Shown here one piece after another: positions 1 to 64,000 of a stretch of DNA of 64,000 nt; position 1 is the stretch's first letter; each line of letters starts with the position of its first letter. Position numbers and translations under genes: made by a program. The DNA comes from an uncultured Bacteroidota bacterium (GTDB lineage Bacteria; Bacteroidota; Bacteroidia; Bacteroidales; SZUA-534). The stretch lies in NCBI GenBank assembly GCA_946186925.1, contig CAMHPA010000006.1, forward strand, positions 1 to 64,000, written 5' to 3'. The notes beneath the pieces are model-generated. The model did not search any database and was not told the origin of the DNA. It saw only the letters and a program-made list of their open reading frames with translations.

Positions 1-1618
1 TATTGCCATTCATAACTGATACAATGTTTTTACCTAAATCGAGAACTTTTAGATATTGGTTTCGATAGAAAGCTCTAACGTTCAGCTCTTTAGTGCCATC
101 AGCAACTTTATAGTACGCTCGTGTATTGCCCCGCGGGTACGATATGAGTTTTGTTTTCCCTTTATTATAAAGCACACCGGCAGTATCAGCAGAATATATT
201 GCATTGCCAGCTTCAACCGAATAACGTTCCAAATTCGTCATATTGTCCCAATATTCTGTACTGGTAGGCAAATCTGTTGTATTATTTAGAGCCTTGTTTA
301 TGGCAAATGTTTTTACATTGTCGTTCGCTTTTATGGCAGAAACAGGAACTGACTTTGTTTGTTTTGGCATTACATAGTCAGTAATAGTTACTTTATCGCC
401 ATAAATAATCATTTGTGTGGTGTCTTCGTTGTACAACACACCACCGATATTTACGAATACATTTTCGCCATTTAAAAATTCAACACTATACTTTGTGGAA
501 TGAAAAGCATATCCACTTATTTTAGATGCTTTCAAATTTGTACATAATTGAAAATCAAGCTTTTTAATATGTTGGTGGTTATAAAAGGCATACGAACCGA
601 TTTCCACAACATCGGCAGGTAGGACAAAGGTTTCTGCCCTTGCATCTCTGTAATATCTACACAAAATGGTACCTTGGGCTGTGTTTTTATATAATGATTT
701 ATCAATCACTTTAAAGGTTGTATTTTCATTATCAACATCGGGAATAAATGTCTTTCCACAATACATGAATGCTGTAGTTCCCATTGTGGTAACCTTTGAC
801 CCCACATGGAATGAAGTTATGTCGCCACTAACCACACCACCTATGCGCACTACATTGTTACCGCCTGTTACTTTTGTAACTTTTGCTGAATAAAAAGCAT
901 ATTGCCTTACAGTGGTTACTGATGCAGGAATTTCATACGTAGCGGCAACGCGTGCCGAAGGGTAAGCAATAAGGGTTGTCTTGCCGCTATTGTACAGAAC
1001 ACCATTCTCATCATTGCAGAAATGGGTGTTGCCTTCGGCCACTTTTATAAATTTCACACCAGATCGGGCTCCCCATGTATACCAGTTGTTACTGTAATCG
1101 GTATCACTTTCTGGCCCTAATTGCCTTATATTTTTACCCAAAACAAGTGTATCACCATGATTGGGTAATATTCTTGTTTCTTGAATGCCTGAACTTTCTA
1201 TAACTTCCAATCCGTCAGAATCCAAATTCAATTTGATTTCACATGCTGGTATATTATTGTCTTTATCTTCAGCACGTCCGCTACGGTAAAATGCGCTGCC
1301 TTTAATGGTTTTTACATTAGCTCCGAATACAACTTGCTCCAAGTCTGAACAACAATAAAAGGCATGCTTACCAATGGTGGTTACAGCGTAGGTATCGCCA
1401 TTGTAAGTCACTTCGTCAGGAATTATGACAGTACCTGTGTACTGCCAATCACCTTTAATTACGGTAGCTTCTTTTGTGTCAGTATCCAGCTCATAGTAAA
1501 CGGTCTTATTATACTCCATACCGTTTTTAAGAGGTTCGGCGTATTTAACCTTGGCAGCCCATGCACCAGTCAGCGAACCCAAAACAAGCGCCAAAGTCAA
1601 CAGAAAATGTTTTCTCAT
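1..1618 (-). CDS. BspA-like leucine-rich-repeat surface protein (C-terminus beyond window)
   Basis: The frame is open from an ATG at 1618 down to base 1 without a stop, giving about 539 residues of a longer protein. The N-terminus (MRKHFLLTLALVLGSLTGAW, then AAK) is a clear signal peptide. After it, repeats of the BspA / LRR_5 type recur: short units of the form GxxAFYxCxxLxxVxFGxNVKTIxGSAFY, and segments GVLYN-GKTxLIxYPxG that recur three times (near residues 205, 410 and 500), typical of Treponema/Bacteroidales surface LRR proteins. Known members are secreted or cell-surface proteins implicated in adhesion; the specific partner cannot be read here. A likely promoter is CACCTTTG (minus strand) at 1657-1664. 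Because the stop is outside the window, total length and any C-terminal sorting domain (for example a type 9 secretion tail) are unknown. Confidence 0.85.
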   Translation of the reverse strand, partial: MRKHFLLTLALVLGSLTGAWAAKVKYAEPLKNGMEYNKTVYYELDTDTKEATVIKGDWQYTGTVIIPDEVTYNGDTYAVTTIGKHAFYCCSDLEQVVFGANVKTIKGSAFYRSGRAEDKDNNIPACEIKLNLDSDGLEVIESSGIQETRILPNHGDTLVLGKNIRQLGPESDTDYSNNWYTWGARSGVKFIKVAEGNTHFCNDENGVLYNSGKTTLIAYPSARVAATYEIPASVTTVRQYAFYSAKVTKVTGGNNVVRIGGVVSGDITSFHVGSKVTTMGTTAFMYCGKTFIPDVDNENTTFKVIDKSLYKNTAQGTILCRYYRDARAETFVLPADVVEIGSYAFYNHQHIKKLDFQLCTNLKASKISGYAFHSTKYSVEFLNGENVFVNIGGVLYNEDTTQMIIYGDKVTITDYVMPKQTKSVPVSAIKANDNVKTFAINKALNNTTDLPTSTEYWDNMTNLERYSVEAGNAIYSADTAGVLYNKGKTKLISYPRGNTRAYYKVADGTKELNVRAFYRNQYLKVLDLGKNIVSVMNGN

Positions 1619-1656
1619 ATCTTAATAAAGTTTAGTTTCTATGGAAAATCCCTCAA

Positions 1657-1688
1657 CAAAGGTGTCTAAAAACCACAAACAATGCAAC
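1657..1688 (-). promoter_or_regulatory. Promoter of the BspA-like gene
   Basis: Reading the minus strand, GTTG (1688-1685), a 20-base spacer and CACCTTTG (1664-1657) match the Bacteroidota TTTG / TAnnTTTG pattern with one change in each box. The ATG is about 40 bases downstream. Confidence 0.5.
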
Positions 1689-1788
1689 TTGCAACATTAC
1701 ATATTTGAGCAAAAAACGTTTTATCGTAGCTCAACAACTATTTTTTTTCGATGAATGTCAACTCTCTGACATCATGATTTATTTACAA

Positions 1789-1819
1789 TTTGCTATTCCC
1801 ATTAAATTCGCCACCTTTG
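1789..1819 (+). promoter_or_regulatory. Promoter of the PHP phosphatase gene
   Basis: TTTG at 1789-1792, a 19-base spacer, then CACCTTTG at 1812-1819. Spacing and the TTTG cores fit the Bacteroidota sigma factor consensus. The start codon at 1837 follows by 17 bases, which argues against the longer upstream reading of the same frame. Confidence 0.65.
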
Positions 1820-1836
1820 CAGCAAAGAAATTCTCT

Positions 1837-2583
1837 ATGGCGTTTCTCGGATTATTCGGCAAAAAAAGGGACCGGCTTGTGCCTCTGAGCGAGCTAGGCT
1901 TGACATGCGACATGCACTCGCATCTGATTCCGAACGTCGATGACGGTTCAAAATCAATTGAGGACAGCATCACCCTTATCAAAGGCTTGCACCAGATGGG
2001 ATACAAAAAGTTGATTCTCACTCCCCACTTCATGACCGGCTTCTACAACAATACCGCCGACGGAGTGAGAGAAAAACTTGAGACTCTGAAAACCGAACTC
2101 GCCCGGCAATCGGTTGATGTTGACCTCAATGTGGCAGCCGAATACTACATCGACTATGATTTCATGCACGATTTGAGCCGCAAGCCCATGCTCACAATCC
2201 ATGACAAGATGCTGCTCTTTGAGTGCTCGTTCACTAACCAACACCGCAATTTCGACGAGACAGTATTCGAAATGCAAATCAACGGATACAAACCCGTGCT
2301 GGCACATCCCGAGCGTTACCTCTACTGGCACAACTGCCACAGCCTGATGCAAGAATTTCATGATCGCGGCATTCTGTTTCAAATCAACATTTTATCAATA
2401 ATCGGAGGGTACTCTCCAAGCGTGAGAAAAATGGCAACCTGGCTTATTGAGAACGATATGTGCGACTTCCTTGGTACAGATCTTCACAACGCCAGCCACC
2501 TGGCAGCGATTAAAAACACAATGATTCCTGAAAGGTTGCTCAACAAACTGAAAAACAGCAATCTGTTGAACAACAGCTTGTAA
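1837..2583 (+). CDS. PHP-domain tyrosine-protein phosphatase, CpsB/YwqE type
   Basis: 248 residues, the usual length for this family. Metal-binding PHP motifs are in order: CDMHSHLIPNVDDGS near residues 24-38 (His27, His29), LTPHFM near 68, a glutamate in AAEYYID near 105, AHPERY near 153 and GTDLHN near 212. Family members are manganese-dependent protein tyrosine phosphatases that, in Gram-positives and many Bacteroidota, dephosphorylate the tyrosine kinase controlling capsule or exopolysaccharide export. No capsule genes are adjacent, so it stands alone here. The frame continues upstream to 1705, but the extra 44 residues are low-complexity and overlap the promoter at 1789-1819, so the ATG at 1837 is preferred. 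It converges on the next gene across a shared hairpin at 2614-2638. Confidence 0.85.
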   Translation: MAFLGLFGKKRDRLVPLSELGLTCDMHSHLIPNVDDGSKSIEDSITLIKGLHQMGYKKLILTPHFMTGFYNNTADGVREKLETLKTELARQSVDVDLNVAAEYYIDYDFMHDLSRKPMLTIHDKMLLFECSFTNQHRNFDETVFEMQINGYKPVLAHPERYLYWHNCHSLMQEFHDRGILFQINILSIIGGYSPSVRKMATWLIENDMCDFLGTDLHNASHLAAIKNTMIPERLLNKLKNSNLLNNSL

Positions 2584-2613
2584 ATCTTTCGAGTAAAGTT
2601 TTAGAGAAAAATA

Positions 2614-2638
2614 AAGGCGGACTTTAAAAATCCGCCTT
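2614..2638. terminator. Bidirectional terminator between converging genes
   Basis: AAGGCGGA (2614-2621) and TCCGCCTT (2631-2638) form a perfect 8-bp stem with a 9-base A/T-rich loop, between the stops of the PHP phosphatase and the GT5-like gene. Confidence 0.7.
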
Positions 2639-2661
2639 ACTAATGTTTTTGCCTTTATGAT

Positions 2662-3462
2662 TTAAAGATTGTCGTAAAACTCGTTGAAAGTATCCATATA
2701 CGATTCCGGAGCCTGATACTCAAGCAGCGGCTTGCCTGATGACTTGGCGTAACTGGCTACATCATCATTCACCTTCTGGCTTCCGAAAATCACACCATCT
2801 GAAAAGTCGATTGCAAACTTCGAAAGATTCTCGTATGTGGGGTTGGTAAGCCGCTCGACATCCTTCTCCGATATTGAATCATATATCAGCTTGCTTTTCA
2901 GCTGTGGGTTAAGCGGCGTGTCGAATTCATTGTCGTACAACGACATGACAACCTTCGAATTGCTGAACAGCGGGTTGTCGCGGAAGGTACGCTTAACGTA
3001 GATTGGCACAAACGATGTGAACCACCCATGGCAATGAATGACATCGGGCGACCAGCGCAACTTCTGCACTGTCTCGAGTACGCCCCGCGCAAAAAACATC
3101 GCACGTTCGTCATTGTCATCAAAGTATTGACCTTCGGCATTTTTAAGTATAGCCTTGCGTTGAAAATAATCCTCGTTGTCGATGAAATAAATCTGCATTC
3201 GGGCCGACTGGATAGACGCCACTTTTATTATCAATGGGTGGTCAGTATCGTCGATTATCAGGTTCATACCTGTGAGCCTTATAACCTCATGCAACTGGTT
3301 GCGACGTTCGTTCACACAGCCGTAGCGAGGCATAAATGTGCGGATTTCTTTTCCGCGTTCCTGTATTCCTTGTGGTAATTCGCGACTGATTTTCGATATC
3401 TCAGTCTCTGGTAAATAGGGGGTTATCTCCTGCGAAACGAACAACACCTTTTTCTTTTCCAT
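2662..3462 (-). CDS. GT5-only starch/glycogen synthase-like protein
   Basis: 266 residues matching only the N-terminal half (Glyco_transf_5 fold) of glycogen/starch synthase. The N-terminal strand KKVLFVSQEITPY, the segment IYFIDNEDYFQR and the motif PDVIHCHGWFTSFVPIY (near residue 140) are typical of GT5. The C-terminal GT1 domain, which carries much of the active site, is absent, and the ADP-glucose-binding KTGGL segment near residue 15 is replaced by ETEISKIS. Such short forms are common in Bacteroidales, usually beside panC/panD; here panD lies 3.2 kb away and panC is not in the window. Catalysis as a glycogen synthase is therefore unlikely; the role is unknown. A -7 box TATCTTTG lies upstream at 3492-3499 (minus strand). 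Confidence 0.75.
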   Translation of the reverse strand: MEKKKVLFVSQEITPYLPETEISKISRELPQGIQERGKEIRTFMPRYGCVNERRNQLHEVIRLTGMNLIIDDTDHPLIIKVASIQSARMQIYFIDNEDYFQRKAILKNAEGQYFDDNDERAMFFARGVLETVQKLRWSPDVIHCHGWFTSFVPIYVKRTFRDNPLFSNSKVVMSLYDNEFDTPLNPQLKSKLIYDSISEKDVERLTNPTYENLSKFAIDFSDGVIFGSQKVNDDVASYAKSSGKPLLEYQAPESYMDTFNEFYDNL

Positions 3463-3491
3463 CCCAAAATATTATGTGCAGTTTTAGGCCA

Positions 3492-3499
3492 CAAAGATA
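3492..3499 (-). promoter_or_regulatory. -7 box of the GT5-like gene
   Basis: TATCTTTG on the minus strand is a full match to TAnnTTTG, about 30 bases upstream of the ATG at 3462. No good -33 TTTG is visible at the expected distance. Confidence 0.5.
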
Positions 3500-3585
3500 G
3501 TAAAAATTTTAAGTGGCTGAACGTGAATTTTTTTAAAAGTTTTTGGCGCGAAAAAGCCGCTATTTCCATCCGCCCCACAAACGAC

Positions 3586-3611
3586 AAAGGGACGATTTGC
3601 ATCGTCCCTTT
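3586..3611 (-). terminator. Hairpin after the 146-residue secreted protein gene
   Basis: A perfect 11-bp stem (AAAGGGACGAT and ATCGTCCCTTT) around the 4-base loop TTGC. It lies just downstream of the stop at 3635 on the minus strand and is followed by a weak T-rich run. Confidence 0.65.
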
Positions 3612-3634
3612 ATCTATTGAAAAAAATAACTGCG

Positions 3635-4075
3635 TCAATTTGTCACAAGCGTCATCACACATACTCCGCAACCTTCTTTGCCGTCTTTAAAGAACATCTT
3701 CAGATAGTATGGGCCTGTTTTTTGGCACATATAGTCGAATGCAGGATATTCGGCACCGGTAGTCGGGTTGACATTGCCACCTATTTTCCCTGTGGCGTCA
3801 TTCGACAATTCAACAACCGTATGTCCTGGCTTGCTCTCGTCGTTGCAAACGTAAAAACGGTAGTGGCTGCCCTTGCTCAACATTATTGAGAACTTGCCTT
3901 CCGACACGTTTTTGCCTTTCATTGCCTCAGTGAAGCGGATACGGAAGTGCTTCACATATTTGACTGAAGAGCCGTTTGCCGACGAACATTTGTCAATGAA
4001 TGCCTGGTCACACTGAGCATAACCATGTCCGGCAAACATCAACAATGCTAGGCATATAAGACATACGTGTTTCAT
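3635..4075 (-). CDS. Small secreted protein of unknown function
   Basis: 146 residues. It begins with a signal peptide (MKHVCLICLALLMFAGHGYA, cleavage before QC). The mature part has six or so cysteines, including a CDQAF start and a C-terminal GCGVCVM pair, suggesting disulfide bonds in the periplasm or outside. The central part (FRIRFTEAMKGKNVSEGKFSIMLSKG ... VELSNDATGKIGGN) reads as a beta-rich fold. I do not recognise the family. The gene follows the 285-residue secreted protein gene by 11 bases, so the two are probably co-transcribed. Confidence 0.6.
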   Translation of the reverse strand: MKHVCLICLALLMFAGHGYAQCDQAFIDKCSSANGSSVKYVKHFRIRFTEAMKGKNVSEGKFSIMLSKGSHYRFYVCNDESKPGHTVVELSNDATGKIGGNVNPTTGAEYPAFDYMCQKTGPYYLKMFFKDGKEGCGVCVMTLVTN

Positions 4076-4086
4076 TTTCAGCGTTT

Positions 4087-4944
4087 TTAGCGTTTTGCGT
4101 TTTGTTCTGCTTCAAGAGCGTCCAAATCCAATTTTACCACCAATTTGTCATAGACAAAGCTAATCTTTTTTTTCAGTTTTCCTATATCAATTGGTGTAAG
4201 TCTTACTTTATATGTCGAAAATTCGTCTTGAACATACGGAATCACATTTCCGTCGGCGTCAACCGAGTTGGGGTCGTAGAAGAGCGGAATGTCGCCTTTC
4301 ATAATCTCCTGCCCTGCCTCAAGGTCGCGGATATCTTGCGGGGTGAGCATTATCAAACCGCCTTTCACGGGGTCAACAACAACTTCCTGATCTTTCGGAA
4401 TGTAAAGCTCGTTCTTTACATATATCTTTATGTAATTCAGGTGCTTGTCGTCGCGGAAGATGAAGTAGTTATCGCCGATTGTGTAAGCGTCGACGCGATA
4501 GTATTGCTGCTCGAGCTTGCGGCAGCCTTTTGGCGTGGCCGAACACGGAACATCCTCTATTTCGTTTGTCACAAGGTTGATTTTCTTGAACTTGTTGCGG
4601 AACACATCGGTGTTGATGTAGAAATACTCGCCTTCCTCATCGAAGAAGCTGTTGTAGAGCTCGCAACGGTTGTCGTTAAGTTTCACTTTGTACTTCTCGT
4701 CCCAAGTGTAAAGGTTGTAAACGTAGAGATAGACGAACGATGATTTCTCACCGCGGAACGTTGCCACAAGGTAGTTTCCGTATTCGTCAACAGCTAACTC
4801 AAGCACCTCGCTGTGTTTGTACTCAGGGCCTTTGATACGATGTTGCCAACGGTAACCCTTCGGGATCTCAAAGGGCATTGTCTGCGCCTGCGTCAGTTGT
4901 AAAAATGCCGTTAATAGCACGGCAATTATTGCTATTTTCTTCAT
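4087..4944 (-). CDS. Secreted protein of unknown function
   Basis: 285 residues from the ATG at 4944, whose N-terminus (MKKIAIIAVLLTAFLQLTQA) is a standard signal peptide; an in-frame ATG at 4992 would add a hydrophobic, aromatic stretch and is less likely. The mature protein is rich in tyrosine, aspartate and lysine and appears to be repeated beta-strands (for example YGNYLVATFRGEKSSFVYLYVYNLYTWDEKYKVKL), a pattern like a beta-propeller or a WG-type sensor, but no named domain is evident. It sits downstream of glyS, separated by the glyS terminator, and upstream of the 146-residue secreted protein. Confidence 0.55.
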   Translation of the reverse strand: MKKIAIIAVLLTAFLQLTQAQTMPFEIPKGYRWQHRIKGPEYKHSEVLELAVDEYGNYLVATFRGEKSSFVYLYVYNLYTWDEKYKVKLNDNRCELYNSFFDEEGEYFYINTDVFRNKFKKINLVTNEIEDVPCSATPKGCRKLEQQYYRVDAYTIGDNYFIFRDDKHLNYIKIYVKNELYIPKDQEVVVDPVKGGLIMLTPQDIRDLEAGQEIMKGDIPLFYDPNSVDADGNVIPYVQDEFSTYKVRLTPIDIGKLKKKISFVYDKLVVKLDLDALEAEQNAKR

Positions 4945-4980
4945 AAGAGAGAATAATGTCGTTAGGGCGTAAAAGTATAA

Positions 4981-5026
4981 AAAAAGCGGCAACTCGCCAT
5001 TTTTATTTTTGTGAGCGCCGCTTTTT
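4981..5026 (-). terminator. glyS terminator
   Basis: AAAAAGCGGC (4981-4990) pairs with GCCGCTTTTT (5017-5026); reading the minus strand the stem is followed by a run of T. It starts three bases after the glyS stop. Confidence 0.75.
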
Positions 5027-5028
5027 GT

Positions 5029-6573
5029 TTACGATAGTTTTTTAAACAGCTCGGTAAACGACGTTTTCTTTCCGATGATGCTGCGCAGCTCCGATGCCGG
5101 AACACGCTCCTGCTCCATTGTGTCGCGCTCGCGGATGGTAACGGTGCCGTCCTCGAGTGTCTGATGGTCGACAGTGATGCAGAACGGTGTGCCGATGGCA
5201 TCCTGACGGCGGTAACGCTTGCCGATGGAGTCCTTCTCATCATATTGAACATTGAAGTCGAACTTCAGGTCGTTGATAATCTCGCGGGCCTTCTCCGGCA
5301 GACCGTCTTTCTTCACAAGCGGCATAATGGCGGCCTTGACAGGCGACAGCACTGCGGGCAGTTTCAGAACCACGCGGGTGTCGTTCTCGCCAACAACCTC
5401 CTCGGTGTAAGCACCGCACAAAATGCTCAGGAACATACGGTCGACACCGATTGATGTCTCGATGACGTACGGAACATAGTTCTCGTTGAGCTCGGGGTCG
5501 AAATACTGGATTTTCTTGCCCGAATATTTCTGGTGCTGCGAAAGGTCGAAATTGGTGCGTGAGTGGATGCCCTCAACCTCCTTGAAGCCGAACGGCATAC
5601 GGAACTCGATGTCAGTTGCGGCGTTGGCGTAGTGAGCCAGCTTGTCGTGGTCGTGGTAGCGGTAGTTCTCGTCGCCCATACCAAGAGCCTTGTGCCAGTT
5701 GAGGCGCACTTTCTTCCAGTGTTCGAACCACTTGAGCTCCTCGCCCGGACGAACAAAGAACTGCATCTCCATCTGCTCAAACTCGCGCATACGGAAGATG
5801 AACTGACGGGCCACAATCTCGTTACGGAAAGCCTTGCCAATCTGTGCGATACCAAACGGTATCTTCATACGGCCGGTTTTCTGCACATTGAGGAAGTTGA
5901 CAAAGATGCCCTGAGCCGTTTCGGGGCGCAGGAAAATCTTCATTGAGCCTTCGGCGGTTGAGCCCATCTCGGTCGAGAACATCAGGTTGAACTGGCGCAC
6001 ATCGGTCCAGTTTTTGGTTCCGCTGATTGGGCAGACAATCTCCTCGTCGATGATTATCTGACGCAACTCATTCAAGTCATTGTCGTTCATTGCTTTGGCG
6101 TAGCGTGCGTGCAGAGCGTCGCGCTTGGCCTGATGCTCCTGGCAGTGAACGCTGGTGGCCAGGAATTTCTCTTTATCGAACGAATCGCCGAATTTCTTGG
6201 CGGCCTTGGCCACCTCTTTGGCAATTTTGTCGTCGTATTTTGCAATCTGCTCCTCAATCAGCACATCGGCGCGGTAGCGTTTCTTGCTGTCTTTGTTGTC
6301 GATGAGCGGGTCGTTGAAGGCATCAACGTGGCCCGAAGCCTTCCAGATGGTCGGGTGCATAAAGATGGCCGAATCAATGCCCACGATGTTCTCGTTGAGC
6401 TTGACCATTGCATCCCACCAGTAGCGTTTAATGTTGTTTTTGAGTTCGACACCGTTCTGACCGTAGTCGTAAACGGCGCCAAGTCCGTCGTATATCTCGC
6501 TGCTCGGGAATACAAATCCGTACTCCTTGCAGTGTGCAACGATTTTCTTGAAAACGTCTTCTTGCTGTGCCAT
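5029..6573 (-). CDS. glyS: Glycyl-tRNA synthetase, one-chain (alpha2) type
   Basis: 514 residues, the expected length for the homodimeric class II glycyl-tRNA synthetase, which charges tRNA-Gly in the cytoplasm. Visible signatures are the N-terminal [18 protein letters not shown] near residue 26, the class II motif 2 region [24 protein letters not shown] near 255, and motif 3 [18 protein letters not shown] near 385, followed by the anticodon-binding domain ([19 protein letters not shown] onward). The ATG at 6573 gives the usual start. The gene faces panD divergently across 120 bases and ends at a strong terminator. Confidence 0.95.
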
Positions 6574-6660
6574 AATTATATGTTATTATTAATATGTATT
6601 CGTTTTTTAAAGAACTGCAAATGTAGAAATAATTGCCAAACGCAAAACGAAAACATTTAC

Positions 6661-6668
6661 TACCTTTG
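6661..6668 (+). promoter_or_regulatory. -7 box of the panD operon
   Basis: TACCTTTG is an exact match to TAnnTTTG, 25 bases upstream of the panD start; spacing to a -33 element is not clear. Confidence 0.55.
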
Positions 6669-6693
6669 CGGCCGTTTAAACAAACACAATGCG

Positions 6694-7047
6694 ATGACTA
6701 TCGAAGTTGTTAAGTCGAAGATTCACAAGGTTACAGTAACGGAGGCGAACCTGCAATACGTAGGCAGCATAACCATCGACGAGGATTTGCTCGACGCCGC
6801 AAATATGATTGAAAACGAAAAGGTTCAGGTTGTGAACGTGAACAATGGCGAGCGGCTAGAGACCTACATCATCAAAGGAAAACGCGGCTCGGGATGTATC
6901 TGCCTCAACGGTCCGGCGGCACGCAAGGCCGTGGTTGGCGACGTGGTTGTAATAATCTCGTACGCGCAAATGGACTTTGAGGAGGCCAAAAGCTTCAAAC
7001 CCACATTCATCTTCCCCGACACGGCAACCAATACGCTTTTGAAATGA
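6694..7047 (+). CDS. panD: Aspartate 1-decarboxylase proenzyme
   Basis: 117 residues. It decarboxylates L-aspartate to beta-alanine for pantothenate and coenzyme A. The self-cleavage site is at the canonical place: Gly24-Ser25 in YVGSITID, where Ser25 becomes the pyruvoyl cofactor. Other family landmarks are [12 protein letters not shown] near residue 9, [13 protein letters not shown] near 70 and [10 protein letters not shown] near 88. The same frame stays open far upstream, but only the ATG at 6694 gives the right N-terminus and lies behind the -7 box at 6661. Its stop overlaps the start of the next gene by 4 bases (ATGA), implying translational coupling. Confidence 0.95.
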
Positions 7048-7532
7048 GCCATTTCAGCGCACTCACATCGAAACTGCTGGACGGCCGGGCGCTGACGGAA
7101 ACCGTTGAACGCTGGCACTCCGACGGCGAGACTATGGTGTTCACCAACGGTTGTTTCGACATTCTGCACCGCGGCCACGTTGAATATCTGGCCAAAGCCG
7201 CCGATTTGGGCACACGACTCATCGTCGGCCTCAACACCGACGCCTCGGTGCGCAGGCTCAAAGGCCCCACACGCCCCGTCAACGACGAGCAGGCAAGGGC
7301 TCTGGTGCTCTCGGCCCTGAGTTTTGTTGACGCTGTTGCGATGTTTGCCGACGACACTCCGTACAACCTCATCGCACAAGTGCAGCCCGACATTCTGGTT
7401 AAAGGCGGCGACTACCGCGTTGAGGAAATTGTGGGCTATGATATTGTCACCTCGCGCGGCGGACGTGTGCTAACACTGCCGTTTGTGGAAGGATATTCAA
7501 CCACTTCGACAATAAAAAAAGGCTGTCTGTAA
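7044..7532 (+). CDS. RfaE2-like nucleotidyltransferase (HldE C-domain type)
   Basis: 162 residues of the cytidylyltransferase-like fold. The nucleotide-binding motif is [16 protein letters not shown] near residues 34-49 (His42, His45 of HxGH), followed by [13 protein letters not shown] near 70, the [12 protein letters not shown] segment near 127 and the STTSTIKK end that corresponds to the ISSTxII signature. Its closest kin are the stand-alone adenylyltransferases that turn D-glycero-beta-D-manno-heptose 1-phosphate into ADP-heptose for lipopolysaccharide. No heptose kinase gene is in the window, so the exact sugar is inferred. It overlaps panD by 4 bases. Confidence 0.85.
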
Positions 7533-7592
7533 AAAAACATATCGGGCAAACCAATTATTTAATATTTTTAACGGCTTCAAAAAACTCTTTGT

Positions 7593-8147
7593 ATGAAAAA
7601 GTTAAGCATTATACTACCGTTTGTCATCATCGCCCTGTGCTTTGCCAACTGCAAAATCAACCGGCAGGACAAACTCATCGGCAGTTGGAAGGTCGTTCCA
7701 TTCACTGATCCCGATTCATCAGCAACCACAACATATTGGATTTTCTTTGCTGGTGACAGACTTGAGGTTTACAGCGTTTCAAACACCGATTCGCTCGGCA
7801 ACCGGCCTGAAGCCGGCACTATTGTCGGAAAGTCAGACGGCATAGTTAAAACCGATTCGGCCATTTTCGCATCGCTTAAAGCAGGCAAAAAACGCGGCCG
7901 CATGATTGGTGACACCACAATATTTCAGATATTTTCGTACAATACCGATGGTAAAATAATCAACATTCTGAAACCCGACGCATCAACCGATTCCCGCTAT
8001 ATTGTGGGCAGTGGCGACATCTGCGGTGAGTATTGGATGGACGAGGTAAAAAAGAACAAACGACTTAAACTGGTCCGCCGCAAAGACCCCACTGGTGAGA
8101 AAGGCGGCGCTTACCTACGATTCGAGCTTGTGAAGGTTAAACTTTAA
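7593..8147 (+). CDS. Lipocalin-like lipoprotein
   Basis: 184 residues. The start MKKLSIILPFVIIALCFANC is a lipoprotein signal peptide with the lipobox FAN-Cys20. The mature protein opens with DKLIGSWKV, the GxW element found in lipocalin-like domains, and continues as alternating strands. Many Bacteroidota carry such DUF4923/lipocalin-like lipoproteins; the ligand is unknown. It ends three bases before radA, so it is probably co-transcribed with radA. Confidence 0.6.
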   Translation: MKKLSIILPFVIIALCFANCKINRQDKLIGSWKVVPFTDPDSSATTTYWIFFAGDRLEVYSVSNTDSLGNRPEAGTIVGKSDGIVKTDSAIFASLKAGKKRGRMIGDTTIFQIFSYNTDGKIINILKPDASTDSRYIVGSGDICGEYWMDEVKKNKRLKLVRRKDPTGEKGGAYLRFELVKVKL

Positions 8148-8150
8148 CCG

Positions 8151-9515
8151 ATGGCCAAGCTGAAAACCACCTACGTGTGCAGCAACTGCGGCGCAACGTC
8201 GGCCAAATGGATTGGCCGGTGCCCGTCGTGCGGCGAGTGGAACACCTACAACGAGGAAGTTGCCGAACCCCAACGCCCAACATCGGTGGTGGGCAGAGCG
8301 GCCACAGGGTCGGCTCCAATCCTGATTAAAGACATTGTTGAAAACCGCCAGCAGCGCAGCTCAACTCAAAGCTCTGAATTCGACCGCGTGCTGGGTGGCG
8401 GGCTGGTGCCCGGAGTGGTGGTGCTGTTTGGCGGCGAGCCCGGCATCGGCAAATCGACTCTGCTGCTGCAAGTGGCCGGAAAATTCAATGGAACAGTGCT
8501 TTACGCCTCGGGCGAGGAGAGCGCCGAACAGATTAAGATGCGCGCCACACGGCTCAAAGTGAACGACAGCAACATCTATTTTCTGGCCGAAATATCGTGC
8601 GAAAACATTATTGCGCAGGCCCGCTCGCTGAAACCCGACCTGCTGATTGTGGATTCAATCCAAACCCTGCGGACCGAATATGTTGAATCGTCGTCGGGCA
8701 CGGTGACGCAAATTCGCGAATGCGCCACACTGCTGCAGCAATACGCCAAGGAGACGGCCACACCGGTAATTATTGTGGGGCACATCACCAAAGACGGCTC
8801 GCTGGCCGGACCGAAGGTGCTTGAACACGTGGTGGACACTGTGCTGCAGTTTGAGGGCGACAACCACTTCTTTTACAGAATATTACGCGCACACAAAAAC
8901 CGTTTTGGCTCGACATCGGAAATCGGCATTTTTGAGATGGGCGAAGAAGGCCTGCAAGAGGTGCCGAATCCGTCGGAATTTCTGCTGAGCAACCACCGCG
9001 AGCAGTACAGCGGAGTCTCAACTGCCGCCACACTCGAGGGCGTGCGTCCGTTTATGGTTGAGGTTCAGGCGCTTGTGAGCTCGGCTGTTTACGGAACACC
9101 ACAACGCTCGTCAACCGGTTTCGACTCGCGCCGGCTCAATATGCTGCTGGCCGTGCTTGAGAAAAAAGCCAATTTCAAACTGGCCACCAAAGACGTGTTC
9201 CTGAACCTTGCCGGCGGCCTGAAAGTCATTGACCCGGCACTCGACCTGGCCGTTGTCTGCGCCATTCTGTCGTCGGATGTTGACCGCCCGCTGCGCCATG
9301 GCGACTGTTTTGCCGGCGAGGTTGGCCTCTCGGGCGAAATCCGCCCCACCGCCCGCATTGAGCAACGCATTGCCGAAGCCGACAAACTCGGCTACAAGCG
9401 CATTTTCGTGCCCAACCAGCCCAAAAACATCCAACCGGACAAATACAAAATCAACATTCAGTTTGTGGACAAGCTTGAGCAGGTGATTTCAAAGGTGTTT
9501 ATCGGGAAAGATTGA
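8151..9515 (+). CDS. radA: DNA repair protein RadA
   Basis: 454 residues, the normal length. RadA is a hexameric RecA-like ATPase that drives branch migration of recombination intermediates. In order: a four-cysteine zinc finger (Cys10, Cys13, Cys24, Cys27), Walker A GGEPGIGKST with Lys101, Walker B LLIVDSIQ near 165, the RadA-specific KNRFG motif near 250, and a C-terminal Lon-protease-like domain (LAGGLKVIDPALDLAVVCAILSS near 350). Translation starts 3 bases after the lipoprotein stop. Confidence 0.97.
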   Translation: MAKLKTTYVCSNCGATSAKWIGRCPSCGEWNTYNEEVAEPQRPTSVVGRAATGSAPILIKDIVENRQQRSSTQSSEFDRVLGGGLVPGVVVLFGGEPGIGKSTLLLQVAGKFNGTVLYASGEESAEQIKMRATRLKVNDSNIYFLAEISCENIIAQARSLKPDLLIVDSIQTLRTEYVESSSGTVTQIRECATLLQQYAKETATPVIIVGHITKDGSLAGPKVLEHVVDTVLQFEGDNHFFYRILRAHKNRFGSTSEIGIFEMGEEGLQEVPNPSEFLLSNHREQYSGVSTAATLEGVRPFMVEVQALVSSAVYGTPQRSSTGFDSRRLNMLLAVLEKKANFKLATKDVFLNLAGGLKVIDPALDLAVVCAILSSDVDRPLRHGDCFAGEVGLSGEIRPTARIEQRIAEADKLGYKRIFVPNQPKNIQPDKYKINIQFVDKLEQVISKVFIGKD

Positions 9516-9573
9516 TTATTGCTCCCGAGTTCGGGCGAAAATATTACTGTTAATCACACAGTTATCTATAAGC

Positions 9574-9608
9574 AAAAACCCTTCCGACTAATTGTCAGAA
9601 GGGTTTTT
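9574..9608. terminator. Bidirectional terminator between radA and tRNA-Leu
   Basis: AAAAACCCTTC pairs with GAAGGGTTTTT, extended by GAC/GTC with one C-A mismatch, around the loop TAATT. A and T runs on the two sides would end both radA and the minus-strand tRNA transcript. Confidence 0.75.
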
Positions 9609-9614
9609 CCATTG

Positions 9615-9698
9615 TACCCGGAGCCGGGGTCGAACCGGCACAGGGGTGAACCTACTGGTGTTTGAGACCAGCGCGTCTACCGATTCCGCCATCCGGGC
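9615..9698 (-). tRNA. tRNA-Leu (anticodon CAA)
   Basis: 84 bases with an acceptor stem GCCCGGA/TCCGGGT (the first pair is a G-T wobble), a D loop with GGTAGAC, the anticodon stem CTGGT/ACCAG around CTCAAAC (anticodon CAA, reading UUG), a short class II variable arm (TAGGTTCACCCCT region) and the T loop GTTCGACC. The discriminator is A at 9615; CCA is not encoded in full. Confidence 0.93.
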
Positions 9699-9754
9699 TT
9701 CATTTGAGCGTGCAAATATAGATAAATTCAGTAACCCAGCAAACTTTTTTTGGA

Positions 9755-9982
9755 CTACTTTACTTCTTCATAATCAACATATTCGCCGTCGGTTTCGCGG
9801 AAATGTTTCCTGTCGTTGCCGGTTTTCGAGTAGATAATCTGCCCGTCGGCGTACTGGGTGCGGCCTTCGTCGGCGCGCTCTTCGGCACGCTGCTGCATCT
9901 TGCGCAGCTTGTGGCGCAGTATCTGCACACCAATAAATCCGAAAACATAAACCAACGCGAAAAACAGCAGAAGTCCTAACAT
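9755..9982 (-). CDS. DUF4834-like small membrane protein
   Basis: 75 residues: one N-terminal membrane helix (LGLLLFFALVYVFGFIGVQIL) and a charged cytoplasmic tail ending in YADGQIIYSKTGNDRKHFRETDGEYVDYEEVK. The pattern matches the small DUF4834 family of Bacteroidales. Function unknown. It overlaps the upstream gene by 7 bases and is the last gene of the operon that begins with the penicillin-binding protein, so it may serve envelope growth. Confidence 0.6.
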   Translation of the reverse strand: MLGLLLFFALVYVFGFIGVQILRHKLRKMQQRAEERADEGRTQYADGQIIYSKTGNDRKHFRETDGEYVDYEEVK

Positions 9983-10536
9983 ACTTGATTGTTATAGATG
10001 ATTAGTATTGAACTGAATAGCGCCACGGCGGCCTGAATCCAGCCGTTGTAGACGTGATGAAGCCGCTGCTGCCTGGCACCGAAAATGCTTGTCAGCAGCA
10101 GTGCCAACAGAAACAAAGGCGCGTACCACACAACCTGCCGGCAGCCAGTTCCGAGCAGACCGAAACCTATTGAATAGATGAAGGTGTTGATGCCCGTCAG
10201 GCACGAGAGCGTGAGCAGCCCGCTGATGATTGTGGGGTTGATGCTGCGCCTGATTTGCGCGGTTTTCAGGCCGTCGTAAACGAGCTTTATGGTGAGCAGG
10301 AACATCAGGCTGGCGGCAAACCACGTGGCTGTCTGGCCATCGACGTAAGCGGTGCCCACGCGCCCCAGAGCCAAACCGCCAGCCGAGAACGCGGCCACAA
10401 CCAACACCGTGACGGCAAACCTGAGCAGCAGGTTCACTGCCGACCAGCGGCTGTCGAGAAAAGCGGCTGTAAGGCCAAGTGCAACCACATCGAGCGCGGT
10501 TGCCACAACAAACACAATAAACAGTCCGTCGAACAT
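9976..10536 (-). CDS. Six-helix membrane protein, distantly MntP-like
   Basis: 186 residues with about six membrane helices. The first helix region ATALDVVALGLTAAF and the central helix FLLTIKLVYDGLKTAQ recall the manganese exporter MntP (helix with Asp plus GLKMIYEGL-like loop), but the second conserved aspartate-containing helix reads LSCLTGINTFIYSIGF, without the Asp. It may be a divergent or non-transporting member; the resemblance is weak. It lies 2 bases after the 909-residue protein and overlaps DUF4834, so it belongs to the same operon. Confidence 0.45.
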   Translation of the reverse strand: MFDGLFIVFVVATALDVVALGLTAAFLDSRWSAVNLLLRFAVTVLVVAAFSAGGLALGRVGTAYVDGQTATWFAASLMFLLTIKLVYDGLKTAQIRRSINPTIISGLLTLSCLTGINTFIYSIGFGLLGTGCRQVVWYAPLFLLALLLTSIFGARQQRLHHVYNGWIQAAVALFSSILIIYNNQVC

Positions 10537-10538
10537 AA

Positions 10539-13268
10539 CTATTTGTTTATCTTGTAATTGAATAAATATTGGTCGTTGCCGCCCACAATCAGGTTGTAGT
10601 ACGACTGTCCGGCCTGCATCACGCCGATGCTGAACCGAGTCTTGCCGCGCAACGGAAATCCCGGCAGAGCCTGCCCTTTTGAATCAATAAGATAGATGTT
10701 GGCCGACTCGGTTTCGGTGATTCCGATGGCCACATTCGAGCTCGAGAGCCGGTAGAACGCCGGCCGCTGCGTGATGGTTTCGCCGAACTTGCGGTCGAAA
10801 ATCTTCTTGCCGTCGAAATTGAACACCGAGAGCATATTGCCATCGACAAAGATGAGCTCGGGGCGGGCGTCGCCGCAGATGTCTTCGATGTCGAAGAAAT
10901 GTTGCGGCGAGAAATCGGCCACCTTGCGCTTGGTGACGGTGCCGTCGAAGTGCAGGAAGCAAAGCGTGCCGTCGGCCGAAGTACGTACCAGCATCGCTTC
11001 CGCCCCACCCGCGGGTTTCAGGTAAGAAACGCTGTTGTTCACCGACGGGTGGATTCGTTCCTTGAAATCGACGCGCATATTTCCGCGGCGGTCAATCAGA
11101 TAGACGCGCGACGTGTCGGTTATCGAGATGTAGTCTTTGCCATTGTCGATGAAATGCTGCGCCGGCTCAATGGGCACTTGGTTGGCGCGCTGCAGCGAGA
11201 AGTCGGGCAGCGTCTTGCCGTCGATTGAGTAAACATACACATCGGCGTTGTCGCACTCAACAAACAGACGGTAGTTGCGGTTTTTGGCGTAATCGAACAC
11301 GGCCACCGGCAGGCTTGTGGGACTCGGCAGCGCTATCGGGTAACGCTCGACGTGGTTGCCGTTGCGGTCCACCAGATACATCTTCGAAGCGGTGTTGAAG
11401 AACATCTGCAACTTGCCATTGCGGTAGTAATCAATCTGTTGCACGCCGCCAATTATCGGCTCGTCAATCTGTTTTTTCCACATTATGCGGCCGGCGGCGT
11501 TTATCAGGTAGATGTTGTTTCGAAGGTCCTGAATGAAGATTTCGCGCTCACCGGTGTTGTGATTCTCAACCAGCACGGGCTTGAAGGCGGCAAGAGTGTC
11601 GAGATGCGTTTCCCAAAGTGTCGACGCCGAGCTCGACTGCACCGGCTGATGGCGCAGGAAGGTGTTGTGATACAGAAATCCGTCTTCAGCCGAAAACTGC
11701 CAGGCCAGACCGTAGAAGTTGCCGTAGGCCGCCTGATGGTTGTGGAAGCTGGTGATGTTGGCGCTCGACAGAATGCGGCTCAGCAGCGACTCGGCACCCG
11801 TGAGCGAGACAAAGGTGAAGAAGTTCGACTTGTTGGTTATGTAGTTGCTGAACTGGTCGTAATCGGGGTCGTACTGAAGCCTTTTGCGCAGCACATTGTC
11901 GTACACAAAGTGCGTCACCACGGCGTAGGTGTCGCCAAACACCAGCATATTGTCGATGGCGCACACATACTGCGCCTTGCACTGCCCCATCCACGGGCCG
12001 AACAAACGCGCGGGCGTCTGCTGCAGCGGCATCTCGTAGATGAAATATTTGGTGTCGTTATCGATTTTGAATTCCTGACGGCCGGGGCAGGCTGTCTTGC
12101 CGGCCACCAGCAGCTCGAGCATCTGCCGCGCTTCGTAGCCGCTTTTGCCTTCAACAATGCAGATTGTCGAGCCGTCGGGCATTGCCACCTGCATCACGCC
12201 GTGACCGAAATTGTCGGCCATCTGGTTGACAATCTGATTGCCGAACATCTGCCTGAGCGAGCCGATGTTGGTCTGATGGCGCGTGAGCTGCCCCACATTT
12301 TCCATATACGACTCGAGCGACCGCTGATATTTCTGGAAATTGCTGATTCCCAGCCACGTGAATCCGCTGATGCCCATCGGCACTTTTTTGACAAGGTCGC
12401 ACTGCACAGCTTCTTGGCCTTCAAACAGTTGCGACCACTGGTTCTTGACGGCGCTCTGCAGTGTGAAGCCGTTCACCAGCCAGTTGTCGTTTTTTATGCT
12501 GATGTCGAATCCGCCCCAGTCAGAGAACGTCTGAATGGCCATATCGCTAAACAGATTGTTAACGAACTGCTTCTGTATGAACGGATTAAGAAATTTAAAC
12601 TGAAGATAGATATTGGCATCGACATTTTTGCCGGCCCACTGCCTAACCTTCACAAACGACGGGTTCTGGTTGATTCCGTAACCGCTAATGGTTTGGCGCA
12701 CAGCGTCCTGCATAAGCATCTCGTTGGTCGATGCCATCAGGTAGCCTTGAAAAAAGGTGAAGTAAACCACCACTTTGTTGTTGGCGGTGCTTGTGAATTT
12801 GGTGATTTTGGCCTGGTCGTACTTCTGCGTAGCCAGGCTGCCCGACGAGCCAAGCAGAGTCAGAATGGCGTCGAGTGCGCGTTTGCCCTGAAGGTTCGAA
12901 CTGAAAGCCATCACTGCAAGTGGCTCATAATTAAGCATTGTGGTGTTGTGGAACGAAACCACCACCGGCAGCCCCTTGAAGTTATCGGCAAAAGTGGGAT
13001 TGGTGTTCAGCAGCGAGTCGAGAGCAAGCAGATTGGCCGCAAACTCGACACCCGAGCCCACTTCGGCCACATCGGCAAACACGCGGCTCGATTTCATCTT
13101 CTTCATCACCGCGCGCGCGTCCTTCACTTCAATAATGGCCGCCGAATTAACCGGCACGGCGTCGATGGCCGACACAGCGCCGTTCTGCTGCTGCTTGAAG
13201 TAGAAATACGACACCGCCATTGCCGCCACAACAACCACTACCGCAACTATGAACAAACCTTTTTTCAT
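10539..13268 (-). CDS. Large membrane-anchored protein with C-terminal propeller-like repeats
   Basis: 909 residues. A single N-terminal membrane helix (GLFIVAVVVVVAAMAVSYFYF) anchors a long extracytoplasmic part. Residues about 30-520 resemble the DUF3352-type domain found in Bacteroidota and cyanobacteria. The last 350 residues contain recurring strands such as NIYLINAAGRIMWKKQI, YLVDRNGNHVERYPIALP, YVYSIDGKTLPDFSL and VYLIDRRGNMRVDFKERI, the pattern of a PQQ-like beta-propeller. It starts 42 bases downstream of the penicillin-binding protein gene, so it may be an envelope or cell-wall factor. No catalytic motif is visible. Confidence 0.6.
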   Translation of the reverse strand: MKKGLFIVAVVVVVAAMAVSYFYFKQQQNGAVSAIDAVPVNSAAIIEVKDARAVMKKMKSSRVFADVAEVGSGVEFAANLLALDSLLNTNPTFADNFKGLPVVVSFHNTTMLNYEPLAVMAFSSNLQGKRALDAILTLLGSSGSLATQKYDQAKITKFTSTANNKVVVYFTFFQGYLMASTNEMLMQDAVRQTISGYGINQNPSFVKVRQWAGKNVDANIYLQFKFLNPFIQKQFVNNLFSDMAIQTFSDWGGFDISIKNDNWLVNGFTLQSAVKNQWSQLFEGQEAVQCDLVKKVPMGISGFTWLGISNFQKYQRSLESYMENVGQLTRHQTNIGSLRQMFGNQIVNQMADNFGHGVMQVAMPDGSTICIVEGKSGYEARQMLELLVAGKTACPGRQEFKIDNDTKYFIYEMPLQQTPARLFGPWMGQCKAQYVCAIDNMLVFGDTYAVVTHFVYDNVLRKRLQYDPDYDQFSNYITNKSNFFTFVSLTGAESLLSRILSSANITSFHNHQAAYGNFYGLAWQFSAEDGFLYHNTFLRHQPVQSSSASTLWETHLDTLAAFKPVLVENHNTGEREIFIQDLRNNIYLINAAGRIMWKKQIDEPIIGGVQQIDYYRNGKLQMFFNTASKMYLVDRNGNHVERYPIALPSPTSLPVAVFDYAKNRNYRLFVECDNADVYVYSIDGKTLPDFSLQRANQVPIEPAQHFIDNGKDYISITDTSRVYLIDRRGNMRVDFKERIHPSVNNSVSYLKPAGGAEAMLVRTSADGTLCFLHFDGTVTKRKVADFSPQHFFDIEDICGDARPELIFVDGNMLSVFNFDGKKIFDRKFGETITQRPAFYRLSSSNVAIGITETESANIYLIDSKGQALPGFPLRGKTRFSIGVMQAGQSYYNLIVGGNDQYLFNYKINK

Positions 13269-13310
13269 TTGAGCTTTCGTGATAGATGTTTGATTGTCAG
13301 ATATTTGCCA

Positions 13311-15674
13311 TTAGAAATAGAATTCATCTTCAATATCGTCGCTCTGGCTGCCGCTGCTCTGTTTCTCGTCGTAGTCGGGGCAGTCGAAAGTCTCGTTCCA
13401 GTCGGCCGGTTTCTCAAACACATCGGTCTCGGAGTAAGGCAGCGACGGGTCGTCGTAAACCTTGCGCATAAATCCGGCCCAGATAGGCAGAGCCATATTG
13501 GCGCCCTGTCCGTAGGTGATGGACTCGAAGTGGACGCTGCGGTCTTCGGCACCGGTCCAGACACCGCCCACAAGGTTCGGTGTGACGCCCATAAACCAGC
13601 CGTCGGACTGTTCGTTGGTGGTTCCGGTTTTGGCGGCAATCTGCGCCTTGAACTTCCACGGATAATCGTCGCGCCACAAGCGTGAGCCTGTGCCCTTGCG
13701 CACAACGCCCTGCAGCATTGTGAGCATCAGATAAGCCGTGCGCTCGCTGATGGCTTCGTGCTTCACCGGCTGGAAATTGGCCAGCACGTTGCCGTTCTTA
13801 TCTTCGATGCGTGTCACAAAAATCGGCTGGGTGTAAACGCCCTTGTTGGCGAAGCAGCAGTAGGCGCTCACCATCTCGCAAAGGTTCAGGTCGGCCGAGC
13901 CGAGGCAGATGGCAAGACTATTGGGAATGCTACTCTTAATGCCCATATTATGAGCTAGTTGTATCACGGCTTTCGGTTTGAAACGGTTCATCAGCCAAGC
14001 CGATATGTTGTTGAGCGATTGTGCCAGACCGTATTGCAGTGAGAGCTCGCGACCTTCGAGGAACGAGCTGCTGCCCGATTTGGGTGTCCAAACTTCGCCC
14101 GTTTCGGGGTCGGTGATGGTGACGGGCACGTTGAGCACGCGGTCGCAGGGCGAGAAGCCGTCCATCATTGCCAATGTGTAAAGGAACGGCTTGAAGGTCG
14201 AGCCAACCTGCCGCTGGGCTTTTGTAACGTGGTCGTACTGGAAGTGATGGTAGTCGATGCCGCCCACGTATGCCTTCACGTAGCCCGAGTGCGGGTCCAT
14301 CGCCATAAAGCCCGACTGCAGGAAGTGCTTGTAGTAGCGCATCGAGTCCATCGGGGTCATAACGGTGTCAACATTGCCGTGCCAGCTGAAGACGTTCATC
14401 TCGGTCGGGGTGTTGAAGTTCTTCACAACATCGTCATACGGCATTTTTCTCACCCTATAGAGCACGCGGTAGCGCTCTGACCATTTCATCGAGTTGGTCA
14501 TAATGGTGTTCACCTGCTCGGGCGTGAGTTCGCTCGAGAACGGCGCGTTTTCCTTGTCTTTCTCAAGATAGTCGAACTGCTTTTGCAGCGTGCTTTTCAG
14601 ATGGTCGCGCACGGCGTTCTCGGCATAGTCCTGCATCTTTGAGTTGACGGTGGTGTAGATTTTCAGACCATCTTTATAGATGTCGTATGGCGAGCCGTCG
14701 GGTTTCAGGTTGCGGTTGCACCAGCCACGCAGCGGATTGGTGAACCACTCTATCGAATCTCTCTCATAATCAGACTTGTTTTTGTAATTTTTGCGCTCAG
14801 GTTTCTTGGTGTTCATCTCAATGCGCAGAAACTCGCGGAAATATGTTGCCAGGCCTTCCTTATGGTCAACCTTGTGATAGTCGAGCCCCAGCGGAAGCTG
14901 CTTGAGCGAGTCGTACTCGGCACGGGTGAGCTTGTCGTTGTTCAGCATCTGATAGAGAACCACATTGCGGCGCTGCACAGTCTGCTCGGGGCGGCGCAGC
15001 GGATTGTAGAGCGCCGGGTTCTTGGCCATTCCCACAAGCATTGCCGCCTGCTCAATGCGCAAGTCCTGCGGCGTGGTGTTGAAGTAGATTTTCGCCGCCG
15101 ACTTCACGCCCACAGCCAGGTTCATAAAATCGAACTGGTTGAGATACATTGCGATAATCTCTTCTTTGGTGTAGCTGCGCTCAAGTTTGATGGCGATAAC
15201 CCACTCGCGGAACTTGCGGTTCACCATTTGCAGAGAATTGGTGAAATTCTCGCGCGGGAAAAGCATCTTGGCCAGCTGCTGCGATATGGTGCTGCCGCCA
15301 CCCGAACTCTTGTTGCCCGAAACAATGGTCTTGAAGAACACGCGCACCAGACCGGGGAAATCGACGCCCGAGTGCTTGTAGTAGCGCTGGTCTTCAGTCG
15401 AAACCAAGGCATCGACAAGGTACGGCGAGAGCTCATTGTAAGTGCCGGTCGAGCGGTTCTCTTTGAAATAGGTGCCCAGAAGCACACCGTCTTCCGAATA
15501 CACTTCCGAAGCCAGATTGCTTTTCGGATTCTCAAGTTCTTCAAACGAAGGCATAAAGCCGAGATTTCCGTTCCAAATGTTGTAGAACATCACTGCCGTG
15601 AGCACAACCGGAAACACCACTAACGACCAAATGATTATCTTCCATTGCAGCCGTTTCGAGATAGATATTGCCAT
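13311..15674 (-). CDS. Class A penicillin-binding protein (PBP1A type)
   Basis: 787 residues. It polymerises and cross-links peptidoglycan at the outer face of the inner membrane. A membrane helix spans residues 12-31. The GT51 glycosyltransferase follows, with catalytic Glu94 in STEDQRYYKHSG and GGSTISQQLAKMLF near 130. The transpeptidase has SxxK in GSTFKPF (near 485), SxN in SLNN (near 550) and KTG in AKTGTTNEQSDGWF (near 675). It ends with a short acidic tail. A -7 box TATCTTTG lies at 15705-15698 on the minus strand. It leads an apparent operon with the next three genes downstream. Confidence 0.93.
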   Translation of the reverse strand: MAISISKRLQWKIIIWSLVVFPVVLTAVMFYNIWNGNLGFMPSFEELENPKSNLASEVYSEDGVLLGTYFKENRSTGTYNELSPYLVDALVSTEDQRYYKHSGVDFPGLVRVFFKTIVSGNKSSGGGSTISQQLAKMLFPRENFTNSLQMVNRKFREWVIAIKLERSYTKEEIIAMYLNQFDFMNLAVGVKSAAKIYFNTTPQDLRIEQAAMLVGMAKNPALYNPLRRPEQTVQRRNVVLYQMLNNDKLTRAEYDSLKQLPLGLDYHKVDHKEGLATYFREFLRIEMNTKKPERKNYKNKSDYERDSIEWFTNPLRGWCNRNLKPDGSPYDIYKDGLKIYTTVNSKMQDYAENAVRDHLKSTLQKQFDYLEKDKENAPFSSELTPEQVNTIMTNSMKWSERYRVLYRVRKMPYDDVVKNFNTPTEMNVFSWHGNVDTVMTPMDSMRYYKHFLQSGFMAMDPHSGYVKAYVGGIDYHHFQYDHVTKAQRQVGSTFKPFLYTLAMMDGFSPCDRVLNVPVTITDPETGEVWTPKSGSSSFLEGRELSLQYGLAQSLNNISAWLMNRFKPKAVIQLAHNMGIKSSIPNSLAICLGSADLNLCEMVSAYCCFANKGVYTQPIFVTRIEDKNGNVLANFQPVKHEAISERTAYLMLTMLQGVVRKGTGSRLWRDDYPWKFKAQIAAKTGTTNEQSDGWFMGVTPNLVGGVWTGAEDRSVHFESITYGQGANMALPIWAGFMRKVYDDPSLPYSETDVFEKPADWNETFDCPDYDEKQSSGSQSDDIEDEFYF

Positions 15675-15697
15675 TGCAAAAATTTTATTTTAAGTGG

Positions 15698-15705
15698 CAA
15701 AGATA
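15698..15705 (-). promoter_or_regulatory. -7 box of the PBP operon
   Basis: TATCTTTG on the minus strand, exact TAnnTTTG, 23 bases upstream of the PBP start codon. Confidence 0.55.
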
Positions 15706-15734
15706 AAAAATTAGGTTGGTTGTGAACACAGCAG

Positions 15735-15854
15735 ATGCAAATTGAGAAATTGCCGGCTATTATTCAGCAACTCTCGCTCTTTTCAGATATAATCATCCTT
15801 GCCGATTACTGCTCGCGCACGGTTGCGGAATGGCTCAAAGCACTCCCGTTTTAG
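15735..15854 (+). other. Possible 39-codon small ORF
   Basis: An ATG-to-TAG frame in the gap between the PBP gene and the DUF4625 gene. The peptide (starting MQIEKLPAIIQQLSLFSD, ending TVAEWLKALPF) reads as an amphipathic helix pair and could be a small protein or a remnant of a longer gene. No promoter box is visible on this strand. I do not recognise it. Confidence 0.2.
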
Positions 15855-15855
15855 A

Positions 15856-16323
15856 CTATTCAATCACCTTCACCGCCATCGATTTTAGCTGCTGCCAGCC
15901 TGCCTGGTCGGTTAGGCGCACCATAAAGTGATAGTCGCCAGGGTCGATGTCGGCAGGAATGTCAATGTTGATGGTTGCCGTGTATGTCTGCTGCCCCTCC
16001 GGGATGTCGAAATCGCTATTGAATACCCACGGATTCACGGGCTTTTTCTCACCTTCGATTTCACATTCAGCCGCCGAAGTGCTGTGAGTGTGGTGGTCGA
16101 AATTGTTGTGAACCTCAATGTTATAGCTTCCCAACTCCACATTGTCGGAAAACTGATAGTGGAAAGCAATCACGCCGCCGCGTTTAAACTGCTGACAATC
16201 AACGGGGCAAGTCTGCTCGCCATCGGCAGTGATTTCGGGCAACGCCATATCCTCCGTTTTATCGGAACTGCTGCACGCACAGAGTGCGCACAGCAGAAGC
16301 GATGAAAAAATGCTTTTTTTCAT
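15856..16323 (-). CDS. DUF4625-type lipoprotein
   Basis: 155 residues. The signal peptide MKKSIFSSLLLCALCACSSS has a lipobox with Cys at about 15-17. The mature part is an Ig-like beta sandwich of the DUF4625 type: CPVDCQQFKRGG, HYQFSDNVELGSYNIEVHNN, and GDYHFMVRLTDQAG near the end. A histidine cluster (NFDHHTHS near residue 75) could bind metal. It lies 3 bases after its paralogue and behind the TonB receptor gene, so it probably acts at the outer membrane in the same uptake process; metal binding is inferred. Confidence 0.7.
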   Translation of the reverse strand: MKKSIFSSLLLCALCACSSSDKTEDMALPEITADGEQTCPVDCQQFKRGGVIAFHYQFSDNVELGSYNIEVHNNFDHHTHSTSAAECEIEGEKKPVNPWVFNSDFDIPEGQQTYTATINIDIPADIDPGDYHFMVRLTDQAGWQQLKSMAVKVIE

Positions 16324-16326
16324 ACT

Positions 16327-16791
16327 TTAATCGTTATGTGAATGTTCGTGTTCGTCGTCATCATCATCGTCATCCTCAACAATTTCGATGTGGCATTCGG
16401 CCGTTGTTTGCTGGCCTTCCTTGTCGGTAACTGTAAAGTGAAAATGATACTCACCAAGCGGCGCATCGGCTGGAATATCGATGTGCTCGTGGAACTCTAT
16501 ATTCTTGACACCTATGTATTTACCATCGGTAAACGATTTCTCGATTTCGAAACCGCTGCCTTCCTCCTGATGAATTTCGATGTCAATTCGGCTGATTAAT
16601 CCTTCGGCCAAAACATCGGCTTCAAGGTGCAAATCGTGACCCGGATGGGCGTGGCGGCTGTTGTCGTGCCCCACTTCGGTGAGCGTAATTGTCGGTTTTT
16701 CAGGTGTTTCGTCGTCTTTGTTGCACGATGCAAATACAAATGTCATAGCTGTGAGAGCCGCGATAAGGCTCATATTAAATATCTTTTTCAT
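16327..16791 (-). CDS. DUF4625-type lipoprotein with Asp/His tail
   Basis: 154 residues, lipoprotein signal with FASC lipobox near residue 22. The DUF4625 sandwich includes GHDNSRHAHPGHDLHLEADVLAEG (several histidines) and DAPLGEYHFHFTVTDKEGQ. The C-terminus is a run of seven Asp followed by EHEHSHND, a classic metal-binding tail. Together with its paralogue and the TonB receptor this suggests capture of a divalent metal such as zinc at the cell surface. That role is inferred from residues and context. Confidence 0.75.
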   Translation of the reverse strand: MKKIFNMSLIAALTAMTFVFASCNKDDETPEKPTITLTEVGHDNSRHAHPGHDLHLEADVLAEGLISRIDIEIHQEEGSGFEIEKSFTDGKYIGVKNIEFHEHIDIPADAPLGEYHFHFTVTDKEGQQTTAECHIEIVEDDDDDDDEHEHSHND

Positions 16792-16890
16792 TATTGTAAA
16801 TCTTTATTTATTAAACATTTAAATTGTTTTTGTTTTTCGTTAGTGCATTTAATTATTGTTTGTGTTTTTAGTTAGTGTTTGTGTTAACGT

Positions 16891-18972
16891 TTAAAACTCC
16901 CATCCCGCCATAATCGAAAAATTCCGGCCAGCCTCCGGCACATCAATAAGCCGGTAATAACTGGTGTGGTCATAATAGCGCTTATTCAGCAGATTATCAG
17001 CGTGAAGCGACAGACTAATGCTGCTTTCCGCAAAGCGAAATCTGTGGCTTGCCGACAGATTCAGCGTCCAATAGCCATCGGTTGGCTTTTCGGGCGGCAC
17101 TATATTGTCCTGTTTTCCAACTATATGCACGTTCAGTCCGACAGAACCCTCGCCGTGCCGCTTGTGGCTGTACTTGAGCCCCGCATCGGCCGACCACGGC
17201 GTTGAGAACGGCAGCGTGTAGCCCTTTTTCGCGCCCGACAGCTGCTCGGCATACAGATACTCGCCTTTCAGTTCGGCATTAATGTGCCGCGTGATTTTGC
17301 AAGTGGACTGACACTCAACACCATAGCGCAAGACTTCGGCCTGCGTGTAATGGTACAGTTGCAGACCTTCCTCGTATAACGACGTGGGGTTCAGATAGAT
17401 ATAGTTCGGAAAATAGTTTACGTACGGCTCAATCTGAATGCTGGCCACCTTGTTGGCCCAATAGGCGCTCACGTCAAGTTGGTACGACACTTCGGGGTTG
17501 AGTTCGGCATTGCCGCGCTCATAACGGAAAATGTGATAGTTGATGCCGTCGGCGCCCAACTCTTTCGGAATCGGTATGCGGAAGCTCTTGCCCACATTGG
17601 CTTTCAGCACCCAATCGGCAGCCTCGTAACTTGCCCCAACCGACCACGTCAGATTATTGAAAGTCAGGTCAATATCAGCAGAGCGCTGTTTAAAAACCGA
17701 ATCGGCGCCAACGGGCGTTTTGTACCAATCGTTGTAACTGTGAATGTGCGTCTGCGCGAAATCGTAGCGCAAACCGGCATTAAGTTTCAGTTTGTCAGTC
17801 GGTTGCCACTTGTCAAGAAGATAGGCGCCGTAGCTCCCGGTTTCGAAATCGGGGATAATGAATCCCCAGCCTGTTCTTCTATTATGCTGATATTCAGTAT
17901 TGATGCCAGCGTTTAGATTGTGCTCCGCCAGCGCCATTTTCAGCCCGATGTTGGCCGTGTAGGTGCTTTTGTCGAAATGACGCTCCATTGGGCCGTCGGG
18001 TTTCGGCATATATCCGTGCGACACCGGTTCCGAGCACTCCTCGCGCCTGTTGTTCTGATAGGCAAGCGACACATCAACCGACAAAACGCTGCTGCGCCAA
18101 CTGCTGTGACTCAGTACTTTAAGATGGTTTACCCATTGATACGGCAAGTCAATGTCACGCCGCGAACGGTCATAATCGATGTCCGACAGCCGCACCTCAA
18201 GTCCGTGGGCGTTGGCAAAAAATCCGCTTTTTGCGTATGTGTCCGACACGCGCAGGTCGGTGTGAAAATTGTATCCGGCATAACCGATCATCAAACTTCC
18301 ATCGCGCTCAAGCCCGGCAGTATTGCGTAACCGCTGGTCTTTCAGCTTGATATAGTATGAGTAGTATTGAATGCTGTCGGTGGGCACGCGGTAGTCGCCA
18401 TAGTTGATAATGGTGACGTTGGCGCGGCAGAAAAGCTTTCCGGCACGCAGTCCTAACTTGGCCGAGGCGCCCAATTGTCCGTTGTTGCTCCGTCCGAACA
18501 ACTGCACCGCTCCGCTCAAACTGTCGGTTGGTATATGATTGGTATATAAGCATATAACACCGCCAATAGCATCACTGCCATAGAGCAGAGCCGCCGGGCC
18601 TTTAATCACTTCAACGCGGTCGATGGCAAACTGGTCAATCTCCAGACCGTGGTCATCGCCCCACTGCTGACCTTCGTGTTTTATCCCGTCTTCGGCCACA
18701 GCCATACGGTTAAAGCCCAAGCCGCGGATTGTCGGTTTCGACTGCCCTGAGCCAATGCTCATCGCCTTCACGCCCGGAATGCCTTGCAGCGTATGCATCA
18801 GGCTGCCCGAGAAGTTCTGCTGAAGATAGTCGCGGCTCACCTGAATCGACGATAGCGTGGTATGCGTCTGCACGGGGCGCACAGCGCGGTCCGTAATAGT
18901 AACTTCCTCAATATCAATCACTGTGTCGGTCATTGCACACAGCAACGCCGCAGCAGCAAGAAAATGTGTCAT
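16891..18972 (-). CDS. TonB-dependent outer-membrane receptor, ZnuD-like
   Basis: 693 residues from the ATG at 18972 (an in-frame ATG at 19041 would add 23 residues). After a short hydrophobic leader comes a TonB-box-like region IEEVTITDR, the plug domain (GSLMHTLQGIPGVKAMSIGSGQSKPTIRGLG; EGIKHEGQQWGDDHGLEID; IDRVEVIKGPAALLYGSDAIGGVI) and a 22-strand barrel ending in Phe (NFSIMAGWEF). The QQWGDDHGLEID plug loop is characteristic of the ZnuD-like subgroup that imports zinc or haem. It has no carboxypeptidase-like extension. It is flanked by a Cys/His-rich membrane protein upstream and two metal-ligand-rich lipoproteins downstream. Confidence 0.85.
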   Translation of the reverse strand: MTHFLAAAALLCAMTDTVIDIEEVTITDRAVRPVQTHTTLSSIQVSRDYLQQNFSGSLMHTLQGIPGVKAMSIGSGQSKPTIRGLGFNRMAVAEDGIKHEGQQWGDDHGLEIDQFAIDRVEVIKGPAALLYGSDAIGGVICLYTNHIPTDSLSGAVQLFGRSNNGQLGASAKLGLRAGKLFCRANVTIINYGDYRVPTDSIQYYSYYIKLKDQRLRNTAGLERDGSLMIGYAGYNFHTDLRVSDTYAKSGFFANAHGLEVRLSDIDYDRSRRDIDLPYQWVNHLKVLSHSSWRSSVLSVDVSLAYQNNRREECSEPVSHGYMPKPDGPMERHFDKSTYTANIGLKMALAEHNLNAGINTEYQHNRRTGWGFIIPDFETGSYGAYLLDKWQPTDKLKLNAGLRYDFAQTHIHSYNDWYKTPVGADSVFKQRSADIDLTFNNLTWSVGASYEAADWVLKANVGKSFRIPIPKELGADGINYHIFRYERGNAELNPEVSYQLDVSAYWANKVASIQIEPYVNYFPNYIYLNPTSLYEEGLQLYHYTQAEVLRYGVECQSTCKITRHINAELKGEYLYAEQLSGAKKGYTLPFSTPWSADAGLKYSHKRHGEGSVGLNVHIVGKQDNIVPPEKPTDGYWTLNLSASHRFRFAESSISLSLHADNLLNKRYYDHTSYYRLIDVPEAGRNFSIMAGWEF

Positions 18973-19074
18973 AAATCGATTATTTGATTTAAACAAACTG
19001 ATTATCAGCCCGATAAATATGCAGCAAACGAGAGCCTGCAATTCGGGCCAACAAAAAAATAGCGGGATGTTTGT

Positions 19075-19416
19075 TTAAATCGTAGGAGGGGCGCGTCCGC
19101 GAATGTGCCCGTATCTGTTGCAAGGAATGAGGCTGCACTCTGCGGTTTGGATGTATCTTGTTAATAATAAGAGTGATGCAATGGCAATCGACAGCGCCAT
19201 TGCGAAAGGCAACTGGCACAGTTGGCAAATAAGGCAATTGCTATCGGCCAGTTGAAATTCAATCAAGTGCCCCGAATGGCAAGAGTGGTGTGCGCACTGT
19301 TCGCACTCATAATCAGCGTGATACACCGGCTCGTGCGTGTGAACCGCCAGCACGGCAATGCGCGTCAGAAACACTGACAGCAGCACCATCGCTAATATTT
19401 TTTGCTTTGCCTTCAT
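19075..19416 (-). CDS. Small Cys/His-rich membrane protein
   Basis: 113 residues from the ATG at 19416, chosen because the -7 box TACATTTG lies 10 bases upstream; the frame is open to 19542. Two membrane helices (ILAMVLLSVFLTRIAVLAV and FAMALSIAIASLLLLTRYI) flank a periplasmic segment packed with ligands: HTHEPVYHADYECEQCAHHSCHSGH and SNCLICQLC. Proteins of this kind head metal-uptake operons in several Bacteroidota. It is the first gene before the ZnuD-like receptor; a role in zinc or copper sensing or handling is inferred. Confidence 0.6.
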   Translation of the reverse strand: MKAKQKILAMVLLSVFLTRIAVLAVHTHEPVYHADYECEQCAHHSCHSGHLIEFQLADSNCLICQLCQLPFAMALSIAIASLLLLTRYIQTAECSLIPCNRYGHIRGRAPPTI

Positions 19417-19425
19417 TTGGTGGGG

Positions 19426-19433
19426 CAAATGTA
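19426..19433 (-). promoter_or_regulatory. -7 box of the Cys/His-rich gene and ZnuD-like operon
   Basis: TACATTTG on the minus strand, exact TAnnTTTG. The start codon is 10 bases downstream, so the mRNA leader would be very short. Confidence 0.45.
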
Positions 19434-19581
19434 AGCATTTTTGCGAATGTTGTGATAAAAACAAAAAGAGCGATTTTCTATGTACCTTGGCAATAACAGC
19501 TTTAGCTACAAAGCAAACATCAACATTATCAGTGTTTTGCAATGCCTTTTCCGCGCAACAAATCGGAACTCATTGGTACCG

Positions 19582-19627
19582 CAAAGTAACAGCGCTCTAT
19601 CTGCGTCAATCCCCATTAGTGGGGATT
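19582..19627 (-). promoter_or_regulatory. Palindromic operator copy S1 with -7-like box
   Basis: AATCCCCATTAGTGGGGATT at 19608-19627 is a perfect 8+8 bp inverted repeat. On the minus strand it is followed, after 17 bases, by TTACTTTG (19589-19582). In the other six copies the spacing is 20, so this copy is the least regular. It lies upstream of the Cys/His-rich gene. Confidence 0.6.
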
Positions 19628-19681
19628 TGCGGGGGCGTTTTTGGTTACTGCGGGGGATAAAAAGCGTACACAACCAGCCAT

Positions 19682-19728
19682 AAAAAATGCCGTCAACGAC
19701 ATAAAACAGTCATTGACAGCACTTTTTG
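19682..19728 (-). terminator. metE terminator
   Basis: On the minus strand GTGCTGTCAATGAC pairs (with a few G-T pairs) with GTCGTTGACGGCAT around an A/T-rich loop and is followed by TTTTTT. It lies 18 bases after the metE stop. Confidence 0.7.
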
Positions 19729-19745
19729 ATATTCCGCCGAAGCGG

Positions 19746-22052
19746 TTATTTCTTCTCGCCGCGCAGTTGGCGTGCGGCGGCAATCATATTGGCGATAGAA
19801 GCCTTTGTCTCGGCCCAGCCGCGGGTTTTCAGGCCGCAGTCGGGGTTCACCCACAGGCGTTCGGCGGGGATGTTGGTTTGAGCCTTGTGCATCAGCCCCA
19901 CAATCTCGTCAACCGACGGCACGCGCGCCGAGTGGATGTCGTAAACGCCAGGGCCGATGCCGTTCGGGTAACTGAAACTGCCGAACACGTTGAGCAGTTC
20001 CATCTGCGAGCGCGAGCACTCGATGGTAATCACATCGGCGTCCATTTGCGCAATGTGCTCAATAATGTCGTTGAATTCCGAGTAGCACATATGCGTGTGT
20101 ATCTGCGTTTCGTCGCTCACGCCGCTCGACGCCAGACGGAACGCCTTCACGGCCCAGTTCAGATAATCGGCCCATTCGGATTTGCGCAGCGGCAGACCTT
20201 CGCGGATGGCGGGCTCGTCAATCTGAATCACCTTGATTCCAGCGCGCTCAAGGTCAGTCACTTCGTCGCGGATAGCCAACGCAATCTGCTTTGTGGTTTC
20301 AGAGCGCGGTTGGTCGTTGCGCACAAACGACCACTGCAGAATGGTCACAGGCCCCGTCAGCATTCCCTTCATAGGCTTTTTGGTTACACTTTGCGCGAAT
20401 GTAATCCAGTCGATGGTCATTGGCGTGGGGCGCGAAACGTCGCCGAAAATGATGGGCGGCTTCACGCAGCGCGAGCCGTAACTCTGCACCCAGCCGTTCT
20501 GTGTGAACACGAATCCGTCCAACTGCTCGCCGAAATACTCAACCATATCGTTGCGCTCAAACTCGCCGTGAACCAGCACGTCGAGCCCCGCTTCTTCCTG
20601 CCAGCGGACCGCGCGGGCCGTCTCGTCCTTCAGCAGTTGGTTGTATTCCTGCGCCGACAGTTCGCCCTTGCGGAAACGGGCGCGCCACGAGCGCACTTCG
20701 GTGGTCTGCGGGAACGAGCCGATGGTTGTGGTTGGGAACAGCGGCAGGTTGAGCCGCGCCTGCTGCTTTTGGCTGCGGACGGTGTATGCGCTTTCACGAT
20801 TATAGTCTGATTCTGAAGTATTTGCGGTGCGTTCGGCCACTTTGGCGTTATGTATCAGTTTCGATGATTTGCGTGCCGCGATGTCAGCCTTGTTCTGCTG
20901 ATAGGCGGCCTGAAGACAAGTATTGGTGCGGTCGACAGCCAGAACCGACAGTGTTACAAGTTCGTCAACCTTCTGACGCGCAAACGCCAGCCAGCGCTTG
21001 ATTTCGGCGGGCAGACGCTTCTCGTCGCGTTCTAAATCAAGGTCGTACGGCACGTGCAGGAACGACGCCGACGCTGCTACCCACACACGGTCGGCGCCCA
21101 ATCGGGCCACAGCCACGTCAATCAGTTTGAACGATTGCTCGAAGTCGTTTTTCCAGATGTTGCGGCCGTCAACAACGCCCAGCGACAGGATTTTGCCCGC
21201 GGGGAAGATGTCCAGAATGCTGATGAAATCTTCAGCGCCACGCACAAAATCAATGTGGATGGCGTCGGTCGGCAGCGAGAGAGCCAGCGCCGCATTGTCG
21301 CGCAAAGCACCAAAATATGTCGTCAGCACGATTTTCAGGCTCGTCTGCCTGCGCACTTGGCCGTAAACCTTCTGATAGAGCGATTTAGCCTTCTCGTCAA
21401 GGTCTAGCACAAGGCACGGCTCGTCAATCTGAACCCATTCGGCACCAGCGTTTTCCAGCGATTTCAGTTGCTCAATAAATACGGGTAACAGTCTGTCTAT
21501 CAAGTCCAAACGCGAGAATCCCGATTCTTTTTCCTTGCCCAGAAGCAGGAACGACACAGGCCCGATGACCACGGGCTTCGTCTCAATTCCTGCCGCTTTT
21601 GCTTCGCGATACTCGTCGGCAGCCTTCGTGTCCGACAGTTTAAACGATTGATTCTTAACAAATTCAGGCACAATGTAGTGATAGTTCGTGTCGAACCATT
21701 TGGTCATTTCCATTGCAATAATGTCGTTGCCGTCGCGCTGAACGCCGTGAGCCATAGCAAAATACAACTCTAACTGATTGTCGCGCAGAGCGTTGTAGCG
21801 CTCGGGAATGGCGCCCACGGCCACCGTTTGGTCGAGCACTTGGTCGTAGAGCGAGAAATCGTTCGACGGCACAAGCGAAATGCCAGCGTTCGCCTGTAAC
21901 TTCCAGTTTTCCAATCTGATACTGCGGGCAACCGACAGCAGTTCGTCGCCCGTGATTTTACCGTTCCAATAGGCTTCTTCGGCCTTTTTCAGTTCGCGCG
22001 CCTTTCCAATCCGCGGAAAGCCGACAACATTTGTCTTTATCGATTTTTTCAT
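19746..22052 (-). CDS. metE: Cobalamin-independent methionine synthase
   Basis: 768 residues, the usual size. It moves a methyl group from 5-methyltetrahydropteroyl-triglutamate to homocysteine. The N-terminal barrel begins TNVVGFPRIGKARELKKAEEAYW. The C-terminal catalytic barrel shows the zinc ligands: His and Cys in HTHMCYSEFNDI (near residue 655), Glu in DVITIECSRSQMEL (near 680) and Cys in NPDCGLKTRGW (near 740). The ATG at 22052 is preferred over 22076, which would leave only a few bases of leader after the -7 box at 22094. It is divergent from an Lrp-type regulator. Confidence 0.95.
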   Translation of the reverse strand: MKKSIKTNVVGFPRIGKARELKKAEEAYWNGKITGDELLSVARSIRLENWKLQANAGISLVPSNDFSLYDQVLDQTVAVGAIPERYNALRDNQLELYFAMAHGVQRDGNDIIAMEMTKWFDTNYHYIVPEFVKNQSFKLSDTKAADEYREAKAAGIETKPVVIGPVSFLLLGKEKESGFSRLDLIDRLLPVFIEQLKSLENAGAEWVQIDEPCLVLDLDEKAKSLYQKVYGQVRRQTSLKIVLTTYFGALRDNAALALSLPTDAIHIDFVRGAEDFISILDIFPAGKILSLGVVDGRNIWKNDFEQSFKLIDVAVARLGADRVWVAASASFLHVPYDLDLERDEKRLPAEIKRWLAFARQKVDELVTLSVLAVDRTNTCLQAAYQQNKADIAARKSSKLIHNAKVAERTANTSESDYNRESAYTVRSQKQQARLNLPLFPTTTIGSFPQTTEVRSWRARFRKGELSAQEYNQLLKDETARAVRWQEEAGLDVLVHGEFERNDMVEYFGEQLDGFVFTQNGWVQSYGSRCVKPPIIFGDVSRPTPMTIDWITFAQSVTKKPMKGMLTGPVTILQWSFVRNDQPRSETTKQIALAIRDEVTDLERAGIKVIQIDEPAIREGLPLRKSEWADYLNWAVKAFRLASSGVSDETQIHTHMCYSEFNDIIEHIAQMDADVITIECSRSQMELLNVFGSFSYPNGIGPGVYDIHSARVPSVDEIVGLMHKAQTNIPAERLWVNPDCGLKTRGWAETKASIANMIAAARQLRGEKK

Positions 22053-22086
22053 TCCAAAAAAAGTTTTAGTGTTCATTTTCGGGCGG

Positions 22087-22118
22087 CAAAGGTGGAATGT
22101 GGAATTTTCACAAGCAAA
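22087..22118 (-). promoter_or_regulatory. metE promoter
   Basis: Minus strand: TTTG (22118-22115), a 20-base spacer and CACCTTTG (22094-22087). It overlaps head-on with the promoter of the Lrp gene. Confidence 0.65.
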
Positions 22119-22121
22119 TTG

Positions 22122-22153
22122 TTTCAGTAAATAAGGAAATTATCCTAAATTTG
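22122..22153 (+). promoter_or_regulatory. Promoter and possible autoregulatory site of the Lrp gene
   Basis: TTTC (22122-22125), a 20-base spacer and TAAATTTG (22146-22153). A 17-bp near-palindrome, TAAGGA-AATTA-TCCTAA (22132-22148), overlaps the spacer and the -7 box and has the size of an Lrp/AsnC site. A bound regulator here could affect both divergent promoters. Confidence 0.5.
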
Positions 22154-22208
22154 TCGGCATTATCGGCGCGCAGCCGAATATTATCCTTTAAATTCAAAAG
22201 ATAACCGA

Positions 22209-22679
22209 ATGGCAAAATTAGATTCCACCGACATTAGGATTTTGGAAGTCTTGCAAGAGAATTCGCACTTGACTACCAAAGAGTTAGCAGCGAAAGTAAA
22301 CCTGTCGCCGTCGCCCGCCTTCGAGCGTCAGAAGCGGCTCGAACGCGACGGCTACATCGACCATTATATGGCTGTGGTTGACCCAGAAAAGGTGGGCAAC
22401 GGGCTGCTTGTGCTGTGCGGCATAACGCTTCGGCAGCACAGCAAGCGTTTGGGCGCAGAGTTTGTTGAAGCCGTAAACCACATTCCCGAAATTGTCGAGT
22501 GTTGGAACACGTCGGGCGACTACGACTTCATTATGAAGATTTACGTGAGCGATATGAAGCGCTATCAGGACTTCGTTCTCAACACTTTAGGCGTTGTCGA
22601 GAGCATCGGGTCGCTGCATAGTTTCTTTGTGATTGGCACTGTCAAAAGCGGCACCGTGCCCATTCCGAAAGCAGAATGA
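22209..22679 (+). CDS. Lrp/AsnC-family transcriptional regulator
   Basis: 156 residues. An N-terminal winged helix-turn-helix (DSTDIRILEVLQENSHLTTKELAAKVNLSPSPAFERQKRLERDG, residues 5-48) is followed by the AsnC ligand-binding domain, including GVVESIGSLHSFFV near 130. Members sense amino acids and often act on their own gene and a divergent target. Position, opposite metE with overlapping promoters, suggests it controls methionine synthesis; the effector is unknown. Confidence 0.88.
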   Translation: MAKLDSTDIRILEVLQENSHLTTKELAAKVNLSPSPAFERQKRLERDGYIDHYMAVVDPEKVGNGLLVLCGITLRQHSKRLGAEFVEAVNHIPEIVECWNTSGDYDFIMKIYVSDMKRYQDFVLNTLGVVESIGSLHSFFVIGTVKSGTVPIPKAE

Positions 22680-22693
22680 CGGGGCGTAAAAAA

Positions 22694-22733
22694 ATCACGG
22701 AACCAGAGCCTTCAACGCCGCTGATTCCGTGAT
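22694..22733. terminator. Hairpin between converging lrp-like and FMN-binding genes
   Basis: ATCACGGAA (22694-22702) and TTCCGTGAT (22725-22733) form a perfect 9-bp stem around a 22-base loop, preceded by a run of A on the plus strand. Confidence 0.65.
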
Positions 22734-22735
22734 AT

Positions 22736-23122
22736 TTAATCTTTTAGCCTGTGTTCCCGATAATACCCCACCGCCACTTCAACATTGCGCATTATGGCGC
22801 GGCTCGAAAATGTTGCGCCGCTCACCGCGTCAACTTCGCGGATTGAGTTGATTGACAAGCCTTTGTATTTTGGCAGCATTCGGTTTTCAATGTCGGTCAG
22901 ATATTCGGGCGTTTCAATGTTGCCAAGCATTACAACCGACTGAATAACAGTGTCTTTAATAGTTATGCTGACAGGAACAGGCCCAGCGTAGCCTTTGATT
23001 TTCTCGCCAAGTTTGACGGTGTTAATCGTGCAACTGCCGTCGGGGTTGGCGGTCATATTACGGTCTGAACACGAGCAAGTTACGGCCAGAAGCAGCAATG
23101 CCGCAAGCGGTTTGAAAAACAT
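22736..23122 (-). CDS. FMN-binding-domain lipoprotein
   Basis: 128 residues from the ATG at 23122; the longer frame to 23239 would read through repeat DNA. The start MFFKPLAALLLLAVTCSC is a lipoprotein signal. The rest is a single FMN_bind domain ending with VDAVSGATFSSRAIMRNVE: the SGAT motif (near residue 100) is the site where ApbE attaches FMN through a phosphoester bond to threonine. Such proteins pass electrons outside the inner membrane. It is the last gene of the DUF4876 / TonB / DUF6850 cluster, so it may reduce the imported metal or its carrier; that is inferred. Confidence 0.75.
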   Translation of the reverse strand: MFFKPLAALLLLAVTCSCSDRNMTANPDGSCTINTVKLGEKIKGYAGPVPVSITIKDTVIQSVVMLGNIETPEYLTDIENRMLPKYKGLSINSIREVDAVSGATFSSRAIMRNVEVAVGYYREHRLKD

Positions 23123-23134
23123 ACTCTTTTTGCT

Positions 23135-23250
23135 CAACCGATTCAACCCGTTTGTGACCGATAATTGGTTCTTTTTTAATCCGTTAGAATCGTTTAGAGA
23201 TATAAAATTATCTGTGAAAATCTGTGTTATCTGTGTCATTTGTGCGAATT
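23135..23250 (+). repeat. Interspersed intergenic repeat, copy R1
   Basis: An element seen several times in this window: CAACCGATTCAACCCG at the start, an internal A/T-rich part with TTAGAATCGTTTAG, then AAATCTGTGTTATCTGTG and TCATTTGTGCG. Copies also lie near 30.1, 35.75, 38.0 and 40.6 kb, all in the same orientation. Confidence 0.65.
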
Positions 23251-23266
23251 GTTTACGTCCTAAAAA

Positions 23267-24949
23267 TCAGAAAATTACAAACGCCGACACCGCCAACCAC
23301 CGCTCATTGTGGCAGTCGGGTTCGGGCGTAATCATTGGGCAGACCGAATTGTAGCCGATTGGTTTTGTAAATTCAGCGTCGCTAACGCGCTGACCGACAG
23401 TGTTGAAGCAATCAAGTTTCAGCCCCGCCGCGAATTTTGCCCAATGGTGCGTGTATGTGGCACTGCCCGCCAGCGCGTCGGTGTTGGCCGCGTGGTAGGC
23501 GTACGGCGCAAAACACGTCTGAAAGTCAACGTGTTGAATGGCGTTGTTCTTAATCTCAACGTCGTAATTGTTGCGCACCGCAATCTGACGGTTGTACTGA
23601 ACGGCCAAGTTGAGTTCGTGCCTCAAATTGCCCGAACGCAACCGCGCGTCAAGGCGGAAATTTGGCGTAATATTCACGTTTTCAACCAAATATTTGTATT
23701 TGGTATTTTCCTCGCGGCGGCTGTCGAGCATACAGCCCGCTTGAATGCCGAAAACAATGTTCGGCGTTGGCGCAATGCTCAATTGTACGGCATTTTTCGT
23801 GCTGACAGTCAGAAACTTATAATTCCGTTCCTCGCCAATCTTGCGGTAATCGTAAGTTGAGTTGGCGGCGTCGGTCAAATAGCGTTCCAGAATGTTCTCG
23901 CAGCCGCGTCGGCTCACAATCTGACTGAAACTGAACAGATTAAGGCTCACTTTCGGCGTTAGGGCGCAGGCAATCTCAAACGCGGGGTTGACGGTTTGCG
24001 TGCGGCTGTTGTAAAGGTTCACAATCGAACTCTCTTCGGTGTACATATATTTGTAATCGTACACCGCGTTTGCCTTGATTTTCAGCCGTTTGCCAATGGC
24101 CGACTGATACGCCACGTCGGCGCCGACGTTGTTGATGTAGAACATTCGCGACACGCCAAAAGCCACCGTGCTCTGTTTGTTGTTGTAGAGCCCGAATCCG
24201 TAGAGCACAAAGAACCTCTGCTGCTCGCCAGGGCGCCAGTAGCGGTCGTGCTCATACTGCTTGTTGCGCGTATAGTACAAGCTGACGCACAGTGAGTTAC
24301 CACCGTCAAAAACTCTGCCGCCGCCAATTTTGAACGTCAGAAAAGTGGTGTTGTTCAGCACGCGCGGGTCGGTCAGGCGGTAGGCCTGCTCGCCGTTGAA
24401 CGCAAAGTTGGCGCCCAGGTGCCAGCGGCCGAACTGCTTCGTGTAACCGCCTTCAGCACAGTAGTTTTCGAATCGGCTGTTGCCGCCCGTCGAGTCGGTG
24501 ATGGCGTACGGCAGATAGAGTTCGGGGTAGCGCATTGCGTTCCACGAGATGCCGCGGTGCCTGCCCAGCGCGTAGTGGGCCTTGCCGTAGAGCACACCCA
24601 ACTTGCCGTAATCGCTTACACCATAGCCGTTTAGCCCCCAATCGCGGCTGCTGCGGCCCTCGTATGGCAGAAAATCGCCTTCGGTTTCGCCTGTCGAGCA
24701 GAATGTCGAAACCATTGCCTGCGACAATTTCAGCGAATCGCCAAAGCGCTGTTTCTCAACCGAATAGTAGCAGGCCGATTTTTCCAGCAGGCTGCTTATC
24801 GCGGAAGCGGACGACTGAAAACGCCTGTCGAACCGTGCGGCCGACGGCGACAGACTCTCGCGTACGTGCGTAACAATCTGATTTTGAGCCGCCGCCACTT
24901 GGCAGACAGCGGTCAGCAAGGCTGCGGCCAGCAATTTATTTCGTAACAT
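23267..24949 (-). CDS. DUF6850-type outer-membrane barrel protein
   Basis: 560 residues. A signal peptide (MLRNKLLAAALLTAVCQVAAA) precedes a protein made of alternating strands with many aromatic residues, consistent with an outer-membrane beta-barrel; it ends hydrophobically (NERWLAVSAFVIF). Segments such as YEGRSSRDWGLNGYGVSDYG and ALGRHRGISWNAMRYPELYLPY match the DUF6850 family that accompanies DUF4876 proteins in Bacteroidota. The gene overlaps the TonB receptor gene by 14 bases. It may form a second pore or accessory barrel for the receptor; its substrate is unknown. Confidence 0.7.
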   Translation of the reverse strand: MLRNKLLAAALLTAVCQVAAAQNQIVTHVRESLSPSAARFDRRFQSSASAISSLLEKSACYYSVEKQRFGDSLKLSQAMVSTFCSTGETEGDFLPYEGRSSRDWGLNGYGVSDYGKLGVLYGKAHYALGRHRGISWNAMRYPELYLPYAITDSTGGNSRFENYCAEGGYTKQFGRWHLGANFAFNGEQAYRLTDPRVLNNTTFLTFKIGGGRVFDGGNSLCVSLYYTRNKQYEHDRYWRPGEQQRFFVLYGFGLYNNKQSTVAFGVSRMFYINNVGADVAYQSAIGKRLKIKANAVYDYKYMYTEESSIVNLYNSRTQTVNPAFEIACALTPKVSLNLFSFSQIVSRRGCENILERYLTDAANSTYDYRKIGEERNYKFLTVSTKNAVQLSIAPTPNIVFGIQAGCMLDSRREENTKYKYLVENVNITPNFRLDARLRSGNLRHELNLAVQYNRQIAVRNNYDVEIKNNAIQHVDFQTCFAPYAYHAANTDALAGSATYTHHWAKFAAGLKLDCFNTVGQRVSDAEFTKPIGYNSVCPMITPEPDCHNERWLAVSAFVIF

Positions 24950-27737
24950 TTTTTCCTACATTAAAAATTAGTTCCATACCGAAAAACGGATTCGTCCACT
25001 CGCGCCTTGTCCGCGCCGACGTGTTGCTAACATATTGTGGATGAACGTCGAAGATGTTGTTAACAAAGAACGACAGTTTGGTGCTGTTGAACTCTTTCGT
25101 GGCCTTGATGTTCCAGAGCATATACACGGGCTTCTCTTCTTTGGCGTAGGTGAGCGCGGTCGATTGGCGGCGCAGTTGGAACCACTCAATCTCGGCGTTC
25201 GAGTTGATTTTTTCGGCCAGTTCGGGCGTAACTTCGTGAGTATCACCGTTGAAATCGATGTAAGCGTAGGGCGTTTTCTTGTAGATGCCCTCAAATCGGT
25301 CGGTGTATTGGCTTGTCTGCGTCCAGATGAACTGAAAGAAATTGGTGAAAATCAGGCCGAAACGCGGAATGTGCGTGTTCAGCCACACGTTGGTGTTCAG
25401 GCGCGTTTTCTTGGTTTGCGCGTCCAAATCGTAGATGCCCACATACGGGTACATATTCTGCCCGATGCGGCTGTTCGGGTAGAAATAGTCGGGCAGCGAC
25501 GAGCCGTAAACCGTGTAGTAGTAAGCCCCGTTCACCTCAATGTTGGTCTCAATGGCCTTGATTTTCGGGCTCACAACCCGATACTCAATGCCACGCTTAA
25601 CCACCTTCTCGCTGTTCATTACCTTGCCGTACGAGTTGAACTCGCTGAAAGTCTGCGCGATATAGTCGTCTTTTTCAGGACGGCGGCCGCTGATGTCGGC
25701 GTCTTCTTTCAGTTGGCTGAAAAACGGATAGGTCACGGGCATATAGAACTTGAAATACTCAAAGCCCGATTCCGACCGCTCGTAGAACGCCGTGAGCGAA
25801 ATCTCAAATCCCTTGTAATCAATGTCGTAGCCTACTTCAAACTTCTTGTTTCGGTTCTCGCGGATGTCGCGGTTTGTGCCGTCGAAAATTTTGGTGTAAG
25901 TGATTAGATGTCTGTTGTTTGGATTGTTTGTGTAGGCGTTCAGCACCCAGAAATCCTTGTAGATTTTTTCGGGATAGAGATAGTCCATTGTCGGCAGTTT
26001 GTTCTCAATTCCGAACCCGAAGCGCAAAGTGTGTTTCAGCATCTCACCAATTGTGTATGAAGCATTTAGGCGTGGTTCGCACAGCAGTTTGCCGTTCAGC
26101 GCGTAGCCGCTTTCAAGATTGAACATTTGCGAGAAGCGATAGCCAAAATCCACTTTAGCCGTCTGATTTTCAGTCGGTTTCAGCGTCCACCTGCTCTGAA
26201 CGTAAGCCGCGCCCGTCTCAATGGCGGGAATGTCGTAGTTTTTGCGCGGCCGCATATACGAGTTGTCCGACGGAAACGGCGGAAGTTTCTCATTTTCAAT
26301 CACTGCGCCTTCGCCACGGTTCTTTGTCGCCGTAAAATCGGCACCATACTCAATGTTCAGGTTGAGCCGCGGCGCAATCTCAAAACGGCTGTTCAGGTTC
26401 AGTTGCGCGTAGAAATTCAGCGGAATGTTTTCGATGTAAAAGTCACTGTAATACATAGTTGGCAGGTAGTAGCCTTCGTGCTCGCCTTCGCTGTACGAGA
26501 GCGGCATACTCTTCGGGTTGCCCGTGATGACGCAGTAGTGGCGGTCAATCACGTCGCTCACGCGGCTGAACGACGCCACCAGTTCGGCCGTCTCAATCCA
26601 GGCCGCGCCCGTGTTCAGTTTCGCCTTGAGCATAAGGTCGGTTTTGTTGTAGTCGGCCTTGTAGGTCTCGTTGTACTCGTAGGTCAGTTCGTCCTTCTTC
26701 ATTTTGTTGGCCGAAATGGTCTGCGCAAGTTTGAAATCGATGTCGATGCTGCGGCTTAACCCAATGGTAATCTTATTGTTATAATACGCCTGCGCGGTGA
26801 TGCGGGTGAATTTTTCCATTTCTTCGCGGATGTCGTCGCACGAGTGCAGATAATCGGCGCCAATGTGCAGTGCGCCAGCCTTTTCGCCGAGCGAGAAGCC
26901 CTTTCCAGCGTAGAATAGTTTGTTCTTCAAATCGATTTTGGCCCTGACGCGCAGCGGCGACACGCCGTACTTCGATTTCACCTGAATCTGCCCAGCCGAG
27001 ATGTTGCCGTACTTCGACGACGAGATGCCGCGGTTCACTTCAACGCTCTGAATGTGGTCGGTGCTGATGTAGCGCATATCGGTGCCAGAGTTGATGCCCG
27101 TGCGTTCCTTCACCTGACTGTCGCCGCCGCCCGAGTAACTGTTCTGCGTGATGCCCACCATTTGCACCCGCACGCCGTCCGACGTCTGCGGCACACCGTC
27201 GGCCGTGACGCCCATTCCGAGCGACGAGTTTTGGTCCGTGCCCACCTGACGGTTGCTGTTCAGGTTGAAGCCCGTCATTGAGTTGTCGGTGTGCAGATTG
27301 CCAGGCAACAGCACAAACAGGTCGGCAATGCTCACGGGCTGAATGTACTCAATGGCCGTCTCGCCGATTTCCAACTTGTCGGCCTTGTGGCGGCGCGCCA
27401 TAACTTCAACGTCGGCAATGCGGAAGGTGGCCGTGGGCATAGTCACCGCCAGGCTCACGTCGTGGTCGGTAACGCTCACAGTCAGCACTTTATCAACCAA
27501 TCCCATTCGGCGGAAAAGGATTTTGTGCGTCCCCACAGGCACGCGCCGCAGGGTGAACCGCCCGTTCTCGTCGGCCAAAGCCGCAATCTGCAAATCTTCG
27601 ATTGCCACGGTGGCGAATCCCGCGTAGCCGTCGTCGGTTGTAATCACGCCGCCAACGTTGAAAGTGCTCTGCGCCAAAGCCGTCGTCGCAATCAACAGAC
27701 TGAAAAACAGAATTATAACGTATCTCATTTTATTCAA
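24936..27737 (-). CDS. TonB-dependent receptor with carboxypeptidase-like domain
   Basis: 933 residues. Signal peptide MNKMRYVIILFFSLLIATTALA; a carboxypeptidase-regulatory-like domain at about 27-110 (VGGVITTDDGYAGFATVAIEDLQ ... DENGRFTLRRVPVGTHKI); a plug near 130-250 (IADLFVLLPGN; STDHIQSVEVNRGISSSKYGNISAGQIQVKSK); then a large barrel ending ELIFNVGKNVTK. It lacks a SusD partner, so it is not a polysaccharide-type pair but resembles siderophore, haem or metal receptors. It sits between DUF4876 and DUF6850 genes. A hairpin at 27741-27777 ends 4 bases before its start codon. Confidence 0.88.
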   Translation of the reverse strand: MNKMRYVIILFFSLLIATTALAQSTFNVGGVITTDDGYAGFATVAIEDLQIAALADENGRFTLRRVPVGTHKILFRRMGLVDKVLTVSVTDHDVSLAVTMPTATFRIADVEVMARRHKADKLEIGETAIEYIQPVSIADLFVLLPGNLHTDNSMTGFNLNSNRQVGTDQNSSLGMGVTADGVPQTSDGVRVQMVGITQNSYSGGGDSQVKERTGINSGTDMRYISTDHIQSVEVNRGISSSKYGNISAGQIQVKSKYGVSPLRVRAKIDLKNKLFYAGKGFSLGEKAGALHIGADYLHSCDDIREEMEKFTRITAQAYYNNKITIGLSRSIDIDFKLAQTISANKMKKDELTYEYNETYKADYNKTDLMLKAKLNTGAAWIETAELVASFSRVSDVIDRHYCVITGNPKSMPLSYSEGEHEGYYLPTMYYSDFYIENIPLNFYAQLNLNSRFEIAPRLNLNIEYGADFTATKNRGEGAVIENEKLPPFPSDNSYMRPRKNYDIPAIETGAAYVQSRWTLKPTENQTAKVDFGYRFSQMFNLESGYALNGKLLCEPRLNASYTIGEMLKHTLRFGFGIENKLPTMDYLYPEKIYKDFWVLNAYTNNPNNRHLITYTKIFDGTNRDIRENRNKKFEVGYDIDYKGFEISLTAFYERSESGFEYFKFYMPVTYPFFSQLKEDADISGRRPEKDDYIAQTFSEFNSYGKVMNSEKVVKRGIEYRVVSPKIKAIETNIEVNGAYYYTVYGSSLPDYFYPNSRIGQNMYPYVGIYDLDAQTKKTRLNTNVWLNTHIPRFGLIFTNFFQFIWTQTSQYTDRFEGIYKKTPYAYIDFNGDTHEVTPELAEKINSNAEIEWFQLRRQSTALTYAKEEKPVYMLWNIKATKEFNSTKLSFFVNNIFDVHPQYVSNTSARTRREWTNPFFGMELIFNVGKNVTK

Positions 27738-27740
27738 TTA

Positions 27741-27777
27741 AAAATCCGCAGAGAGATTTCGGCCCCCCGCGGATTTT
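27741..27777 (-). terminator. Intercistronic terminator-like hairpin before the TonB receptor
   Basis: AAAATCCGC (27741-27749) and GCGGATTTT (27769-27777) make a 9-bp stem; on the minus strand it is followed by TTTTTAATTG and the receptor ATG at 27737. It could lower expression of the downstream barrel genes relative to DUF4876, or mask the ribosome site. Confidence 0.6.
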
Positions 27778-27799
27778 CCCTATCTATCTGAAAAGAACT

Positions 27800-29134
27800 T
27801 TACCTGTTTCGCCAACCTGCGGAATAGTCTGCATAATCCTTATGCGGCACCAATTGCTCGCAGTCTTCGGTCGAGTTGTTTGTGTCGGCATAGCCGTCTT
27901 TGTCGCTTCCCTTGCGTTTTACAAGAATGCCGCTGTGGCAGCCCTTCACAAGTTGTTTGCCGCGGTCAACCGTCTGCGGAAGCGGGTTTGTCACAATGTC
28001 CGACGGAATGTGGCCCGTGGTGATACCGTCGAGTATTTTGTCGGCGGCCACCGAAAGCATTTGAATTTCAACGTTATTGCCTTCCTTGTCGGCAACGGTT
28101 GCGGTTGAAGTGTTGGCCTTGAAGAAGGCGTCGAGAGCGGCCTGCGTGCCGTTTTCGAGTTTGAAAATGAACGGGCAGTAGAAGCCGCGCGGGTGCTGAT
28201 AGAAGCCGCCAATGCCGCCGTAGTCGTTTTCGGCAGGATAGATTTCCAAAACATTGGGAACTTCAGGATTGTCAACGTCGCTTGTGTAAACCTGCGGGTC
28301 GTAGATTTCAAAATCGGCGCCCGTCAGATTTATGGCGTTCTCGTAGGTGTAATCGACCCAAGTGGTGTCGTAGCGCACGTTGTCGCCGCTGCCAATGGTG
28401 TCAACCTTGTCAACGTAGCGGTTTTCGGTTGCGGTGTGGTTAATGGCCGTGAAGGCGATAACAAGTTTGTCGTGCGGCTTCACGGGCACGTCGTATCCCG
28501 AGCCTGGAATGACAATCACGCCGTGGACAGGCACCTTGCCCGCGTTGTAATACTCGTCGTACCAACTCTCTTTCTCGGTGCACGAAGCCTGCATTGTGCA
28601 ACCAACTGCCAATCCGTCGGCGTAGAGCACGTTGCTGGTCGGGTTGTAAAGCACCATATACTGGTCGGGGTGCATCATTCGGCCCGCGTTGCGCTCGCCG
28701 TTGAAGAAGATTTCAGAGAAAATAAACTGATAATCAGCCGAGTTGGCGGCCGTTGTAATCAGTTTCACGCTGATTTCGTCGTCGCCCTTGACGGTGACAT
28801 TCTCGCTGCGAAGGAAGATTGTCTTGCCTTCGGCCGATTTCTCAAGGCTGAAGTCGTAAACGCCCACTGGCAGTTTGATTGCGATTTTTCCGTTGCCGTT
28901 GGCGTCAAAATCGTTTTTGCTGACGGTGAAGGTGTAGGTGTCCTTCGATTCGGTTGCAATGGCCGTGAGCACGGCGCCGTCAATCTCATCGGCCGAAATT
29001 GAGCCCGCAACGTCGCAAATCACACTAACTGTGGCTTTTACATCGTTGTCATCGTCATCGTCGCAAGCGGTGAACATTGCGCTACCGCCTAACATCGCCA
29101 TCGCAATGGCGAAATTTAAAACTTTCTTGTTCAT
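27800..29134 (-). CDS. DUF4876-type surface lipoprotein
   Basis: 444 residues. The signal MNKKVLNFAIAMAMLGGSAMFTAC has a lipobox at Cys24 followed by six acidic residues (DDDDDN), the export signal for surface lipoproteins in Bacteroidota. An Ig-like domain follows (residues 35-125), then the DUF4876 core starting at YQFIFSEIFFNGERNAGRMMHPDQYMVLYNPT near 133. DUF4876 proteins are commonly found next to a TonB receptor and a DUF6850 barrel, as here. It likely captures the substrate at the cell surface; the ligand is not known. Confidence 0.75.
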   Translation of the reverse strand: MNKKVLNFAIAMAMLGGSAMFTACDDDDDNDVKATVSVICDVAGSISADEIDGAVLTAIATESKDTYTFTVSKNDFDANGNGKIAIKLPVGVYDFSLEKSAEGKTIFLRSENVTVKGDDEISVKLITTAANSADYQFIFSEIFFNGERNAGRMMHPDQYMVLYNPTSNVLYADGLAVGCTMQASCTEKESWYDEYYNAGKVPVHGVIVIPGSGYDVPVKPHDKLVIAFTAINHTATENRYVDKVDTIGSGDNVRYDTTWVDYTYENAINLTGADFEIYDPQVYTSDVDNPEVPNVLEIYPAENDYGGIGGFYQHPRGFYCPFIFKLENGTQAALDAFFKANTSTATVADKEGNNVEIQMLSVAADKILDGITTGHIPSDIVTNPLPQTVDRGKQLVKGCHSGILVKRKGSDKDGYADTNNSTEDCEQLVPHKDYADYSAGWRNR

Positions 29135-29269
29135 TTTGTTTAATTTTTATTGTTTAAAAGATTGATATTCAATATTTAAGTGTCGGTTTTTCCGAGAAAC
29201 CGAAGCGCAAAGAGCACCTTTAGCGCCATTTCCGTGGCACTTCAACCGATTGGTTTTCAGATAGTTTGC

Positions 29270-29932
29270 CTATTTTTCCTTGCAGCCGTCGTGACCGCCG
29301 CAGCCGTCAGTTTGTTCGGCAGCCTGCGCCATTGCTTCGGGGTCGTTTTTCTTCTTGCAGCAGTCGGCAAATTGCTCTGCTTCAAAGTAATAGTCGGGCA
29401 CAAAGTCGGTTTTGTTGTCGGCCATCCATTGCAGTTGTTCCTGCTTGTAGGCCTTCACGCTTTCGAGTTTGGCTTTCAGCGCGTCGCAGCGTTCCTGCAG
29501 CGAAGCGTCGGTTTTCAGTTTTTCGGTTGCTTCGGCAAGCGCTTCGGCCACTTTGGCTTCGTTGCTGTCCAATGTTTCTTTGGTTATCTTGTTCATTCTC
29601 AAGTAGCCTGTAATGTTGGCGTGCTGTCCCATCAGGCATTTGTTGAACTTCTCAATCTCGCCGCCAACCAAAACGCGCATCATCACGGTTGTGTCGCGCA
29701 TATCGGTGAAAGTCAGTTTCTTACCCGAGCAGCAGACGTGCGTTACGTTGGCTTTGATTCGTATTTGCTTGTCTAAAAGGAATTTTGCCGAATCTAAAAC
29801 TGTTTTTGGCGAGTAAACGCCCGCGCAGCAGTCTTTTTTGCCGTCGGCGGTTGCCTTCGACGAGTTTCCGCCACACGCGGCAAACAGCATTGTTGCCGCA
29901 ACAATTGCACTAAAAATTGTCTTTTTCATCAT
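29270..29932 (-). CDS. Cysteine-rich lipoprotein, putative metal binder
   Basis: 220 residues. Signal MMKKTIFSAIVAATMLFAAC with a lipobox at Cys20. The mature part has cysteine pairs in DCCAGVY, HVCCSGK and DCCKKK, and the tail reads TDGCGGHDGCKEK. Residues about 45-105 (LDKQIRIKANVTHVCCSGKKLTFTDM ... MRVLVGGEIEKF) look like an OB-fold of the kind found in metal or nucleic-acid binders; residues 115-180 are helical. It is directly preceded by operator copy S2 and stands at the head of the run leading to the DUF4876 cluster. Metal binding is inferred from the cysteines. Confidence 0.6.
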   Translation of the reverse strand: MMKKTIFSAIVAATMLFAACGGNSSKATADGKKDCCAGVYSPKTVLDSAKFLLDKQIRIKANVTHVCCSGKKLTFTDMRDTTVMMRVLVGGEIEKFNKCLMGQHANITGYLRMNKITKETLDSNEAKVAEALAEATEKLKTDASLQERCDALKAKLESVKAYKQEQLQWMADNKTDFVPDYYFEAEQFADCCKKKNDPEAMAQAAEQTDGCGGHDGCKEK

Positions 29933-29959
29933 TCAAAATTTTCGTTAAAAATTATGCCG

Positions 29960-30008
29960 CAAAAGTGCAGGCTACATTTTTACTGTGAAATCCCCTATTT
30001 TGGCGATT
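29960..30008 (-). promoter_or_regulatory. Operator copy S2 plus promoter of the Cys-rich lipoprotein
   Basis: AATCCCCTATTTTGGCGATT at 29989-30008 is an imperfect copy of the palindrome. On the minus strand, 20 bases separate its end from CACTTTTG (29967-29960). The lipoprotein start follows 27 bases later. Confidence 0.65.
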
Positions 30009-30100
30009 TTCAGTTTTGTCCGATAGCCTTTTCGGGGGATTGCGGGAGCGTAAAGTGGTGGTTTACCTTGATATAAATGAATTTTTGGTGTTGAATTAAT

Positions 30101-30215
30101 CTAACCGATTCAACCCGATTTAATCCGAAACTTAATCTGTTCGAATCTGATAGAATCGGTTAGTGAAAAATAATCTGTGAAAATCTGTGTTCTCTGCGCC
30201 ATTTGTGCGAAAATT
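30101..30215 (+). repeat. Interspersed intergenic repeat, copy R2
   Basis: CTAACCGATTCAACCCGATT at the start, TAGAATCGGTTAG in the middle (an imperfect inverted repeat of the start), then AAATCTGTGTTCTCTGCG and CCATTTGTGCG. It fills most of the 377-base gap between the divergent lipoprotein and TonB receptor genes. Confidence 0.7.
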
Positions 30216-30236
30216 CCTGTGTTTTTCGCCCCCAAA

Positions 30237-30285
30237 AATCCCCATTTGTGGCGATTGCGGGCAACTTTGCATAAAGGTAATTTTG
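30237..30285 (+). promoter_or_regulatory. Operator copy S3 plus promoter of the TonB/HMA operon
   Basis: AATCCCCATTTGTGGCGATT (30237-30256); its end ATTG (30254-30257) is 20 bases from TAATTTTG (30278-30285), an exact TAnnTTTG. The receptor ATG is at 30310. Confidence 0.75.
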
Positions 30286-30309
30286 CGCCGTAAAAAATTA
30301 AGCATAGGT

Positions 30310-32571
30310 ATGCGTTATTTGCTTTCAGCAGCATTGCTATTTATCAGTATATCAGCATTTCCGCAAAACGTTAGAAGTCGCGTTCTGGGCGACGACGGCG
30401 CACCTGCGGCTTTTGCCAATGTTGCCGTTCTGAACCCCGACTCGAGCCTTGTGGCGGGCACTTCGGCCGACGCCGACGGATTCTTCATCATTGCCGTCCC
30501 GAACCGAAAATTCACGCTGGCTGTTTCGTGCGTGGGCTACGCTAAATTCAGCGCCGAATGCGACGGACGGCTGCCCGAAAACATCGTGCTTAAAAAGCAA
30601 GACATTGATTTGAAAGAAGTTGACGTGACCGCCCACACGCAAGGTCAGTACCTTTCGCGCATCGACGTCAGGCAAATGGAAAGCATCAACCGCACGGGAC
30701 TGACCAAACTGGCCTGCTGCTCGCTGAGCGAGAGTTTCGAAAATTCAGGCACCACGGGCACCACCTATTCCGACGCCATAACAGGCACGCGGCAGATTCA
30801 AATGCTCGGATTGTCAGGCATTTACGTTCAGACTTTGGCCGAGAACATTCCCGTTTTCCGCGGGCTGAACTATCTTTTCGGGTGGAATTACACGCCTGCC
30901 GCGTGGCTGAAATCGATTCAGATTAGTAAGGGCGCGGCATCGGTAACGTCTGGTTATGAGTCGGTTACGGGGCAAATCAACACTGTTTTCGCAAGCCCCG
31001 CCGAAGGCCGTCAGTTCTATGCCGACGTTTACACCGACGAATACCTAATGACTGACGCCAATTTTGTTGTAAAACAGCGAGTTGGCGGCAAATGGCGCAC
31101 GGCGCTGTTCGGCCACACAACCCAAAGCCTAATGCCCGAGAGCGCCACTCAGCGCCACGACCGCAACGGCGACGGCTTTGCCGATATGCCCAAAGTGCGC
31201 AACATCAACCTGCAAAACCGTTGGATTTATTTGGGCGACAATGGTTTGCAGTCGCGGTTTGCAGTTTCGGCGGCGACCGAAAAATGCGACGCAGGGCAAA
31301 TGGAAATGGACGGAATGCAACACGAACTCTACAAAACCCAAATCGAAAACGTTGATTTTCAGATTAGTAACAAAACAGGCTTCCCCTTCGGGCAGAAAGA
31401 CGGCCAAAGCGTGGGGCTGATAAACAGCCTGTCGTACCACAAAACCGACGCCGAGTTTGGCCGTAAATCGCTCTACGCCACCGAGTTGTACTACTACGGC
31501 AACCTAATTTTCAACTCACATATCGGCAACGAAAACCACAAATATGCGGCGGGGGTGTCCTACATTTTCGACGGCCTGACAAACCGCTTTGCCGACCGTC
31601 TGCCCAAAAACCTGACGCCCGAAACCGATTTCGACAAAAAAGAGCACTCGGCGGGCGCGTTTGCCGAATACTCCAATTATTCGGTTGACAATCTGATAAT
31701 TAGCGCAGGCTTGCGAGCCGATTATAACAGCCGCTACCATTGGCTGCTGACACCGCGTTTCAACGTGAAATATTCGCCGACCGACATTCTCACAATCCGC
31801 GCAAGCGCAGGCCGCGGCTATCGTTCGGCCAATCCGCTCAGCGAGAATTTGGGGCTTTTCTCAACTTCGCGCAAATTCCACACCGACCAACTGCAACTGC
31901 TTGATATTGAAGCCGCTTGGAACTACGGCGCCAACCTGATTCTGACCGTTCCAACGCAGCGCGACAACATTGTGCTGAATATCGACTTCTATCGGACTGA
32001 TTTTCAGAGCCGAACCATCTGCGACATCGAGCGCGACCGCCACGCCGTGTTTTTCTACAATCTCGGCGGAAAATCGCACGCCTACGCGGCTCAGGCCGAT
32101 TTGTCGGCAACGCTTTTCAAGGGCTTGACCTTCTACTCGGCGTTCCGCTACAACATTCAGCACATCAGTTACACGCAAAATGCTGAAAACCATACGGTTG
32201 AGTCGCCGCTTGTCAATCGGTTCAAGTCGCTCGTGAACGTGAGTTACGCCACCAATATGCGCAAATGGATTTTCGACGCCACCGTGCAACTCAACGGCAA
32301 ATGCCGCCTGCCAAATATGGACGGATATGCTAAAACCGAAAGATATTCAAATACTTACACAATCCTGTTCGCGCAGATTACAAAGCGTTTCAAGTTTGTT
32401 GAGATATACGTCGGGGCGGAAAACCTGACCGATTATCGGCAAAAGAATCCGATTATCGCGCCCGACGCACCGTTTGGCGACGATTTCGACGCGTCGATTG
32501 TTTATGCGCCTGTTGTGGGACGGAAAATCTACGCGGGCGCGCGGTTCAATTTCGGGAAATATATGGATTAA
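30310..32571 (+). CDS. TonB-dependent receptor paired with an HMA protein
   Basis: 753 residues from the ATG at 30310, which gives a proper signal peptide (MRYLLSAALLFISISAFPQN) just behind the promoter. A carboxypeptidase-like domain (residues 22-100; GDDGAPAAFANVAVLNPDSS) is followed by the plug (residues 110-220; FENSGTTGTTYSDAITGTRQ, SIQISKGAASVTSGYESVTGQIN) and a barrel ending VVGRKIYAGARFNFGKYMD. Receptors with this plug sequence are typically followed, as here, by a small heavy-metal-associated (HMA) protein and are thought to handle copper or another metal. There is no SusD gene. Confidence 0.88.
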   Translation: MRYLLSAALLFISISAFPQNVRSRVLGDDGAPAAFANVAVLNPDSSLVAGTSADADGFFIIAVPNRKFTLAVSCVGYAKFSAECDGRLPENIVLKKQDIDLKEVDVTAHTQGQYLSRIDVRQMESINRTGLTKLACCSLSESFENSGTTGTTYSDAITGTRQIQMLGLSGIYVQTLAENIPVFRGLNYLFGWNYTPAAWLKSIQISKGAASVTSGYESVTGQINTVFASPAEGRQFYADVYTDEYLMTDANFVVKQRVGGKWRTALFGHTTQSLMPESATQRHDRNGDGFADMPKVRNINLQNRWIYLGDNGLQSRFAVSAATEKCDAGQMEMDGMQHELYKTQIENVDFQISNKTGFPFGQKDGQSVGLINSLSYHKTDAEFGRKSLYATELYYYGNLIFNSHIGNENHKYAAGVSYIFDGLTNRFADRLPKNLTPETDFDKKEHSAGAFAEYSNYSVDNLIISAGLRADYNSRYHWLLTPRFNVKYSPTDILTIRASAGRGYRSANPLSENLGLFSTSRKFHTDQLQLLDIEAAWNYGANLILTVPTQRDNIVLNIDFYRTDFQSRTICDIERDRHAVFFYNLGGKSHAYAAQADLSATLFKGLTFYSAFRYNIQHISYTQNAENHTVESPLVNRFKSLVNVSYATNMRKWIFDATVQLNGKCRLPNMDGYAKTERYSNTYTILFAQITKRFKFVEIYVGAENLTDYRQKNPIIAPDAPFGDDFDASIVYAPVVGRKIYAGARFNFGKYMD

Positions 32572-32592
32572 CTAATTTTAATACAATTATTT

Positions 32593-32898
32593 ATGAAAAC
32601 ACGCAATTTGATTCTGACGGCAGCGGCAGCCTTCTGCCTTGCAGCACCCGCCAAAGCGCAGGAAGCGAAAAAGAATGTATCGGACACGGTAACATTCACA
32701 GTATCAATGCACTGCGAGAACTGCAAAAAGAAAGTTGAGAACACAATGCAGTTTGAGAAAGGGGTTAAAGACCTGAATGTCAGCCTTGCAGACAAGACGG
32801 TGACCATTGTTTACGACTCGCGCAAAACCACGTCGGCGGCCCTGAAGGAATCGCTCGAGAAACTCAACTACACGGTTGAAGAGAAGGCGCGGAAGTAG
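32593..32898 (+). CDS. Periplasmic HMA-domain metal-binding protein
   Basis: 101 residues: signal peptide MKTRNLILTAAAAFCLAAPAKA followed by one HMA domain. The metal-binding motif is MHCENC (Cys40 and Cys43 approximately), in VSMHCENCKKKVENTMQFEKGV, with the usual C-terminal strand LEKLNYTVEE. HMA domains bind Cu(I) or related soft metals. It starts 21 bases after the TonB receptor and is followed by a strong terminator, so the two form an operon; the metal imported or exported is not proven. Confidence 0.85.
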   Translation: MKTRNLILTAAAAFCLAAPAKAQEAKKNVSDTVTFTVSMHCENCKKKVENTMQFEKGVKDLNVSLADKTVTIVYDSRKTTSAALKESLEKLNYTVEEKARK

Positions 32899-32914
32899 TC
32901 TGCGTGCTATGCGT

Positions 32915-32950
32915 AAAAAGCCGTCAATGAACAACTTTGGCGGCTTTTTT
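32915..32950 (+). terminator. Terminator of the TonB/HMA operon
   Basis: AAAAAGCCG (32915-32923) pairs with CGGCTTTTT (32941-32949) with a T run; it may also stop the converging aldo/keto reductase transcript. Confidence 0.8.
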
Positions 32951-32960
32951 GCCTTACGGC

Positions 32961-33908
32961 CTATCGTTTCCGCACCGCAAATCGGAACACATCGGCGCCC
33001 AGAATTGTGACGTTCAGTCGGTCGGCTTCGGCTTCCAACATTTTGATTTCCGCATCCGAAAGTTTCACATTCACAGCATTATACAACTGCTCAACCTGAT
33101 AGGCTTTGCGACAGCCGCATATCGGCACAATGCCCTTGCTTGAGCAGAACGACATTGCAACCTGCGGAATGCTGATATTGTGTTGATTGCCAACGCTTTC
33201 CATCAGTTCGTAAAGCGGTTTGAGTTTCTTCTTTTTCCGATTGAAAATCAGTTTCATAACCGATTTTTTCGACTTCGATTTCGGATTGGTCAGCATTCCT
33301 TCTTCAAGAACGGCCCACGCCCAAAAACTGATTCCGTTCTCGCGGCACCAATCGACAAGACCGTTGCGTTCCCAGTCGCGGCACAGAAGGCAGTAGTGGT
33401 TCTGCACGCCGTAGAGCGGGATTCCCGACGCGTCGAGAATGGATTTCGCCAGGCGGCACTCGTCGAGCGTGAAATTTGAAACGCCAATGTGGCGGATTTT
33501 GCCATCGTGGTATAAATCAATTATTTCCGACAAATTTTCGCAAATATCATTCGGCAGGTGAAGCCAGTAAATGTCAACGTAACTGCGCCCGAAGTCGGCC
33601 AAATCCTTCTCAAACGATTTTTTGACCTGCCCAGCCTTGTAACGCGCTGTGGGTGTGAATTTTGACGAAATGAGCACATCGCCACAGCCGAATCGGCCAA
33701 TCATTTTCTGCGCCTGTCCGAAACCGTAATCTTGTGCTAAATCGAAGACTGCCAAACCTTTAGCCCGCGCGCTGTCAAACGCTTCCTTAATGACGGACTC
33801 ATCGACGCTCTCGCCGCGCAGCAATTTGCCGTACAGACTTCCGCCCCACGAATTTGTGCCAACCACACATTTCAGTTGGTTCAGATTGTTGTTTTCTATC
33901 TTGCTCAT
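32961..33908 (-). CDS. Aldo/keto reductase
   Basis: 315 residues, TIM-barrel NADPH-dependent carbonyl reductase. The catalytic tetrad is visible: Asp and Tyr in VFDLAQDYGFG (near residues 56-62), Lys in LISSKFTP (near 84) and His in IYWLHLPND (near 118). IRHIGVSNFTLDE near 140 is also typical. The substrate is unknown. The ATG at 33908 is 26 bases from the -7 box TATTTTTG and an upstream TTGCAAC operator shared with two methyltransferase genes, so it probably belongs to a stress or detoxification regulon. Confidence 0.9.
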   Translation of the reverse strand: MSKIENNNLNQLKCVVGTNSWGGSLYGKLLRGESVDESVIKEAFDSARAKGLAVFDLAQDYGFGQAQKMIGRFGCGDVLISSKFTPTARYKAGQVKKSFEKDLADFGRSYVDIYWLHLPNDICENLSEIIDLYHDGKIRHIGVSNFTLDECRLAKSILDASGIPLYGVQNHYCLLCRDWERNGLVDWCRENGISFWAWAVLEEGMLTNPKSKSKKSVMKLIFNRKKKKLKPLYELMESVGNQHNISIPQVAMSFCSSKGIVPICGCRKAYQVEQLYNAVNVKLSDAEIKMLEAEADRLNVTILGADVFRFAVRKR

Positions 33909-33934
33909 TGTTTGTTAGTTTTAAATTTTTAGCA

Positions 33935-33986
33935 CAAAAATATGGCGCCGATTCTGCAACCAGGTTGCAAAGTTTCGGCGCCATAT
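33935..33986 (-). promoter_or_regulatory. Operator-promoter module A (aldo/keto reductase)
   Basis: Minus strand: TTTGCAAC-CTG-GTTGCA (33971-33955), 12 bases, then TATTTTTG (33942-33935). The dyad is embedded in a larger inverted repeat with perfect 12-bp outer arms ATATGGCGCCGA (33940-33951) and TCGGCGCCATAT (33975-33986). The outer stem plus T run could also terminate the DUF4491 transcript. Confidence 0.75.
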
Positions 33987-34012
33987 CTTTTCACTTTTCA
34001 AACTTCTCTGCC

Positions 34013-34336
34013 TTATTTCCCCTTCCCCGCCTTTCGCAATGCTTCGTAATAGTCGTGGCGCTTCGGATTTTCGGGGAACCAGCCACGCAGAACGCGTTTT
34101 TCCTGTGCGAACATTTCGCCAATGCCCCAAAAACAAGAGAAAGCAAATCCGCTGATTATTGTCGATACGGTCTGATTATCAATGAGTAGCGCCGCTGCGA
34201 CGCAGGCGAGCCCCACAAAGAGCCAGAGCCACCAACTGCGTTTTCCCCAGTAATATTCCATTTTAATGACGGCTGGATGGCACAAGCCGATGCTCAAAAA
34301 AACTGCCGCGCCAACAATTATGCTGCTATAATTCAT
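34013..34336 (-). CDS. DUF4491-type membrane protein
   Basis: 107 residues with three membrane helices (SIIVGAAVFLSIGLCHPAVI; WLWLFVGLACVAAALLI; TIISGFAFSCFWGIGEMF) and the conserved tail QEKRVLRGWFPENPKR. This matches the small DUF4491 family of Firmicutes and Bacteroidota. Function unknown. It follows the methyltransferase by 45 bases, so the two may be co-transcribed from module B. Confidence 0.7.
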   Translation of the reverse strand: MNYSSIIVGAAVFLSIGLCHPAVIKMEYYWGKRSWWLWLFVGLACVAAALLIDNQTVSTIISGFAFSCFWGIGEMFAQEKRVLRGWFPENPKRHDYYEALRKAGKGK

Positions 34337-34381
34337 AGTTTCAGAAATTTTGGCGCAAAAATAGTATTTGAAGCGAAATGG

Positions 34382-34987
34382 CTAAACGTTTTTTGTGATT
34401 ACCGCCACAGCGCAAGGCATCTTGCCTTCAACAAGGTGATACTCAACGTTTTTGTATCCTGCATTTTTGAAAAAAGCCTTGTACGATTCAATGTCGAATT
34501 GCTTTTTGAAATTCGCCCCCGCCTTTTCAAAAATCTTGACAAAAACGTTTTCCTTGCCATTGCTGTATATGTTTATATATGTGGGGATTATAACTTTTCC
34601 GCCAGGCTTGCAGACGCGCACAAGTTCCGAAATCACGGCTGCGGGATTTTCCAACAAATGAATCACATTTCCTGCCACAACCTTGTCGAAACTGTTGTCG
34701 GGGTAATCAATCTTTGTCATATCCAACGGCTTGATTTCCACATTGTTGAACTTGCGCAATTTTTTAGCGGTCTGTTTCAGCATCTTTGGCGAGAAGTCTG
34801 TGGCCGTCAGGTGTTTGCACTTGGGTGCGATATACACGCTGATTGCCCCCGTTCCACACGCACATTCCAGAACTTCGTCGGTCGTATCTATCTGTTCTGC
34901 AACTGTTTTGCCCGTGTTGGCATAAACTTTTCCGTTGTAGGTGTTCTCAAAAAAATCGTAGGCGAATGCCACTTTGTCCCAAAACAT
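34382..34987 (-). CDS. Class I SAM-dependent methyltransferase
   Basis: 201 residues, Methyltransf_11/25 type. SAM-binding motif I is VLECACGTGAISVYIA near residue 39, motif II ATDFSPKMLKQ near 61, and the later motif DNSFDKVVAGNVIHLLENP near 97, followed by ELVRVCKPGGKVIIPTYIN. A related family acts on small molecules such as phosphatidyl or arsenic/toxic compounds; the substrate is unknown. It is transcribed from module B, whose operator and -7 box are the same as those before the aldo/keto reductase and the methyltransferase at 57-58 kb. Confidence 0.85.
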   Translation of the reverse strand: MFWDKVAFAYDFFENTYNGKVYANTGKTVAEQIDTTDEVLECACGTGAISVYIAPKCKHLTATDFSPKMLKQTAKKLRKFNNVEIKPLDMTKIDYPDNSFDKVVAGNVIHLLENPAAVISELVRVCKPGGKVIIPTYINIYSNGKENVFVKIFEKAGANFKKQFDIESYKAFFKNAGYKNVEYHLVEGKMPCAVAVITKNV

Positions 34988-35027
34988 AACTATCGGTTTT
35001 TAATGTTTTTCTCTTTTTTTTCTGACG

Positions 35028-35064
35028 CAAAAATACGGCGCCAACTCTGCAACCGAGTTGCAAA
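35028..35064 (-). promoter_or_regulatory. Operator-promoter module B (methyltransferase)
   Basis: Minus strand: TTTGCAAC-TCG-GTTGCA (35064-35048), 12 bases, TATTTTTG (35035-35028). As in module A, GGCGCC arms flank the dyad (35037-35042 and 35069-35074). Confidence 0.75.
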
Positions 35065-35121
35065 GTGCGGCGCCATATCGCAGCAAGAGAAAATCAAACT
35101 AAAAAGTTCACTGTCAGCCGT

Positions 35122-35688
35122 TTACTTTAACACTTCCACTTGCTTCTTCTCTAACTTTTCGGCCAGACGCATCGCCAGAATTGCAACGGGAATGGTGAGC
35201 AGAAGGACGAAAACGAGCATCGGGGTATTGTCGATAACGGGGCGCATCAGGGCGTCGTAGCCAGGGCGCATCTCTTCGACGGCGGCGGCAAGCGAGCCTT
35301 CGGTGTCGGTCCACCAGTGGAAGGTGTAGGCGAAGAACGAGAAGGCCAGCGGCAGGAAACTCAGGCGGACGCCCCGCAGTGTGCTGTAGCCACAACGCCA
35401 GCGGACAATCTCGGCGGCGACCGTCAGAAGAACAATGCCAACGACGAAAGTTGCATCGGCTTCGCCAGCAATCAGGAACAGAACGAACAAAAAGCCGTTC
35501 AGAACCGTGGCCGCGCCAAACCGCTGCATCGCGGAAGCGGCGGGAAGATAGACAAGCGCCAGCAACAGCGGCACAACCGCGCCAGCGTACGCATAACACG
35601 CGGGGTGAATGAGCCCGCTCAAACTGCCTGCAATGAATGACAAAAACCAGGCGAATGCCAGTAACGAAATTTTAAAAATTGGTTTCAT
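35122..35688 (-). CDS. Multi-pass membrane protein, possibly MptD/Trep_Strep ECF component
   Basis: 188 residues with five or six membrane helices and a lysine-rich C-terminus (AEKLEKKQVEVLK). Spacing of helices, the HPACYAYAGAVVPLLLALVY segment and the WTDTEGSLAAAVEEMRPGYDALM loop are similar to the MptD/Trep_Strep family, thought to be the substrate component of ECF transporters. The match is by pattern only. It lies downstream of the DUF1302-like barrel gene and is probably the last gene of the MMPL transporter cluster. Confidence 0.5.
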   Translation of the reverse strand: MKPIFKISLLAFAWFLSFIAGSLSGLIHPACYAYAGAVVPLLLALVYLPAASAMQRFGAATVLNGFLFVLFLIAGEADATFVVGIVLLTVAAEIVRWRCGYSTLRGVRLSFLPLAFSFFAYTFHWWTDTEGSLAAAVEEMRPGYDALMRPVIDNTPMLVFVLLLTIPVAILAMRLAEKLEKKQVEVLK

Positions 35689-35746
35689 TTTTTTGAATTT
35701 TAAAAGGTTATTGTTAAATGTAAACTAGTGATAATCAAATATTTTT

Positions 35747-35828
35747 CAACCGATTCAATCCGATTTTAGCAGATACCCTTTTCGGATTAAATCTGTTGTC
35801 TGAAGTCCGTTGTCTATTGTCCATCGTC
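35747..35828 (+). repeat. Interspersed repeat, copy R3, with TTGTC repeats
   Basis: CAACCGATTCAATCCGATT begins the copy; the second part carries TTGTCTGAAGTCCGTTGTC and TATTGTCCATCGTC, a short-period repeat seen again near 48.8 kb. It fills the 139-base gap between two genes of the MMPL cluster. Confidence 0.55.
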
Positions 35829-37054
35829 TAAAAACTAAACTTCGCCTTAACAAAAATCTCGGAATTGTCCTTATACATCGCGAACATTCCAGCGTCGGCG
35901 CGGAACCAGTCGTAGCCAGCGGTGAGCGATATTTCGTCGGTCAGGTTGTAGTCGGCGTTGAATCGAATGAAGAAGGCCCCGTTGTTGGCGCAGTCGAAGC
36001 GGCCGTAAGCCGACAACTTCAAAGTGTTGCGCAACAGGGCTTTACTGATATTGGCCGTTGCCATTCCCGCGTTGCGGTAGCACTCTGCAAGGGCGGTGCC
36101 GCCATCGGTGTAGGTGTGGCAGTATTGCGCCATCAGCGTCCAGTCGTTGCCAGGGTACCAGTCGATTCCAATGAGCGCAAGTGCCTGATTACGAAGCATC
36201 GGCGCCGACCGATAGCCAATGAACGACAACTGTTGGTTGAAATATCCAGCCACTTCGGCGCGGACCACAAACTTGCCCACCGAAGCCGACGCATCGGCGC
36301 CAACCATCGTCATTCGGTGGTGGTGGGCGGCAACAGCCAGTGTGCCGTCGGGGTTGAAGCCTGTGAGTTGGAAGGCGGGCATCTTGTTCCACGTGCGCAG
36401 GACGCAGAGCGAGAAGTCGATACCGCTCATATAGGCCGACACGCGCCCGCCGAACTCACTGTTTTCGAGCCGTTTAGCGGGTTTGCGGTCGTCCATCGCG
36501 CAGTACATTCCGCCCATTGCGATTGCCCACGGGTTGACGCTGTCGGTCGGCAGGTTAAAAAATTCGGGCACGGGCACCCAAATGGCTTCGGCTTTCACAG
36601 CCATATTGCTGTAATTCAGCCGAATGGCGTTCACAGGAATGCGAATATCATCGTAGTCTTCGGCCAAAAATTCGGTGTAGTCCATCGGCGAGATAATGTC
36701 GGTGACCTGCAGGCCGTCGGCCACGCCCCACGTGACAATCTGCTTGCCCGCTTTTATGCCCCAATTGCCCTGACTATGTTCAAGATAGGCTTCGCGCAGG
36801 TGCAGCCCAGTCTCGTCTTCGAGAATCGGGTTGTAAATGGCGTTGAGCGACACAAAGCCCGTTGTTGAGCCTTTCTCAAGGCCGCTCTCAAGGCGCGCGC
36901 ACGTGCGGCTCGACATATAGTTCCACGGGTCGCTGCTGCGAACGGCGTGGTAGGTGTAGGCAAAACCCTTGTATTTGAATTTCAGCCCGTTATCGTCGTC
37001 TTGCGCCATTACTGCGAATGGCAGCAAAAACAGTGTGAGTAGGATTGGTTTCAT
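35828..37054 (-). CDS. DUF1302-like outer-membrane protein
   Basis: 408 residues. Signal peptide MKPILLTLFLLPFAVMA; the mature part is a beta-barrel with the terminal strand EIFVKAKFSF ending in Phe. The segments GKQIVTWGVADGLQVTDIISPMDYTEFLAEDYDDIRIPVNAIRL are typical of the DUF1302 family (RxxWG-D-...-NP...D-...). In other bacteria DUF1302 proteins accompany MMPL transporters and a LolA-like protein, as here, in export or handling of hydrophobic molecules at the outer membrane. Cargo unknown. Confidence 0.7.
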   Translation of the reverse strand: MKPILLTLFLLPFAVMAQDDDNGLKFKYKGFAYTYHAVRSSDPWNYMSSRTCARLESGLEKGSTTGFVSLNAIYNPILEDETGLHLREAYLEHSQGNWGIKAGKQIVTWGVADGLQVTDIISPMDYTEFLAEDYDDIRIPVNAIRLNYSNMAVKAEAIWVPVPEFFNLPTDSVNPWAIAMGGMYCAMDDRKPAKRLENSEFGGRVSAYMSGIDFSLCVLRTWNKMPAFQLTGFNPDGTLAVAAHHHRMTMVGADASASVGKFVVRAEVAGYFNQQLSFIGYRSAPMLRNQALALIGIDWYPGNDWTLMAQYCHTYTDGGTALAECYRNAGMATANISKALLRNTLKLSAYGRFDCANNGAFFIRFNADYNLTDEISLTAGYDWFRADAGMFAMYKDNSEIFVKAKFSF

Positions 37055-37083
37055 AGTTAAATGTTTAGTTGAAAGTTGAACGG

Positions 37084-37151
37084 GTTGAACAGGTTTAAAT
37101 CGTTATATAGTTTAAACTTGTTCAACAGCGAAGCGTTTAAACTTGTTCAAC
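37084..37151. repeat. Intercistronic inverted and direct repeat
   Basis: GTTGAACAGGTTTAAA (37084-37099) is followed by two copies of TTTAAACTTGTTCAAC (37111-37126 and 37136-37151). The first copy can pair with the start to make a hairpin between the LolA-like and DUF1302-like genes. Confidence 0.55.
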
Positions 37152-37158
37152 TTCCGAA

Positions 37159-37932
37159 TCAAAGCCCCTTTTCCAACTGATTGACTGTGAAAATGTTATC
37201 GTTGACAGGTTGGTCGTACTTGTAGGCCTTGAAAACCAGATTGGTCTCGTGGTTGGTCTGCACGTTTTTCATATTCATTTGGCCGATAGTCCAGAAACCG
37301 TCAATCTGTTTCACGTCGGTGCAGACGAGCAGGCGGTGCAGTTTGTCGAGTTTGTCGTAATACTCAACGCGGACGGGAATCAGGCAGTCTTTCCGAATCC
37401 ACGAAACGCGCCGAGTGTAGATTTCGCCCGTGGTGTTGGGCACCGATTGCAGCACCCAACAGGCCTGACCGTCAATGGTTTCCTCGCGCAGCAGCGTGTG
37501 AGTGTCCTCGTCGGTGTTGCGGTGGCCCATATCGTCGTAGGTGAAGTCGGTGCCCATAAAATAGTCGGTTTTCGACGACGAGCCGCTGATTCGGCGCGTC
37601 TTTTTCATTGCGGGCAGATAGAGCCACTTGTCATCGTCGCGGTCGATTTGGTCGTATTCCCAGGTCAGGAAGCCAGTGCCCTTCACGTCGCCAGGGTAAA
37701 GGAAGAACATAATGGTTTTGCGGTCTTTGCCGTAGTCTTTGGCAAACGATTTGAGTTCGCGGACGCGCTTGCTGCCGTTCTTGTTGACGAGCATCAGGCT
37801 CATCTCGCAGTAGCGGGTGTCGCCGTCGGGGCGGTTGTGGACTTTTTCGGCAATCTCGCGGCCAGTCAGGTTTTGCGCCGACATTGTGGCAGTGGCCAGC
37901 ATTGCGGCAATGATTGTTGCTATCTTTTTCAT
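37159..37932 (-). CDS. Outer-membrane lipoprotein-sorting-like (LolA_like) protein
   Basis: 257 residues. Signal peptide [19 protein letters not shown], then a LolA/LolB-like half-barrel: [17 protein letters not shown] start (here [13 protein letters not shown]), [57 protein letters not shown] (near residues 95-130) and [14 protein letters not shown]. These are hallmarks of the family annotated as outer membrane lipoprotein-sorting protein that sits beside MMPL transporters. It probably carries a hydrophobic cargo across the periplasm between the MMPL pump and the DUF1302-like barrel. Confidence 0.85.
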
Positions 37933-38010
37933 TTTCTTATGATTTTTGATTTTCGATTTTTGATTATCGCACAGAAGACACTGAATACACTGATTATCAC
38001 TGTTTTTTCT

Positions 38011-38165
38011 CTAACCGATTTTATCAGATTCAAACCGAATCGGTAATCGGATAAAATCGGATTGAATCGGTTAGCGTTTTTTTTCAATCGATTATTTATG
38101 ATTTATTGTCTTGATTATTAGTAAAATCTGTAAAATCCTGTGTTCTCTGTGTCATCTGTGCGAAA
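38011..38165 (+). repeat. Interspersed intergenic repeat, copy R4
   Basis: CTAACCGATTTTATCAGATT starts a long imperfect hairpin closed by GATTGAATCGGTTAG; after a gap come TCCTGTGTTCTCTGTG and TCATCTGTGCGAA. It fills the gap between the LolA-like and MMPL genes. Confidence 0.7.
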
Positions 38166-38178
38166 TATGAGTTCTAAT

Positions 38179-40533
38179 TCATTTTTCACGTTCCTCGCCG
38201 AAGACTTTGAAGCGCCGCATCACGATTGGCGAAATGAACAAATCGGCGAACAGGGCGGCCACAAGGCCCGCGGCGGCTAGAATGCCAAGGTCGCGGAAGT
38301 TGTTGGCGGTTGACGACAGGAAGCCCAGGAAGGTGGCGGTGACAATCACCGTCGACATCACCACCGCAACGCCAATCACACGGAAGGTGCGCAGAATGGC
38401 GTGCCGATAGTTGGCTCGGCGGTCGAACTCAAGGTGCGCGTGGTTGACAACGTGAATGGTGTCATCGACGGCCAAACCAAGCACCATCGGGATTACAATG
38501 GCTGTGACCATATCGAGCGAATAGCCGAACCAGCCCATCACGCCGCCCACAAAAATGATTGGCGCAAGATTCGGAATCATCCCCACAAGGCCCAGTTTCA
38601 CGTTGCCGAAGGCCAACATCAGCAGCAAACCCACAATGAGCACCGAAATGAGCAGTGACCACATCTGCCCGCGAACCAGATATTGCTGCATTACAGTGAA
38701 TTGCGGCAGATTGCCCACGGTTGAGATAACCGCATCGGGGAACAATTGCGCGGCGTATGCCTCAAGGTCGTCCATATTGGCCTCAACCTCGGCCGAGTTG
38801 TATTTGGTTATCTCGACCTGAAGACGCAACTTACTGTAGTCATAATCAATCCAATAGTTGGTTTCCGAGCCGCCCGCGTTCTCGTAGAGCAAGAGCAGTT
38901 GCGCCACCGCGTCGCTGCTTTCGGGAATGCGGTAGAAGGCCTGATTGTTCTCGTTCAGCGTGCGGTTCATATCCTTCAGAATTGGCAGAATTGAGTAATG
39001 GCGCTTTGTAAGTACGTATGTTTCAACGCGTTTCTCAAGCAGTTCGAGTTTGCGCAGCGTTTCGGGCTGTTTGGCCTCGTCGGCGTTGGGCAACGCCACA
39101 AGCAAGTCGTACGAGTACATTGAGCCGATTTCCGACTCGCTAACGTTTAGCAACTCATCGACATACGGCACCTGACGGCCCATTGTCTTCTCAACATCGA
39201 AAGCGGGCTGAATGCGATAAACGGCTGACGCACAAACGATTGCCAGCACGCACGAAACAATCATAATCTTGCGGCTGTGCGACAGAACCCACTCGCCCAG
39301 ACGTTGGAACCAGGCGTCGGCGCGGCCCTCAATGGTGTTCACAAACGACTTGCGCAGGCGAATGTTCTTTCGTCCGAACGAGTAGATTATCGGTGTGAAA
39401 ATCAGGCAGGTAAGCACCACCGAGACAATGCACAGCGACGAGTTTATGCCAATGGCCTTCATCGGCACAATCTTCATCGCCACAAACGAGAGCATTGCCG
39501 CAATGGTGGTGATTCCAGAGAACATCACAGGCCAGCCCGTCTCGGTCACGGCCTCGGTAATGGCCCGCAGGCGGTCGCCGTGCTGAACCAACTGCGTGCG
39601 GAAATAGTTGTAAATGTGAATGTTGTAGGCGATTGAAATGGCAAAGCACAGCACCACAACCGACAGCGTGGCGGCCGAGTCAATGTAGAGCCCCGTCCAG
39701 CCAATCCAGCCGAAAGCCATCAGAATGCTCATTATGGTGGTGGCGATTGGCATCAGAATTCCGCGCAGCGAGCGAGTGACCACGGTCATTATTATAATGC
39801 CGATAATCAGCACAATAACCAGCATCATCGCCATTTGGCCGTGCATATACTCGTTCTTCTCGTACGACATATACGGCATTCCCGACGCGTGCGGGTGTAG
39901 GCTCGCGTACTTGGGCTGCGAGCATATTTCCTTCGCCTCGCGGCCAGTCATCAGGTCGGGCGCCTCGTTGGTTTCGGCCTTCCACACCGAGTCTTCGGGG
40001 AACGGCCGCAACTTCACCATAATCCACGACATTGTGCCGTCCTTCGAGATTAGGCGCTGAGCCAGTTCGGGCTTCGAGTAGGCGGCCCGCTTAATGGCGG
40101 CCATGCCCTCGGCGTCGTCGGGAATCACATCGGGCACAATCTGCCCAAGTTCCATACCGTCGTCGGTGCCAACCATAAACTCAAGGTCGGTGAGCGACGT
40201 GATTTTCTCGGAATACGACAGGCTGTCCATCAGATTGTTGCTCAACTCGCGAATGAGTTCCAGATTCTGTTTGGTGAACAGTCCGCCGTCGTTCTGAACC
40301 AGCACGGCCACGTAGTAGTCGTTGCCGAAAATGGCCTTGAACTCGTCGGTTTTCTCGAGCATCGGGTCGCCCTCAACAAAATAACTGTCCCACGACGTCT
40401 CGAAATAGATTCGTTTAAGTCCCATTGCCGACAACACAAAGATTGCGGCAAACGCCAGCACCGTCAGCAGGCGGTGACGCAGATTCCACTCTGTCAGAGC
40501 GCGGAATCGTGAATTGATTTTCTCAATGTTCAT
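38179..40533 (-). CDS. MMPL/RND-family transporter
   Basis: 784 residues with 12 predicted membrane helices in the RND arrangement: helix 1 at about 21-40, a large periplasmic loop, helices 2-6 (VLIIGIIIMTVVTRSLRGILMP onward), a second loop after LSHSRKIMIVSCVLAIVCASAV near 420, and helices 8-12. GLAVDDTIHVVNHAHLEFDR near 680 carries the charged GxxxD(D) motif of proton coupling; an equivalent is near 300 (AISIAYNIHIYNYFR) without the aspartates. This is the hydrophobe-exporter type (MMPL, HpnN-like) rather than the AcrB type. It is preceded by operator copy S4 and an attenuator-like leader. Confidence 0.88.
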   Translation of the reverse strand: MNIEKINSRFRALTEWNLRHRLLTVLAFAAIFVLSAMGLKRIYFETSWDSYFVEGDPMLEKTDEFKAIFGNDYYVAVLVQNDGGLFTKQNLELIRELSNNLMDSLSYSEKITSLTDLEFMVGTDDGMELGQIVPDVIPDDAEGMAAIKRAAYSKPELAQRLISKDGTMSWIMVKLRPFPEDSVWKAETNEAPDLMTGREAKEICSQPKYASLHPHASGMPYMSYEKNEYMHGQMAMMLVIVLIIGIIIMTVVTRSLRGILMPIATTIMSILMAFGWIGWTGLYIDSAATLSVVVLCFAISIAYNIHIYNYFRTQLVQHGDRLRAITEAVTETGWPVMFSGITTIAAMLSFVAMKIVPMKAIGINSSLCIVSVVLTCLIFTPIIYSFGRKNIRLRKSFVNTIEGRADAWFQRLGEWVLSHSRKIMIVSCVLAIVCASAVYRIQPAFDVEKTMGRQVPYVDELLNVSESEIGSMYSYDLLVALPNADEAKQPETLRKLELLEKRVETYVLTKRHYSILPILKDMNRTLNENNQAFYRIPESSDAVAQLLLLYENAGGSETNYWIDYDYSKLRLQVEITKYNSAEVEANMDDLEAYAAQLFPDAVISTVGNLPQFTVMQQYLVRGQMWSLLISVLIVGLLLMLAFGNVKLGLVGMIPNLAPIIFVGGVMGWFGYSLDMVTAIVIPMVLGLAVDDTIHVVNHAHLEFDRRANYRHAILRTFRVIGVAVVMSTVIVTATFLGFLSSTANNFRDLGILAAAGLVAALFADLFISPIVMRRFKVFGEEREK

Positions 40534-40586
40534 AATTGTATTTATTTAATGTTTAGAAGTTTAGAGTTGAGAAGGTTGAGTTTTTT

Positions 40587-40702
40587 CTCTAACCGATTTT
40601 TGCCGATTCGAACCAAAAAACATATCGGACAGAATCGGGTTGAATCGGTTAGATATTTTTCATTGTTCATTGCAGATTGTAAATCTGTGTTATCAGTGCG
40701 AT
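40587..40702 (+). repeat. Interspersed intergenic repeat, copy R5
   Basis: CTCTAACCGATTTTTGCCGATT and GGGTTGAATCGGTTAG are imperfect inverted arms, followed by GTAAATCTGTGTTATCAGTGC. It lies in the MMPL 5' leader between the attenuator hairpin and the start codon. Confidence 0.65.
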
Positions 40703-40750
40703 TTTTTCCGTTGGTTCCGTCGTCCAAAAACGAACAACATTCAGAATCGT

Positions 40751-40828
40751 TCACAAAAAAAGGGACCCGTTTCCGAGCCCCTTTTCCTGACTATTTAAAA
40801 TCAAACTATGGTGTATTTGTTTTGCCAT
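40751..40828 (-). CDS. Possible 25-codon leader peptide
   Basis: An ATG at 40828, just downstream of the S4 promoter, opens a frame (MAKQIHHSLILNSQEKG...) that runs through the attenuator hairpin and stops at 40751. The equivalent ABC leader has an ATG at 50786 with only 10 unrelated codons, so peptide sequence is not conserved. Coding is doubtful; translation could still affect folding of the hairpin. Confidence 0.2.
   Translation of the reverse strand: MAKQIHHSLILNSQEKGLGNGSLFL
40754..40786 (-). terminator. Attenuator-like terminator in the MMPL leader
   Basis: On the minus strand a 12-bp stem AAAAGGGGCTCG / CGGGTCCCTTTT (two G-T pairs) closes a GAAA loop and runs into seven T. It lies about 70 bases after the S4 promoter and 220 bases before the MMPL start. 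The same hairpin recurs in the ABC leader with changed but still paired bases. Confidence 0.75.
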
Positions 40829-40833
40829 TAAAC

Positions 40834-40908
40834 TGAACGCTGTACGTTTTTAAACGCTGCAAAAATCAGCCGTAAAACGCAAATGGGCAATCCCCATTAG
40901 TTGGGATT
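40834..40908 (-). promoter_or_regulatory. Operator copy S4 plus promoter of the MMPL cluster
   Basis: AATCCCCATTAGTTGGGATT (40889-40908); ATTG (40891-40888) then 20 bases then GATTTTTG (40867-40860). Thirteen bases after the -7 box comes CGTACAGCGTTCA (40846-40834), identical in copies S5 and S6. The rest of the 412-base gap holds the leader hairpin and repeat R5. Confidence 0.8.
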
Positions 40909-40946
40909 TGCAGTGCGGGGCAATGGCAAGTTGGGGGGATGTGTGC

Positions 40947-41354
40947 CTACAACGATTTCAGACATTCATCGACAAGCAATGATATTTGCGATATAAATGC
41001 CTCGCAACGTGGATATAGGGAATCGGCCGTTTCTTTGTTGTGGGTTAGAAAATCTTCGTAGTCACCAGCCGTACGCTTCGAGAACAGTATACTGTAAAAC
41101 TGCCCTTGTTCTTTCGGAATTTTCCCTGTCAACACAAAATGAAGCCCCAATTGCTGCCGCACGCCTTCGTGCGATTTAACTTGTATTCCGTTGGCAACCA
41201 ACAACGCGCTAACTGCATAATAACAAGCATAATACATTCTGTTTACAGCAGTATTGTAAAATCCATTTTCAATATGGCTTTGGACTTCGGCCAATGTGGT
41301 TCGGGCGTTTTCCAATCGGTACAACACAATATCTTTCCGCTCATCGTTTGTCAT
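40947..41354 (-). CDS. HEPN-domain protein of a HEPN-MNT pair
   Basis: 135 residues, all-helical HEPN fold. The core NRMYYACYYAVSALLVANGIQVKSHEGVRQQLG (near residues 37-70) and YEDFLTHNKETADSLYPRCEAFI are typical of the HEPN partners of minimal nucleotidyltransferases. In characterised pairs the HEPN protein is an RNase-like toxin, usually with Rx4-6H; here the closest is R-x(n)-H in the RMYYACYY...SHEGV region, so activity is uncertain. Its ATG overlaps the stop of the MNT gene by 4 bases. Confidence 0.8.
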   Translation of the reverse strand: MTNDERKDIVLYRLENARTTLAEVQSHIENGFYNTAVNRMYYACYYAVSALLVANGIQVKSHEGVRQQLGLHFVLTGKIPKEQGQFYSILFSKRTAGDYEDFLTHNKETADSLYPRCEAFISQISLLVDECLKSL

Positions 41355-41659
41355 AACGCAACGCCCTCTTTTTCAATATTTTCATACAATGGTGTTTTGC
41401 GTTTTCCCCAATCATTTTTTGGCAAAATGATAGGATTTATGGCAATACCATATTGTAATTCAATAGGATACAATTTCGAGAACACTTTTTCTTCGTCCGA
41501 AAGATTCACCTGCTCTGAATCTAACAGAATTAGCAAATCAATGTCGGAATTTTCACGGGCATCGCCACGCGCCTCTGAACCAAACAGCCTGACATCCATT
41601 GCGTAAGGAAGCCCCCGCAAAGCCGTCTTTATTGCCGATGTAACATTCGCCCGTGTCAT
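41351..41659 (-). CDS. Minimal nucleotidyltransferase (MNT) of a HEPN-MNT pair
   Basis: 102 residues from the ATG at 41659; the frame extends to 41722 but the extra residues look non-coding. The polymerase-beta-type active site is DVRLFGSEARGDARENSDIDLLILLD (near residues 22-47), with GSxARG and the DxD pair. In known systems MNT adds AMP to the HEPN toxin and so acts as antitoxin. The pair is inserted between the TetR gene and the MMPL operon it seems linked to. Confidence 0.85.
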   Translation of the reverse strand: MTRANVTSAIKTALRGLPYAMDVRLFGSEARGDARENSDIDLLILLDSEQVNLSDEEKVFSKLYPIELQYGIAINPIILPKNDWGKRKTPLYENIEKEGVAL

Positions 41660-41882
41660 AACTGAATCTTTTCTACAAAGATACGTGTTTTTCTTTGCGA
41701 TGCAAGAATATATCTCGAACACGGTTTGCGGCTTATTTTCTCGGAATTATATAGGGATTCACAACACGGTTTTGTGTAAGAACGCAGACAGAACTGATTA
41801 AACAGATTCGCGCAAATGAATATTATTGATTACGAATCCGATTGTGTCAGGAAATCGGTGGCAGACATCAGCAGAAATCTCA

Positions 41883-41912
41883 AAAAACTGCCTAAAAAGT
41901 TCCGCAGTTTTT
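41883..41912 (-). terminator. TetR gene terminator
   Basis: AAAAACTGC (41883-41891) and GCAGTTTTT (41904-41912), 26 bases after the TetR stop on the minus strand. The rest of the 278-base gap to the MNT gene shows nothing else I can name. Confidence 0.65.
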
Positions 41913-41937
41913 GAATATTTATGGCAATCGTAAGGAT

Positions 41938-42552
41938 TTAACCGTTGTAAATCAACTGTTTCCAGCCGTTGTTGTGGTAATCGACGTATTCCAGAAAAAT
42001 CCGTTCGGCCTCGTCGGGTTTGACTTTGTGCATAATAATTTCCTCGAGCACGGCGAACATCTGCACGGTGTTTATGTGAATGAAGAACGGCGAGAAGTCC
42101 CATTTCAGTGCGGGATAGCGTTGCTTCATCGCATCCATATAGTTGAGCATCAGGCCTGTAGCCTCGTCGGTGAAATCTTCTTTGAACCGCGCCAGCGACG
42201 AGCCCGCCGACTTGAACAGCAGCAGAGTGAGCAAGTCTCTGTATTTCAGCATTATCTGATTGTATTCGGCGGCCGTTTTCTCAGTCATTTCGGGCATCCA
42301 TTGCTTTGTTATGTCAATTTGCAGCGGGTTGTGGTAGGTTTGCAGAAGGCGCTTGAACTCGCCCGTGAGCGGCGCCACAATGGCGCGGAAAAGGTCATCT
42401 TTGCCAGCATAATAGTTGTAAATGTTGCTCAACCCCACGCCCGCCTTTTCGGCAATCTCGCGCATCGACGTCTGCGCGAATCCCTTTTTCAGGAAAATCG
42501 CCTTTGCCGCCTTTGCAATCTGCTGCTCAATATCGTCCTTTTTGGTTTGCAT
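41938..42552 (-). CDS. TetR-family transcriptional regulator
   Basis: 204 residues from the ATG at 42552, which lies just behind a well-formed promoter; the frame runs on to 42618 through the operator and is rejected. The N-terminal TetR helix-turn-helix is AKAIFLKKGFAQTSMREIAEKAGVGLSNIYNYYAGKDDLFRAIV (residues 15-58). The rest is a helical ligand-binding domain (FKRLLQTYHN, EYVDYHNNGWKQLIYNG). It carries operator copy S5 in its own promoter and is upstream of the MMPL cluster with copy S4, so it is the best candidate for the protein that binds the palindrome. Confidence 0.9.
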   Translation of the reverse strand: MQTKKDDIEQQIAKAAKAIFLKKGFAQTSMREIAEKAGVGLSNIYNYYAGKDDLFRAIVAPLTGEFKRLLQTYHNPLQIDITKQWMPEMTEKTAAEYNQIMLKYRDLLTLLLFKSAGSSLARFKEDFTDEATGLMLNYMDAMKQRYPALKWDFSPFFIHINTVQMFAVLEEIIMHKVKPDEAERIFLEYVDYHNNGWKQLIYNG

Positions 42553-42555
42553 CGC

Positions 42556-42630
42556 TGAACGCTGTACGTTTTTCGGTATCGCAAAAATCAGCCGAAAACA
42601 CTTATCGGGCAATCCCAATTAGTGGGGATT
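42556..42630 (-). promoter_or_regulatory. Operator copy S5 plus promoter of the TetR gene
   Basis: AATCCCAATTAGTGGGGATT (42611-42630); ATTG (42613-42610), 20 bases, GATTTTTG (42589-42582), 13 bases, CGTACAGCGTTCA (42568-42556), then the TetR ATG at 42552. Confidence 0.8.
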
Positions 42631-42670
42631 TGTGCGGGTGTGGGGTGGCGATTGTGGGGATAAAATCAAC

Positions 42671-42697
42671 AAAAGGGAACACTCTGTGCCCCCTTTT
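42671..42697 (-). terminator. Terminator after the M49-like gene
   Basis: AAAAGGG (42671-42677) and CCCTTTT (42691-42697) with GC-rich inner pairs, about 75 bases after the stop of the M49-like gene on the minus strand. Confidence 0.6.
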
Positions 42698-42772
42698 GCC
42701 TTGTCTGGTGCCGATTTATCGTCGAAAAACTGGGTTGTACAAGCGCCAGACCATTATCAGAAAAAACGTGTC

Positions 42773-44374
42773 TTACTTCTTGAAATTCAACTGAATATCG
42801 ACAGGAATGTTTTCCAGACGCAGATTCTTAATGTCGGCTGTCAGATTATCGTCGGGTTTTGAGTATTTTGCCACAAACTCGTTGGCTTTCTGCAAGTTGC
42901 CAGTGGCCTGAATCTCTAAAATCTGCGCAGCCATTCCAGCCAGAGCGCTTTCCATCTTTGCAAAGTCGATTGTGTAGGTTCCGCTGACCGAACGGTGGAA
43001 TGCGGCGTTATCTTTCAAATAGTTGTAAATCATTATATTGGCGCGTCCCAGAGTCGAGCCTTCGCCGTAGCGTTCAGAGCGGATTGTCGAAGCGAAGAAG
43101 GTTGCGAGCGCGTCCTCTTTGGTGAAAATGTTGGGCAAATCGAAGTGCTTTTGCAGCGTGCCGACAAGGTAAACGCCCACCACGTTCGCCTTAACTTCCT
43201 CAAGCACAGGCGCGTTGGCGGCAAGTGCCGACTGAACATCGGTGCCGTCGGTGACGGTTTTCTTCACGCCAAGGCCGTGGGCTATCTCGCGGAAAGCAGT
43301 GTTCCAGAAAAAGGCTTCTTGCGAGATATGTTCCTTATAATCAGCGTCTAAAAGCAGATTTCCAGTGGGCGCCACAATGTAGTTGAACTTGTTGCGGATA
43401 ATGTTCTCGAACAATATGGTGCGGGTTCCCTTATCGCGCTGAACATCAGTGTCAAACGGCAGGTTGAGCGCAATAACCTTGACGCCCGCGTTGGCCTTGC
43501 CAGCGTAGTAGATTGCGTCGTACGAGAAAATGTTCGACCCAGTGCCAGGCTGGAACTGCTTGTACTCGTCGGCGCACGGCAGGTCGGCCTGGAACTCGCC
43601 AAGGCGGGCGGCAAACTGCTGCATCTTGTCGGTCTGCGCCTCGTTTTTCAGCATCACGTAGGCCTCATACGAGCGTTTTTTGCCCAGAAGTTGGTCGTCG
43701 GTGCTCTCGTTGGGGCCGATAACAATGTCCATCTTGCTGTCGGTCATATCGAGCCAGGCAATGCTGCTCTCGTAATAGTTGTCGGTGCGCAGCGCGTCGG
43801 CTTTGGCCTGAAGATATTTTTTCACGCTCGGCTTTATGGTAATGTCGGCGGCAGCGGTTAAGTAGTTGGCAATCTTATCGATATGCGTTTTGTAGGCATC
43901 GTGGTACCAAACAGCGTCAAGTTGTCCGTCGGCCTTGCGGCGAATGAGCGTGTAGGGGCTTTCCTTGTCGGGATTGCCGAACTGTCGGAACTCGTCGGCT
44001 GTCATATCGGCTGGATAGAAGTTGGCGCCAGGCTGACGCTTGCTGTATCCATCGACAAACGGTTCGCCCGAAATGCGGTCCCACGGCCCGTAGTTTATCA
44101 GGGCGTAGGCTTTTGCGTCAGCATCGGCAATGCTGTTGATAAACTGCTGTTTGTCACCAAAATACTGTTCCCAATAAATGGCGTCAACCTCGTCGGCGGC
44201 AAAGCGGTACAGGTTCAGCACTTCCTTGCCGTTGTCGGAAATTCCGCTCAAATCTGGCGCCTGAATGTCAACCACGGCATATTGTTCGGTCTTTTTCGCA
44301 AACTGCGACTTTTTCTGTTCGCAAGCCGTCGTCAGCATCACAGCCGCAGCGGCCAAAATAACTATCTTTTTCAT
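42773..44374 (-). CDS. M49-like (dipeptidyl-peptidase III-type) lipoprotein with altered zinc site
   Basis: 533 residues from the ATG at 44374; the frame to 44539 overlaps the upstream gene and is rejected. MKKIVILAAAAVMLTTAC is a lipoprotein signal. The rest follows the M49-related family: EAFFWNTAFREIAHGLGVKK near residues 355-372 and LEEVKANVVGVYLVG near 395. Where relatives have HExxHG, this protein has Arg362-Glu363-Ile-Ala-His366: the first zinc histidine is arginine (CGC for CAC). The Glu in EEVKAN, another ligand position, remains. It may be inactive or use another role. It follows the AAE transporter by 2 bases. Confidence 0.75.
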   Translation of the reverse strand: MKKIVILAAAAVMLTTACEQKKSQFAKKTEQYAVVDIQAPDLSGISDNGKEVLNLYRFAADEVDAIYWEQYFGDKQQFINSIADADAKAYALINYGPWDRISGEPFVDGYSKRQPGANFYPADMTADEFRQFGNPDKESPYTLIRRKADGQLDAVWYHDAYKTHIDKIANYLTAAADITIKPSVKKYLQAKADALRTDNYYESSIAWLDMTDSKMDIVIGPNESTDDQLLGKKRSYEAYVMLKNEAQTDKMQQFAARLGEFQADLPCADEYKQFQPGTGSNIFSYDAIYYAGKANAGVKVIALNLPFDTDVQRDKGTRTILFENIIRNKFNYIVAPTGNLLLDADYKEHISQEAFFWNTAFREIAHGLGVKKTVTDGTDVQSALAANAPVLEEVKANVVGVYLVGTLQKHFDLPNIFTKEDALATFFASTIRSERYGEGSTLGRANIMIYNYLKDNAAFHRSVSGTYTIDFAKMESALAGMAAQILEIQATGNLQKANEFVAKYSKPDDNLTADIKNLRLENIPVDIQLNFKK

Positions 44375-44376
44375 AT

Positions 44377-46062
44377 TTAAAGAATTAACATTATCAGAAT
44401 TTGTGCCGCCACCACTCGAAGAAACATTGTGAGCGGGTAAACGGTGGCGTAGTTTACCGCAATGCGTCCGCTCCCGAACATCTGCTCTGAAAACGAGAGT
44501 AGCGCGGGGTCGGTGGTGCCGCCCGAAAGCAGACCGCATATCTTGAAAAAGTTCATTTTAAGGAAGATACGGGCAATGAGCGCCACAATGGTCATCGGCA
44601 CAAGCGTAATGATTGCGCCGTAGCCAATCCAGGCGAAACCGCCGTTCATCAGGCAACTGACAAAATTCTCGCCCGCGCCAAGTCCCACAGCCGCCATAAA
44701 GAGCGATATGCCAATCTCGCGAATCATCAGGTTGGCCGAGAGCGCGGTGTAGGTTGTAATGCGCAGTTTCGGCCCGAAGTGGCCCAGCAGAATGGCGATA
44801 ATGAGCGGACCGCCCGCTATGCCCAGTTTGAGCGGCTGCGGCATCGACGGAAAGCGCAGCGGAATCATTCCCACCACAACGCCGATTGCAATGCCGAAGA
44901 AAATGGGCACCAGATTAGGCCTGTGAAGCGATTCGGGCTTGTTGCCCACCAACTGCGCGAGTTGGTTTATGCCGTCTTCGCTGCCCACCACCTGAATGCT
45001 GTCGCCAACTTGCAGAATCAGGTCGGCATCGGCCTGAAGGTCGACGCTTGAGCGCAGAATGCGGGTGACGGTGACGCCGTAACGCTGGCGGATATTGAGT
45101 TTGCGCAGGCTTTTGCCCGTAATGCTCGACTGCGTTATCGACAGCCGCTTCGACACCAGTTTGCAGCCTGGCTGCTGCCACTCTTTCATATCCACCTGAA
45201 TCTCGTTGCCGAACAGGATTTTTACCATATCCTTATGCTGAATATCGGTGACAATCAGTAGTTTATCGCCTTCGTTGAGTGGTGTGTCCAAATCGGCTGG
45301 CGACACTTTTCCGTCCCGCATCACGCGCGACACCACAAGGTGCTCGTTGTTGCTCTCGCCAATCACATCGTGCAGCGTCTTGCCGAAAATGGCTGGGTTC
45401 TCGACCACGCACGCCAGACGGTAGGCGCTCGACTCGCCGCTCTCTTCGGTTGCCGACGAGTCGCGCTCGCGCTTCAAATCGACCCGAAAAATTGCGCGCA
45501 AGGCGATAATCAGAAAAATGGCGCCCAAAACGCCAAGCGGATAGGCCACCGCATAGGCCGAAGCCAATGCCGACGACGCTTGCGAAGCCTGCTCAACCGT
45601 TCCGCCATCGGCCATTGTGGCGTCGGCAATCATCTGCTGCGCCGCACCGAGCCCTGGCGTGTTAGTCACGGCCGCCGACATCACACCTGTCAGAATATCA
45701 AGCCTTTCGCCCGACACCAAATGAATTATGTAGGTTGTAACCACGGCCAAAACCACAAGCGCAATGGCCATCAGGTTCATCGGAAGGCCGTCTTTGCGGA
45801 ACGAGCGGAAGAAGCCTGGCCCCACCTGCAGGCCGATTGCGAAAACAAAGAGTATCAGGCCGAAATCTTTGAAAAGCGACAGAATCTGCGGCGGAATGCG
45901 CAGGCCGAAGTGGCTGAGCGCAATGCCGACAAACAAAATCCACGTGGTGCCGAGCGACACGCCCTTCACCTTAAAGCGTCCGAGATAAAGCCCCGACGCA
46001 ATCACAAGCGACAGAATGAAAATGGCGCTTGCCGTACTGTTTTGTGCAATCAAATTCATCAT
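44377..46062 (-). CDS. AAE/YidE-type transporter with two RCK_C domains
   Basis: 561 residues of the aspartate-alanine exchanger (AAE) family. Five or so N-terminal helices (IFILSLVIASGLYLGRFKVKGVSLG; LILFVFAIGLQVGPGFFRSF; AAVTNTPGLGAAQQ near 130) are followed by two TrkA-C-type domains (about 205-290 and 295-375: GKTLHDVIGESNNEHLVVSRVMRDG; GKSLRKLNIRQRYGVTVTRILRS) and a second membrane half with GGTTDPALLSFSEQ. Substrate is probably an organic anion but unknown. A second ATG at 46059 fits the very short leader after the -7 box at 46078-46071. It is divergent from a LysR regulator. Confidence 0.88.
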   Translation of the reverse strand: MMNLIAQNSTASAIFILSLVIASGLYLGRFKVKGVSLGTTWILFVGIALSHFGLRIPPQILSLFKDFGLILFVFAIGLQVGPGFFRSFRKDGLPMNLMAIALVVLAVVTTYIIHLVSGERLDILTGVMSAAVTNTPGLGAAQQMIADATMADGGTVEQASQASSALASAYAVAYPLGVLGAIFLIIALRAIFRVDLKRERDSSATEESGESSAYRLACVVENPAIFGKTLHDVIGESNNEHLVVSRVMRDGKVSPADLDTPLNEGDKLLIVTDIQHKDMVKILFGNEIQVDMKEWQQPGCKLVSKRLSITQSSITGKSLRKLNIRQRYGVTVTRILRSSVDLQADADLILQVGDSIQVVGSEDGINQLAQLVGNKPESLHRPNLVPIFFGIAIGVVVGMIPLRFPSMPQPLKLGIAGGPLIIAILLGHFGPKLRITTYTALSANLMIREIGISLFMAAVGLGAGENFVSCLMNGGFAWIGYGAIITLVPMTIVALIARIFLKMNFFKICGLLSGGTTDPALLSFSEQMFGSGRIAVNYATVYPLTMFLRVVAAQILIMLIL

Positions 46063-46070
46063 AACGGCCG

Positions 46071-46162
46071 CAAAAGTACCGCCGCCGCGAATGTTGTTTT
46101 ATCGCAGAATAATGTTTTTAGCGATATTATTTATCGATTTTCGCGATAAATGAATATTTTTG
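46071..46162. promoter_or_regulatory. Divergent promoters and LysR-type dyads
   Basis: Minus strand -7 box TACTTTTG (46078-46071) serves the transporter; plus strand TATTTTTG (46155-46162) serves the LysR gene. Between them lie two related dyads: TATCGC-15nt-GCGATA (46100-46126) and TTTATCG-7nt-CGATAAA (46130-46150), the second centred where an autorepressing LysR would bind. Confidence 0.6.
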
Positions 46163-46184
46163 CCGACGTAAAATTCAGAAGGAT

Positions 46185-47087
46185 ATGGAATTACGGCAGT
46201 TGAAATATTTTGCCGAAGTGAGTCGGCGCAAAAGTTTCTCGGAAGCGTCGAAGGCGCTTTTCATAACGCAGAGCACACTCTCGCAGCAGATTCAGAAACT
46301 GGAAGAAGAACTTGGCGTTGAACTACTTACGCGCGACACTCGACACGTTGAGTTGAGCGACTACGGCACACAGTTTCTGCCTTGCGCACTGCAGATTCTG
46401 CAAGACGCGCAGGCGGGCATCGACAAGATTAAAGACGCGCAAAACCTTATGTCGGGCGAGTTGCGCGTGGGTTCCACCTACTCGTTCGACCCGCTGCTCT
46501 ACAAAACTGCGCTCGGATTCCACAAGCGCTATCCGCACATCAAACTGCTAATGCACAGTTCGTCGAAGGAAGTGCTGCTCAAAATGCTGACCGACAGAGA
46601 ATTGGATATTGTGCTGGCCTACAAGTCGTATCTCACCGACGAGCGGATAATGTCGCACCCGCTGTTCAACGGCCGATTGAGCCTGATTATGGCCCGTCGG
46701 TACGCCCCCGACAGCGCCGTCGGCATTGAACTCGACAGCCTGCCGAAATATCCGCTGGCGCTGCCGTCGAAAGGTCTGCAAGCCCGCGACGCGCTCGATT
46801 TAATGCTCTCAACCCACAACATCAGTCTCGACATCCGCTTTGAGTTGAACAACCTGCACGGCATTCTGAGCCTTGTGCGCAACAGCCGCCTGGCCACCAT
46901 TCTGTCGGGCGAAGTGGTGAGCAATGCCGACGCTTTTGCGGCCATCCCCATAAACCACCCCGACGCCCGAATGGACGGCTGCTACCACTACCTGAAAAAC
47001 ACCTATCAGAAGAAATCGGCCGAAGTGTTCATCGATATGCTGAAGGAAAACAACGCGTTCAACCTTGCGGGAAGGATTGAAGGGTGA
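46185..47087 (+). CDS. LysR-family transcriptional regulator
   Basis: 300 residues. Residues 1-60 are the LysR winged helix-turn-helix (MELRQLKYFAEVSRRKSFSEASKALFITQSTLSQQIQKLEEELGVELL). The rest is the two-lobed effector domain, with SGELRVGSTYSFDPLL near 90 and NNLHGILSLVRNSRLATILSG near 225. It is divergent from the AAE-type transporter with paired ATCG dyads between them, so it most likely controls that transporter and the co-transcribed M49-like gene. Its stop is 5 bases from the converging ABC gene. Confidence 0.9.
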   Translation: MELRQLKYFAEVSRRKSFSEASKALFITQSTLSQQIQKLEEELGVELLTRDTRHVELSDYGTQFLPCALQILQDAQAGIDKIKDAQNLMSGELRVGSTYSFDPLLYKTALGFHKRYPHIKLLMHSSSKEVLLKMLTDRELDIVLAYKSYLTDERIMSHPLFNGRLSLIMARRYAPDSAVGIELDSLPKYPLALPSKGLQARDALDLMLSTHNISLDIRFELNNLHGILSLVRNSRLATILSGEVVSNADAFAAIPINHPDARMDGCYHYLKNTYQKKSAEVFIDMLKENNAFNLAGRIEG

Positions 47088-47092
47088 CCTTC

Positions 47093-48742
47093 TCACCCAT
47101 TCTTTCCCTCGCTAGCCTTTCCGTCTTTAATGGTGACAATCTTGTCGGCGCCAGCCACGGTACGCATTCGGTGGGCAATCACCAAAACGGTCTTGCCTTT
47201 GATAAATTTTGAAATCGACTGCTGTATAAGTGTCTCGTTTTCAACGTCGAGCGAAGCCGAAGCCTCGTCGAGCAGGATTATCGGGGCGTTTTTCAGGAAG
47301 GCGCGGGCGATTGATATGCGCTGACGCTCGCCGCCCGACAGTTTCTTGCCGTTCTCGCCAATCACCGTTTGCCACTTATCGGGCAGATTTTCAACAAATT
47401 CGGTGCAGTTGGCAAGCGCTGCGGCCTGCATCACCTGCTCGTCGGTAGCGTCTTTGTCGCCAATGCGGATATTTTCCATAACGGTATTGTTGAACAAGGT
47501 AACATCTTGGAAAACAATCGAGTAAAGATTCATCAGCGTTTCGGGGTCGATTTTTGAAATGTCTTGTCCGCCAACGGTTATGCGGCCCGAATCGACGTCC
47601 CAGAACCGCGCCGCGAGTCTTGAAACGGTTGTCTTGCCGCTGCCCGACGGGCCAATGAGCGCCGTCACCTCGCCTTGCTTTGCGGTGAACGACACGCCGT
47701 CCAAAATCTTTTTTCCGTCCTGGTAAGAGAACGTAACATTCTGAAACTCAATGTCGCCGCCGTTCACTTTGAGTTCTTCGGTGCCAGTCTGCTCTTTGTG
47801 CAGCAGAATGTCGTTGAGCCGCTCACTGTTGACATCGAGCGCGATAATGGCCGCAAAATGCTCAAGCGAAGTGAGCAGCGGGTCGTAAATGCGCGACGCT
47901 ATCAGCAGGAACAGGAAGAATTCCAGCAGACCTAACTCGCCGCTTCTCAACAACATAGCGCCTACAAGAGCCGTGGTTGCAATGCCGAATTTCAGCAGCA
48001 GTTCGGCGTTGCAGACAAAAAGCCCAGTGCCGAGTTCGTTCCAGAGCATACGTTTCTCAACCTCGTGAATTTTGGCTTTAATTTCCTTGAAATAAGGCTG
48101 TTGCGCGTTGTTTTGCCGCAGGTCGCGGACGGTTTCCAGACATTCCTGAATTTTTTCGGTCATCTCAACGGCCGCCGCGCTCTTCCGCTTGCCCAGTTTG
48201 TACTGCACCTTGCGCGAGAAAGCCACAATGAGCATACTCAGCGGCAGCACCCAAACCACCGCCAAGGCCATCTTCCAGTTAATGAAAAACAGACACACGG
48301 CCAATATGCAAGTGCTTATTATTGAGCCGATTAGTTGCGGAATAAAGTGCGACGAAGCCTGTTCAATGCTTGCCGCGTCGTCCATCAGCGTCGAAGTCAG
48401 GTCGGCGCTGTCTTTCTTGGCGAAGAACGAAAGCGGCAGTTTCCGCAGTTTCTCGGCCAGCGTCACGCGCCTGATTCCGCTTTCGCGATAAGTCGAGAAA
48501 TAGCAGGTGTTGTATTGAATCACGGTGGTGACAATCATCAGCACCAGCCAAATGCAAATGCCTGTAAGATAAAAACTTGCGCGACCAACCAGAGTCCCGC
48601 CCATAATGTCCTGAATCAGGAACCAGAGCAGAACAACAGGCGAGAACAGCGCCAGATTGTAAAACACGTTTGCCGTCGACGCAATCACCATCGACCTTGC
48701 GCCCTCGTCAGACAGGGCATATTTTTGTTTAAGAGTTGCCAT
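47093..48742 (-). CDS. ABC transporter, fused permease-ATPase, second subunit
   Basis: 549 residues: six helices in the first 300 residues (FLIQDIMGGTLVG; YLTGICIWLVLMIVTTVI; IISTCILAVCLFFINWKMALAVVWVLP) and a C-terminal ATPase with Walker A GPSGSGKTT near 355, LSGGERQR near 455, Walker B IILLDEASASLD near 475 and the His switch AHRMRTV near 510. It follows the first ABC subunit by 131 bases and the two should form a heterodimer. The gap carries short repeats (48749-48772 and 48809-48862). Substrate is discussed with the first subunit. Confidence 0.9.
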   Translation of the reverse strand: MATLKQKYALSDEGARSMVIASTANVFYNLALFSPVVLLWFLIQDIMGGTLVGRASFYLTGICIWLVLMIVTTVIQYNTCYFSTYRESGIRRVTLAEKLRKLPLSFFAKKDSADLTSTLMDDAASIEQASSHFIPQLIGSIISTCILAVCLFFINWKMALAVVWVLPLSMLIVAFSRKVQYKLGKRKSAAAVEMTEKIQECLETVRDLRQNNAQQPYFKEIKAKIHEVEKRMLWNELGTGLFVCNAELLLKFGIATTALVGAMLLRSGELGLLEFFLFLLIASRIYDPLLTSLEHFAAIIALDVNSERLNDILLHKEQTGTEELKVNGGDIEFQNVTFSYQDGKKILDGVSFTAKQGEVTALIGPSGSGKTTVSRLAARFWDVDSGRITVGGQDISKIDPETLMNLYSIVFQDVTLFNNTVMENIRIGDKDATDEQVMQAAALANCTEFVENLPDKWQTVIGENGKKLSGGERQRISIARAFLKNAPIILLDEASASLDVENETLIQQSISKFIKGKTVLVIAHRMRTVAGADKIVTIKDGKASEGKNG

Positions 48743-48748
48743 TTTTTA

Positions 48749-48862
48749 TTTAGGATTTAGGATTTAGGATTTTTTGATTATTGCACTGATTATCATAGTT
48801 TTTGACTTTAGACATCAGACTGCAGACTTAAGACTGTTGTCCGTTGTCTGTTGTCCGTAGTC
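48749..48862. repeat. Short tandem repeats between ABC genes
   Basis: TTTAGGA repeated three times (48749-48769), then a stretch with GACTGTTGTCCGTTGTC and TGTTGTCCGTAGTCC (48809-48862). The latter resembles the TTGTC repeats near 35.8 kb. Confidence 0.5.
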
Positions 48863-48873
48863 CTTTTCAATTT

Positions 48874-50655
48874 TCAATTCTCAATTTTCCATTCCACCGA
48901 TTTTTGGTATTCGTTCCACATTCGAGAGTAGATACCTTGCTGTTTTACAAGGTCTTCGTGCTTGCCGCTCTCGACAATCCGCCCTTCTTTGAACACGAAA
49001 ATCGCGTCGGCGTCAACAACGGTTGAAAGGCGGTGGGCGATTTTTATAACTGTCTTTCCTTTAGACATTTCGTTGAATGCCCGAAGCACTTTTTCCTCGT
49101 TTTCGGGGTCGGCAAAGGCGGTTGCCTCGTCCAGAATCAGAATGGGCGCGTTGCGCAGCATCACCCTCGCAATGGCAATGCGCTGCTGCTCGCCGCCGCT
49201 CAAATAGGTGCCGCGACTGCCAATGACGGTGTTCACGCCGTCGGGCAGGCGGTTGATAATGTCGGTGCATTGGGCGCGTTGCAGAACTTCAGCAACTTCG
49301 GCGTCGGTTGCCGTCGGCTTGGCCATCTTGATATTGTCTAAAATGCTCGTTTTCATTAGTTTGCTGTCTTGAAAAACAAACGACACGATTTCCGACAGCC
49401 GCGCCTGCGGAATGTTGCGCACATCGACGCCGCCAATGAGAATGCGGCCTTCGGCAACATCCCAGAACCGCGACACAAGGCTTGCCGACGTGGTTTTGCC
49501 GCCACCCGACGGCCCGACAAAGGCCACGTGTCCGCCCGACGGAATTGTCAGCGAAATGCCGTCCAGAGCGTTCCGCGCGGCATCTTTGTAACGGAATTTA
49601 ACATTCTGAAACTCAACCGAATAATCGCTTGGCGTTTGCGGATTTTCGGCATCTTTCATCTCTTCGACATCGAGCACCGAATTGATTCGCAAAAGCGAGT
49701 TCTCAACAATCATATCGGCTTCCGACGAGTGCATCAACTTGAAGAAAATCACCGCGATAACGGGCGTGAAAATGATATAGAACATCAGGTTTGAGAAAAA
49801 CTCGGGGCTTGCCGCGCCGCTGCCGTGCCAGAGCGCAACGGCCGTCAGCATTGCAAAAAACGAGTTGATTACAACGGTGTAGGCCGTCATCGGAATACGG
49901 AAACGACGGGTGTAACTAACTGAAAATATTTCGTATGTATCGATCGCCGCCTTGAGTTTCTTGAACGAGAAAACCGACTGCCCGAACGTCTTCACAACAG
50001 GAATGCCGCGCACGTACTCAACGGCTTCCTTCGTCATATTCTCGAGCGCGACGTTGTAGGCCAGAATATCGCGCTTCAGCGACGGCCCCACCATAAAACC
50101 GTACATTATGAGAAAGGCGACCACAATGGTTGCAATGCACAGAAGGCCGATTCGCCAGTCGAAATACATCAGCAGGGCAATCATCGCCACGGGCGTCACC
50201 ATTCCCACGGTGCGGTCGGGCAGAATGTGTTCCAGGTAGTTGCTCATTGCGTCGGTTGAGTCGATAATGATTTTGCGGATTTTGCCGCTGCCTTCGGTCT
50301 CAATGTGTCCGAGCGGCATCCGAAGCACCTTGGCCACGCAGCGCTCGCGAATGTTGGCCACCGTGCGGAACGCCCCAAGGTGCGAGCAGGCCAGCGCGCA
50401 AAAATAGACGCACATTGCGTTGACCGCATACTTGACGGCCGTAAAGCCGTAATCTTCAATGTTTTCCGCTTTCGCGAAATCGGGCGCCACACTCAGCACT
50501 TCGTTCACGATTTTCCAAATGTAAACGAACGGCACCAGTCCCAGGCACGCGCTCGCCGCCGACAGCACAATGGCCCCAACGGTGAAATACTTGAACCGAC
50601 CTGCGTTGTCCATCAGCGTGAGCAGGTTCGGTCGCTTTTTTGTTTTGTTATCCAT
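48874..50655 (-). CDS. ABC transporter, fused permease-ATPase, siderophore-importer-like
   Basis: 593 residues with six helices and an ATPase: Walker A GPSGGGKTT near 382, LSGGEQQR near 482, Walker B ILILDEATAFADPENE near 503 and AHRLST near 540. The sequence DEATAFADPENE after Walker B is characteristic of the IrtAB/YbtPQ group, exporter-fold proteins that import iron-siderophores. Import of a siderophore, haem or related compound is therefore plausible but not proven. Preceded by operator S6 and an attenuator-like hairpin only 57 bases before the start. Confidence 0.88.
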   Translation of the reverse strand: MDNKTKKRPNLLTLMDNAGRFKYFTVGAIVLSAASACLGLVPFVYIWKIVNEVLSVAPDFAKAENIEDYGFTAVKYAVNAMCVYFCALACSHLGAFRTVANIRERCVAKVLRMPLGHIETEGSGKIRKIIIDSTDAMSNYLEHILPDRTVGMVTPVAMIALLMYFDWRIGLLCIATIVVAFLIMYGFMVGPSLKRDILAYNVALENMTKEAVEYVRGIPVVKTFGQSVFSFKKLKAAIDTYEIFSVSYTRRFRIPMTAYTVVINSFFAMLTAVALWHGSGAASPEFFSNLMFYIIFTPVIAVIFFKLMHSSEADMIVENSLLRINSVLDVEEMKDAENPQTPSDYSVEFQNVKFRYKDAARNALDGISLTIPSGGHVAFVGPSGGGKTTSASLVSRFWDVAEGRILIGGVDVRNIPQARLSEIVSFVFQDSKLMKTSILDNIKMAKPTATDAEVAEVLQRAQCTDIINRLPDGVNTVIGSRGTYLSGGEQQRIAIARVMLRNAPILILDEATAFADPENEEKVLRAFNEMSKGKTVIKIAHRLSTVVDADAIFVFKEGRIVESGKHEDLVKQQGIYSRMWNEYQKSVEWKIEN

Positions 50656-50713
50656 ATACTTAATTTTTAATTTGTTACGCTTTTAAAAGCGAACAGCCGT
50701 CAATTTTGTTCTC

Positions 50714-50745
50714 AAAAAAAAAGGACCCGTTTCCGAGTCCCTTTT
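50714..50745 (-). terminator. Attenuator-like terminator in the ABC leader
   Basis: A 12-bp stem AAAAGGGACTCG / CGGGTCCTTTTT with the loop GAAA, followed by nine T on the minus strand. Compared with the MMPL leader hairpin, two base pairs differ but stay paired, which supports selection on structure. Confidence 0.75.
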
Positions 50746-50792
50746 CCCTAACTTTAATTCAAAATACGGCTTGTTTGTCTGTACATTTTAAG

Positions 50793-50867
50793 TGAACGCT
50801 GTACGTTTTTAAATGCTGCAAAAATCAGCCGAAAACGCATATCGGTCAATCCCAATTTGTGGGGATT
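50793..50867 (-). promoter_or_regulatory. Operator copy S6 plus promoter of the ABC operon
   Basis: AATCCCAATTTGTGGGGATT (50848-50867); ATTG (50850-50847), 20 bases, GATTTTTG (50826-50819), 13 bases, CGTACAGCGTTCA (50805-50793). The rest of the 311-base gap holds the leader hairpin and, next to the upstream gene, nothing I recognise. Confidence 0.8.
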
Positions 50868-50966
50868 TGTGCGGATTCCGACTGACAACTTATGGGTATA
50901 AAAACGGCGCGATTATGCATTTGCAACGTCGCGCCGATTCGCGGTGAGCGGTTCCGTCACCACGCT

Positions 50967-51926
50967 TTACACACTAATATCTGCTTTGTTTTCAGGCATA
51001 TGCCGCCTGATTCCGTCCCAGGTTGGCATTGGCGAGCCACGGTGCTGACGCCGCCATTCGTCGAATTTTTGGTCGATATAAATCATCTCTTCAATGCCGT
51101 TTTTGCAGTGGTCCGAAACCATCAATCGGCCCAGAACAGTTTTCGACATCAGTCTGTATAACAGAAACATAGCGTATGTCCGCAGACCGCCGTTGTAGAA
51201 TCGGTCTTCGCCTTTCGGCATAACGCTCACGCCCGCGCTTTTCAGGTAGGCGAAGCACTCTTTCGACGCCTGCATAATAAACTCAATGTCGCGGCGGGTG
51301 AGTTGCTTCAAGTTGCAGCCGCACTTGTAGCACATATAGCCGTAGGGCATCACTTCGGCAACGTGGCACAGGTAGTAGGCCTGCATATCACCGATTGGCG
51401 TCACTTTGTAGTCTTTGATACTGAATGCTTTACGTATTGCATCGATTGCCCAGTCGGGTGCGGGTTGGTGCAGACCGCCGACAAAAAGTTCGGTGACGGG
51501 CAGCCTTCCGACAACCGCCTTTCCGCCTTCGCGGTGCCCAGCCGAGTTCTGAAAGCCGAAAAGCAGCTGCAAATTGTTGCGTTCGGCCAGAATGCGGTTT
51601 TGGCAATGGTCGGCTTCAAGATTATTGCCTACAAGCACCAAAAGATTGGTTTTCAAACCGATAAACGCATCTAACAACGCCTTCTGCTGTTGCCCCTGCA
51701 TCACTGAAAAAACAATGTCGAACTGCTCGCCAACGGGTGCGCTCTCAACAATTTTGGGGTGGTCAATGGTGGTTTTGCGTTGCAGATAGTGCCTGACAAT
51801 CAATCCATTGCGACGCAACTCGTCGGCAGTTGAGCGGGCCACCACCGTCACGTCGTTGCCAGCCTTACACAAATAGTGAATCATCAGCGAGCCCAACGCG
51901 CCCGAACCATAAACTAAAATCTTCAT
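50967..51926 (-). CDS. Ketopantoate reductase-like (ApbA/PanE) oxidoreductase
   Basis: 319 residues from the ATG at 51926, where MKILVYGSGALGSLMIHYL forms the Rossmann NAD(P)-binding motif GxGxxG. The ApbA-like layout continues with VTVVARSTADELRRNGLIV and DIVFSVMQGQQQKALLDAF near 75; the C-terminal helical domain is present, but the usual catalytic KxxxN motif is hard to place. It may act on a compound other than ketopantoate. It starts 11 bases after the adjacent methyltransferase gene and is in the S7-controlled run. Confidence 0.75.
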   Translation of the reverse strand: MKILVYGSGALGSLMIHYLCKAGNDVTVVARSTADELRRNGLIVRHYLQRKTTIDHPKIVESAPVGEQFDIVFSVMQGQQQKALLDAFIGLKTNLLVLVGNNLEADHCQNRILAERNNLQLLFGFQNSAGHREGGKAVVGRLPVTELFVGGLHQPAPDWAIDAIRKAFSIKDYKVTPIGDMQAYYLCHVAEVMPYGYMCYKCGCNLKQLTRRDIEFIMQASKECFAYLKSAGVSVMPKGEDRFYNGGLRTYAMFLLYRLMSKTVLGRLMVSDHCKNGIEEMIYIDQKFDEWRRQHRGSPMPTWDGIRRHMPENKADISV

Positions 51927-51937
51927 AATCAGTAGGT

Positions 51938-52744
51938 TTACCAAACTAAAGTTGCCCAGCGGTCGTTGATATTGGGCAGTAGAAGAGCGAAAAGTTTGGC
52001 GCGCAGCGAGTGCTTCCGCATCTCTTCGTTGAAACTGTGCTCTTCGGCGACGCGGATTCCAGGGCAGAGGGGCTCAAGTTCGCGGGCCGAGTTGGTTCCG
52101 CTCTTGAAAACGGCGTTGGTCTTGCTCACCGTGTCGTGATATTTTTGCTTCTTCACCATCATCGGGCAGTTCTGCTCGGCCATCAGTATGCCGTGTTCGA
52201 AGTTGTTTTTCAGCAAGTTGAGCAGTGTGCCGATTTCGTCCATCGTCAGGTACATAAAGAGCCCTTCGGCAATGAACATCAGCGGCGCGCTTTTCGCGGA
52301 AGCGGCATTTTTGACCAGTTCTATCCAACTGTTTTCCAGAATGTTGGCCGCAACCATTGTGACGCGCTCGCGCTCGGGAAACGCCTTCCGACGGGCGGCA
52401 ATCAGGTCGGGCAAATCAATGTCGAACCAAGTGATACGGCCGTTGTCGACGCGCTCGAAACGGTTGTCGAAAACCGCGCCCAGATTGACAATGACGGCGT
52501 CGGGGTTGGCGGCCACAAATTCGCGCACCGTACGGTCGAGCATCACCGTGCGCGCAATCACGCCTTCGCGCGACAGAAACTTGTCGAACTGACGTGTGTC
52601 CACGTTCAGGTGCTTGACAATCTCAACCGCCATCGGGTCCTTCACGCGCGGATTTTTCGAGAGCGTCTCGTTCGCCTTTATGGCGACAGGAATCAGCGCT
52701 GTGGTCTCAACGTCGCCAAGTTTCAGAGTGATTATATTTTTCAT
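51938..52744 (-). CDS. PPM/leucine-carboxyl-type O-methyltransferase
   Basis: 268 residues of the LCM/PPM family of SAM-dependent O-methyltransferases (Tcmp-like). The start LKLGDVETTALIPVAIKANE, the SAM motif VIVNLGAVFDNRFERVDN near residues 84-101, ITWFDIDLPDLIAARRKAF near 103 and the conserved APLMFIAEGLFMYLTMDEI near 160 are all typical. In relatives the enzymes methylate carboxylates of peptides, polyketides or similar. The substrate is unknown. With the downstream ketopantoate reductase-like gene it looks like a two-step modification pathway under operator S7. Confidence 0.85.
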   Translation of the reverse strand: MKNIITLKLGDVETTALIPVAIKANETLSKNPRVKDPMAVEIVKHLNVDTRQFDKFLSREGVIARTVMLDRTVREFVAANPDAVIVNLGAVFDNRFERVDNGRITWFDIDLPDLIAARRKAFPERERVTMVAANILENSWIELVKNAASAKSAPLMFIAEGLFMYLTMDEIGTLLNLLKNNFEHGILMAEQNCPMMVKKQKYHDTVSKTNAVFKSGTNSARELEPLCPGIRVAEEHSFNEEMRKHSLRAKLFALLLPNINDRWATLVW

Positions 52745-52771
52745 ATTATCAGCATTTTAGATTTTGTGAGA

Positions 52772-52804
52772 AAAGCCGAACATCCACTTCAGGCGTTCGG
52801 CTTT
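52772..52804 (-). terminator. Hairpin after the small membrane protein gene
   Basis: AAAGCCGAAC (52772-52781) and GTTCGGCTTT (52795-52804), a 10-bp perfect stem, followed by TTCTC on the minus strand. It would reduce transcription into the methyltransferase gene 27 bases on. Confidence 0.7.
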
Positions 52805-52857
52805 CGGAAACAATGAGAAAAAGTTTATCTTTTTGTAAATGACTATGGTTCTTTGTT

Positions 52858-53247
52858 TTATATTTTTTCTTCTTTTCTGATTTTCAGCGACTCGCGCGCC
52901 AGCAGAATTGCCACAACGGCCATCAGCGGCATAATCAGAAGTTGCGCGGGATTGAACTCGTCAATGAGTTCCGACATATGCAGCACCGTGAAGGCCGCCA
53001 TAATGCAGGCCAGCACCACGTTGACTGCCAGGCATTTGCGTCCGCCGAACATCACAAGCAGAACGCCCACGGCGGGCACCGTGTAGGTAAGCAGCATCAT
53101 AAACGAAATCATCCCCACCGAAGCGGGCGGTGTCATAGCGGCAATGCTCTCGCCCCAAAAGGCAGGCATTGCGTCGGTTAGCGAGTGCGCCAGGAATCCC
53201 GCAAGGGTGAGCGTCCACAGCGCGACGATTTTAGTTTTTCTTTCCAT
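52858..53247 (-). CDS. Small four-helix membrane protein
   Basis: 129 residues from the ATG at 53247, which follows the S7 promoter by 29 bases; the longer frame to 53415 reads through operator and repeat DNA. Four membrane helices are visible (IVALWTLTLAGFLAHSLT; GMISFMMLLTYTVPAVGVLLVMFG; LAVNVVLACIMAAFTVLHM; LLIMPLMAVVAILLA). No family recognised. As the first gene behind operator S7 it is probably part of the same response as the ABC and MMPL transporters. Confidence 0.55.
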   Translation of the reverse strand: MERKTKIVALWTLTLAGFLAHSLTDAMPAFWGESIAAMTPPASVGMISFMMLLTYTVPAVGVLLVMFGGRKCLAVNVVLACIMAAFTVLHMSELIDEFNPAQLLIMPLMAVVAILLARESLKIRKEEKI

Positions 53248-53275
53248 TTTGCTAGATTTTAGAATTATTATGCCG

Positions 53276-53324
53276 CAAAGTAACGGCGGCTTGTCGGCTG
53301 CGTCAATCGCCATTTGTAATGAAA
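53276..53324 (-). promoter_or_regulatory. Operator copy S7 plus promoter of the small membrane protein
   Basis: One good half-site (AATCGCCA, 53305-53312) with a degenerate second half up to 53324. ATTG (53307-53304), 20 bases, TTACTTTG (53283-53276). The exact 20-base spacing supports function despite the weak half. Confidence 0.55.
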
Positions 53325-53363
53325 TAGGTTCAGTGGGTATCATCATTTTGGGGGAAATAACTT

Positions 53364-53460
53364 CGCGCTGAAAGCGCAACTCATAATAGCCTATGGCAAA
53401 GCGAAGCGGCACCATAGGAAAAAAATAGCAGTCTTAGCCAGCGCGCTAAAATCGCAACTC
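53364..53460. repeat. REP-like palindromic intergenic repeat
   Basis: GCGCT-gaa-AGCGC (53365-53377) is followed by CCTATGG (53390-53396) and CCATAGG (53412-53418) flanking GCAAAGCGAAGCGGCA, and then a degenerate second start (GCGCGCTAAAATCGCAACTC, 53441-53460). This layout is like REP elements mobilised by REP-associated tyrosine transposases in other bacteria; none is in the window. Confidence 0.6.
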
Positions 53461-53462
53461 AC

Positions 53463-53507
53463 AAAAAAACAGCAAGCAATCAGCCTTTGAATGCCAATTG
53501 CTTGCTG
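53463..53507 (-). terminator. GH3 gene terminator
   Basis: CAGCAAGCAAT (53470-53480) and ATTGCTTGCTG (53497-53507), 11-bp perfect stem, then seven T on the minus strand. Confidence 0.8.
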
Positions 53508-53531
53508 CACAATTTGTTACGTCAAATTTTC

Positions 53532-55796
53532 CTAGAACTTGTACGGAACCGTCTGCAAATCGCACATATCGGACGAACCGCCAACGAGCAATTCGTACTG
53601 GCCGCGCAGCGGAACCATATTCTGGGCGCTCTCGTCCCACCACTCAAAGGTATCGTCGGTGAGCGGGAAGGTGACATTGACGGTCTTTCCTGCAGGAACG
53701 GCCACACGTTGAAATCCGCGAAGAGTCAAAACGGGACCAGCAGCATCGTCGGGTCGGCGGACGTAAAGTTGAACAACCTCTGTGCCGTCAACCGCGCCAG
53801 TATTGGTCACCGAAACAACCACCTTCTTGCCTTTGACTTTCGGTTGACCATATTCGAAAGTGGTGTAACTCAATCCGTAACCGAACGCAAACAGCGGCTC
53901 GCCACGGAAATAGCGGTAGGTGTGTCCTTCCATATTATAATCCTCAACTTCAGGCAGTTGGTCCGAGTTCTTGTAGAAGGTTACGGGCAGTTTTCCCGAA
54001 GGAACAACATCGCCAAAAAGAATATCGGCAACAGCCGTGCCACCGTCTTGCCCAGGATACCAGGCCTGCAGAATGGCGTTGCAGGTTTCGGTTTCGGGCT
54101 CAAGGCCAATGGCGGAACCCGAGAAGTTGACCAGAACCACTTTCTTGCCAGCATCGCGAAGGGCGGCAAGCAGACGGCGCTGAACGCCAGGCAGTTCAAT
54201 GTCGGTGCGGTCGCCGCCCGAGAAGCCAGGAACGTGCACGGGCATCTCTTCGCCTTCCAAACGTGGCGATATACCGCCCGCAAACACCACAATATCAATA
54301 TCTTTCAGCAACAGCATCACCGAATCCATATCGAGTGCGGGAAGGAAACTGCGCTTCATCTGCTCGTGGCGGCGCAGGTGGCGTTTCACATCGCCCACGC
54401 CAATGGCCAGTTGCTTGGCCACCTTTTCAATCTGCTCGTCGCTCATATCGGCGAAAGCGGTGGCAAAACGCGGGTCGGGGGCGGGCATATACTCGGCATC
54501 GATAATGCCGCAGGCGCGCGAATAGACAAGGCCAGGAACGCGCTGCTGCATTGCCTGACGCAGCGTGACGGTCTGCCGCGGAATGGGGTTGTAGTTGCCC
54601 CAGAGCATCTCGGCGTCGTCGGCGTTGGGGCCGATAAGTGCAATCTTCTGACCGCTCTTCAGGGGCAGAATGCCGTCGTTCTTCAGCAGAACCATCGACT
54701 CGTGGGCAATATCAAGCGAGAGAGCGCGGTGTGCGGGGCCTTCAAGAAGCGCGGTGTCCAGATTGTCCCACGGCGTTGTGGCTGCGCTGTCCATCTCGCC
54801 AAGGCGGAAGCGCTCGGTCAGGACGCGAAGCAGGTTGCGGTCAAGGTCCTTCTCATCAAGTAGGCCGCTCTTCACGGCTTCGGGAATGCTCATAAACGAC
54901 GAGCCGCACTCAACATCGAGCCCGTTCTTGACGGCCACGGCGGCTGCCATAGCCTGATTATCGACGTATCCGTGGCGGTTGGGCTCGAAAAAGTCGGGAA
55001 TGGCCCAGCAATCGGAAACAACCAGCCCCTTGTAGCCCCACTCGCCGCGCAGAATATCGTTCACAAGGTATTCCGACGCCGCGCACGGCACACCGCGGAA
55101 ACGGTTGTAGGCCGTCATAACTTCCTTAACGCCAGCCTTTGTCACCAAATCTTTGAAGGCGGGAAGATAGGTCTCGCGCAGGTCGCGTTCCGAAACCACG
55201 GCATCGAAACGGTGGCGGTTGCTTTCAAGGCCCGAATGCACGGCAAAGTGTTTCGCGCAAGCGTGAGTTTTGAGAACAGGCGCATCGGGGTCGCCCTGCA
55301 GGCCGCGCACAACGGCCATTCCGAGTTGGCCTGTCAGATACGGGTCTTCGCCGTAAGTTTCCATACCACGTCCCCAGCGCGGGTCGCGGAAAATGTTGAT
55401 ATTGGGCGTCCAGAACGTCAGTCCCTGATATTGCCTTACGCGCCCGCTGCGCACGGCTTTGGCGTACTTGATTCGGGCTTCGTCGGAAACGGCGGTGAAC
55501 ACCTGCTCAATTTTTTCGGTGTCGAACGACGCGGCCATACCGATTGGCTGCGGAAAGACAGTGGCCGAGCCGTTGCGGGCCACGCCGTGCAGCGCTTCGT
55601 TCCACCAGTTGTACGACTTAATGCCGAGCCGCGGAATGGCAGGCGACGAGTTCAGCACGAGCGACGCCTTCTCTTCAAGCGTGAGTTGCGACAGAAGGTC
55701 GGCGGCGCGCTGTTCGGCCGTCGGCGTGTTTTGCTGTGAGCACGATTGCAGCAGAACAACCATCCCCGCAACAGTGAAGAACAAATTTCTTTTCAT
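53532..55796 (-). CDS. GH3 glycoside hydrolase, beta-xylosidase/beta-glucosidase type
   Basis: 754 residues. Signal peptide MKRNLFFTVAGMVVLLQSCS ends in a possible lipobox cysteine (Cys19). The GH3 N-domain includes IPRLGIKSYNWWNEALHGVARNG (near 55), GRGMETYGEDPYLTGQLG (near 140), KHFAVHSGLESNRH (near 185) and the nucleophile region YKGLVVSDCWAIPDF (Asp near 260). The C-domain has MVLLKNDGILPL (near 375) and a closing fibronectin-III-like part (YELLVGGSSDMCDLQTVPYKF). The WWNEALHGV and SDCWAI signatures favour xylosidases. No other polysaccharide genes are adjacent. Confidence 0.9.
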   Translation of the reverse strand: MKRNLFFTVAGMVVLLQSCSQQNTPTAEQRAADLLSQLTLEEKASLVLNSSPAIPRLGIKSYNWWNEALHGVARNGSATVFPQPIGMAASFDTEKIEQVFTAVSDEARIKYAKAVRSGRVRQYQGLTFWTPNINIFRDPRWGRGMETYGEDPYLTGQLGMAVVRGLQGDPDAPVLKTHACAKHFAVHSGLESNRHRFDAVVSERDLRETYLPAFKDLVTKAGVKEVMTAYNRFRGVPCAASEYLVNDILRGEWGYKGLVVSDCWAIPDFFEPNRHGYVDNQAMAAAVAVKNGLDVECGSSFMSIPEAVKSGLLDEKDLDRNLLRVLTERFRLGEMDSAATTPWDNLDTALLEGPAHRALSLDIAHESMVLLKNDGILPLKSGQKIALIGPNADDAEMLWGNYNPIPRQTVTLRQAMQQRVPGLVYSRACGIIDAEYMPAPDPRFATAFADMSDEQIEKVAKQLAIGVGDVKRHLRRHEQMKRSFLPALDMDSVMLLLKDIDIVVFAGGISPRLEGEEMPVHVPGFSGGDRTDIELPGVQRRLLAALRDAGKKVVLVNFSGSAIGLEPETETCNAILQAWYPGQDGGTAVADILFGDVVPSGKLPVTFYKNSDQLPEVEDYNMEGHTYRYFRGEPLFAFGYGLSYTTFEYGQPKVKGKKVVVSVTNTGAVDGTEVVQLYVRRPDDAAGPVLTLRGFQRVAVPAGKTVNVTFPLTDDTFEWWDESAQNMVPLRGQYELLVGGSSDMCDLQTVPYKF

Positions 55797-55826
55797 AATC
55801 GAATTACGTGTATAGTTTAAACTTCA

Positions 55827-55856
55827 CAAATATAGGCATATACAAATGCGAACAAA
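55827..55856 (-). promoter_or_regulatory. GH3 promoter
   Basis: Minus strand: TTTG (55856-55853), 18 bases, TATATTTG (55834-55827), an exact TAnnTTTG, 31 bases before the ATG. Confidence 0.6.
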
Positions 55857-55994
55857 GCCCCGCAGGTTGGCACAATCGTGCGGTTTATCGTTTTTTTAGG
55901 TTGAATGGGCGATATGATTGGCGACTCGCCCAAAATCGTAGTGTTTTCAATGATTATGTGGAAAAAGAATATATTAGCAACCAAAATCGATACA

Positions 55995-56195
55995 ATGAAA
56001 CTGAAGAAGCGAAAAATCAAGTATGCGGCAATATTTTTTCTCTGCTGGTTTGCCCTTTTGGTCTTTTTGGTTGACGGGGTTCTGAAATTTCAAACACTGG
56101 TTGATTATTTCGGGTCGTACGCACTTGTGGAGACTGCGCTGCTGCTATTGGTCGCTCTGCCGACATTGGCCGTTTACAGATTTACAAAAGAATAA
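55995..56195 (+). CDS. Small two-helix membrane protein
   Basis: 66 residues from the ATG at 55995: a basic start (MKLKKRKIKY), a helix AAIFFLCWFALLVFLVDGVL and a second helix ALVETALLLLVALPTLAVY. The frame opens further upstream at 55905 but without added hydrophobic or conserved features. No family recognised. Confidence 0.4.
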   Translation: MKLKKRKIKYAAIFFLCWFALLVFLVDGVLKFQTLVDYFGSYALVETALLLLVALPTLAVYRFTKE

Positions 56196-56260
56196 GGCGT
56201 TCGGCGAAAGTGACCGCAGGATAATGGTTTTTAGCAGTTTTAGGTATTAAATTTCTCATT

Positions 56261-56383
56261 ATGAATTGGATAATATTGATTTTGGCGGGTTTTTGCGAGA
56301 CAGGCTTCACATTCTGTTTGGGCAAGGCCAAACTGGCGGTCGGTGCCGAATGGTGGGCGTGGATAACGAAATTTGTGAAATAA
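56261..56383 (+). pseudogene. Truncated SMR-family (EmrE/SugE-like) exporter
   Basis: A 40-codon frame reads MNWIILILAGFCETGFTFCL then GKAKLAVGAEWWAWITKFVK and stops. This matches only the first helix and loop of small multidrug resistance proteins of about 105 residues, including the glutamate at position 13 that is essential in EmrE-type pumps (Glu13 here in CETGF). The other three helices are missing; the stop is followed after 1 base by the next gene. It is either a remnant after a deletion or a very short peptide. Confidence 0.6.
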
Positions 56384-56384
56384 T

Positions 56385-56873
56385 ATGGAACACAGACAAA
56401 TGCGCCGTAAGGACCGTGAAATAACAGATTTTCAGCAGATTGCCGATATTTTGAACCGTTGCAACACAATCCGTTTAGGCATTGGCGGCGGCGAATACCC
56501 TTATGTGGTGCCCGTCTCGTTCGGTATGGAAACAGTTGACGGAAAGGCAGTTATCTATTTTCACTGCGCCCATCAGGGTTTGAAAGTCGATTTGCTCGAA
56601 CGCAACAAAAAAGTTTGCGTTGAAGCCGATATTTTTATCCGCACCGAAGAAATAACGCACGGAATCACAGCGCGTTACGAGAGTGTAATCGGTTTTGGCG
56701 AGTGCGTTTTCCTGACCGATACGGCGGAAATGGTCCACGGTCTGAAACTTATCTGCGAACATTACGGATATGCTGATTATCAGATTGATAATTGCAGCTC
56801 ATTGCAGCACGTTCTGGTCGGAAAAATTGTTTTGGAACAGATTTCGGGGAAGTGGAATATTAAAACCGAATAA
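56385..56873 (+). CDS. Pyridoxamine-phosphate-oxidase-fold flavoprotein, Nim-like
   Basis: 162 residues of the FMN-binding split-barrel group. It opens with MRRKDREITDFQQIADILNRCNTIRLGI and continues YPYVVPVSFGMETVDGKAVIYFHCAHQGLKVDLLERNKKVCVEAD, as in the NimA-type 5-nitroimidazole reductases and their relatives. The family reduces nitro compounds or handles flavins; drug resistance cannot be claimed from sequence alone. The ATG lies one base after the truncated SMR frame. Confidence 0.8.
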   Translation: MEHRQMRRKDREITDFQQIADILNRCNTIRLGIGGGEYPYVVPVSFGMETVDGKAVIYFHCAHQGLKVDLLERNKKVCVEADIFIRTEEITHGITARYESVIGFGECVFLTDTAEMVHGLKLICEHYGYADYQIDNCSSLQHVLVGKIVLEQISGKWNIKTE

Positions 56874-56902
56874 ATATTGTGGCTCTAAACGATTGATTGG
56901 CA

Positions 56903-57340
56903 ATGGATTTTTACGTAAAGCGATTCAACGAACTATCGCCGACTGAAGTTTACGAAATACTGAAGGCGCGTCAGAAGGTCTTTATGGTCGAGCAGAAAAT
57001 TATCTGTGTCGACGCCGACGATATTGACTACCGCAGTCTTCACTGCTTTTTTATGCGCAATGGCGTTGTAGAAGCCTATTTGAGAGCATTTTACGACGAC
57101 GTTCGGTCTGCAACCGTAACCATCGGGCGGGTGCTGACAATAACGCGCGGCAAGGGCATCGGCCGCCAACTTATGGAACGCGCCATTGCCGAAATCAAGC
57201 GCCAACTTCCGTGCTCAACAATCCGTATGGACGCGCAAAAACAGGCGCAAGGCTTCTACGAGAAAATTGGTTTCAAAACAGTTTCAGGCGAATATTTCGA
57301 AGAAGGCGTGGTGCACGTTGATATGGAAATGACTTTGTAG
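56903..57340 (+). CDS. GNAT-family acetyltransferase, ElaA-like
   Basis: 145 residues from the ATG at 56903 (a TTG six bases earlier is in frame). The ElaA-like start is FNELSPTEVYEILKARQKVFMVEQKIICVDADDIDYRS. Acetyl-CoA binding is indicated by IGRVLTITRGKGIGRQLMERAI near residues 73-93 (R/QxxGxG/A). The C-terminus GFYEKIGFKTVSGEYFEEGVVHVDM is typical. The substrate is unknown. It converges on the methyltransferase gene. Confidence 0.85.
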   Translation: MDFYVKRFNELSPTEVYEILKARQKVFMVEQKIICVDADDIDYRSLHCFFMRNGVVEAYLRAFYDDVRSATVTIGRVLTITRGKGIGRQLMERAIAEIKRQLPCSTIRMDAQKQAQGFYEKIGFKTVSGEYFEEGVVHVDMEMTL

Positions 57341-57370
57341 CCAAAATGCGAGTGCGCTTGCTTTAAATGG

Positions 57371-58036
57371 CTATTTCTCGCACACGCACCAAAGTATGGC
57401 GTTGTCGGTGTGTATTTCGACTTTCGAGTAGCGCTGCTGCAAAATCTGTCGCACTTCGGCTTCGGTGTGGAATGGCGGTGTGAACCAGCCTTTGGGCGCA
57501 AGAATATGATTTACAAGCCAATCGGTGCGGCGCAGTTGACCGCAAATGTAGAAGCAGGCAATGAACTTTCCGCCCTTCCGCAGCACGCGGCAGGTCTCGT
57601 CGAAGGCTTTCAGCTTGTCGGGAAAGGCGTGGAAGCCGTTCATACTCATCACAACGTCAGCACTTTGATTTTCAAACGACAATGCTCCAACATCGCCTTG
57701 CGTGAGCGTTATGTGTGCGGCGCCAGACAACCGTTTTTCGGCTTGCTGAAGCATATCGGCGCTGTAATCGAGACAAGTGATTCGCGCGTTGGTGAGACGG
57801 CGCCATTTTTCGGCCGTGAAAACCGCCGTGCCACACGGAACGTCAAGAATTGTGTCCGAAAAATTGTCGGGAATGAACGACAACAACTTTTGCGCAATGG
57901 CCACATCGTCAGTTCCGCCCCAAAAGAAATGGATATAGGCGCGGGCAAAAATGTTCCCTTGAGTCAGCACGCCGTCGTAAATGTTCTTTGAATCGTGATA
58001 GGCACTGCTGATTTTGTCTTTCTTTATCTTGCTCAT
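57371..58036 (-). CDS. Class I SAM-dependent methyltransferase
   Basis: 221 residues from the ATG at 58036, behind promoter module C. SAM-binding motif ILDVPCGTAVFTAEKW near residue 63, then ARITCLDYSADMLQQAEKRL near 83, LTQGDVGALSFENQSADVVMSMNGFHAFP near 108, and ETCRVLRKGGKFIACFYI. It is a Methyltransf_11-type enzyme different from the one at 34.4 kb (they are not close copies). Sharing an operator and -7 box with that gene and the aldo/keto reductase suggests one inducible detoxification response. Confidence 0.85.
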   Translation of the reverse strand: MSKIKKDKISSAYHDSKNIYDGVLTQGNIFARAYIHFFWGGTDDVAIAQKLLSFIPDNFSDTILDVPCGTAVFTAEKWRRLTNARITCLDYSADMLQQAEKRLSGAAHITLTQGDVGALSFENQSADVVMSMNGFHAFPDKLKAFDETCRVLRKGGKFIACFYICGQLRRTDWLVNHILAPKGWFTPPFHTEAEVRQILQQRYSKVEIHTDNAILWCVCEK

Positions 58037-58060
58037 AATTAGATTGTTTTGTTTATGACG

Positions 58061-58097
58061 CAAAAATACGGCGTTGAGGTTGCAACTGGGTTGCAAA
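58061..58097 (-). promoter_or_regulatory. Operator-promoter module C (methyltransferase)
   Basis: Minus strand: TTTGCAAC-CCA-GTTGCA (58097-58081), 12 bases, TATTTTTG (58068-58061). The GGCGCC outer arms of modules A and B are lacking on one side, which isolates the TTGCAAC dyad as the conserved part. The rest of the 365-base gap to YitT holds the YitT terminator and a small GTTACT/AGTAAC hairpin (58249-58266). Confidence 0.75.
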
Positions 58098-58206
58098 ATC
58101 GGGTTTGACTGTAAGCAGAATTTTATCTTTCTATTTCCAATTTGTCTATCATCAAAAAAGGATTGGTTCTATGCTAGGTGATAAACAAAAATTCAAGAGT
58201 ACCTAT

Positions 58207-58247
58207 GCAAAAAAAACAGCCTTCAATTGGGGGAGTGAAGACTGTTT
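58207..58247 (-). terminator. YitT gene terminator
   Basis: On the minus strand AAACAGTCTTCA pairs (one mismatch) with TGAAGGCTGTTT, followed by eight T (58216-58209). Confidence 0.65.
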
Positions 58248-58401
58248 AGTTACTTTGGGAGTAACATCGTTCTGTTAGTGGCTAATCTGATTGAACGATG
58301 CAAATGTATCTGCACTTTTTCGACCCATCTTGGCAAATAAAAATTTGGTCAACACCGATTCATATTTGGCGGCGATGGATTAAAATTTGGCAACACAACT
58401 T

Positions 58402-59262
58402 TCACCTTATCGCGTCAAACCCTTCGCCGTAAACGCTCATCACGGCTTCCTGCGAGATGAACGCCTGCGGGTCAATCTGCTTTACAATGTGGTGAACAGC
58501 CTGAACCTGAGTCTTTTTCACTATCGAAAGGATGACTTTCACTTCCTGTTTCGAGTACCAGCCCTGGCCTTCGAGAATGGTCACGCCGCGGTCGAGTTGC
58601 GAAGTGATGGCGTCAGCAATCTCGGCGTAGTGCTTCGAGAAAATCATCATCTGCACCGATTGTTTGCGTCCAACAAGCACAATGTCAATGCAATAGGTGA
58701 GCGTGAACATAGTCACAAAGCCGTAAACCATCTTCTCAACGCTGTTGAAAATGAAGTATGACGACGCCACCACCAACGCGTCACAGACCATTATGGCGCG
58801 GCCGGGCATAATGTCGCGGTACTTGTTGATAATCATTGCAATAATGTCGGTGCCGCCCGTGCTGCCGCCCTGCAAAAAGACAAGGCCGATGCCCAAGCCG
58901 CCAATGGCGCCGCCAATCACTGTGGCCATAAACGCTTCGCTGACAATGGGTTCGGTTATCACTCCGCGCAAAATGCGGACAAAGAGCGTAATCATTGCAA
59001 TGCTGTAGATGGTTTTGACGCCGAACGATGCGCCTAAAATCTTGATAGCCAGCACCAAAAGAACAGCGTTGATGCCAACGTATGAATATTCAACGGGGAA
59101 TCCCGTGGCGTAGAAGATGGCCGATGCCATACCGGCCACTCCGCCACTCACAACCTGTGCCGGCAAGATGAACGACGCCCAACCCAACGAGTAGATGAAC
59201 AGTCCCACCGTCATTATGGCGTATGAGCGGATGGTTTCTGAAACTGACGCTTGCATTTTCAT
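58402..59262 (-). CDS. YitT-family membrane protein (DUF161/DUF2179)
   Basis: 286 residues. Five or six helices carry the typical glycine-rich motifs ILPAQVVSGGVAGMASAIFYATG (near 32) and GGAIGGLGIGLVFLQGGSTGGTDIIAMIINKY (near 115), followed by a cytoplasmic DUF2179 domain from about 205 (QMMIFSKHYAEIADAITSQLDRGVTILEGQGWYSKQEVKVILSIVKK). The family is widespread; its transport substrate is unknown. Confidence 0.9.
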   Translation of the reverse strand: MKMQASVSETIRSYAIMTVGLFIYSLGWASFILPAQVVSGGVAGMASAIFYATGFPVEYSYVGINAVLLVLAIKILGASFGVKTIYSIAMITLFVRILRGVITEPIVSEAFMATVIGGAIGGLGIGLVFLQGGSTGGTDIIAMIINKYRDIMPGRAIMVCDALVVASSYFIFNSVEKMVYGFVTMFTLTYCIDIVLVGRKQSVQMMIFSKHYAEIADAITSQLDRGVTILEGQGWYSKQEVKVILSIVKKTQVQAVHHIVKQIDPQAFISQEAVMSVYGEGFDAIR

Positions 59263-59378
59263 ATCACAAAACGATTTTCAATAGAACACAAATCTATAGC
59301 AGAATTGCCGAAAGTGGAACGTTTTTTTGAAGGCTGTAGAGAAAGATTTTCGCACAGATGTCCCCCCTTCATCTTCTC

Positions 59379-60455
59379 TTATCTCACCGACGGGGTAATG
59401 AAAACCCGCCACGAACCAGCGGTAGAACCACGCTCAATGTAATGTTTGTCAAGCAGTTGGCCTAACAGTTTTTTTACAGCCGACATATTTATTCCTATGT
59501 GGCGCTGCATATCCGCCAGTGTCAGCACAGGCTCTGTCATCATCAGTAGCAGCAGTTTGCCGTAGTTTGGCGTACGGAATTCGATACGTTCACCGTCGTA
59601 CCACCACAGATTCTCGTTGTGCTCGGTCAGAAAGCACACATCAGCATAGACTTCGCGCGCCATCATACTCTTGAAATAATGCACAAATGGTCTGATATTC
59701 TGCAGTTTGGCGTTGGCGCCAGCATACGGCTCGGGACCTACAATCAGGTCGGCGGCGTGCAGAGCCTCAAGGTACTCGTTTTTCAGCCTGCTTCGGACAA
59801 CAATCATCGGATAGTTGTGTTTGGTCAGGATATAGTTGACCATTAGTCGCGCAATGCGCCCATTGCCATCCTCGAACGGGTGAATGCGAATGTAGCGGTA
59901 GTGGAACAGCGCCGCCAGCTCAACAGGCGACAGCCTTCCGTCGGCTTCTGCCTTGTTGTACCAATCGACAAGGTCGGCCATCAGGGCGGGGGTCTCCTCG
60001 GGCGAAGCATACTCAAATCGGTCGCCGTAGCGCGTTATGACGCTGTTCGGACGGGTTTTGTACTGTCCCGCGTGAATGGTGTAGCTCGTCTGCATTCCGC
60101 CAGGCAGCGTGCGATAAACGGTGTAATCCTCGCGCAGCAAGGTCCGGTGCAGAGTGCGGATAAAATTTTGTGTCAGCGGGGATTTCTTCACCATAGCTTC
60201 TTCTTTCATCATATTAAGAGCGACATTGCTCGCCGCCATATCCTGCACATCCTTTGTATTTGCCTCGCCAATAACCTTGCCAAAAAGCAAAAGAATCTCG
60301 GTTTGCCCGTACGTCAGCGTGTTGCCCTCAATATGGTTTGAATTGAAGTTGAAATCGACAGTAAACTTGCGGCTCAGGCGGGCTTTGTCGGCCTCTGCCA
60401 GCGGTTGCAGTTTCTGCCATTCATTAATGGCTTTTTGTAATGTTAAGTAGCGCAT
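59379..60455 (-). CDS. Fic-domain protein with N-terminal inhibitory motif and C-terminal wHTH
   Basis: 358 residues. Fic enzymes transfer AMP (or similar) from a nucleotide to target proteins. The active site is IHPFEDGNGRIARLM with His192. An inhibitory motif, SNHIEGN (Ser39, Glu43, Asn45), lies in front, so this is a class II, self-inhibited Fic. The last 80 residues (LLLMMTEPVLTLADMQRHIGINMSAVKKLLGQLLDKHYIERG) form a winged helix that may bind DNA. Just upstream lie two direct repeats of about 37 bp (60459-60496 and 60578-60616), possible autoregulatory sites. Confidence 0.9.
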   Translation of the reverse strand: MRYLTLQKAINEWQKLQPLAEADKARLSRKFTVDFNFNSNHIEGNTLTYGQTEILLLFGKVIGEANTKDVQDMAASNVALNMMKEEAMVKKSPLTQNFIRTLHRTLLREDYTVYRTLPGGMQTSYTIHAGQYKTRPNSVITRYGDRFEYASPEETPALMADLVDWYNKAEADGRLSPVELAALFHYRYIRIHPFEDGNGRIARLMVNYILTKHNYPMIVVRSRLKNEYLEALHAADLIVGPEPYAGANAKLQNIRPFVHYFKSMMAREVYADVCFLTEHNENLWWYDGERIEFRTPNYGKLLLLMMTEPVLTLADMQRHIGINMSAVKKLLGQLLDKHYIERGSTAGSWRVFITPSVR

Positions 60456-60458
60456 AGC

Positions 60459-60616
60459 AAAAAATGTTTGTCAAAAGGTGGCTATTGGGCCACTTTGTCG
60501 TCTACAAAAATATCTATTTTTCGAAAGCTCAAATCTTTTTTTCAATAGTTTTTCGCTAGAAAAATGGATAAATGATGAAAAAATGTTGCCAAAAAGGTGG
60601 CTATACGGGTACTTTT
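60459..60616. repeat. Two direct repeats upstream of the Fic gene
   Basis: AAAAAATGTTTGTC-AAAAGGTGGCTA at 60459-60484 and AAAAAATGTTGCCAAAAAGGTGGCTA at 60578-60603, each followed by a similar stretch ending in ACTTT. Copy 1 ends 4 bases before the Fic start codon. Confidence 0.6.
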
Positions 60617-60684
60617 TGTAAAGAAAATAACTGTAGTTTTTTTGGGGCGGAAGCGGATTTTGAAAAACACAGATTTTATAAACT

Positions 60685-61242
60685 CTATAACCAAGGTAAA
60701 GGATAGCCACTTTCGGCTCGGATAGTTTTGATTACTTTAACCATTTCTTTTATTTCTGTTTCATCGTTTCCTCTTATTCTTTGCTGAAGAGCAATGTTTC
60801 CATAATCATAAATGGTTATTCCTTTAGGTCCACCCCTACCTATACCTATGCCAATTTCGGTTATTTCTGCATTTATTCTTGTCGCTTTAATGGTTAAATT
60901 ATGACTTTTCTTCCAATTACTATAATTAATTGTTACAATCCCATTTTCTAATAAAATTGTATTTATAGTAATGCCTGTTTTAAATGTGCGGACAATACCA
61001 TTTATGCCCAATATTACAAACAGTGTGAATGGTATTAATAACACACACACAATAATCACGTTTGTTTTCCAAGAATCAGGGACAAACGAAGTTACACTGA
61101 AATAAAATATAAAAGCACATAAAAACAGCAATAATAAAGAAGACATAATTGCCACAAATGAATCGATATAATACGTTATGTATTGTAGCAGATTTTTTTT
61201 CTCCGAAATTGGTTTTTGATATGCAACTATGTTTTCGTTCAT
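60685..61242 (-). CDS. Two-helix membrane protein of unknown function
   Basis: 185 residues. Two helices (VAIMSSLLLLFLCAFIFYFSVTSFV and TNVIIVCVLLIPFTLFVILGIN, residues 30-85) precede a cytoplasmic beta-rich domain (GITINTILLENGIVTINYSNWKKSHNLTIKATRINAEITEIGIG) like bacterial PH-type domains, with DETEIKEMVKVIKTIRAESG at the end. Base use is more A/T-rich than the neighbouring leuS, suggesting later arrival. The ATG lies 16 bases after the leuS terminator with only TATCTTTA (61254-61247) as a -7 candidate, so its mRNA may be nearly leaderless. Confidence 0.55.
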   Translation of the reverse strand: MNENIVAYQKPISEKKNLLQYITYYIDSFVAIMSSLLLLFLCAFIFYFSVTSFVPDSWKTNVIIVCVLLIPFTLFVILGINGIVRTFKTGITINTILLENGIVTINYSNWKKSHNLTIKATRINAEITEIGIGIGRGGPKGITIYDYGNIALQQRIRGNDETEIKEMVKVIKTIRAESGYPLPWL

Positions 61243-61257
61243 TTTTTAAAGATATAT

Positions 61258-61291
61258 AAAAAGCCCCATTCCAACCGAAACGGGGCTTTTT
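61258..61291 (-). terminator. leuS terminator
   Basis: AAAAAGCCCC (61258-61267) and GGGGCTTTTT (61282-61291), 10-bp stem plus T run on the minus strand, 18 bases after the leuS stop. Confidence 0.8.
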
Positions 61292-61308
61292 ATTCTTGTT
61301 ATAAATCG

Positions 61309-63921
61309 TTACAAAACTACATTCACAATCTTGCCAGGAACGACAATCACCTTCTTCGGTGTTTTGCCGTCGAGCCATTTGGCAGCCGACTCGTGCGACA
61401 AGGCCGTCTCTTGAACCTGCTGAACGGGCGTGCCCACGGGCAGTTCAATCATAAAGCGGGTTTTGCCGTTGAACGAAACGGGGTAGGTCACCACGTCTTC
61501 GGTCAGTTTCGACTCGTCCAATGCGGGCCACGGCTCGTATGCTAGCGACTCGGTGCCGCCATACATCTGCCACAACTCTTCGGCAAGGTGCGGGGCAAAC
61601 GGCGCCAGAATCTTGGCAAAATCGCGGGCCACGCTGACCGAAACCTTCTTGGCCTTGTAGCAGGCGTTGGTGAATATCATCATTTGTGAGATTGCGGTGT
61701 TAAAGCGCAGATTCTCAATATCATCGGCAACCTTCTTGATTGTCTTGTGCAACTCTTTCACAACGGCGCTGTCGTCGGTCAGGCCATCAACCACGTTCTC
61801 TTTCTCGCTGAAGAAGCGGAACACGCGCGCCAGGAAGTTGAACACGCCCTTCACACCGCTTTCGGCCCACGGCTTCACGGCGTCGAGCGGGCCCATAAAC
61901 ATCTCGTAAAGGCGCAGACTGTCAGCACCATAGTGGGCAATCACATCGTCGGGGTTGACAACGTTTTTGAGCGATTTCGACATCTTGGCCACAATCTGAC
62001 GCAACTCAACGCCCGTCTCTTTGTGGAAGAATTTGCCGTCGCGCTCTTCAACCATATCCGAAGTGACCTTGGCGCCCGCCATCGTCTCATAGGCGAAAGC
62101 CAGAATCATTCCTTGGTTGAACAGTTTCTGATAGGGCTCGTCGGTGTGGACAATGCCCAAATCGAACAGAACCTTGTGCCAGAAGCGGCTGTAGAGCAAG
62201 TGCAGCACGGCGTGCTCGGCGCCGCCCACATACAAATCGACAGGCAGCCAGTAGTTTTCGGCTTCGACCGAGAATGGCGCAGAGTCGTTCTTGGGGTCGG
62301 TGTAGCGCAGATAGTACCAGCACGAGCCCGCCCATTGCGGCATTGTGTTGGTCTCGTAGCGGCCGCGGCGTCCGTTCTTGTCAACCACTGTGAGCCAGTC
62401 GGTTGCGTTGGCCAGTGGCGACTCGCCAGTGTCGCTCGGCTCGTACTTGGTGAGTTCGGGCAGCGTGTGCGGCAGGTCCTTCTCGTCGACGGTGGTCACT
62501 TCGCCGTCTTCCCAGTGGATAATGGGGAACGGCTCGCCCCAGTAGCGTTGGCGGCTGAACAACCAGTCGCGGATTTTATAGTTGACGGTGGCTTTGCCCA
62601 GATTGCGCTCGGCCAGCCAGGCAATCATCTTGTCAATGGCGTCCTTCTTGTTCAGGCCGTCAAGGAAGCCCGAGTTGACGTGGATTCCGTCTTCGGTCCA
62701 GGCCTGCTGCTGAACATCGACTTCCGATTTCAGAACTTCGATAATCGGCAGATTGAATTTTTTGGCGAATTCCCAGTCGCGTGTGTCGTGGGCGGGAACG
62801 GCCATAATGGCGCCCGTGCCGTAGCCCATCAGCACGTAGTCGGCAACCCAGATTGGAATGAGCGTGCCGTTGACGGGATTTTTGGCGTAGCGGCCTGTGA
62901 AGACGCCCGTTTTCTCTTTGGCCAGTTCGGTGCGGTCCAAATCGGATTTCATCGAAGCCTGACGGCGGTATTCTTCAACGGCGGCGCGTTGGTCGTCGGT
63001 TGTAATTTGCTCAATCATAGGGTGCTCGGGGGCGATAACCATATAGGTTGCACCGAACAGGGTGTCGCAGCGGGTGGTGTAGACGGTGAGTTTGGCGTCG
63101 AGTCCGTCGAGCGCGAAATCGACTTCGGCACCCGTTGAGCGGCCAATCCAGTTGCGCTGCATATCCTTCACGCCAGCGGGCCAGTCAAGAGTGTCGAGAC
63201 CTTTGAGCAGGCGCTCGGCGTACAAAGGAATGCGCAACATCCACTGTTTCAGATTCTTGCGGTTCACTTGGCAGCCGCATTTCTCGTGCGAGCCGTCGTT
63301 CAGCACTTCTTCGTTGGCGCAGACGGTCTTGCAGTTGGGGCACCACCAAACCTGTGCGTTGTCGTAGTATGCAAGACGCTGTGAGTCAACGTATTTCTTC
63401 ACTTCGGCATCGCCTTTGGCCTTAATGTCGGCAGGAATTGGCAGTTCCGAAATGGGGCGGCCTTTCTGAAGGTCTTTGTCGAACCAGGTGTTGTAGAGTT
63501 TAATGAAAATCCACTGTGTCCACTTGTAATACTTTGGGTCAGTGGTGTTTATCTCGCGGTCCCAGTCGTAACTCAAGCCCAGCGACTTGATTTGGCGGCG
63601 GAACGTGTCGCAATTTTTTTTAGTGGTAATGGCGGGGTGAGTGCCCGTTTGAATGGCGTACTGCTCAGCAGGCAAGCCAAAGGCGTCCCAGCCCATCGGG
63701 TGAAGCACGTTGAAGCCGCGCATACGCTTGTATCGGCTCACAATGTCGGTGGCCGTGTACCCTTCGGGGTGGCCTACGTGCAGCCCCGCCCCCGACGGAT
63801 AGGGGAACATATCGAGAGCGTAGAATTTTGGTTTCGATTTGTCCAAAACAGTTTTGAAAGTCTTATTTTTTTCCCAATAAGCCTGCCATTTCTGTTCGAT
63901 TTCGGTAAAATTGTATTCCAT
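61309..63921 (-). CDS. leuS: Leucyl-tRNA synthetase
   Basis: 870 residues, class I. The HIGH-type motif is HVGH in [20 protein letters not shown] (His48, His51). The CP1 editing domain lies at about 230-420 ([39 protein letters not shown]). The KMSKS loop is [18 protein letters not shown] near residue 645. The anticodon-binding and C-terminal domains complete it. It attaches leucine to its tRNAs, including the tRNA-Leu at 9.6 kb. The promoter -7 box TAGTTTTG lies at 63983-63976 on the minus strand. Confidence 0.97.
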
Positions 63922-63942
63922 AAATCATTGAATTAGAAGAAC

Positions 63943-63983
63943 GAACGCGCGTTCTGTATTTTAAATTTTGAATGGCAAAACTA
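63943..63983 (-). promoter_or_regulatory. leuS promoter and leader palindrome
   Basis: TAGTTTTG (63983-63976, minus strand) matches TAnnTTTG. In the leader, GAACGCGCGTTC (63943-63954) is a perfect 12-bp palindrome. Confidence 0.5.
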
Positions 63984-64000
63984 ACTAATGGCGGCGAAAA

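Follow-up and report, generated by a model that had tools for sequence, protein, structure and literature searches.

A palindromic operator fused to promoters across the Bacteroidales, and a hemerythrin-linked CdhR-like protein as its candidate iron-starvation activator

The window (the whole stretch of 64,000 nucleotides analysed) contained seven 20-bp palindromic operators, S1 to S7, each followed by a −7-like promoter box and a gene or gene run. The features are listed below in order of position.

16891–19416, minus strand: target of S1, a 113-aa small protein and a TonB-dependent receptor
19582–19589, minus strand: −7-like box of S1, TTACTTTG, offset 18 nt
19608–19627, minus strand: operator S1, AATCCCCACTAATGGGGATT, before the 113-aa protein and ZnuD-like TonB receptor
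22736–29932, minus strand: target run of S2, Cys-rich lipoprotein, then DUF4876, TonB receptor, DUF6850 and FMN-binding genes
29270–29932, minus strand: Cys-rich lipoprotein, first gene after S2
29960–29967, minus strand: −7-like box of S2, CACTTTTG
29989–30008, minus strand: operator S2, 2 mismatches
30237–30256, plus strand: operator S3, 1 mismatch
30278–30285, plus strand: −7 box of S3, TAATTTTG
30310–32898, plus strand: target of S3, TonB-dependent receptor and HMA-domain protein
35828–40533, minus strand: target of S4, MMPL transporter, LolA-like protein and DUF1302 protein
40860–40867, minus strand: −7-like box of S4, GATTTTTG
40889–40908, minus strand: operator S4, 1 mismatch
41938–42552, minus strand: target of S5, TetR-family regulator of 204 aa, start ATG at 42552
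42582–42589, minus strand: −7-like box of S5, GATTTTTG
42611–42630, minus strand: operator S5, 1 mismatch
47093–50655, minus strand: target of S6, ABC transporter pair, permease fused to ATPase
50819–50826, minus strand: −7-like box of S6, GATTTTTG
50848–50867, minus strand: operator S6, 1 mismatch
50967–53247, minus strand: target of S7, 129-aa membrane protein, LCM-type methyltransferase and ApbA-like reductase; first gene starts at 53247
53276–53283, minus strand: −7-like box of S7, TTACTTTG
53305–53324, minus strand: operator S7, distal half degenerate

Relative to AATCCCCANNNNTGGGGATT, S1 to S6 carried 0, 2, 1, 1, 1 and 1 mismatches, respectively. The six matches in the window compared with a mean of 0.18 and a maximum of 2 in shuffled sequence (0 of 100 shuffles reached 6), which bore out the palindromes reported in the first-pass annotation. 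Across the whole 3.32-Mb genome, eight matches were found at ≤2 mismatches, six of them within the present stretch, and at ≤3 mismatches there were 19 matches, as opposed to one for the reversed control pattern. As the annotation had described, one half of S7 is degenerate, with only the promoter-proximal half remaining in the window; in four other genomes of the genus, this promoter has an operator with 1 mismatch (G003 L095:8109, G004 L098:3547, G008 L106:8800 and G006 L113:14250). The reported 20-nt distance between the ATTG/ATTT end and the −7-like box was confirmed for S2 to S7, where the box begins 21 nt past the palindrome. A feature absent from that annotation was a third half-site (TATCCCC) approximately 33 bp further upstream of the operator in the genus.

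No family was assigned to the 113-aa protein downstream of S1, and the best NCBIfam matches of its neighbouring receptor were ZnuD/haem receptors, below the cut-off. The S2 run, from the lipoprotein through the FMN-binding genes, would form one transcript; in G206, an operator site was located directly before the TonB/DUF4876 genes. An open reading frame at 34277–35260 was considered as a repeated gene and dropped, as it had no family match.

The first-pass annotation had proposed scanning related Bacteroidales for the palindrome ahead of TAnnTTTG. Of 295 Bacteroidales genomes, 53 contained an exact copy of the relaxed operator AATMCCYANNNNTRGGKATT and 1 contained the reversed control. Among 68 distant sites, a perfect TAnnTTTG was the best box in 35, of which 28 were at offset 21 and five at offset 20. 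Based on N-terminal sequences, operator-headed targets included feoAB in nine genomes and flavodoxin in five (one FeoAB and one flavodoxin call were checked with Pfam). The sites lacking a −7 box, 14 of the 69, yielded no target. Further targets across the order were TonB receptors, TetR/ABC/MMPL operons and a pair encoding hemerythrin and a LuxR-type protein (CdhR). Since the operator occurs in many Bacteroidales families, it is order-wide, and a private seven-site regulon under TetR was ruled out. The earlier view of one regulon with promoter-fused operators, envelope and metal targets and iron as a likely signal thus stood, except for its confinement to the genes in the window and its control by TetR. 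Our literature search found no description of the present operator; a CdhR site may have been published elsewhere.

Flanking sequence was shuffled among relatives at the operators. This does not require site-specific recombination, as shared promoter stretches would suffice for homologous exchange. Site-specific recombination at the palindromes was set aside, the −7 box register and the family spread being accounted for by regulation.

The operator set is likely an iron-starvation control system with iron as the signal. In the available text of PMC10434189, counterparts of the operator targets were induced by iron starvation in Porphyromonas gingivalis, Prevotella intermedia and Bacteroides thetaiotaomicron. 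Reported increases there were 13–136-fold for PG1175-81, 21–215-fold for PG1019-22 and about 7-fold for PG1236-37 in P. gingivalis, and 51–676-fold for BT0507-09 and 16–20-fold for BT0519-20 in B. thetaiotaomicron. The stimulon in that text comprises the same gene classes (TetR/ABC/MMPL, DUF4876/TonB, flavodoxin, hemerythrin/CdhR and hmu), but it is an RNA-seq description, and its main text does not contain the words motif, palindrom or promoter.

The first-pass annotation had named the TetR protein as the best candidate regulator, an autoregulated repressor that would be released from the palindrome by a metal or haem signal. Of 80 named tetR loci (about 45 of them near-identical copies), 62 carried an operator within 2 mismatches, and TetR was found in 12 of 53 operator-bearing genomes versus 9 of 242 others. 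Within the genus, six genomes with TetR held 5–9 operator matches and five others 0–4, and an 8-4-8 palindrome suits the TetR family. However, TetR was missing at E≤1e-10 from 41 of the 53 exact-operator genomes, including those with operators at feoAB promoters (G144 and G242) and G006. When the TetR DNA-binding domain alone was searched in 40 of these 41 genomes, six had no match at E≤1e-4. The TetR helix VGLSNIYNYY was, moreover, identical in the window and in G275 despite differing operators, and tetR itself is a target. TetR as the sole regulator was therefore rejected, and its reading the palindrome for the whole set is unlikely; it may have a secondary regulatory role.

We instead hypothesized that an order-wide activator responding to iron starvation binds the palindromes. 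The predicted protein is CdhR-like, of the LuxR/NarL type, and is encoded next to a di-iron hemerythrin; we lean slightly towards this reading. What the analysis established is the operator itself, the constant spacing to the −7 box, the occurrence in many families of the order, the iron-related targets and the position at the head of hemerythrin-CdhR operons. In the genus, the CdhR operon was operator-headed in six of seven readable genomes: ZIP-hemerythrin-CdhR in G002, G004, G006, G008 and G009, and, with 3 mismatches, a porin...hemerythrin-CdhR-CcsA run in G003. G006 had this arrangement, yet no TetR match. A close CdhR match (E<1e-25) was detected in 47 of 53 operator-bearing and 145 of 242 other genomes, or 42 of 48 and 144 of 241 when the six profile-building genomes were left out. 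Outside the profile genomes, 4 of 63 operator sites lay ≤6 kb from a CdhR gene versus 0.2 expected, in a count of 71 operator sites and CdhR genes, both among the matches listed. In G144 (1.5 Mb), a perfect operator preceded feoAB, which was followed in the same orientation by a CdhR-like gene, and family searches of this genome for TetR, Fur, Rrf2 and DtxR gave no match.

Several observations count against CdhR. The close match was missing in six of the 53 operator-bearing genomes (G053, G149, G227, G242, G276 and G292), four of which are <90% complete, and two of the six (G276 and G242) bear the operator before feoAB. Of the 30 best CdhR loci examined, six gave no result (L409, L412, L415, L417, L419 and L426); among the 18 best-scoring examined loci outside the profile, 11 had no upstream site within 2 mismatches. 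The TetR enrichment in operator-bearing genomes also equalled that of CdhR.

All four CdhR-like proteins scanned contained the GerE DNA-binding domain (PF00196). The CdhR-like protein matched VraR over its full length, with DevR among the structure matches. At the phospho-Asp column, Asn was found in 47 of 50 proteins, Ser in one, Glu in one and Asp in one, the last belonging to G144 and counting against the proposal. This loss of the receiver Asp argues against a phosphorylated response regulator. The hemerythrins kept all six metal ligands in 51 of 51 cases. In the available text of PMC10101095, CdhR is said to activate hmu transcription, and a single mutant shows joint increases in cdhR, hmu, PG_1019-20 and PG_1178/1180/1181. 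The P. gingivalis CdhR (PG1237), reported to regulate hmuYR, is of the same protein class and is likewise encoded with a hemerythrin (PG1236), but the portions available of these accounts mention neither the operator nor an order-wide regulon nor a role of hemerythrin.

An unlikely alternative is that the palindrome acts as a non-canonical Fur box, at which a protein of the Fur family would repress the promoters under iron-plentiful conditions. The targets are iron-related, and a Fur-family protein was found in 37 of 40 operator-bearing genomes searched; the three without a match (G105, G141 and G144) have exact operators, although a divergent Fur may be missed. Like a Fur regulon, the present set would have iron-responsive operators at promoters, but a Fur box differs in sequence and geometry, and the genus has a single, divergent Fur-family member. 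B. fragilis feoAB was reported to be Fur-dependent (PMC5552952, PMC6460266), which favours this alternative and counts against CdhR, while pir1/pir2 of the same species are iron-regulated without FurA. According to the available text of PMC6613475, loss of PgFur raises HmuY and the protein shifts the hmu promoter but leaves the E. coli Fur box unshifted; it is nevertheless stated not to control the global iron genes. A strict register to the −7 box is uncommon for a repressor. Repression by blocking RNA polymerase, as the annotation had proposed, may still apply, but the fixed register suits activation no less.

A rather improbable reading is that another widespread regulator, such as a Crp/Fnr-type protein at a class II position, recognises the palindrome, whose predicted centre near −42.5 is also compatible with such sites. 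PgRsp shifts the hmu promoter, and a close CdhR match is missing from six of the genomes with the operator, but hmuY changed little in a pgrsp mutant. Rrf2 (25 of 40 genomes) and DtxR (2 of 40 over the cut-off, 15 of 40 at 1e-3) were too patchy and were rejected as general regulators, each missing from some operator-bearing genomes.

The operator would fit a NarL-like 7-2-7 geometry. NarL itself binds TACYYMT heptamers arranged 7-2-7 and, from sites of this type located around −40 to −49, activates napF and yeaR. Compared with E. coli NarL, the candidate regulator has the same LuxR-type DNA-binding domain, and the proposed layout would also match, with paired inverted heptamers separated by 2 bp and activation from immediately upstream of −35. 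In contrast, NarL is kinase-phosphorylated, whereas CdhR mostly has Asn for Asp and a hemerythrin neighbour. The DevR/DosR box of mycobacteria, also 20 bp long and palindromic, lies at the −35 element and is bound by a regulator of the NarL family, but its sequence, signal and partner differ. Outside the genus, half-sites matched TACYYM in 94 of 152 cases and TACYYMT in 45 of 152; within it, the NarL heptamer was found in 0 of 66, which counts against CdhR, the half-sites being TCCC, unlike the TACY of NarL. The CdhR recognition helix HTVI[S/T]HR, with residues taken from the profile search, covaried with operator base 4, which was C in 108 of 128 half-sites with Ser and 30 of 98 with Thr (p=0.0016, genus counted once; post hoc, with relatedness otherwise ignored). 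Only sites with a box were included, and palindromes boxed on both sides were counted twice. Ser-type CdhR outside the genus had C at base 4 in 18 of 28 half-sites; against the covariation, G141, with a Ser-type CdhR, had it in 0 of 4.

In the proposed mechanism, a CdhR dimer would occupy the palindrome in 7-2-7 fashion, just upstream of RNA polymerase, with its centre at about −42.5 as judged without mapped start sites, and turn promoters on as iron drops. The di-iron site of hemerythrin may serve as the sensor in place of phosphorylation: the iron-loaded form would hold CdhR off and the apo form release it. The operon encoding the pair would itself be driven by them. TetR would then rank among the targets, perhaps with a local modulating effect. 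More broadly, and at close to even chances, hemerythrin and a non-phosphorylatable NarL-type CdhR may constitute the master iron-starvation switch of the Bacteroidales, taking Fur's role but activating instead of de-repressing, through operators fused to the −33 element, with a self-driving operon; the genus would have re-specified its half-sites from TACC to TCCC along with a Thr-to-Ser change in the CdhR helix.

Knowledge of the regulatory mechanisms behind the Bacteroidales iron stimulon is described as scarce in the available text of PMC10434189. The Bacteroidales are a major gut and oral order, and with an operator defined by sequence and a candidate regulator and sensor named, their iron sensing can be tested directly. 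If the proposal is true, iron-responsive promoters would be on offer for engineering gut bacteria, and a hemerythrin-based, activation-type sensor would join the repertoire of Fur, DtxR and Rrf2.

Six of the seven palindromic operators that the first-pass annotation had placed in the window (S1–S7, 19608..53324) were recovered at their positions with 0–2 mismatches, against 0.18 expected in the window. The seventh, S7, was indeed half degenerate, its promoter-proximal half alone being kept in the window; at the same promoter, four congeners carried an operator with 1 mismatch. Genome-wide (3.32 Mb), 8 copies were present at ≤2 mismatches, 6 of them inside the window. The described promoter register also held, with a −7-like box (TAnnTTTG type) starting 21 nt past the palindrome in S2–S7 and, as the exception, 18 nt past it in S1.

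The relaxed pattern AATMCCYANNNNTRGGKATT, matched exactly, was found in 53/295 genomes of the order (reversed control, 1/295). The combination of palindrome and TAnnTTTG, proposed as a scan of related Bacteroidales, recurred: the best box was perfect in 35/68 sites, at offset 21 in 28, offset 20 in 5 and other offsets in 2. Among 69 distinct sites (≤1 mismatch) in 80 loci, a box of at least 5/6 stood on one side in 48, on both sides in 7 and on neither in 14. Of the box-bearing sites with offset 21, 77% had G immediately after the palindrome, which therefore extends into the TTG of the −33 element. Upstream of named tetR genes, a site (≤2 mismatches) lay within 200 bp in 62/80 loci and was not found there in 18/80, compared with 0.1% of 1467 random windows from the same loci; these 80 loci are non-independent, since about 45 are ≥81% identical to the query. 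In other families, 10/23 TetR loci had the palindrome (≤4 mismatches to the window form) just upstream of tetR. One genome (G292; L189 and four more contigs) held five copies of AATCCCCAAATTTGGGTATT, probably a repeat element; the one copy inspected was without a −7 box.

Targets of distant sites were identified by reading N-termini. feoAB stood behind the operator in nine genomes (L141, L174, L188, L195, L200, L201, L337, L344, L352), flavodoxin in five and a CobN-type chelatase in G105. Further targets across the order were TonB receptors, TetR/ABC operons and a hemerythrin + LuxR pair; enolase and other genes were also among them.

Within the window's genus, the palindrome (≤2 mismatches) was present in 10/11 genomes, with 5–9 matches in each of the six with a TetR orthologue and 0–4 in the five without. 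Congener sites stood before genes beyond those of the window, and one representative of each extra type was family-checked:
ZIP transporter, representative checked
SO_0444-type Cu/Zn permease with HMA domain, over the NCBIfam cut-off
TonB plug protein, representative checked
Trep_Strep membrane protein, representative checked
CcsA/ResB protein, representative checked
A porin-like target (430 aa) gave no family match in the family search. Flanks were exchanged among congeners at operators (window 19608 and 50848; L101:9196, L104:11668, L107:11254), as if whole operons swapped at these sites: S1 occupies the place held in G004 by the operator of ZIP-hemerythrin-CdhR, and the S6 upstream flank precedes a different promoter in G008. 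An extra half-site, TATCCCC, perhaps a second dimer site, was conserved about 33 bp (three helical turns) upstream of the palindrome in this genus only. Window 34032–35793, which has no recognisable gene, recurred piecemeal next to operator sites of several congeners. A HEPN/nucleotidyltransferase (MNT) pair (40947–41722), likely a toxin-antitoxin module, separated the MMPL operon from tetR; among fetched relatives, G009 alone shared it.

TetR, favoured as regulator by the first-pass annotation, did not fit the distribution, being absent from 41/53 operator-bearing genomes (1e-10). It was present in 12/53 operator-bearing versus 9/242 other genomes. With its DNA-binding domain alone (1e-4), 6/40 of the TetR-less operator-bearing genomes gave no match, as did 6/40 other genomes. 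In L223–L263, TetR was 81–100% identical across several Bacteroidales families, which suggests that the TetR/ABC module moved recently by horizontal transfer; many hosts came from chicken gut, judged by strain or sample name. Among 40 genomes, the Fur family was present in 37 (no match in G105, G141 and G144), Rrf2 in 25 and DtxR in 15 at 1e-3, 2 of them over cut-off. The partial texts of PMC5552952 and PMC6460266 report B. fragilis feoAB as Fur-dependent, which counts against CdhR, the LuxR/NarL-type protein encoded beside a di-iron hemerythrin, as reader. G144 (1.5 Mb, 99% complete) had no match to TetR, Fur, Rrf2 or DtxR; its feoAB followed a perfect operator with box, and a CdhR-like gene came 0.7 kb further along that strand.

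A profile built on six CdhR genes, each either adjacent to a site or from a fetched locus, matched 282/295 genomes at 1e-12, a breadth explained by the many LuxR-type paralogues. At 1e-25 it matched 47/53 operator-bearing versus 145/242 other genomes (42/48 versus 144/241 with profile genomes excluded); the six operator-bearing genomes without a close match count against CdhR as reader. The TetR association was equally strong, so co-occurrence alone cannot choose. Among sites listed, 10/71 lay within 6 kb of a CdhR gene, or 4/63 with profile genomes excluded (0.2 expected). An upstream site (≤2 mismatches) was present in 13 of the 24 loci covered among the 30 best-scoring CdhR loci; outside profile genomes the count was 7/18. 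Hemerythrin-CdhR lay in operator-headed operons in 6/7 genus genomes with a readable operon (G000, G002, G003, G004, G006, G008 and G009 were covered):
ZIP-hemerythrin-CdhR operon, operator at head, in G002, G004, G006, G008 and G009
porin...hemerythrin-CdhR-CcsA operon, operator at head with 3 mismatches, in G003
The window's own genome (G000, contig C41) has the G003-type operon, cut off at its head by the contig end.

CdhR has a C-terminal GerE domain and matches VraR full-length, plus the NarL DNA-binding domain. Its phospho-aspartate column holds Asn in 47/50 distinct sequences and Asp in that of G144. In the hemerythrins, four His and two Glu are conserved in 51/51 distinct sequences. 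The distant operator can be written as heptamers, TACCTAT-NN-ATAGGTA; NarL, in the portions of the literature drawn on, reads TACYYMT in 7-2-7 pairs. Outside the genus, TACYYM fitted 94/152 half-sites and TACYYMT 45/152; inside it the count was 0/66, with C at operator base 4. This base tracked the HTVI[S/T]HR residue, chosen after inspection, in counts that ignore relatedness: C in 108/128 half-sites with Ser and 30/98 with Thr. For Ser-type CdhR outside the genus, C occurred in 18/28, with G141 at 0/4. The residue probably aligns with Val189 of NarL, which contacts DNA bases.

For P. gingivalis, P. intermedia and B. thetaiotaomicron, the accessible text of PMC10434189 places counterparts of the window operons, assigned by gene content and not by trees, among the most strongly induced genes under iron depletion; P. 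gingivalis feoB rose about 2-fold only. According to the sections consulted of PMC10101095, the same P. gingivalis loci and cdhR (PG1237) go up together in one mutant; there, too, the effect of CdhR on hmu is said to contrast with other iron genes, which speaks against the CdhR reading, and part of one paper labels CdhR a repressor, against its being an activator. At sequence level, the data show an operator merged with promoters of iron genes across many families. The most economical prediction is that CdhR would read it as a class II activator, with hemerythrin as the sensor replacing a kinase.
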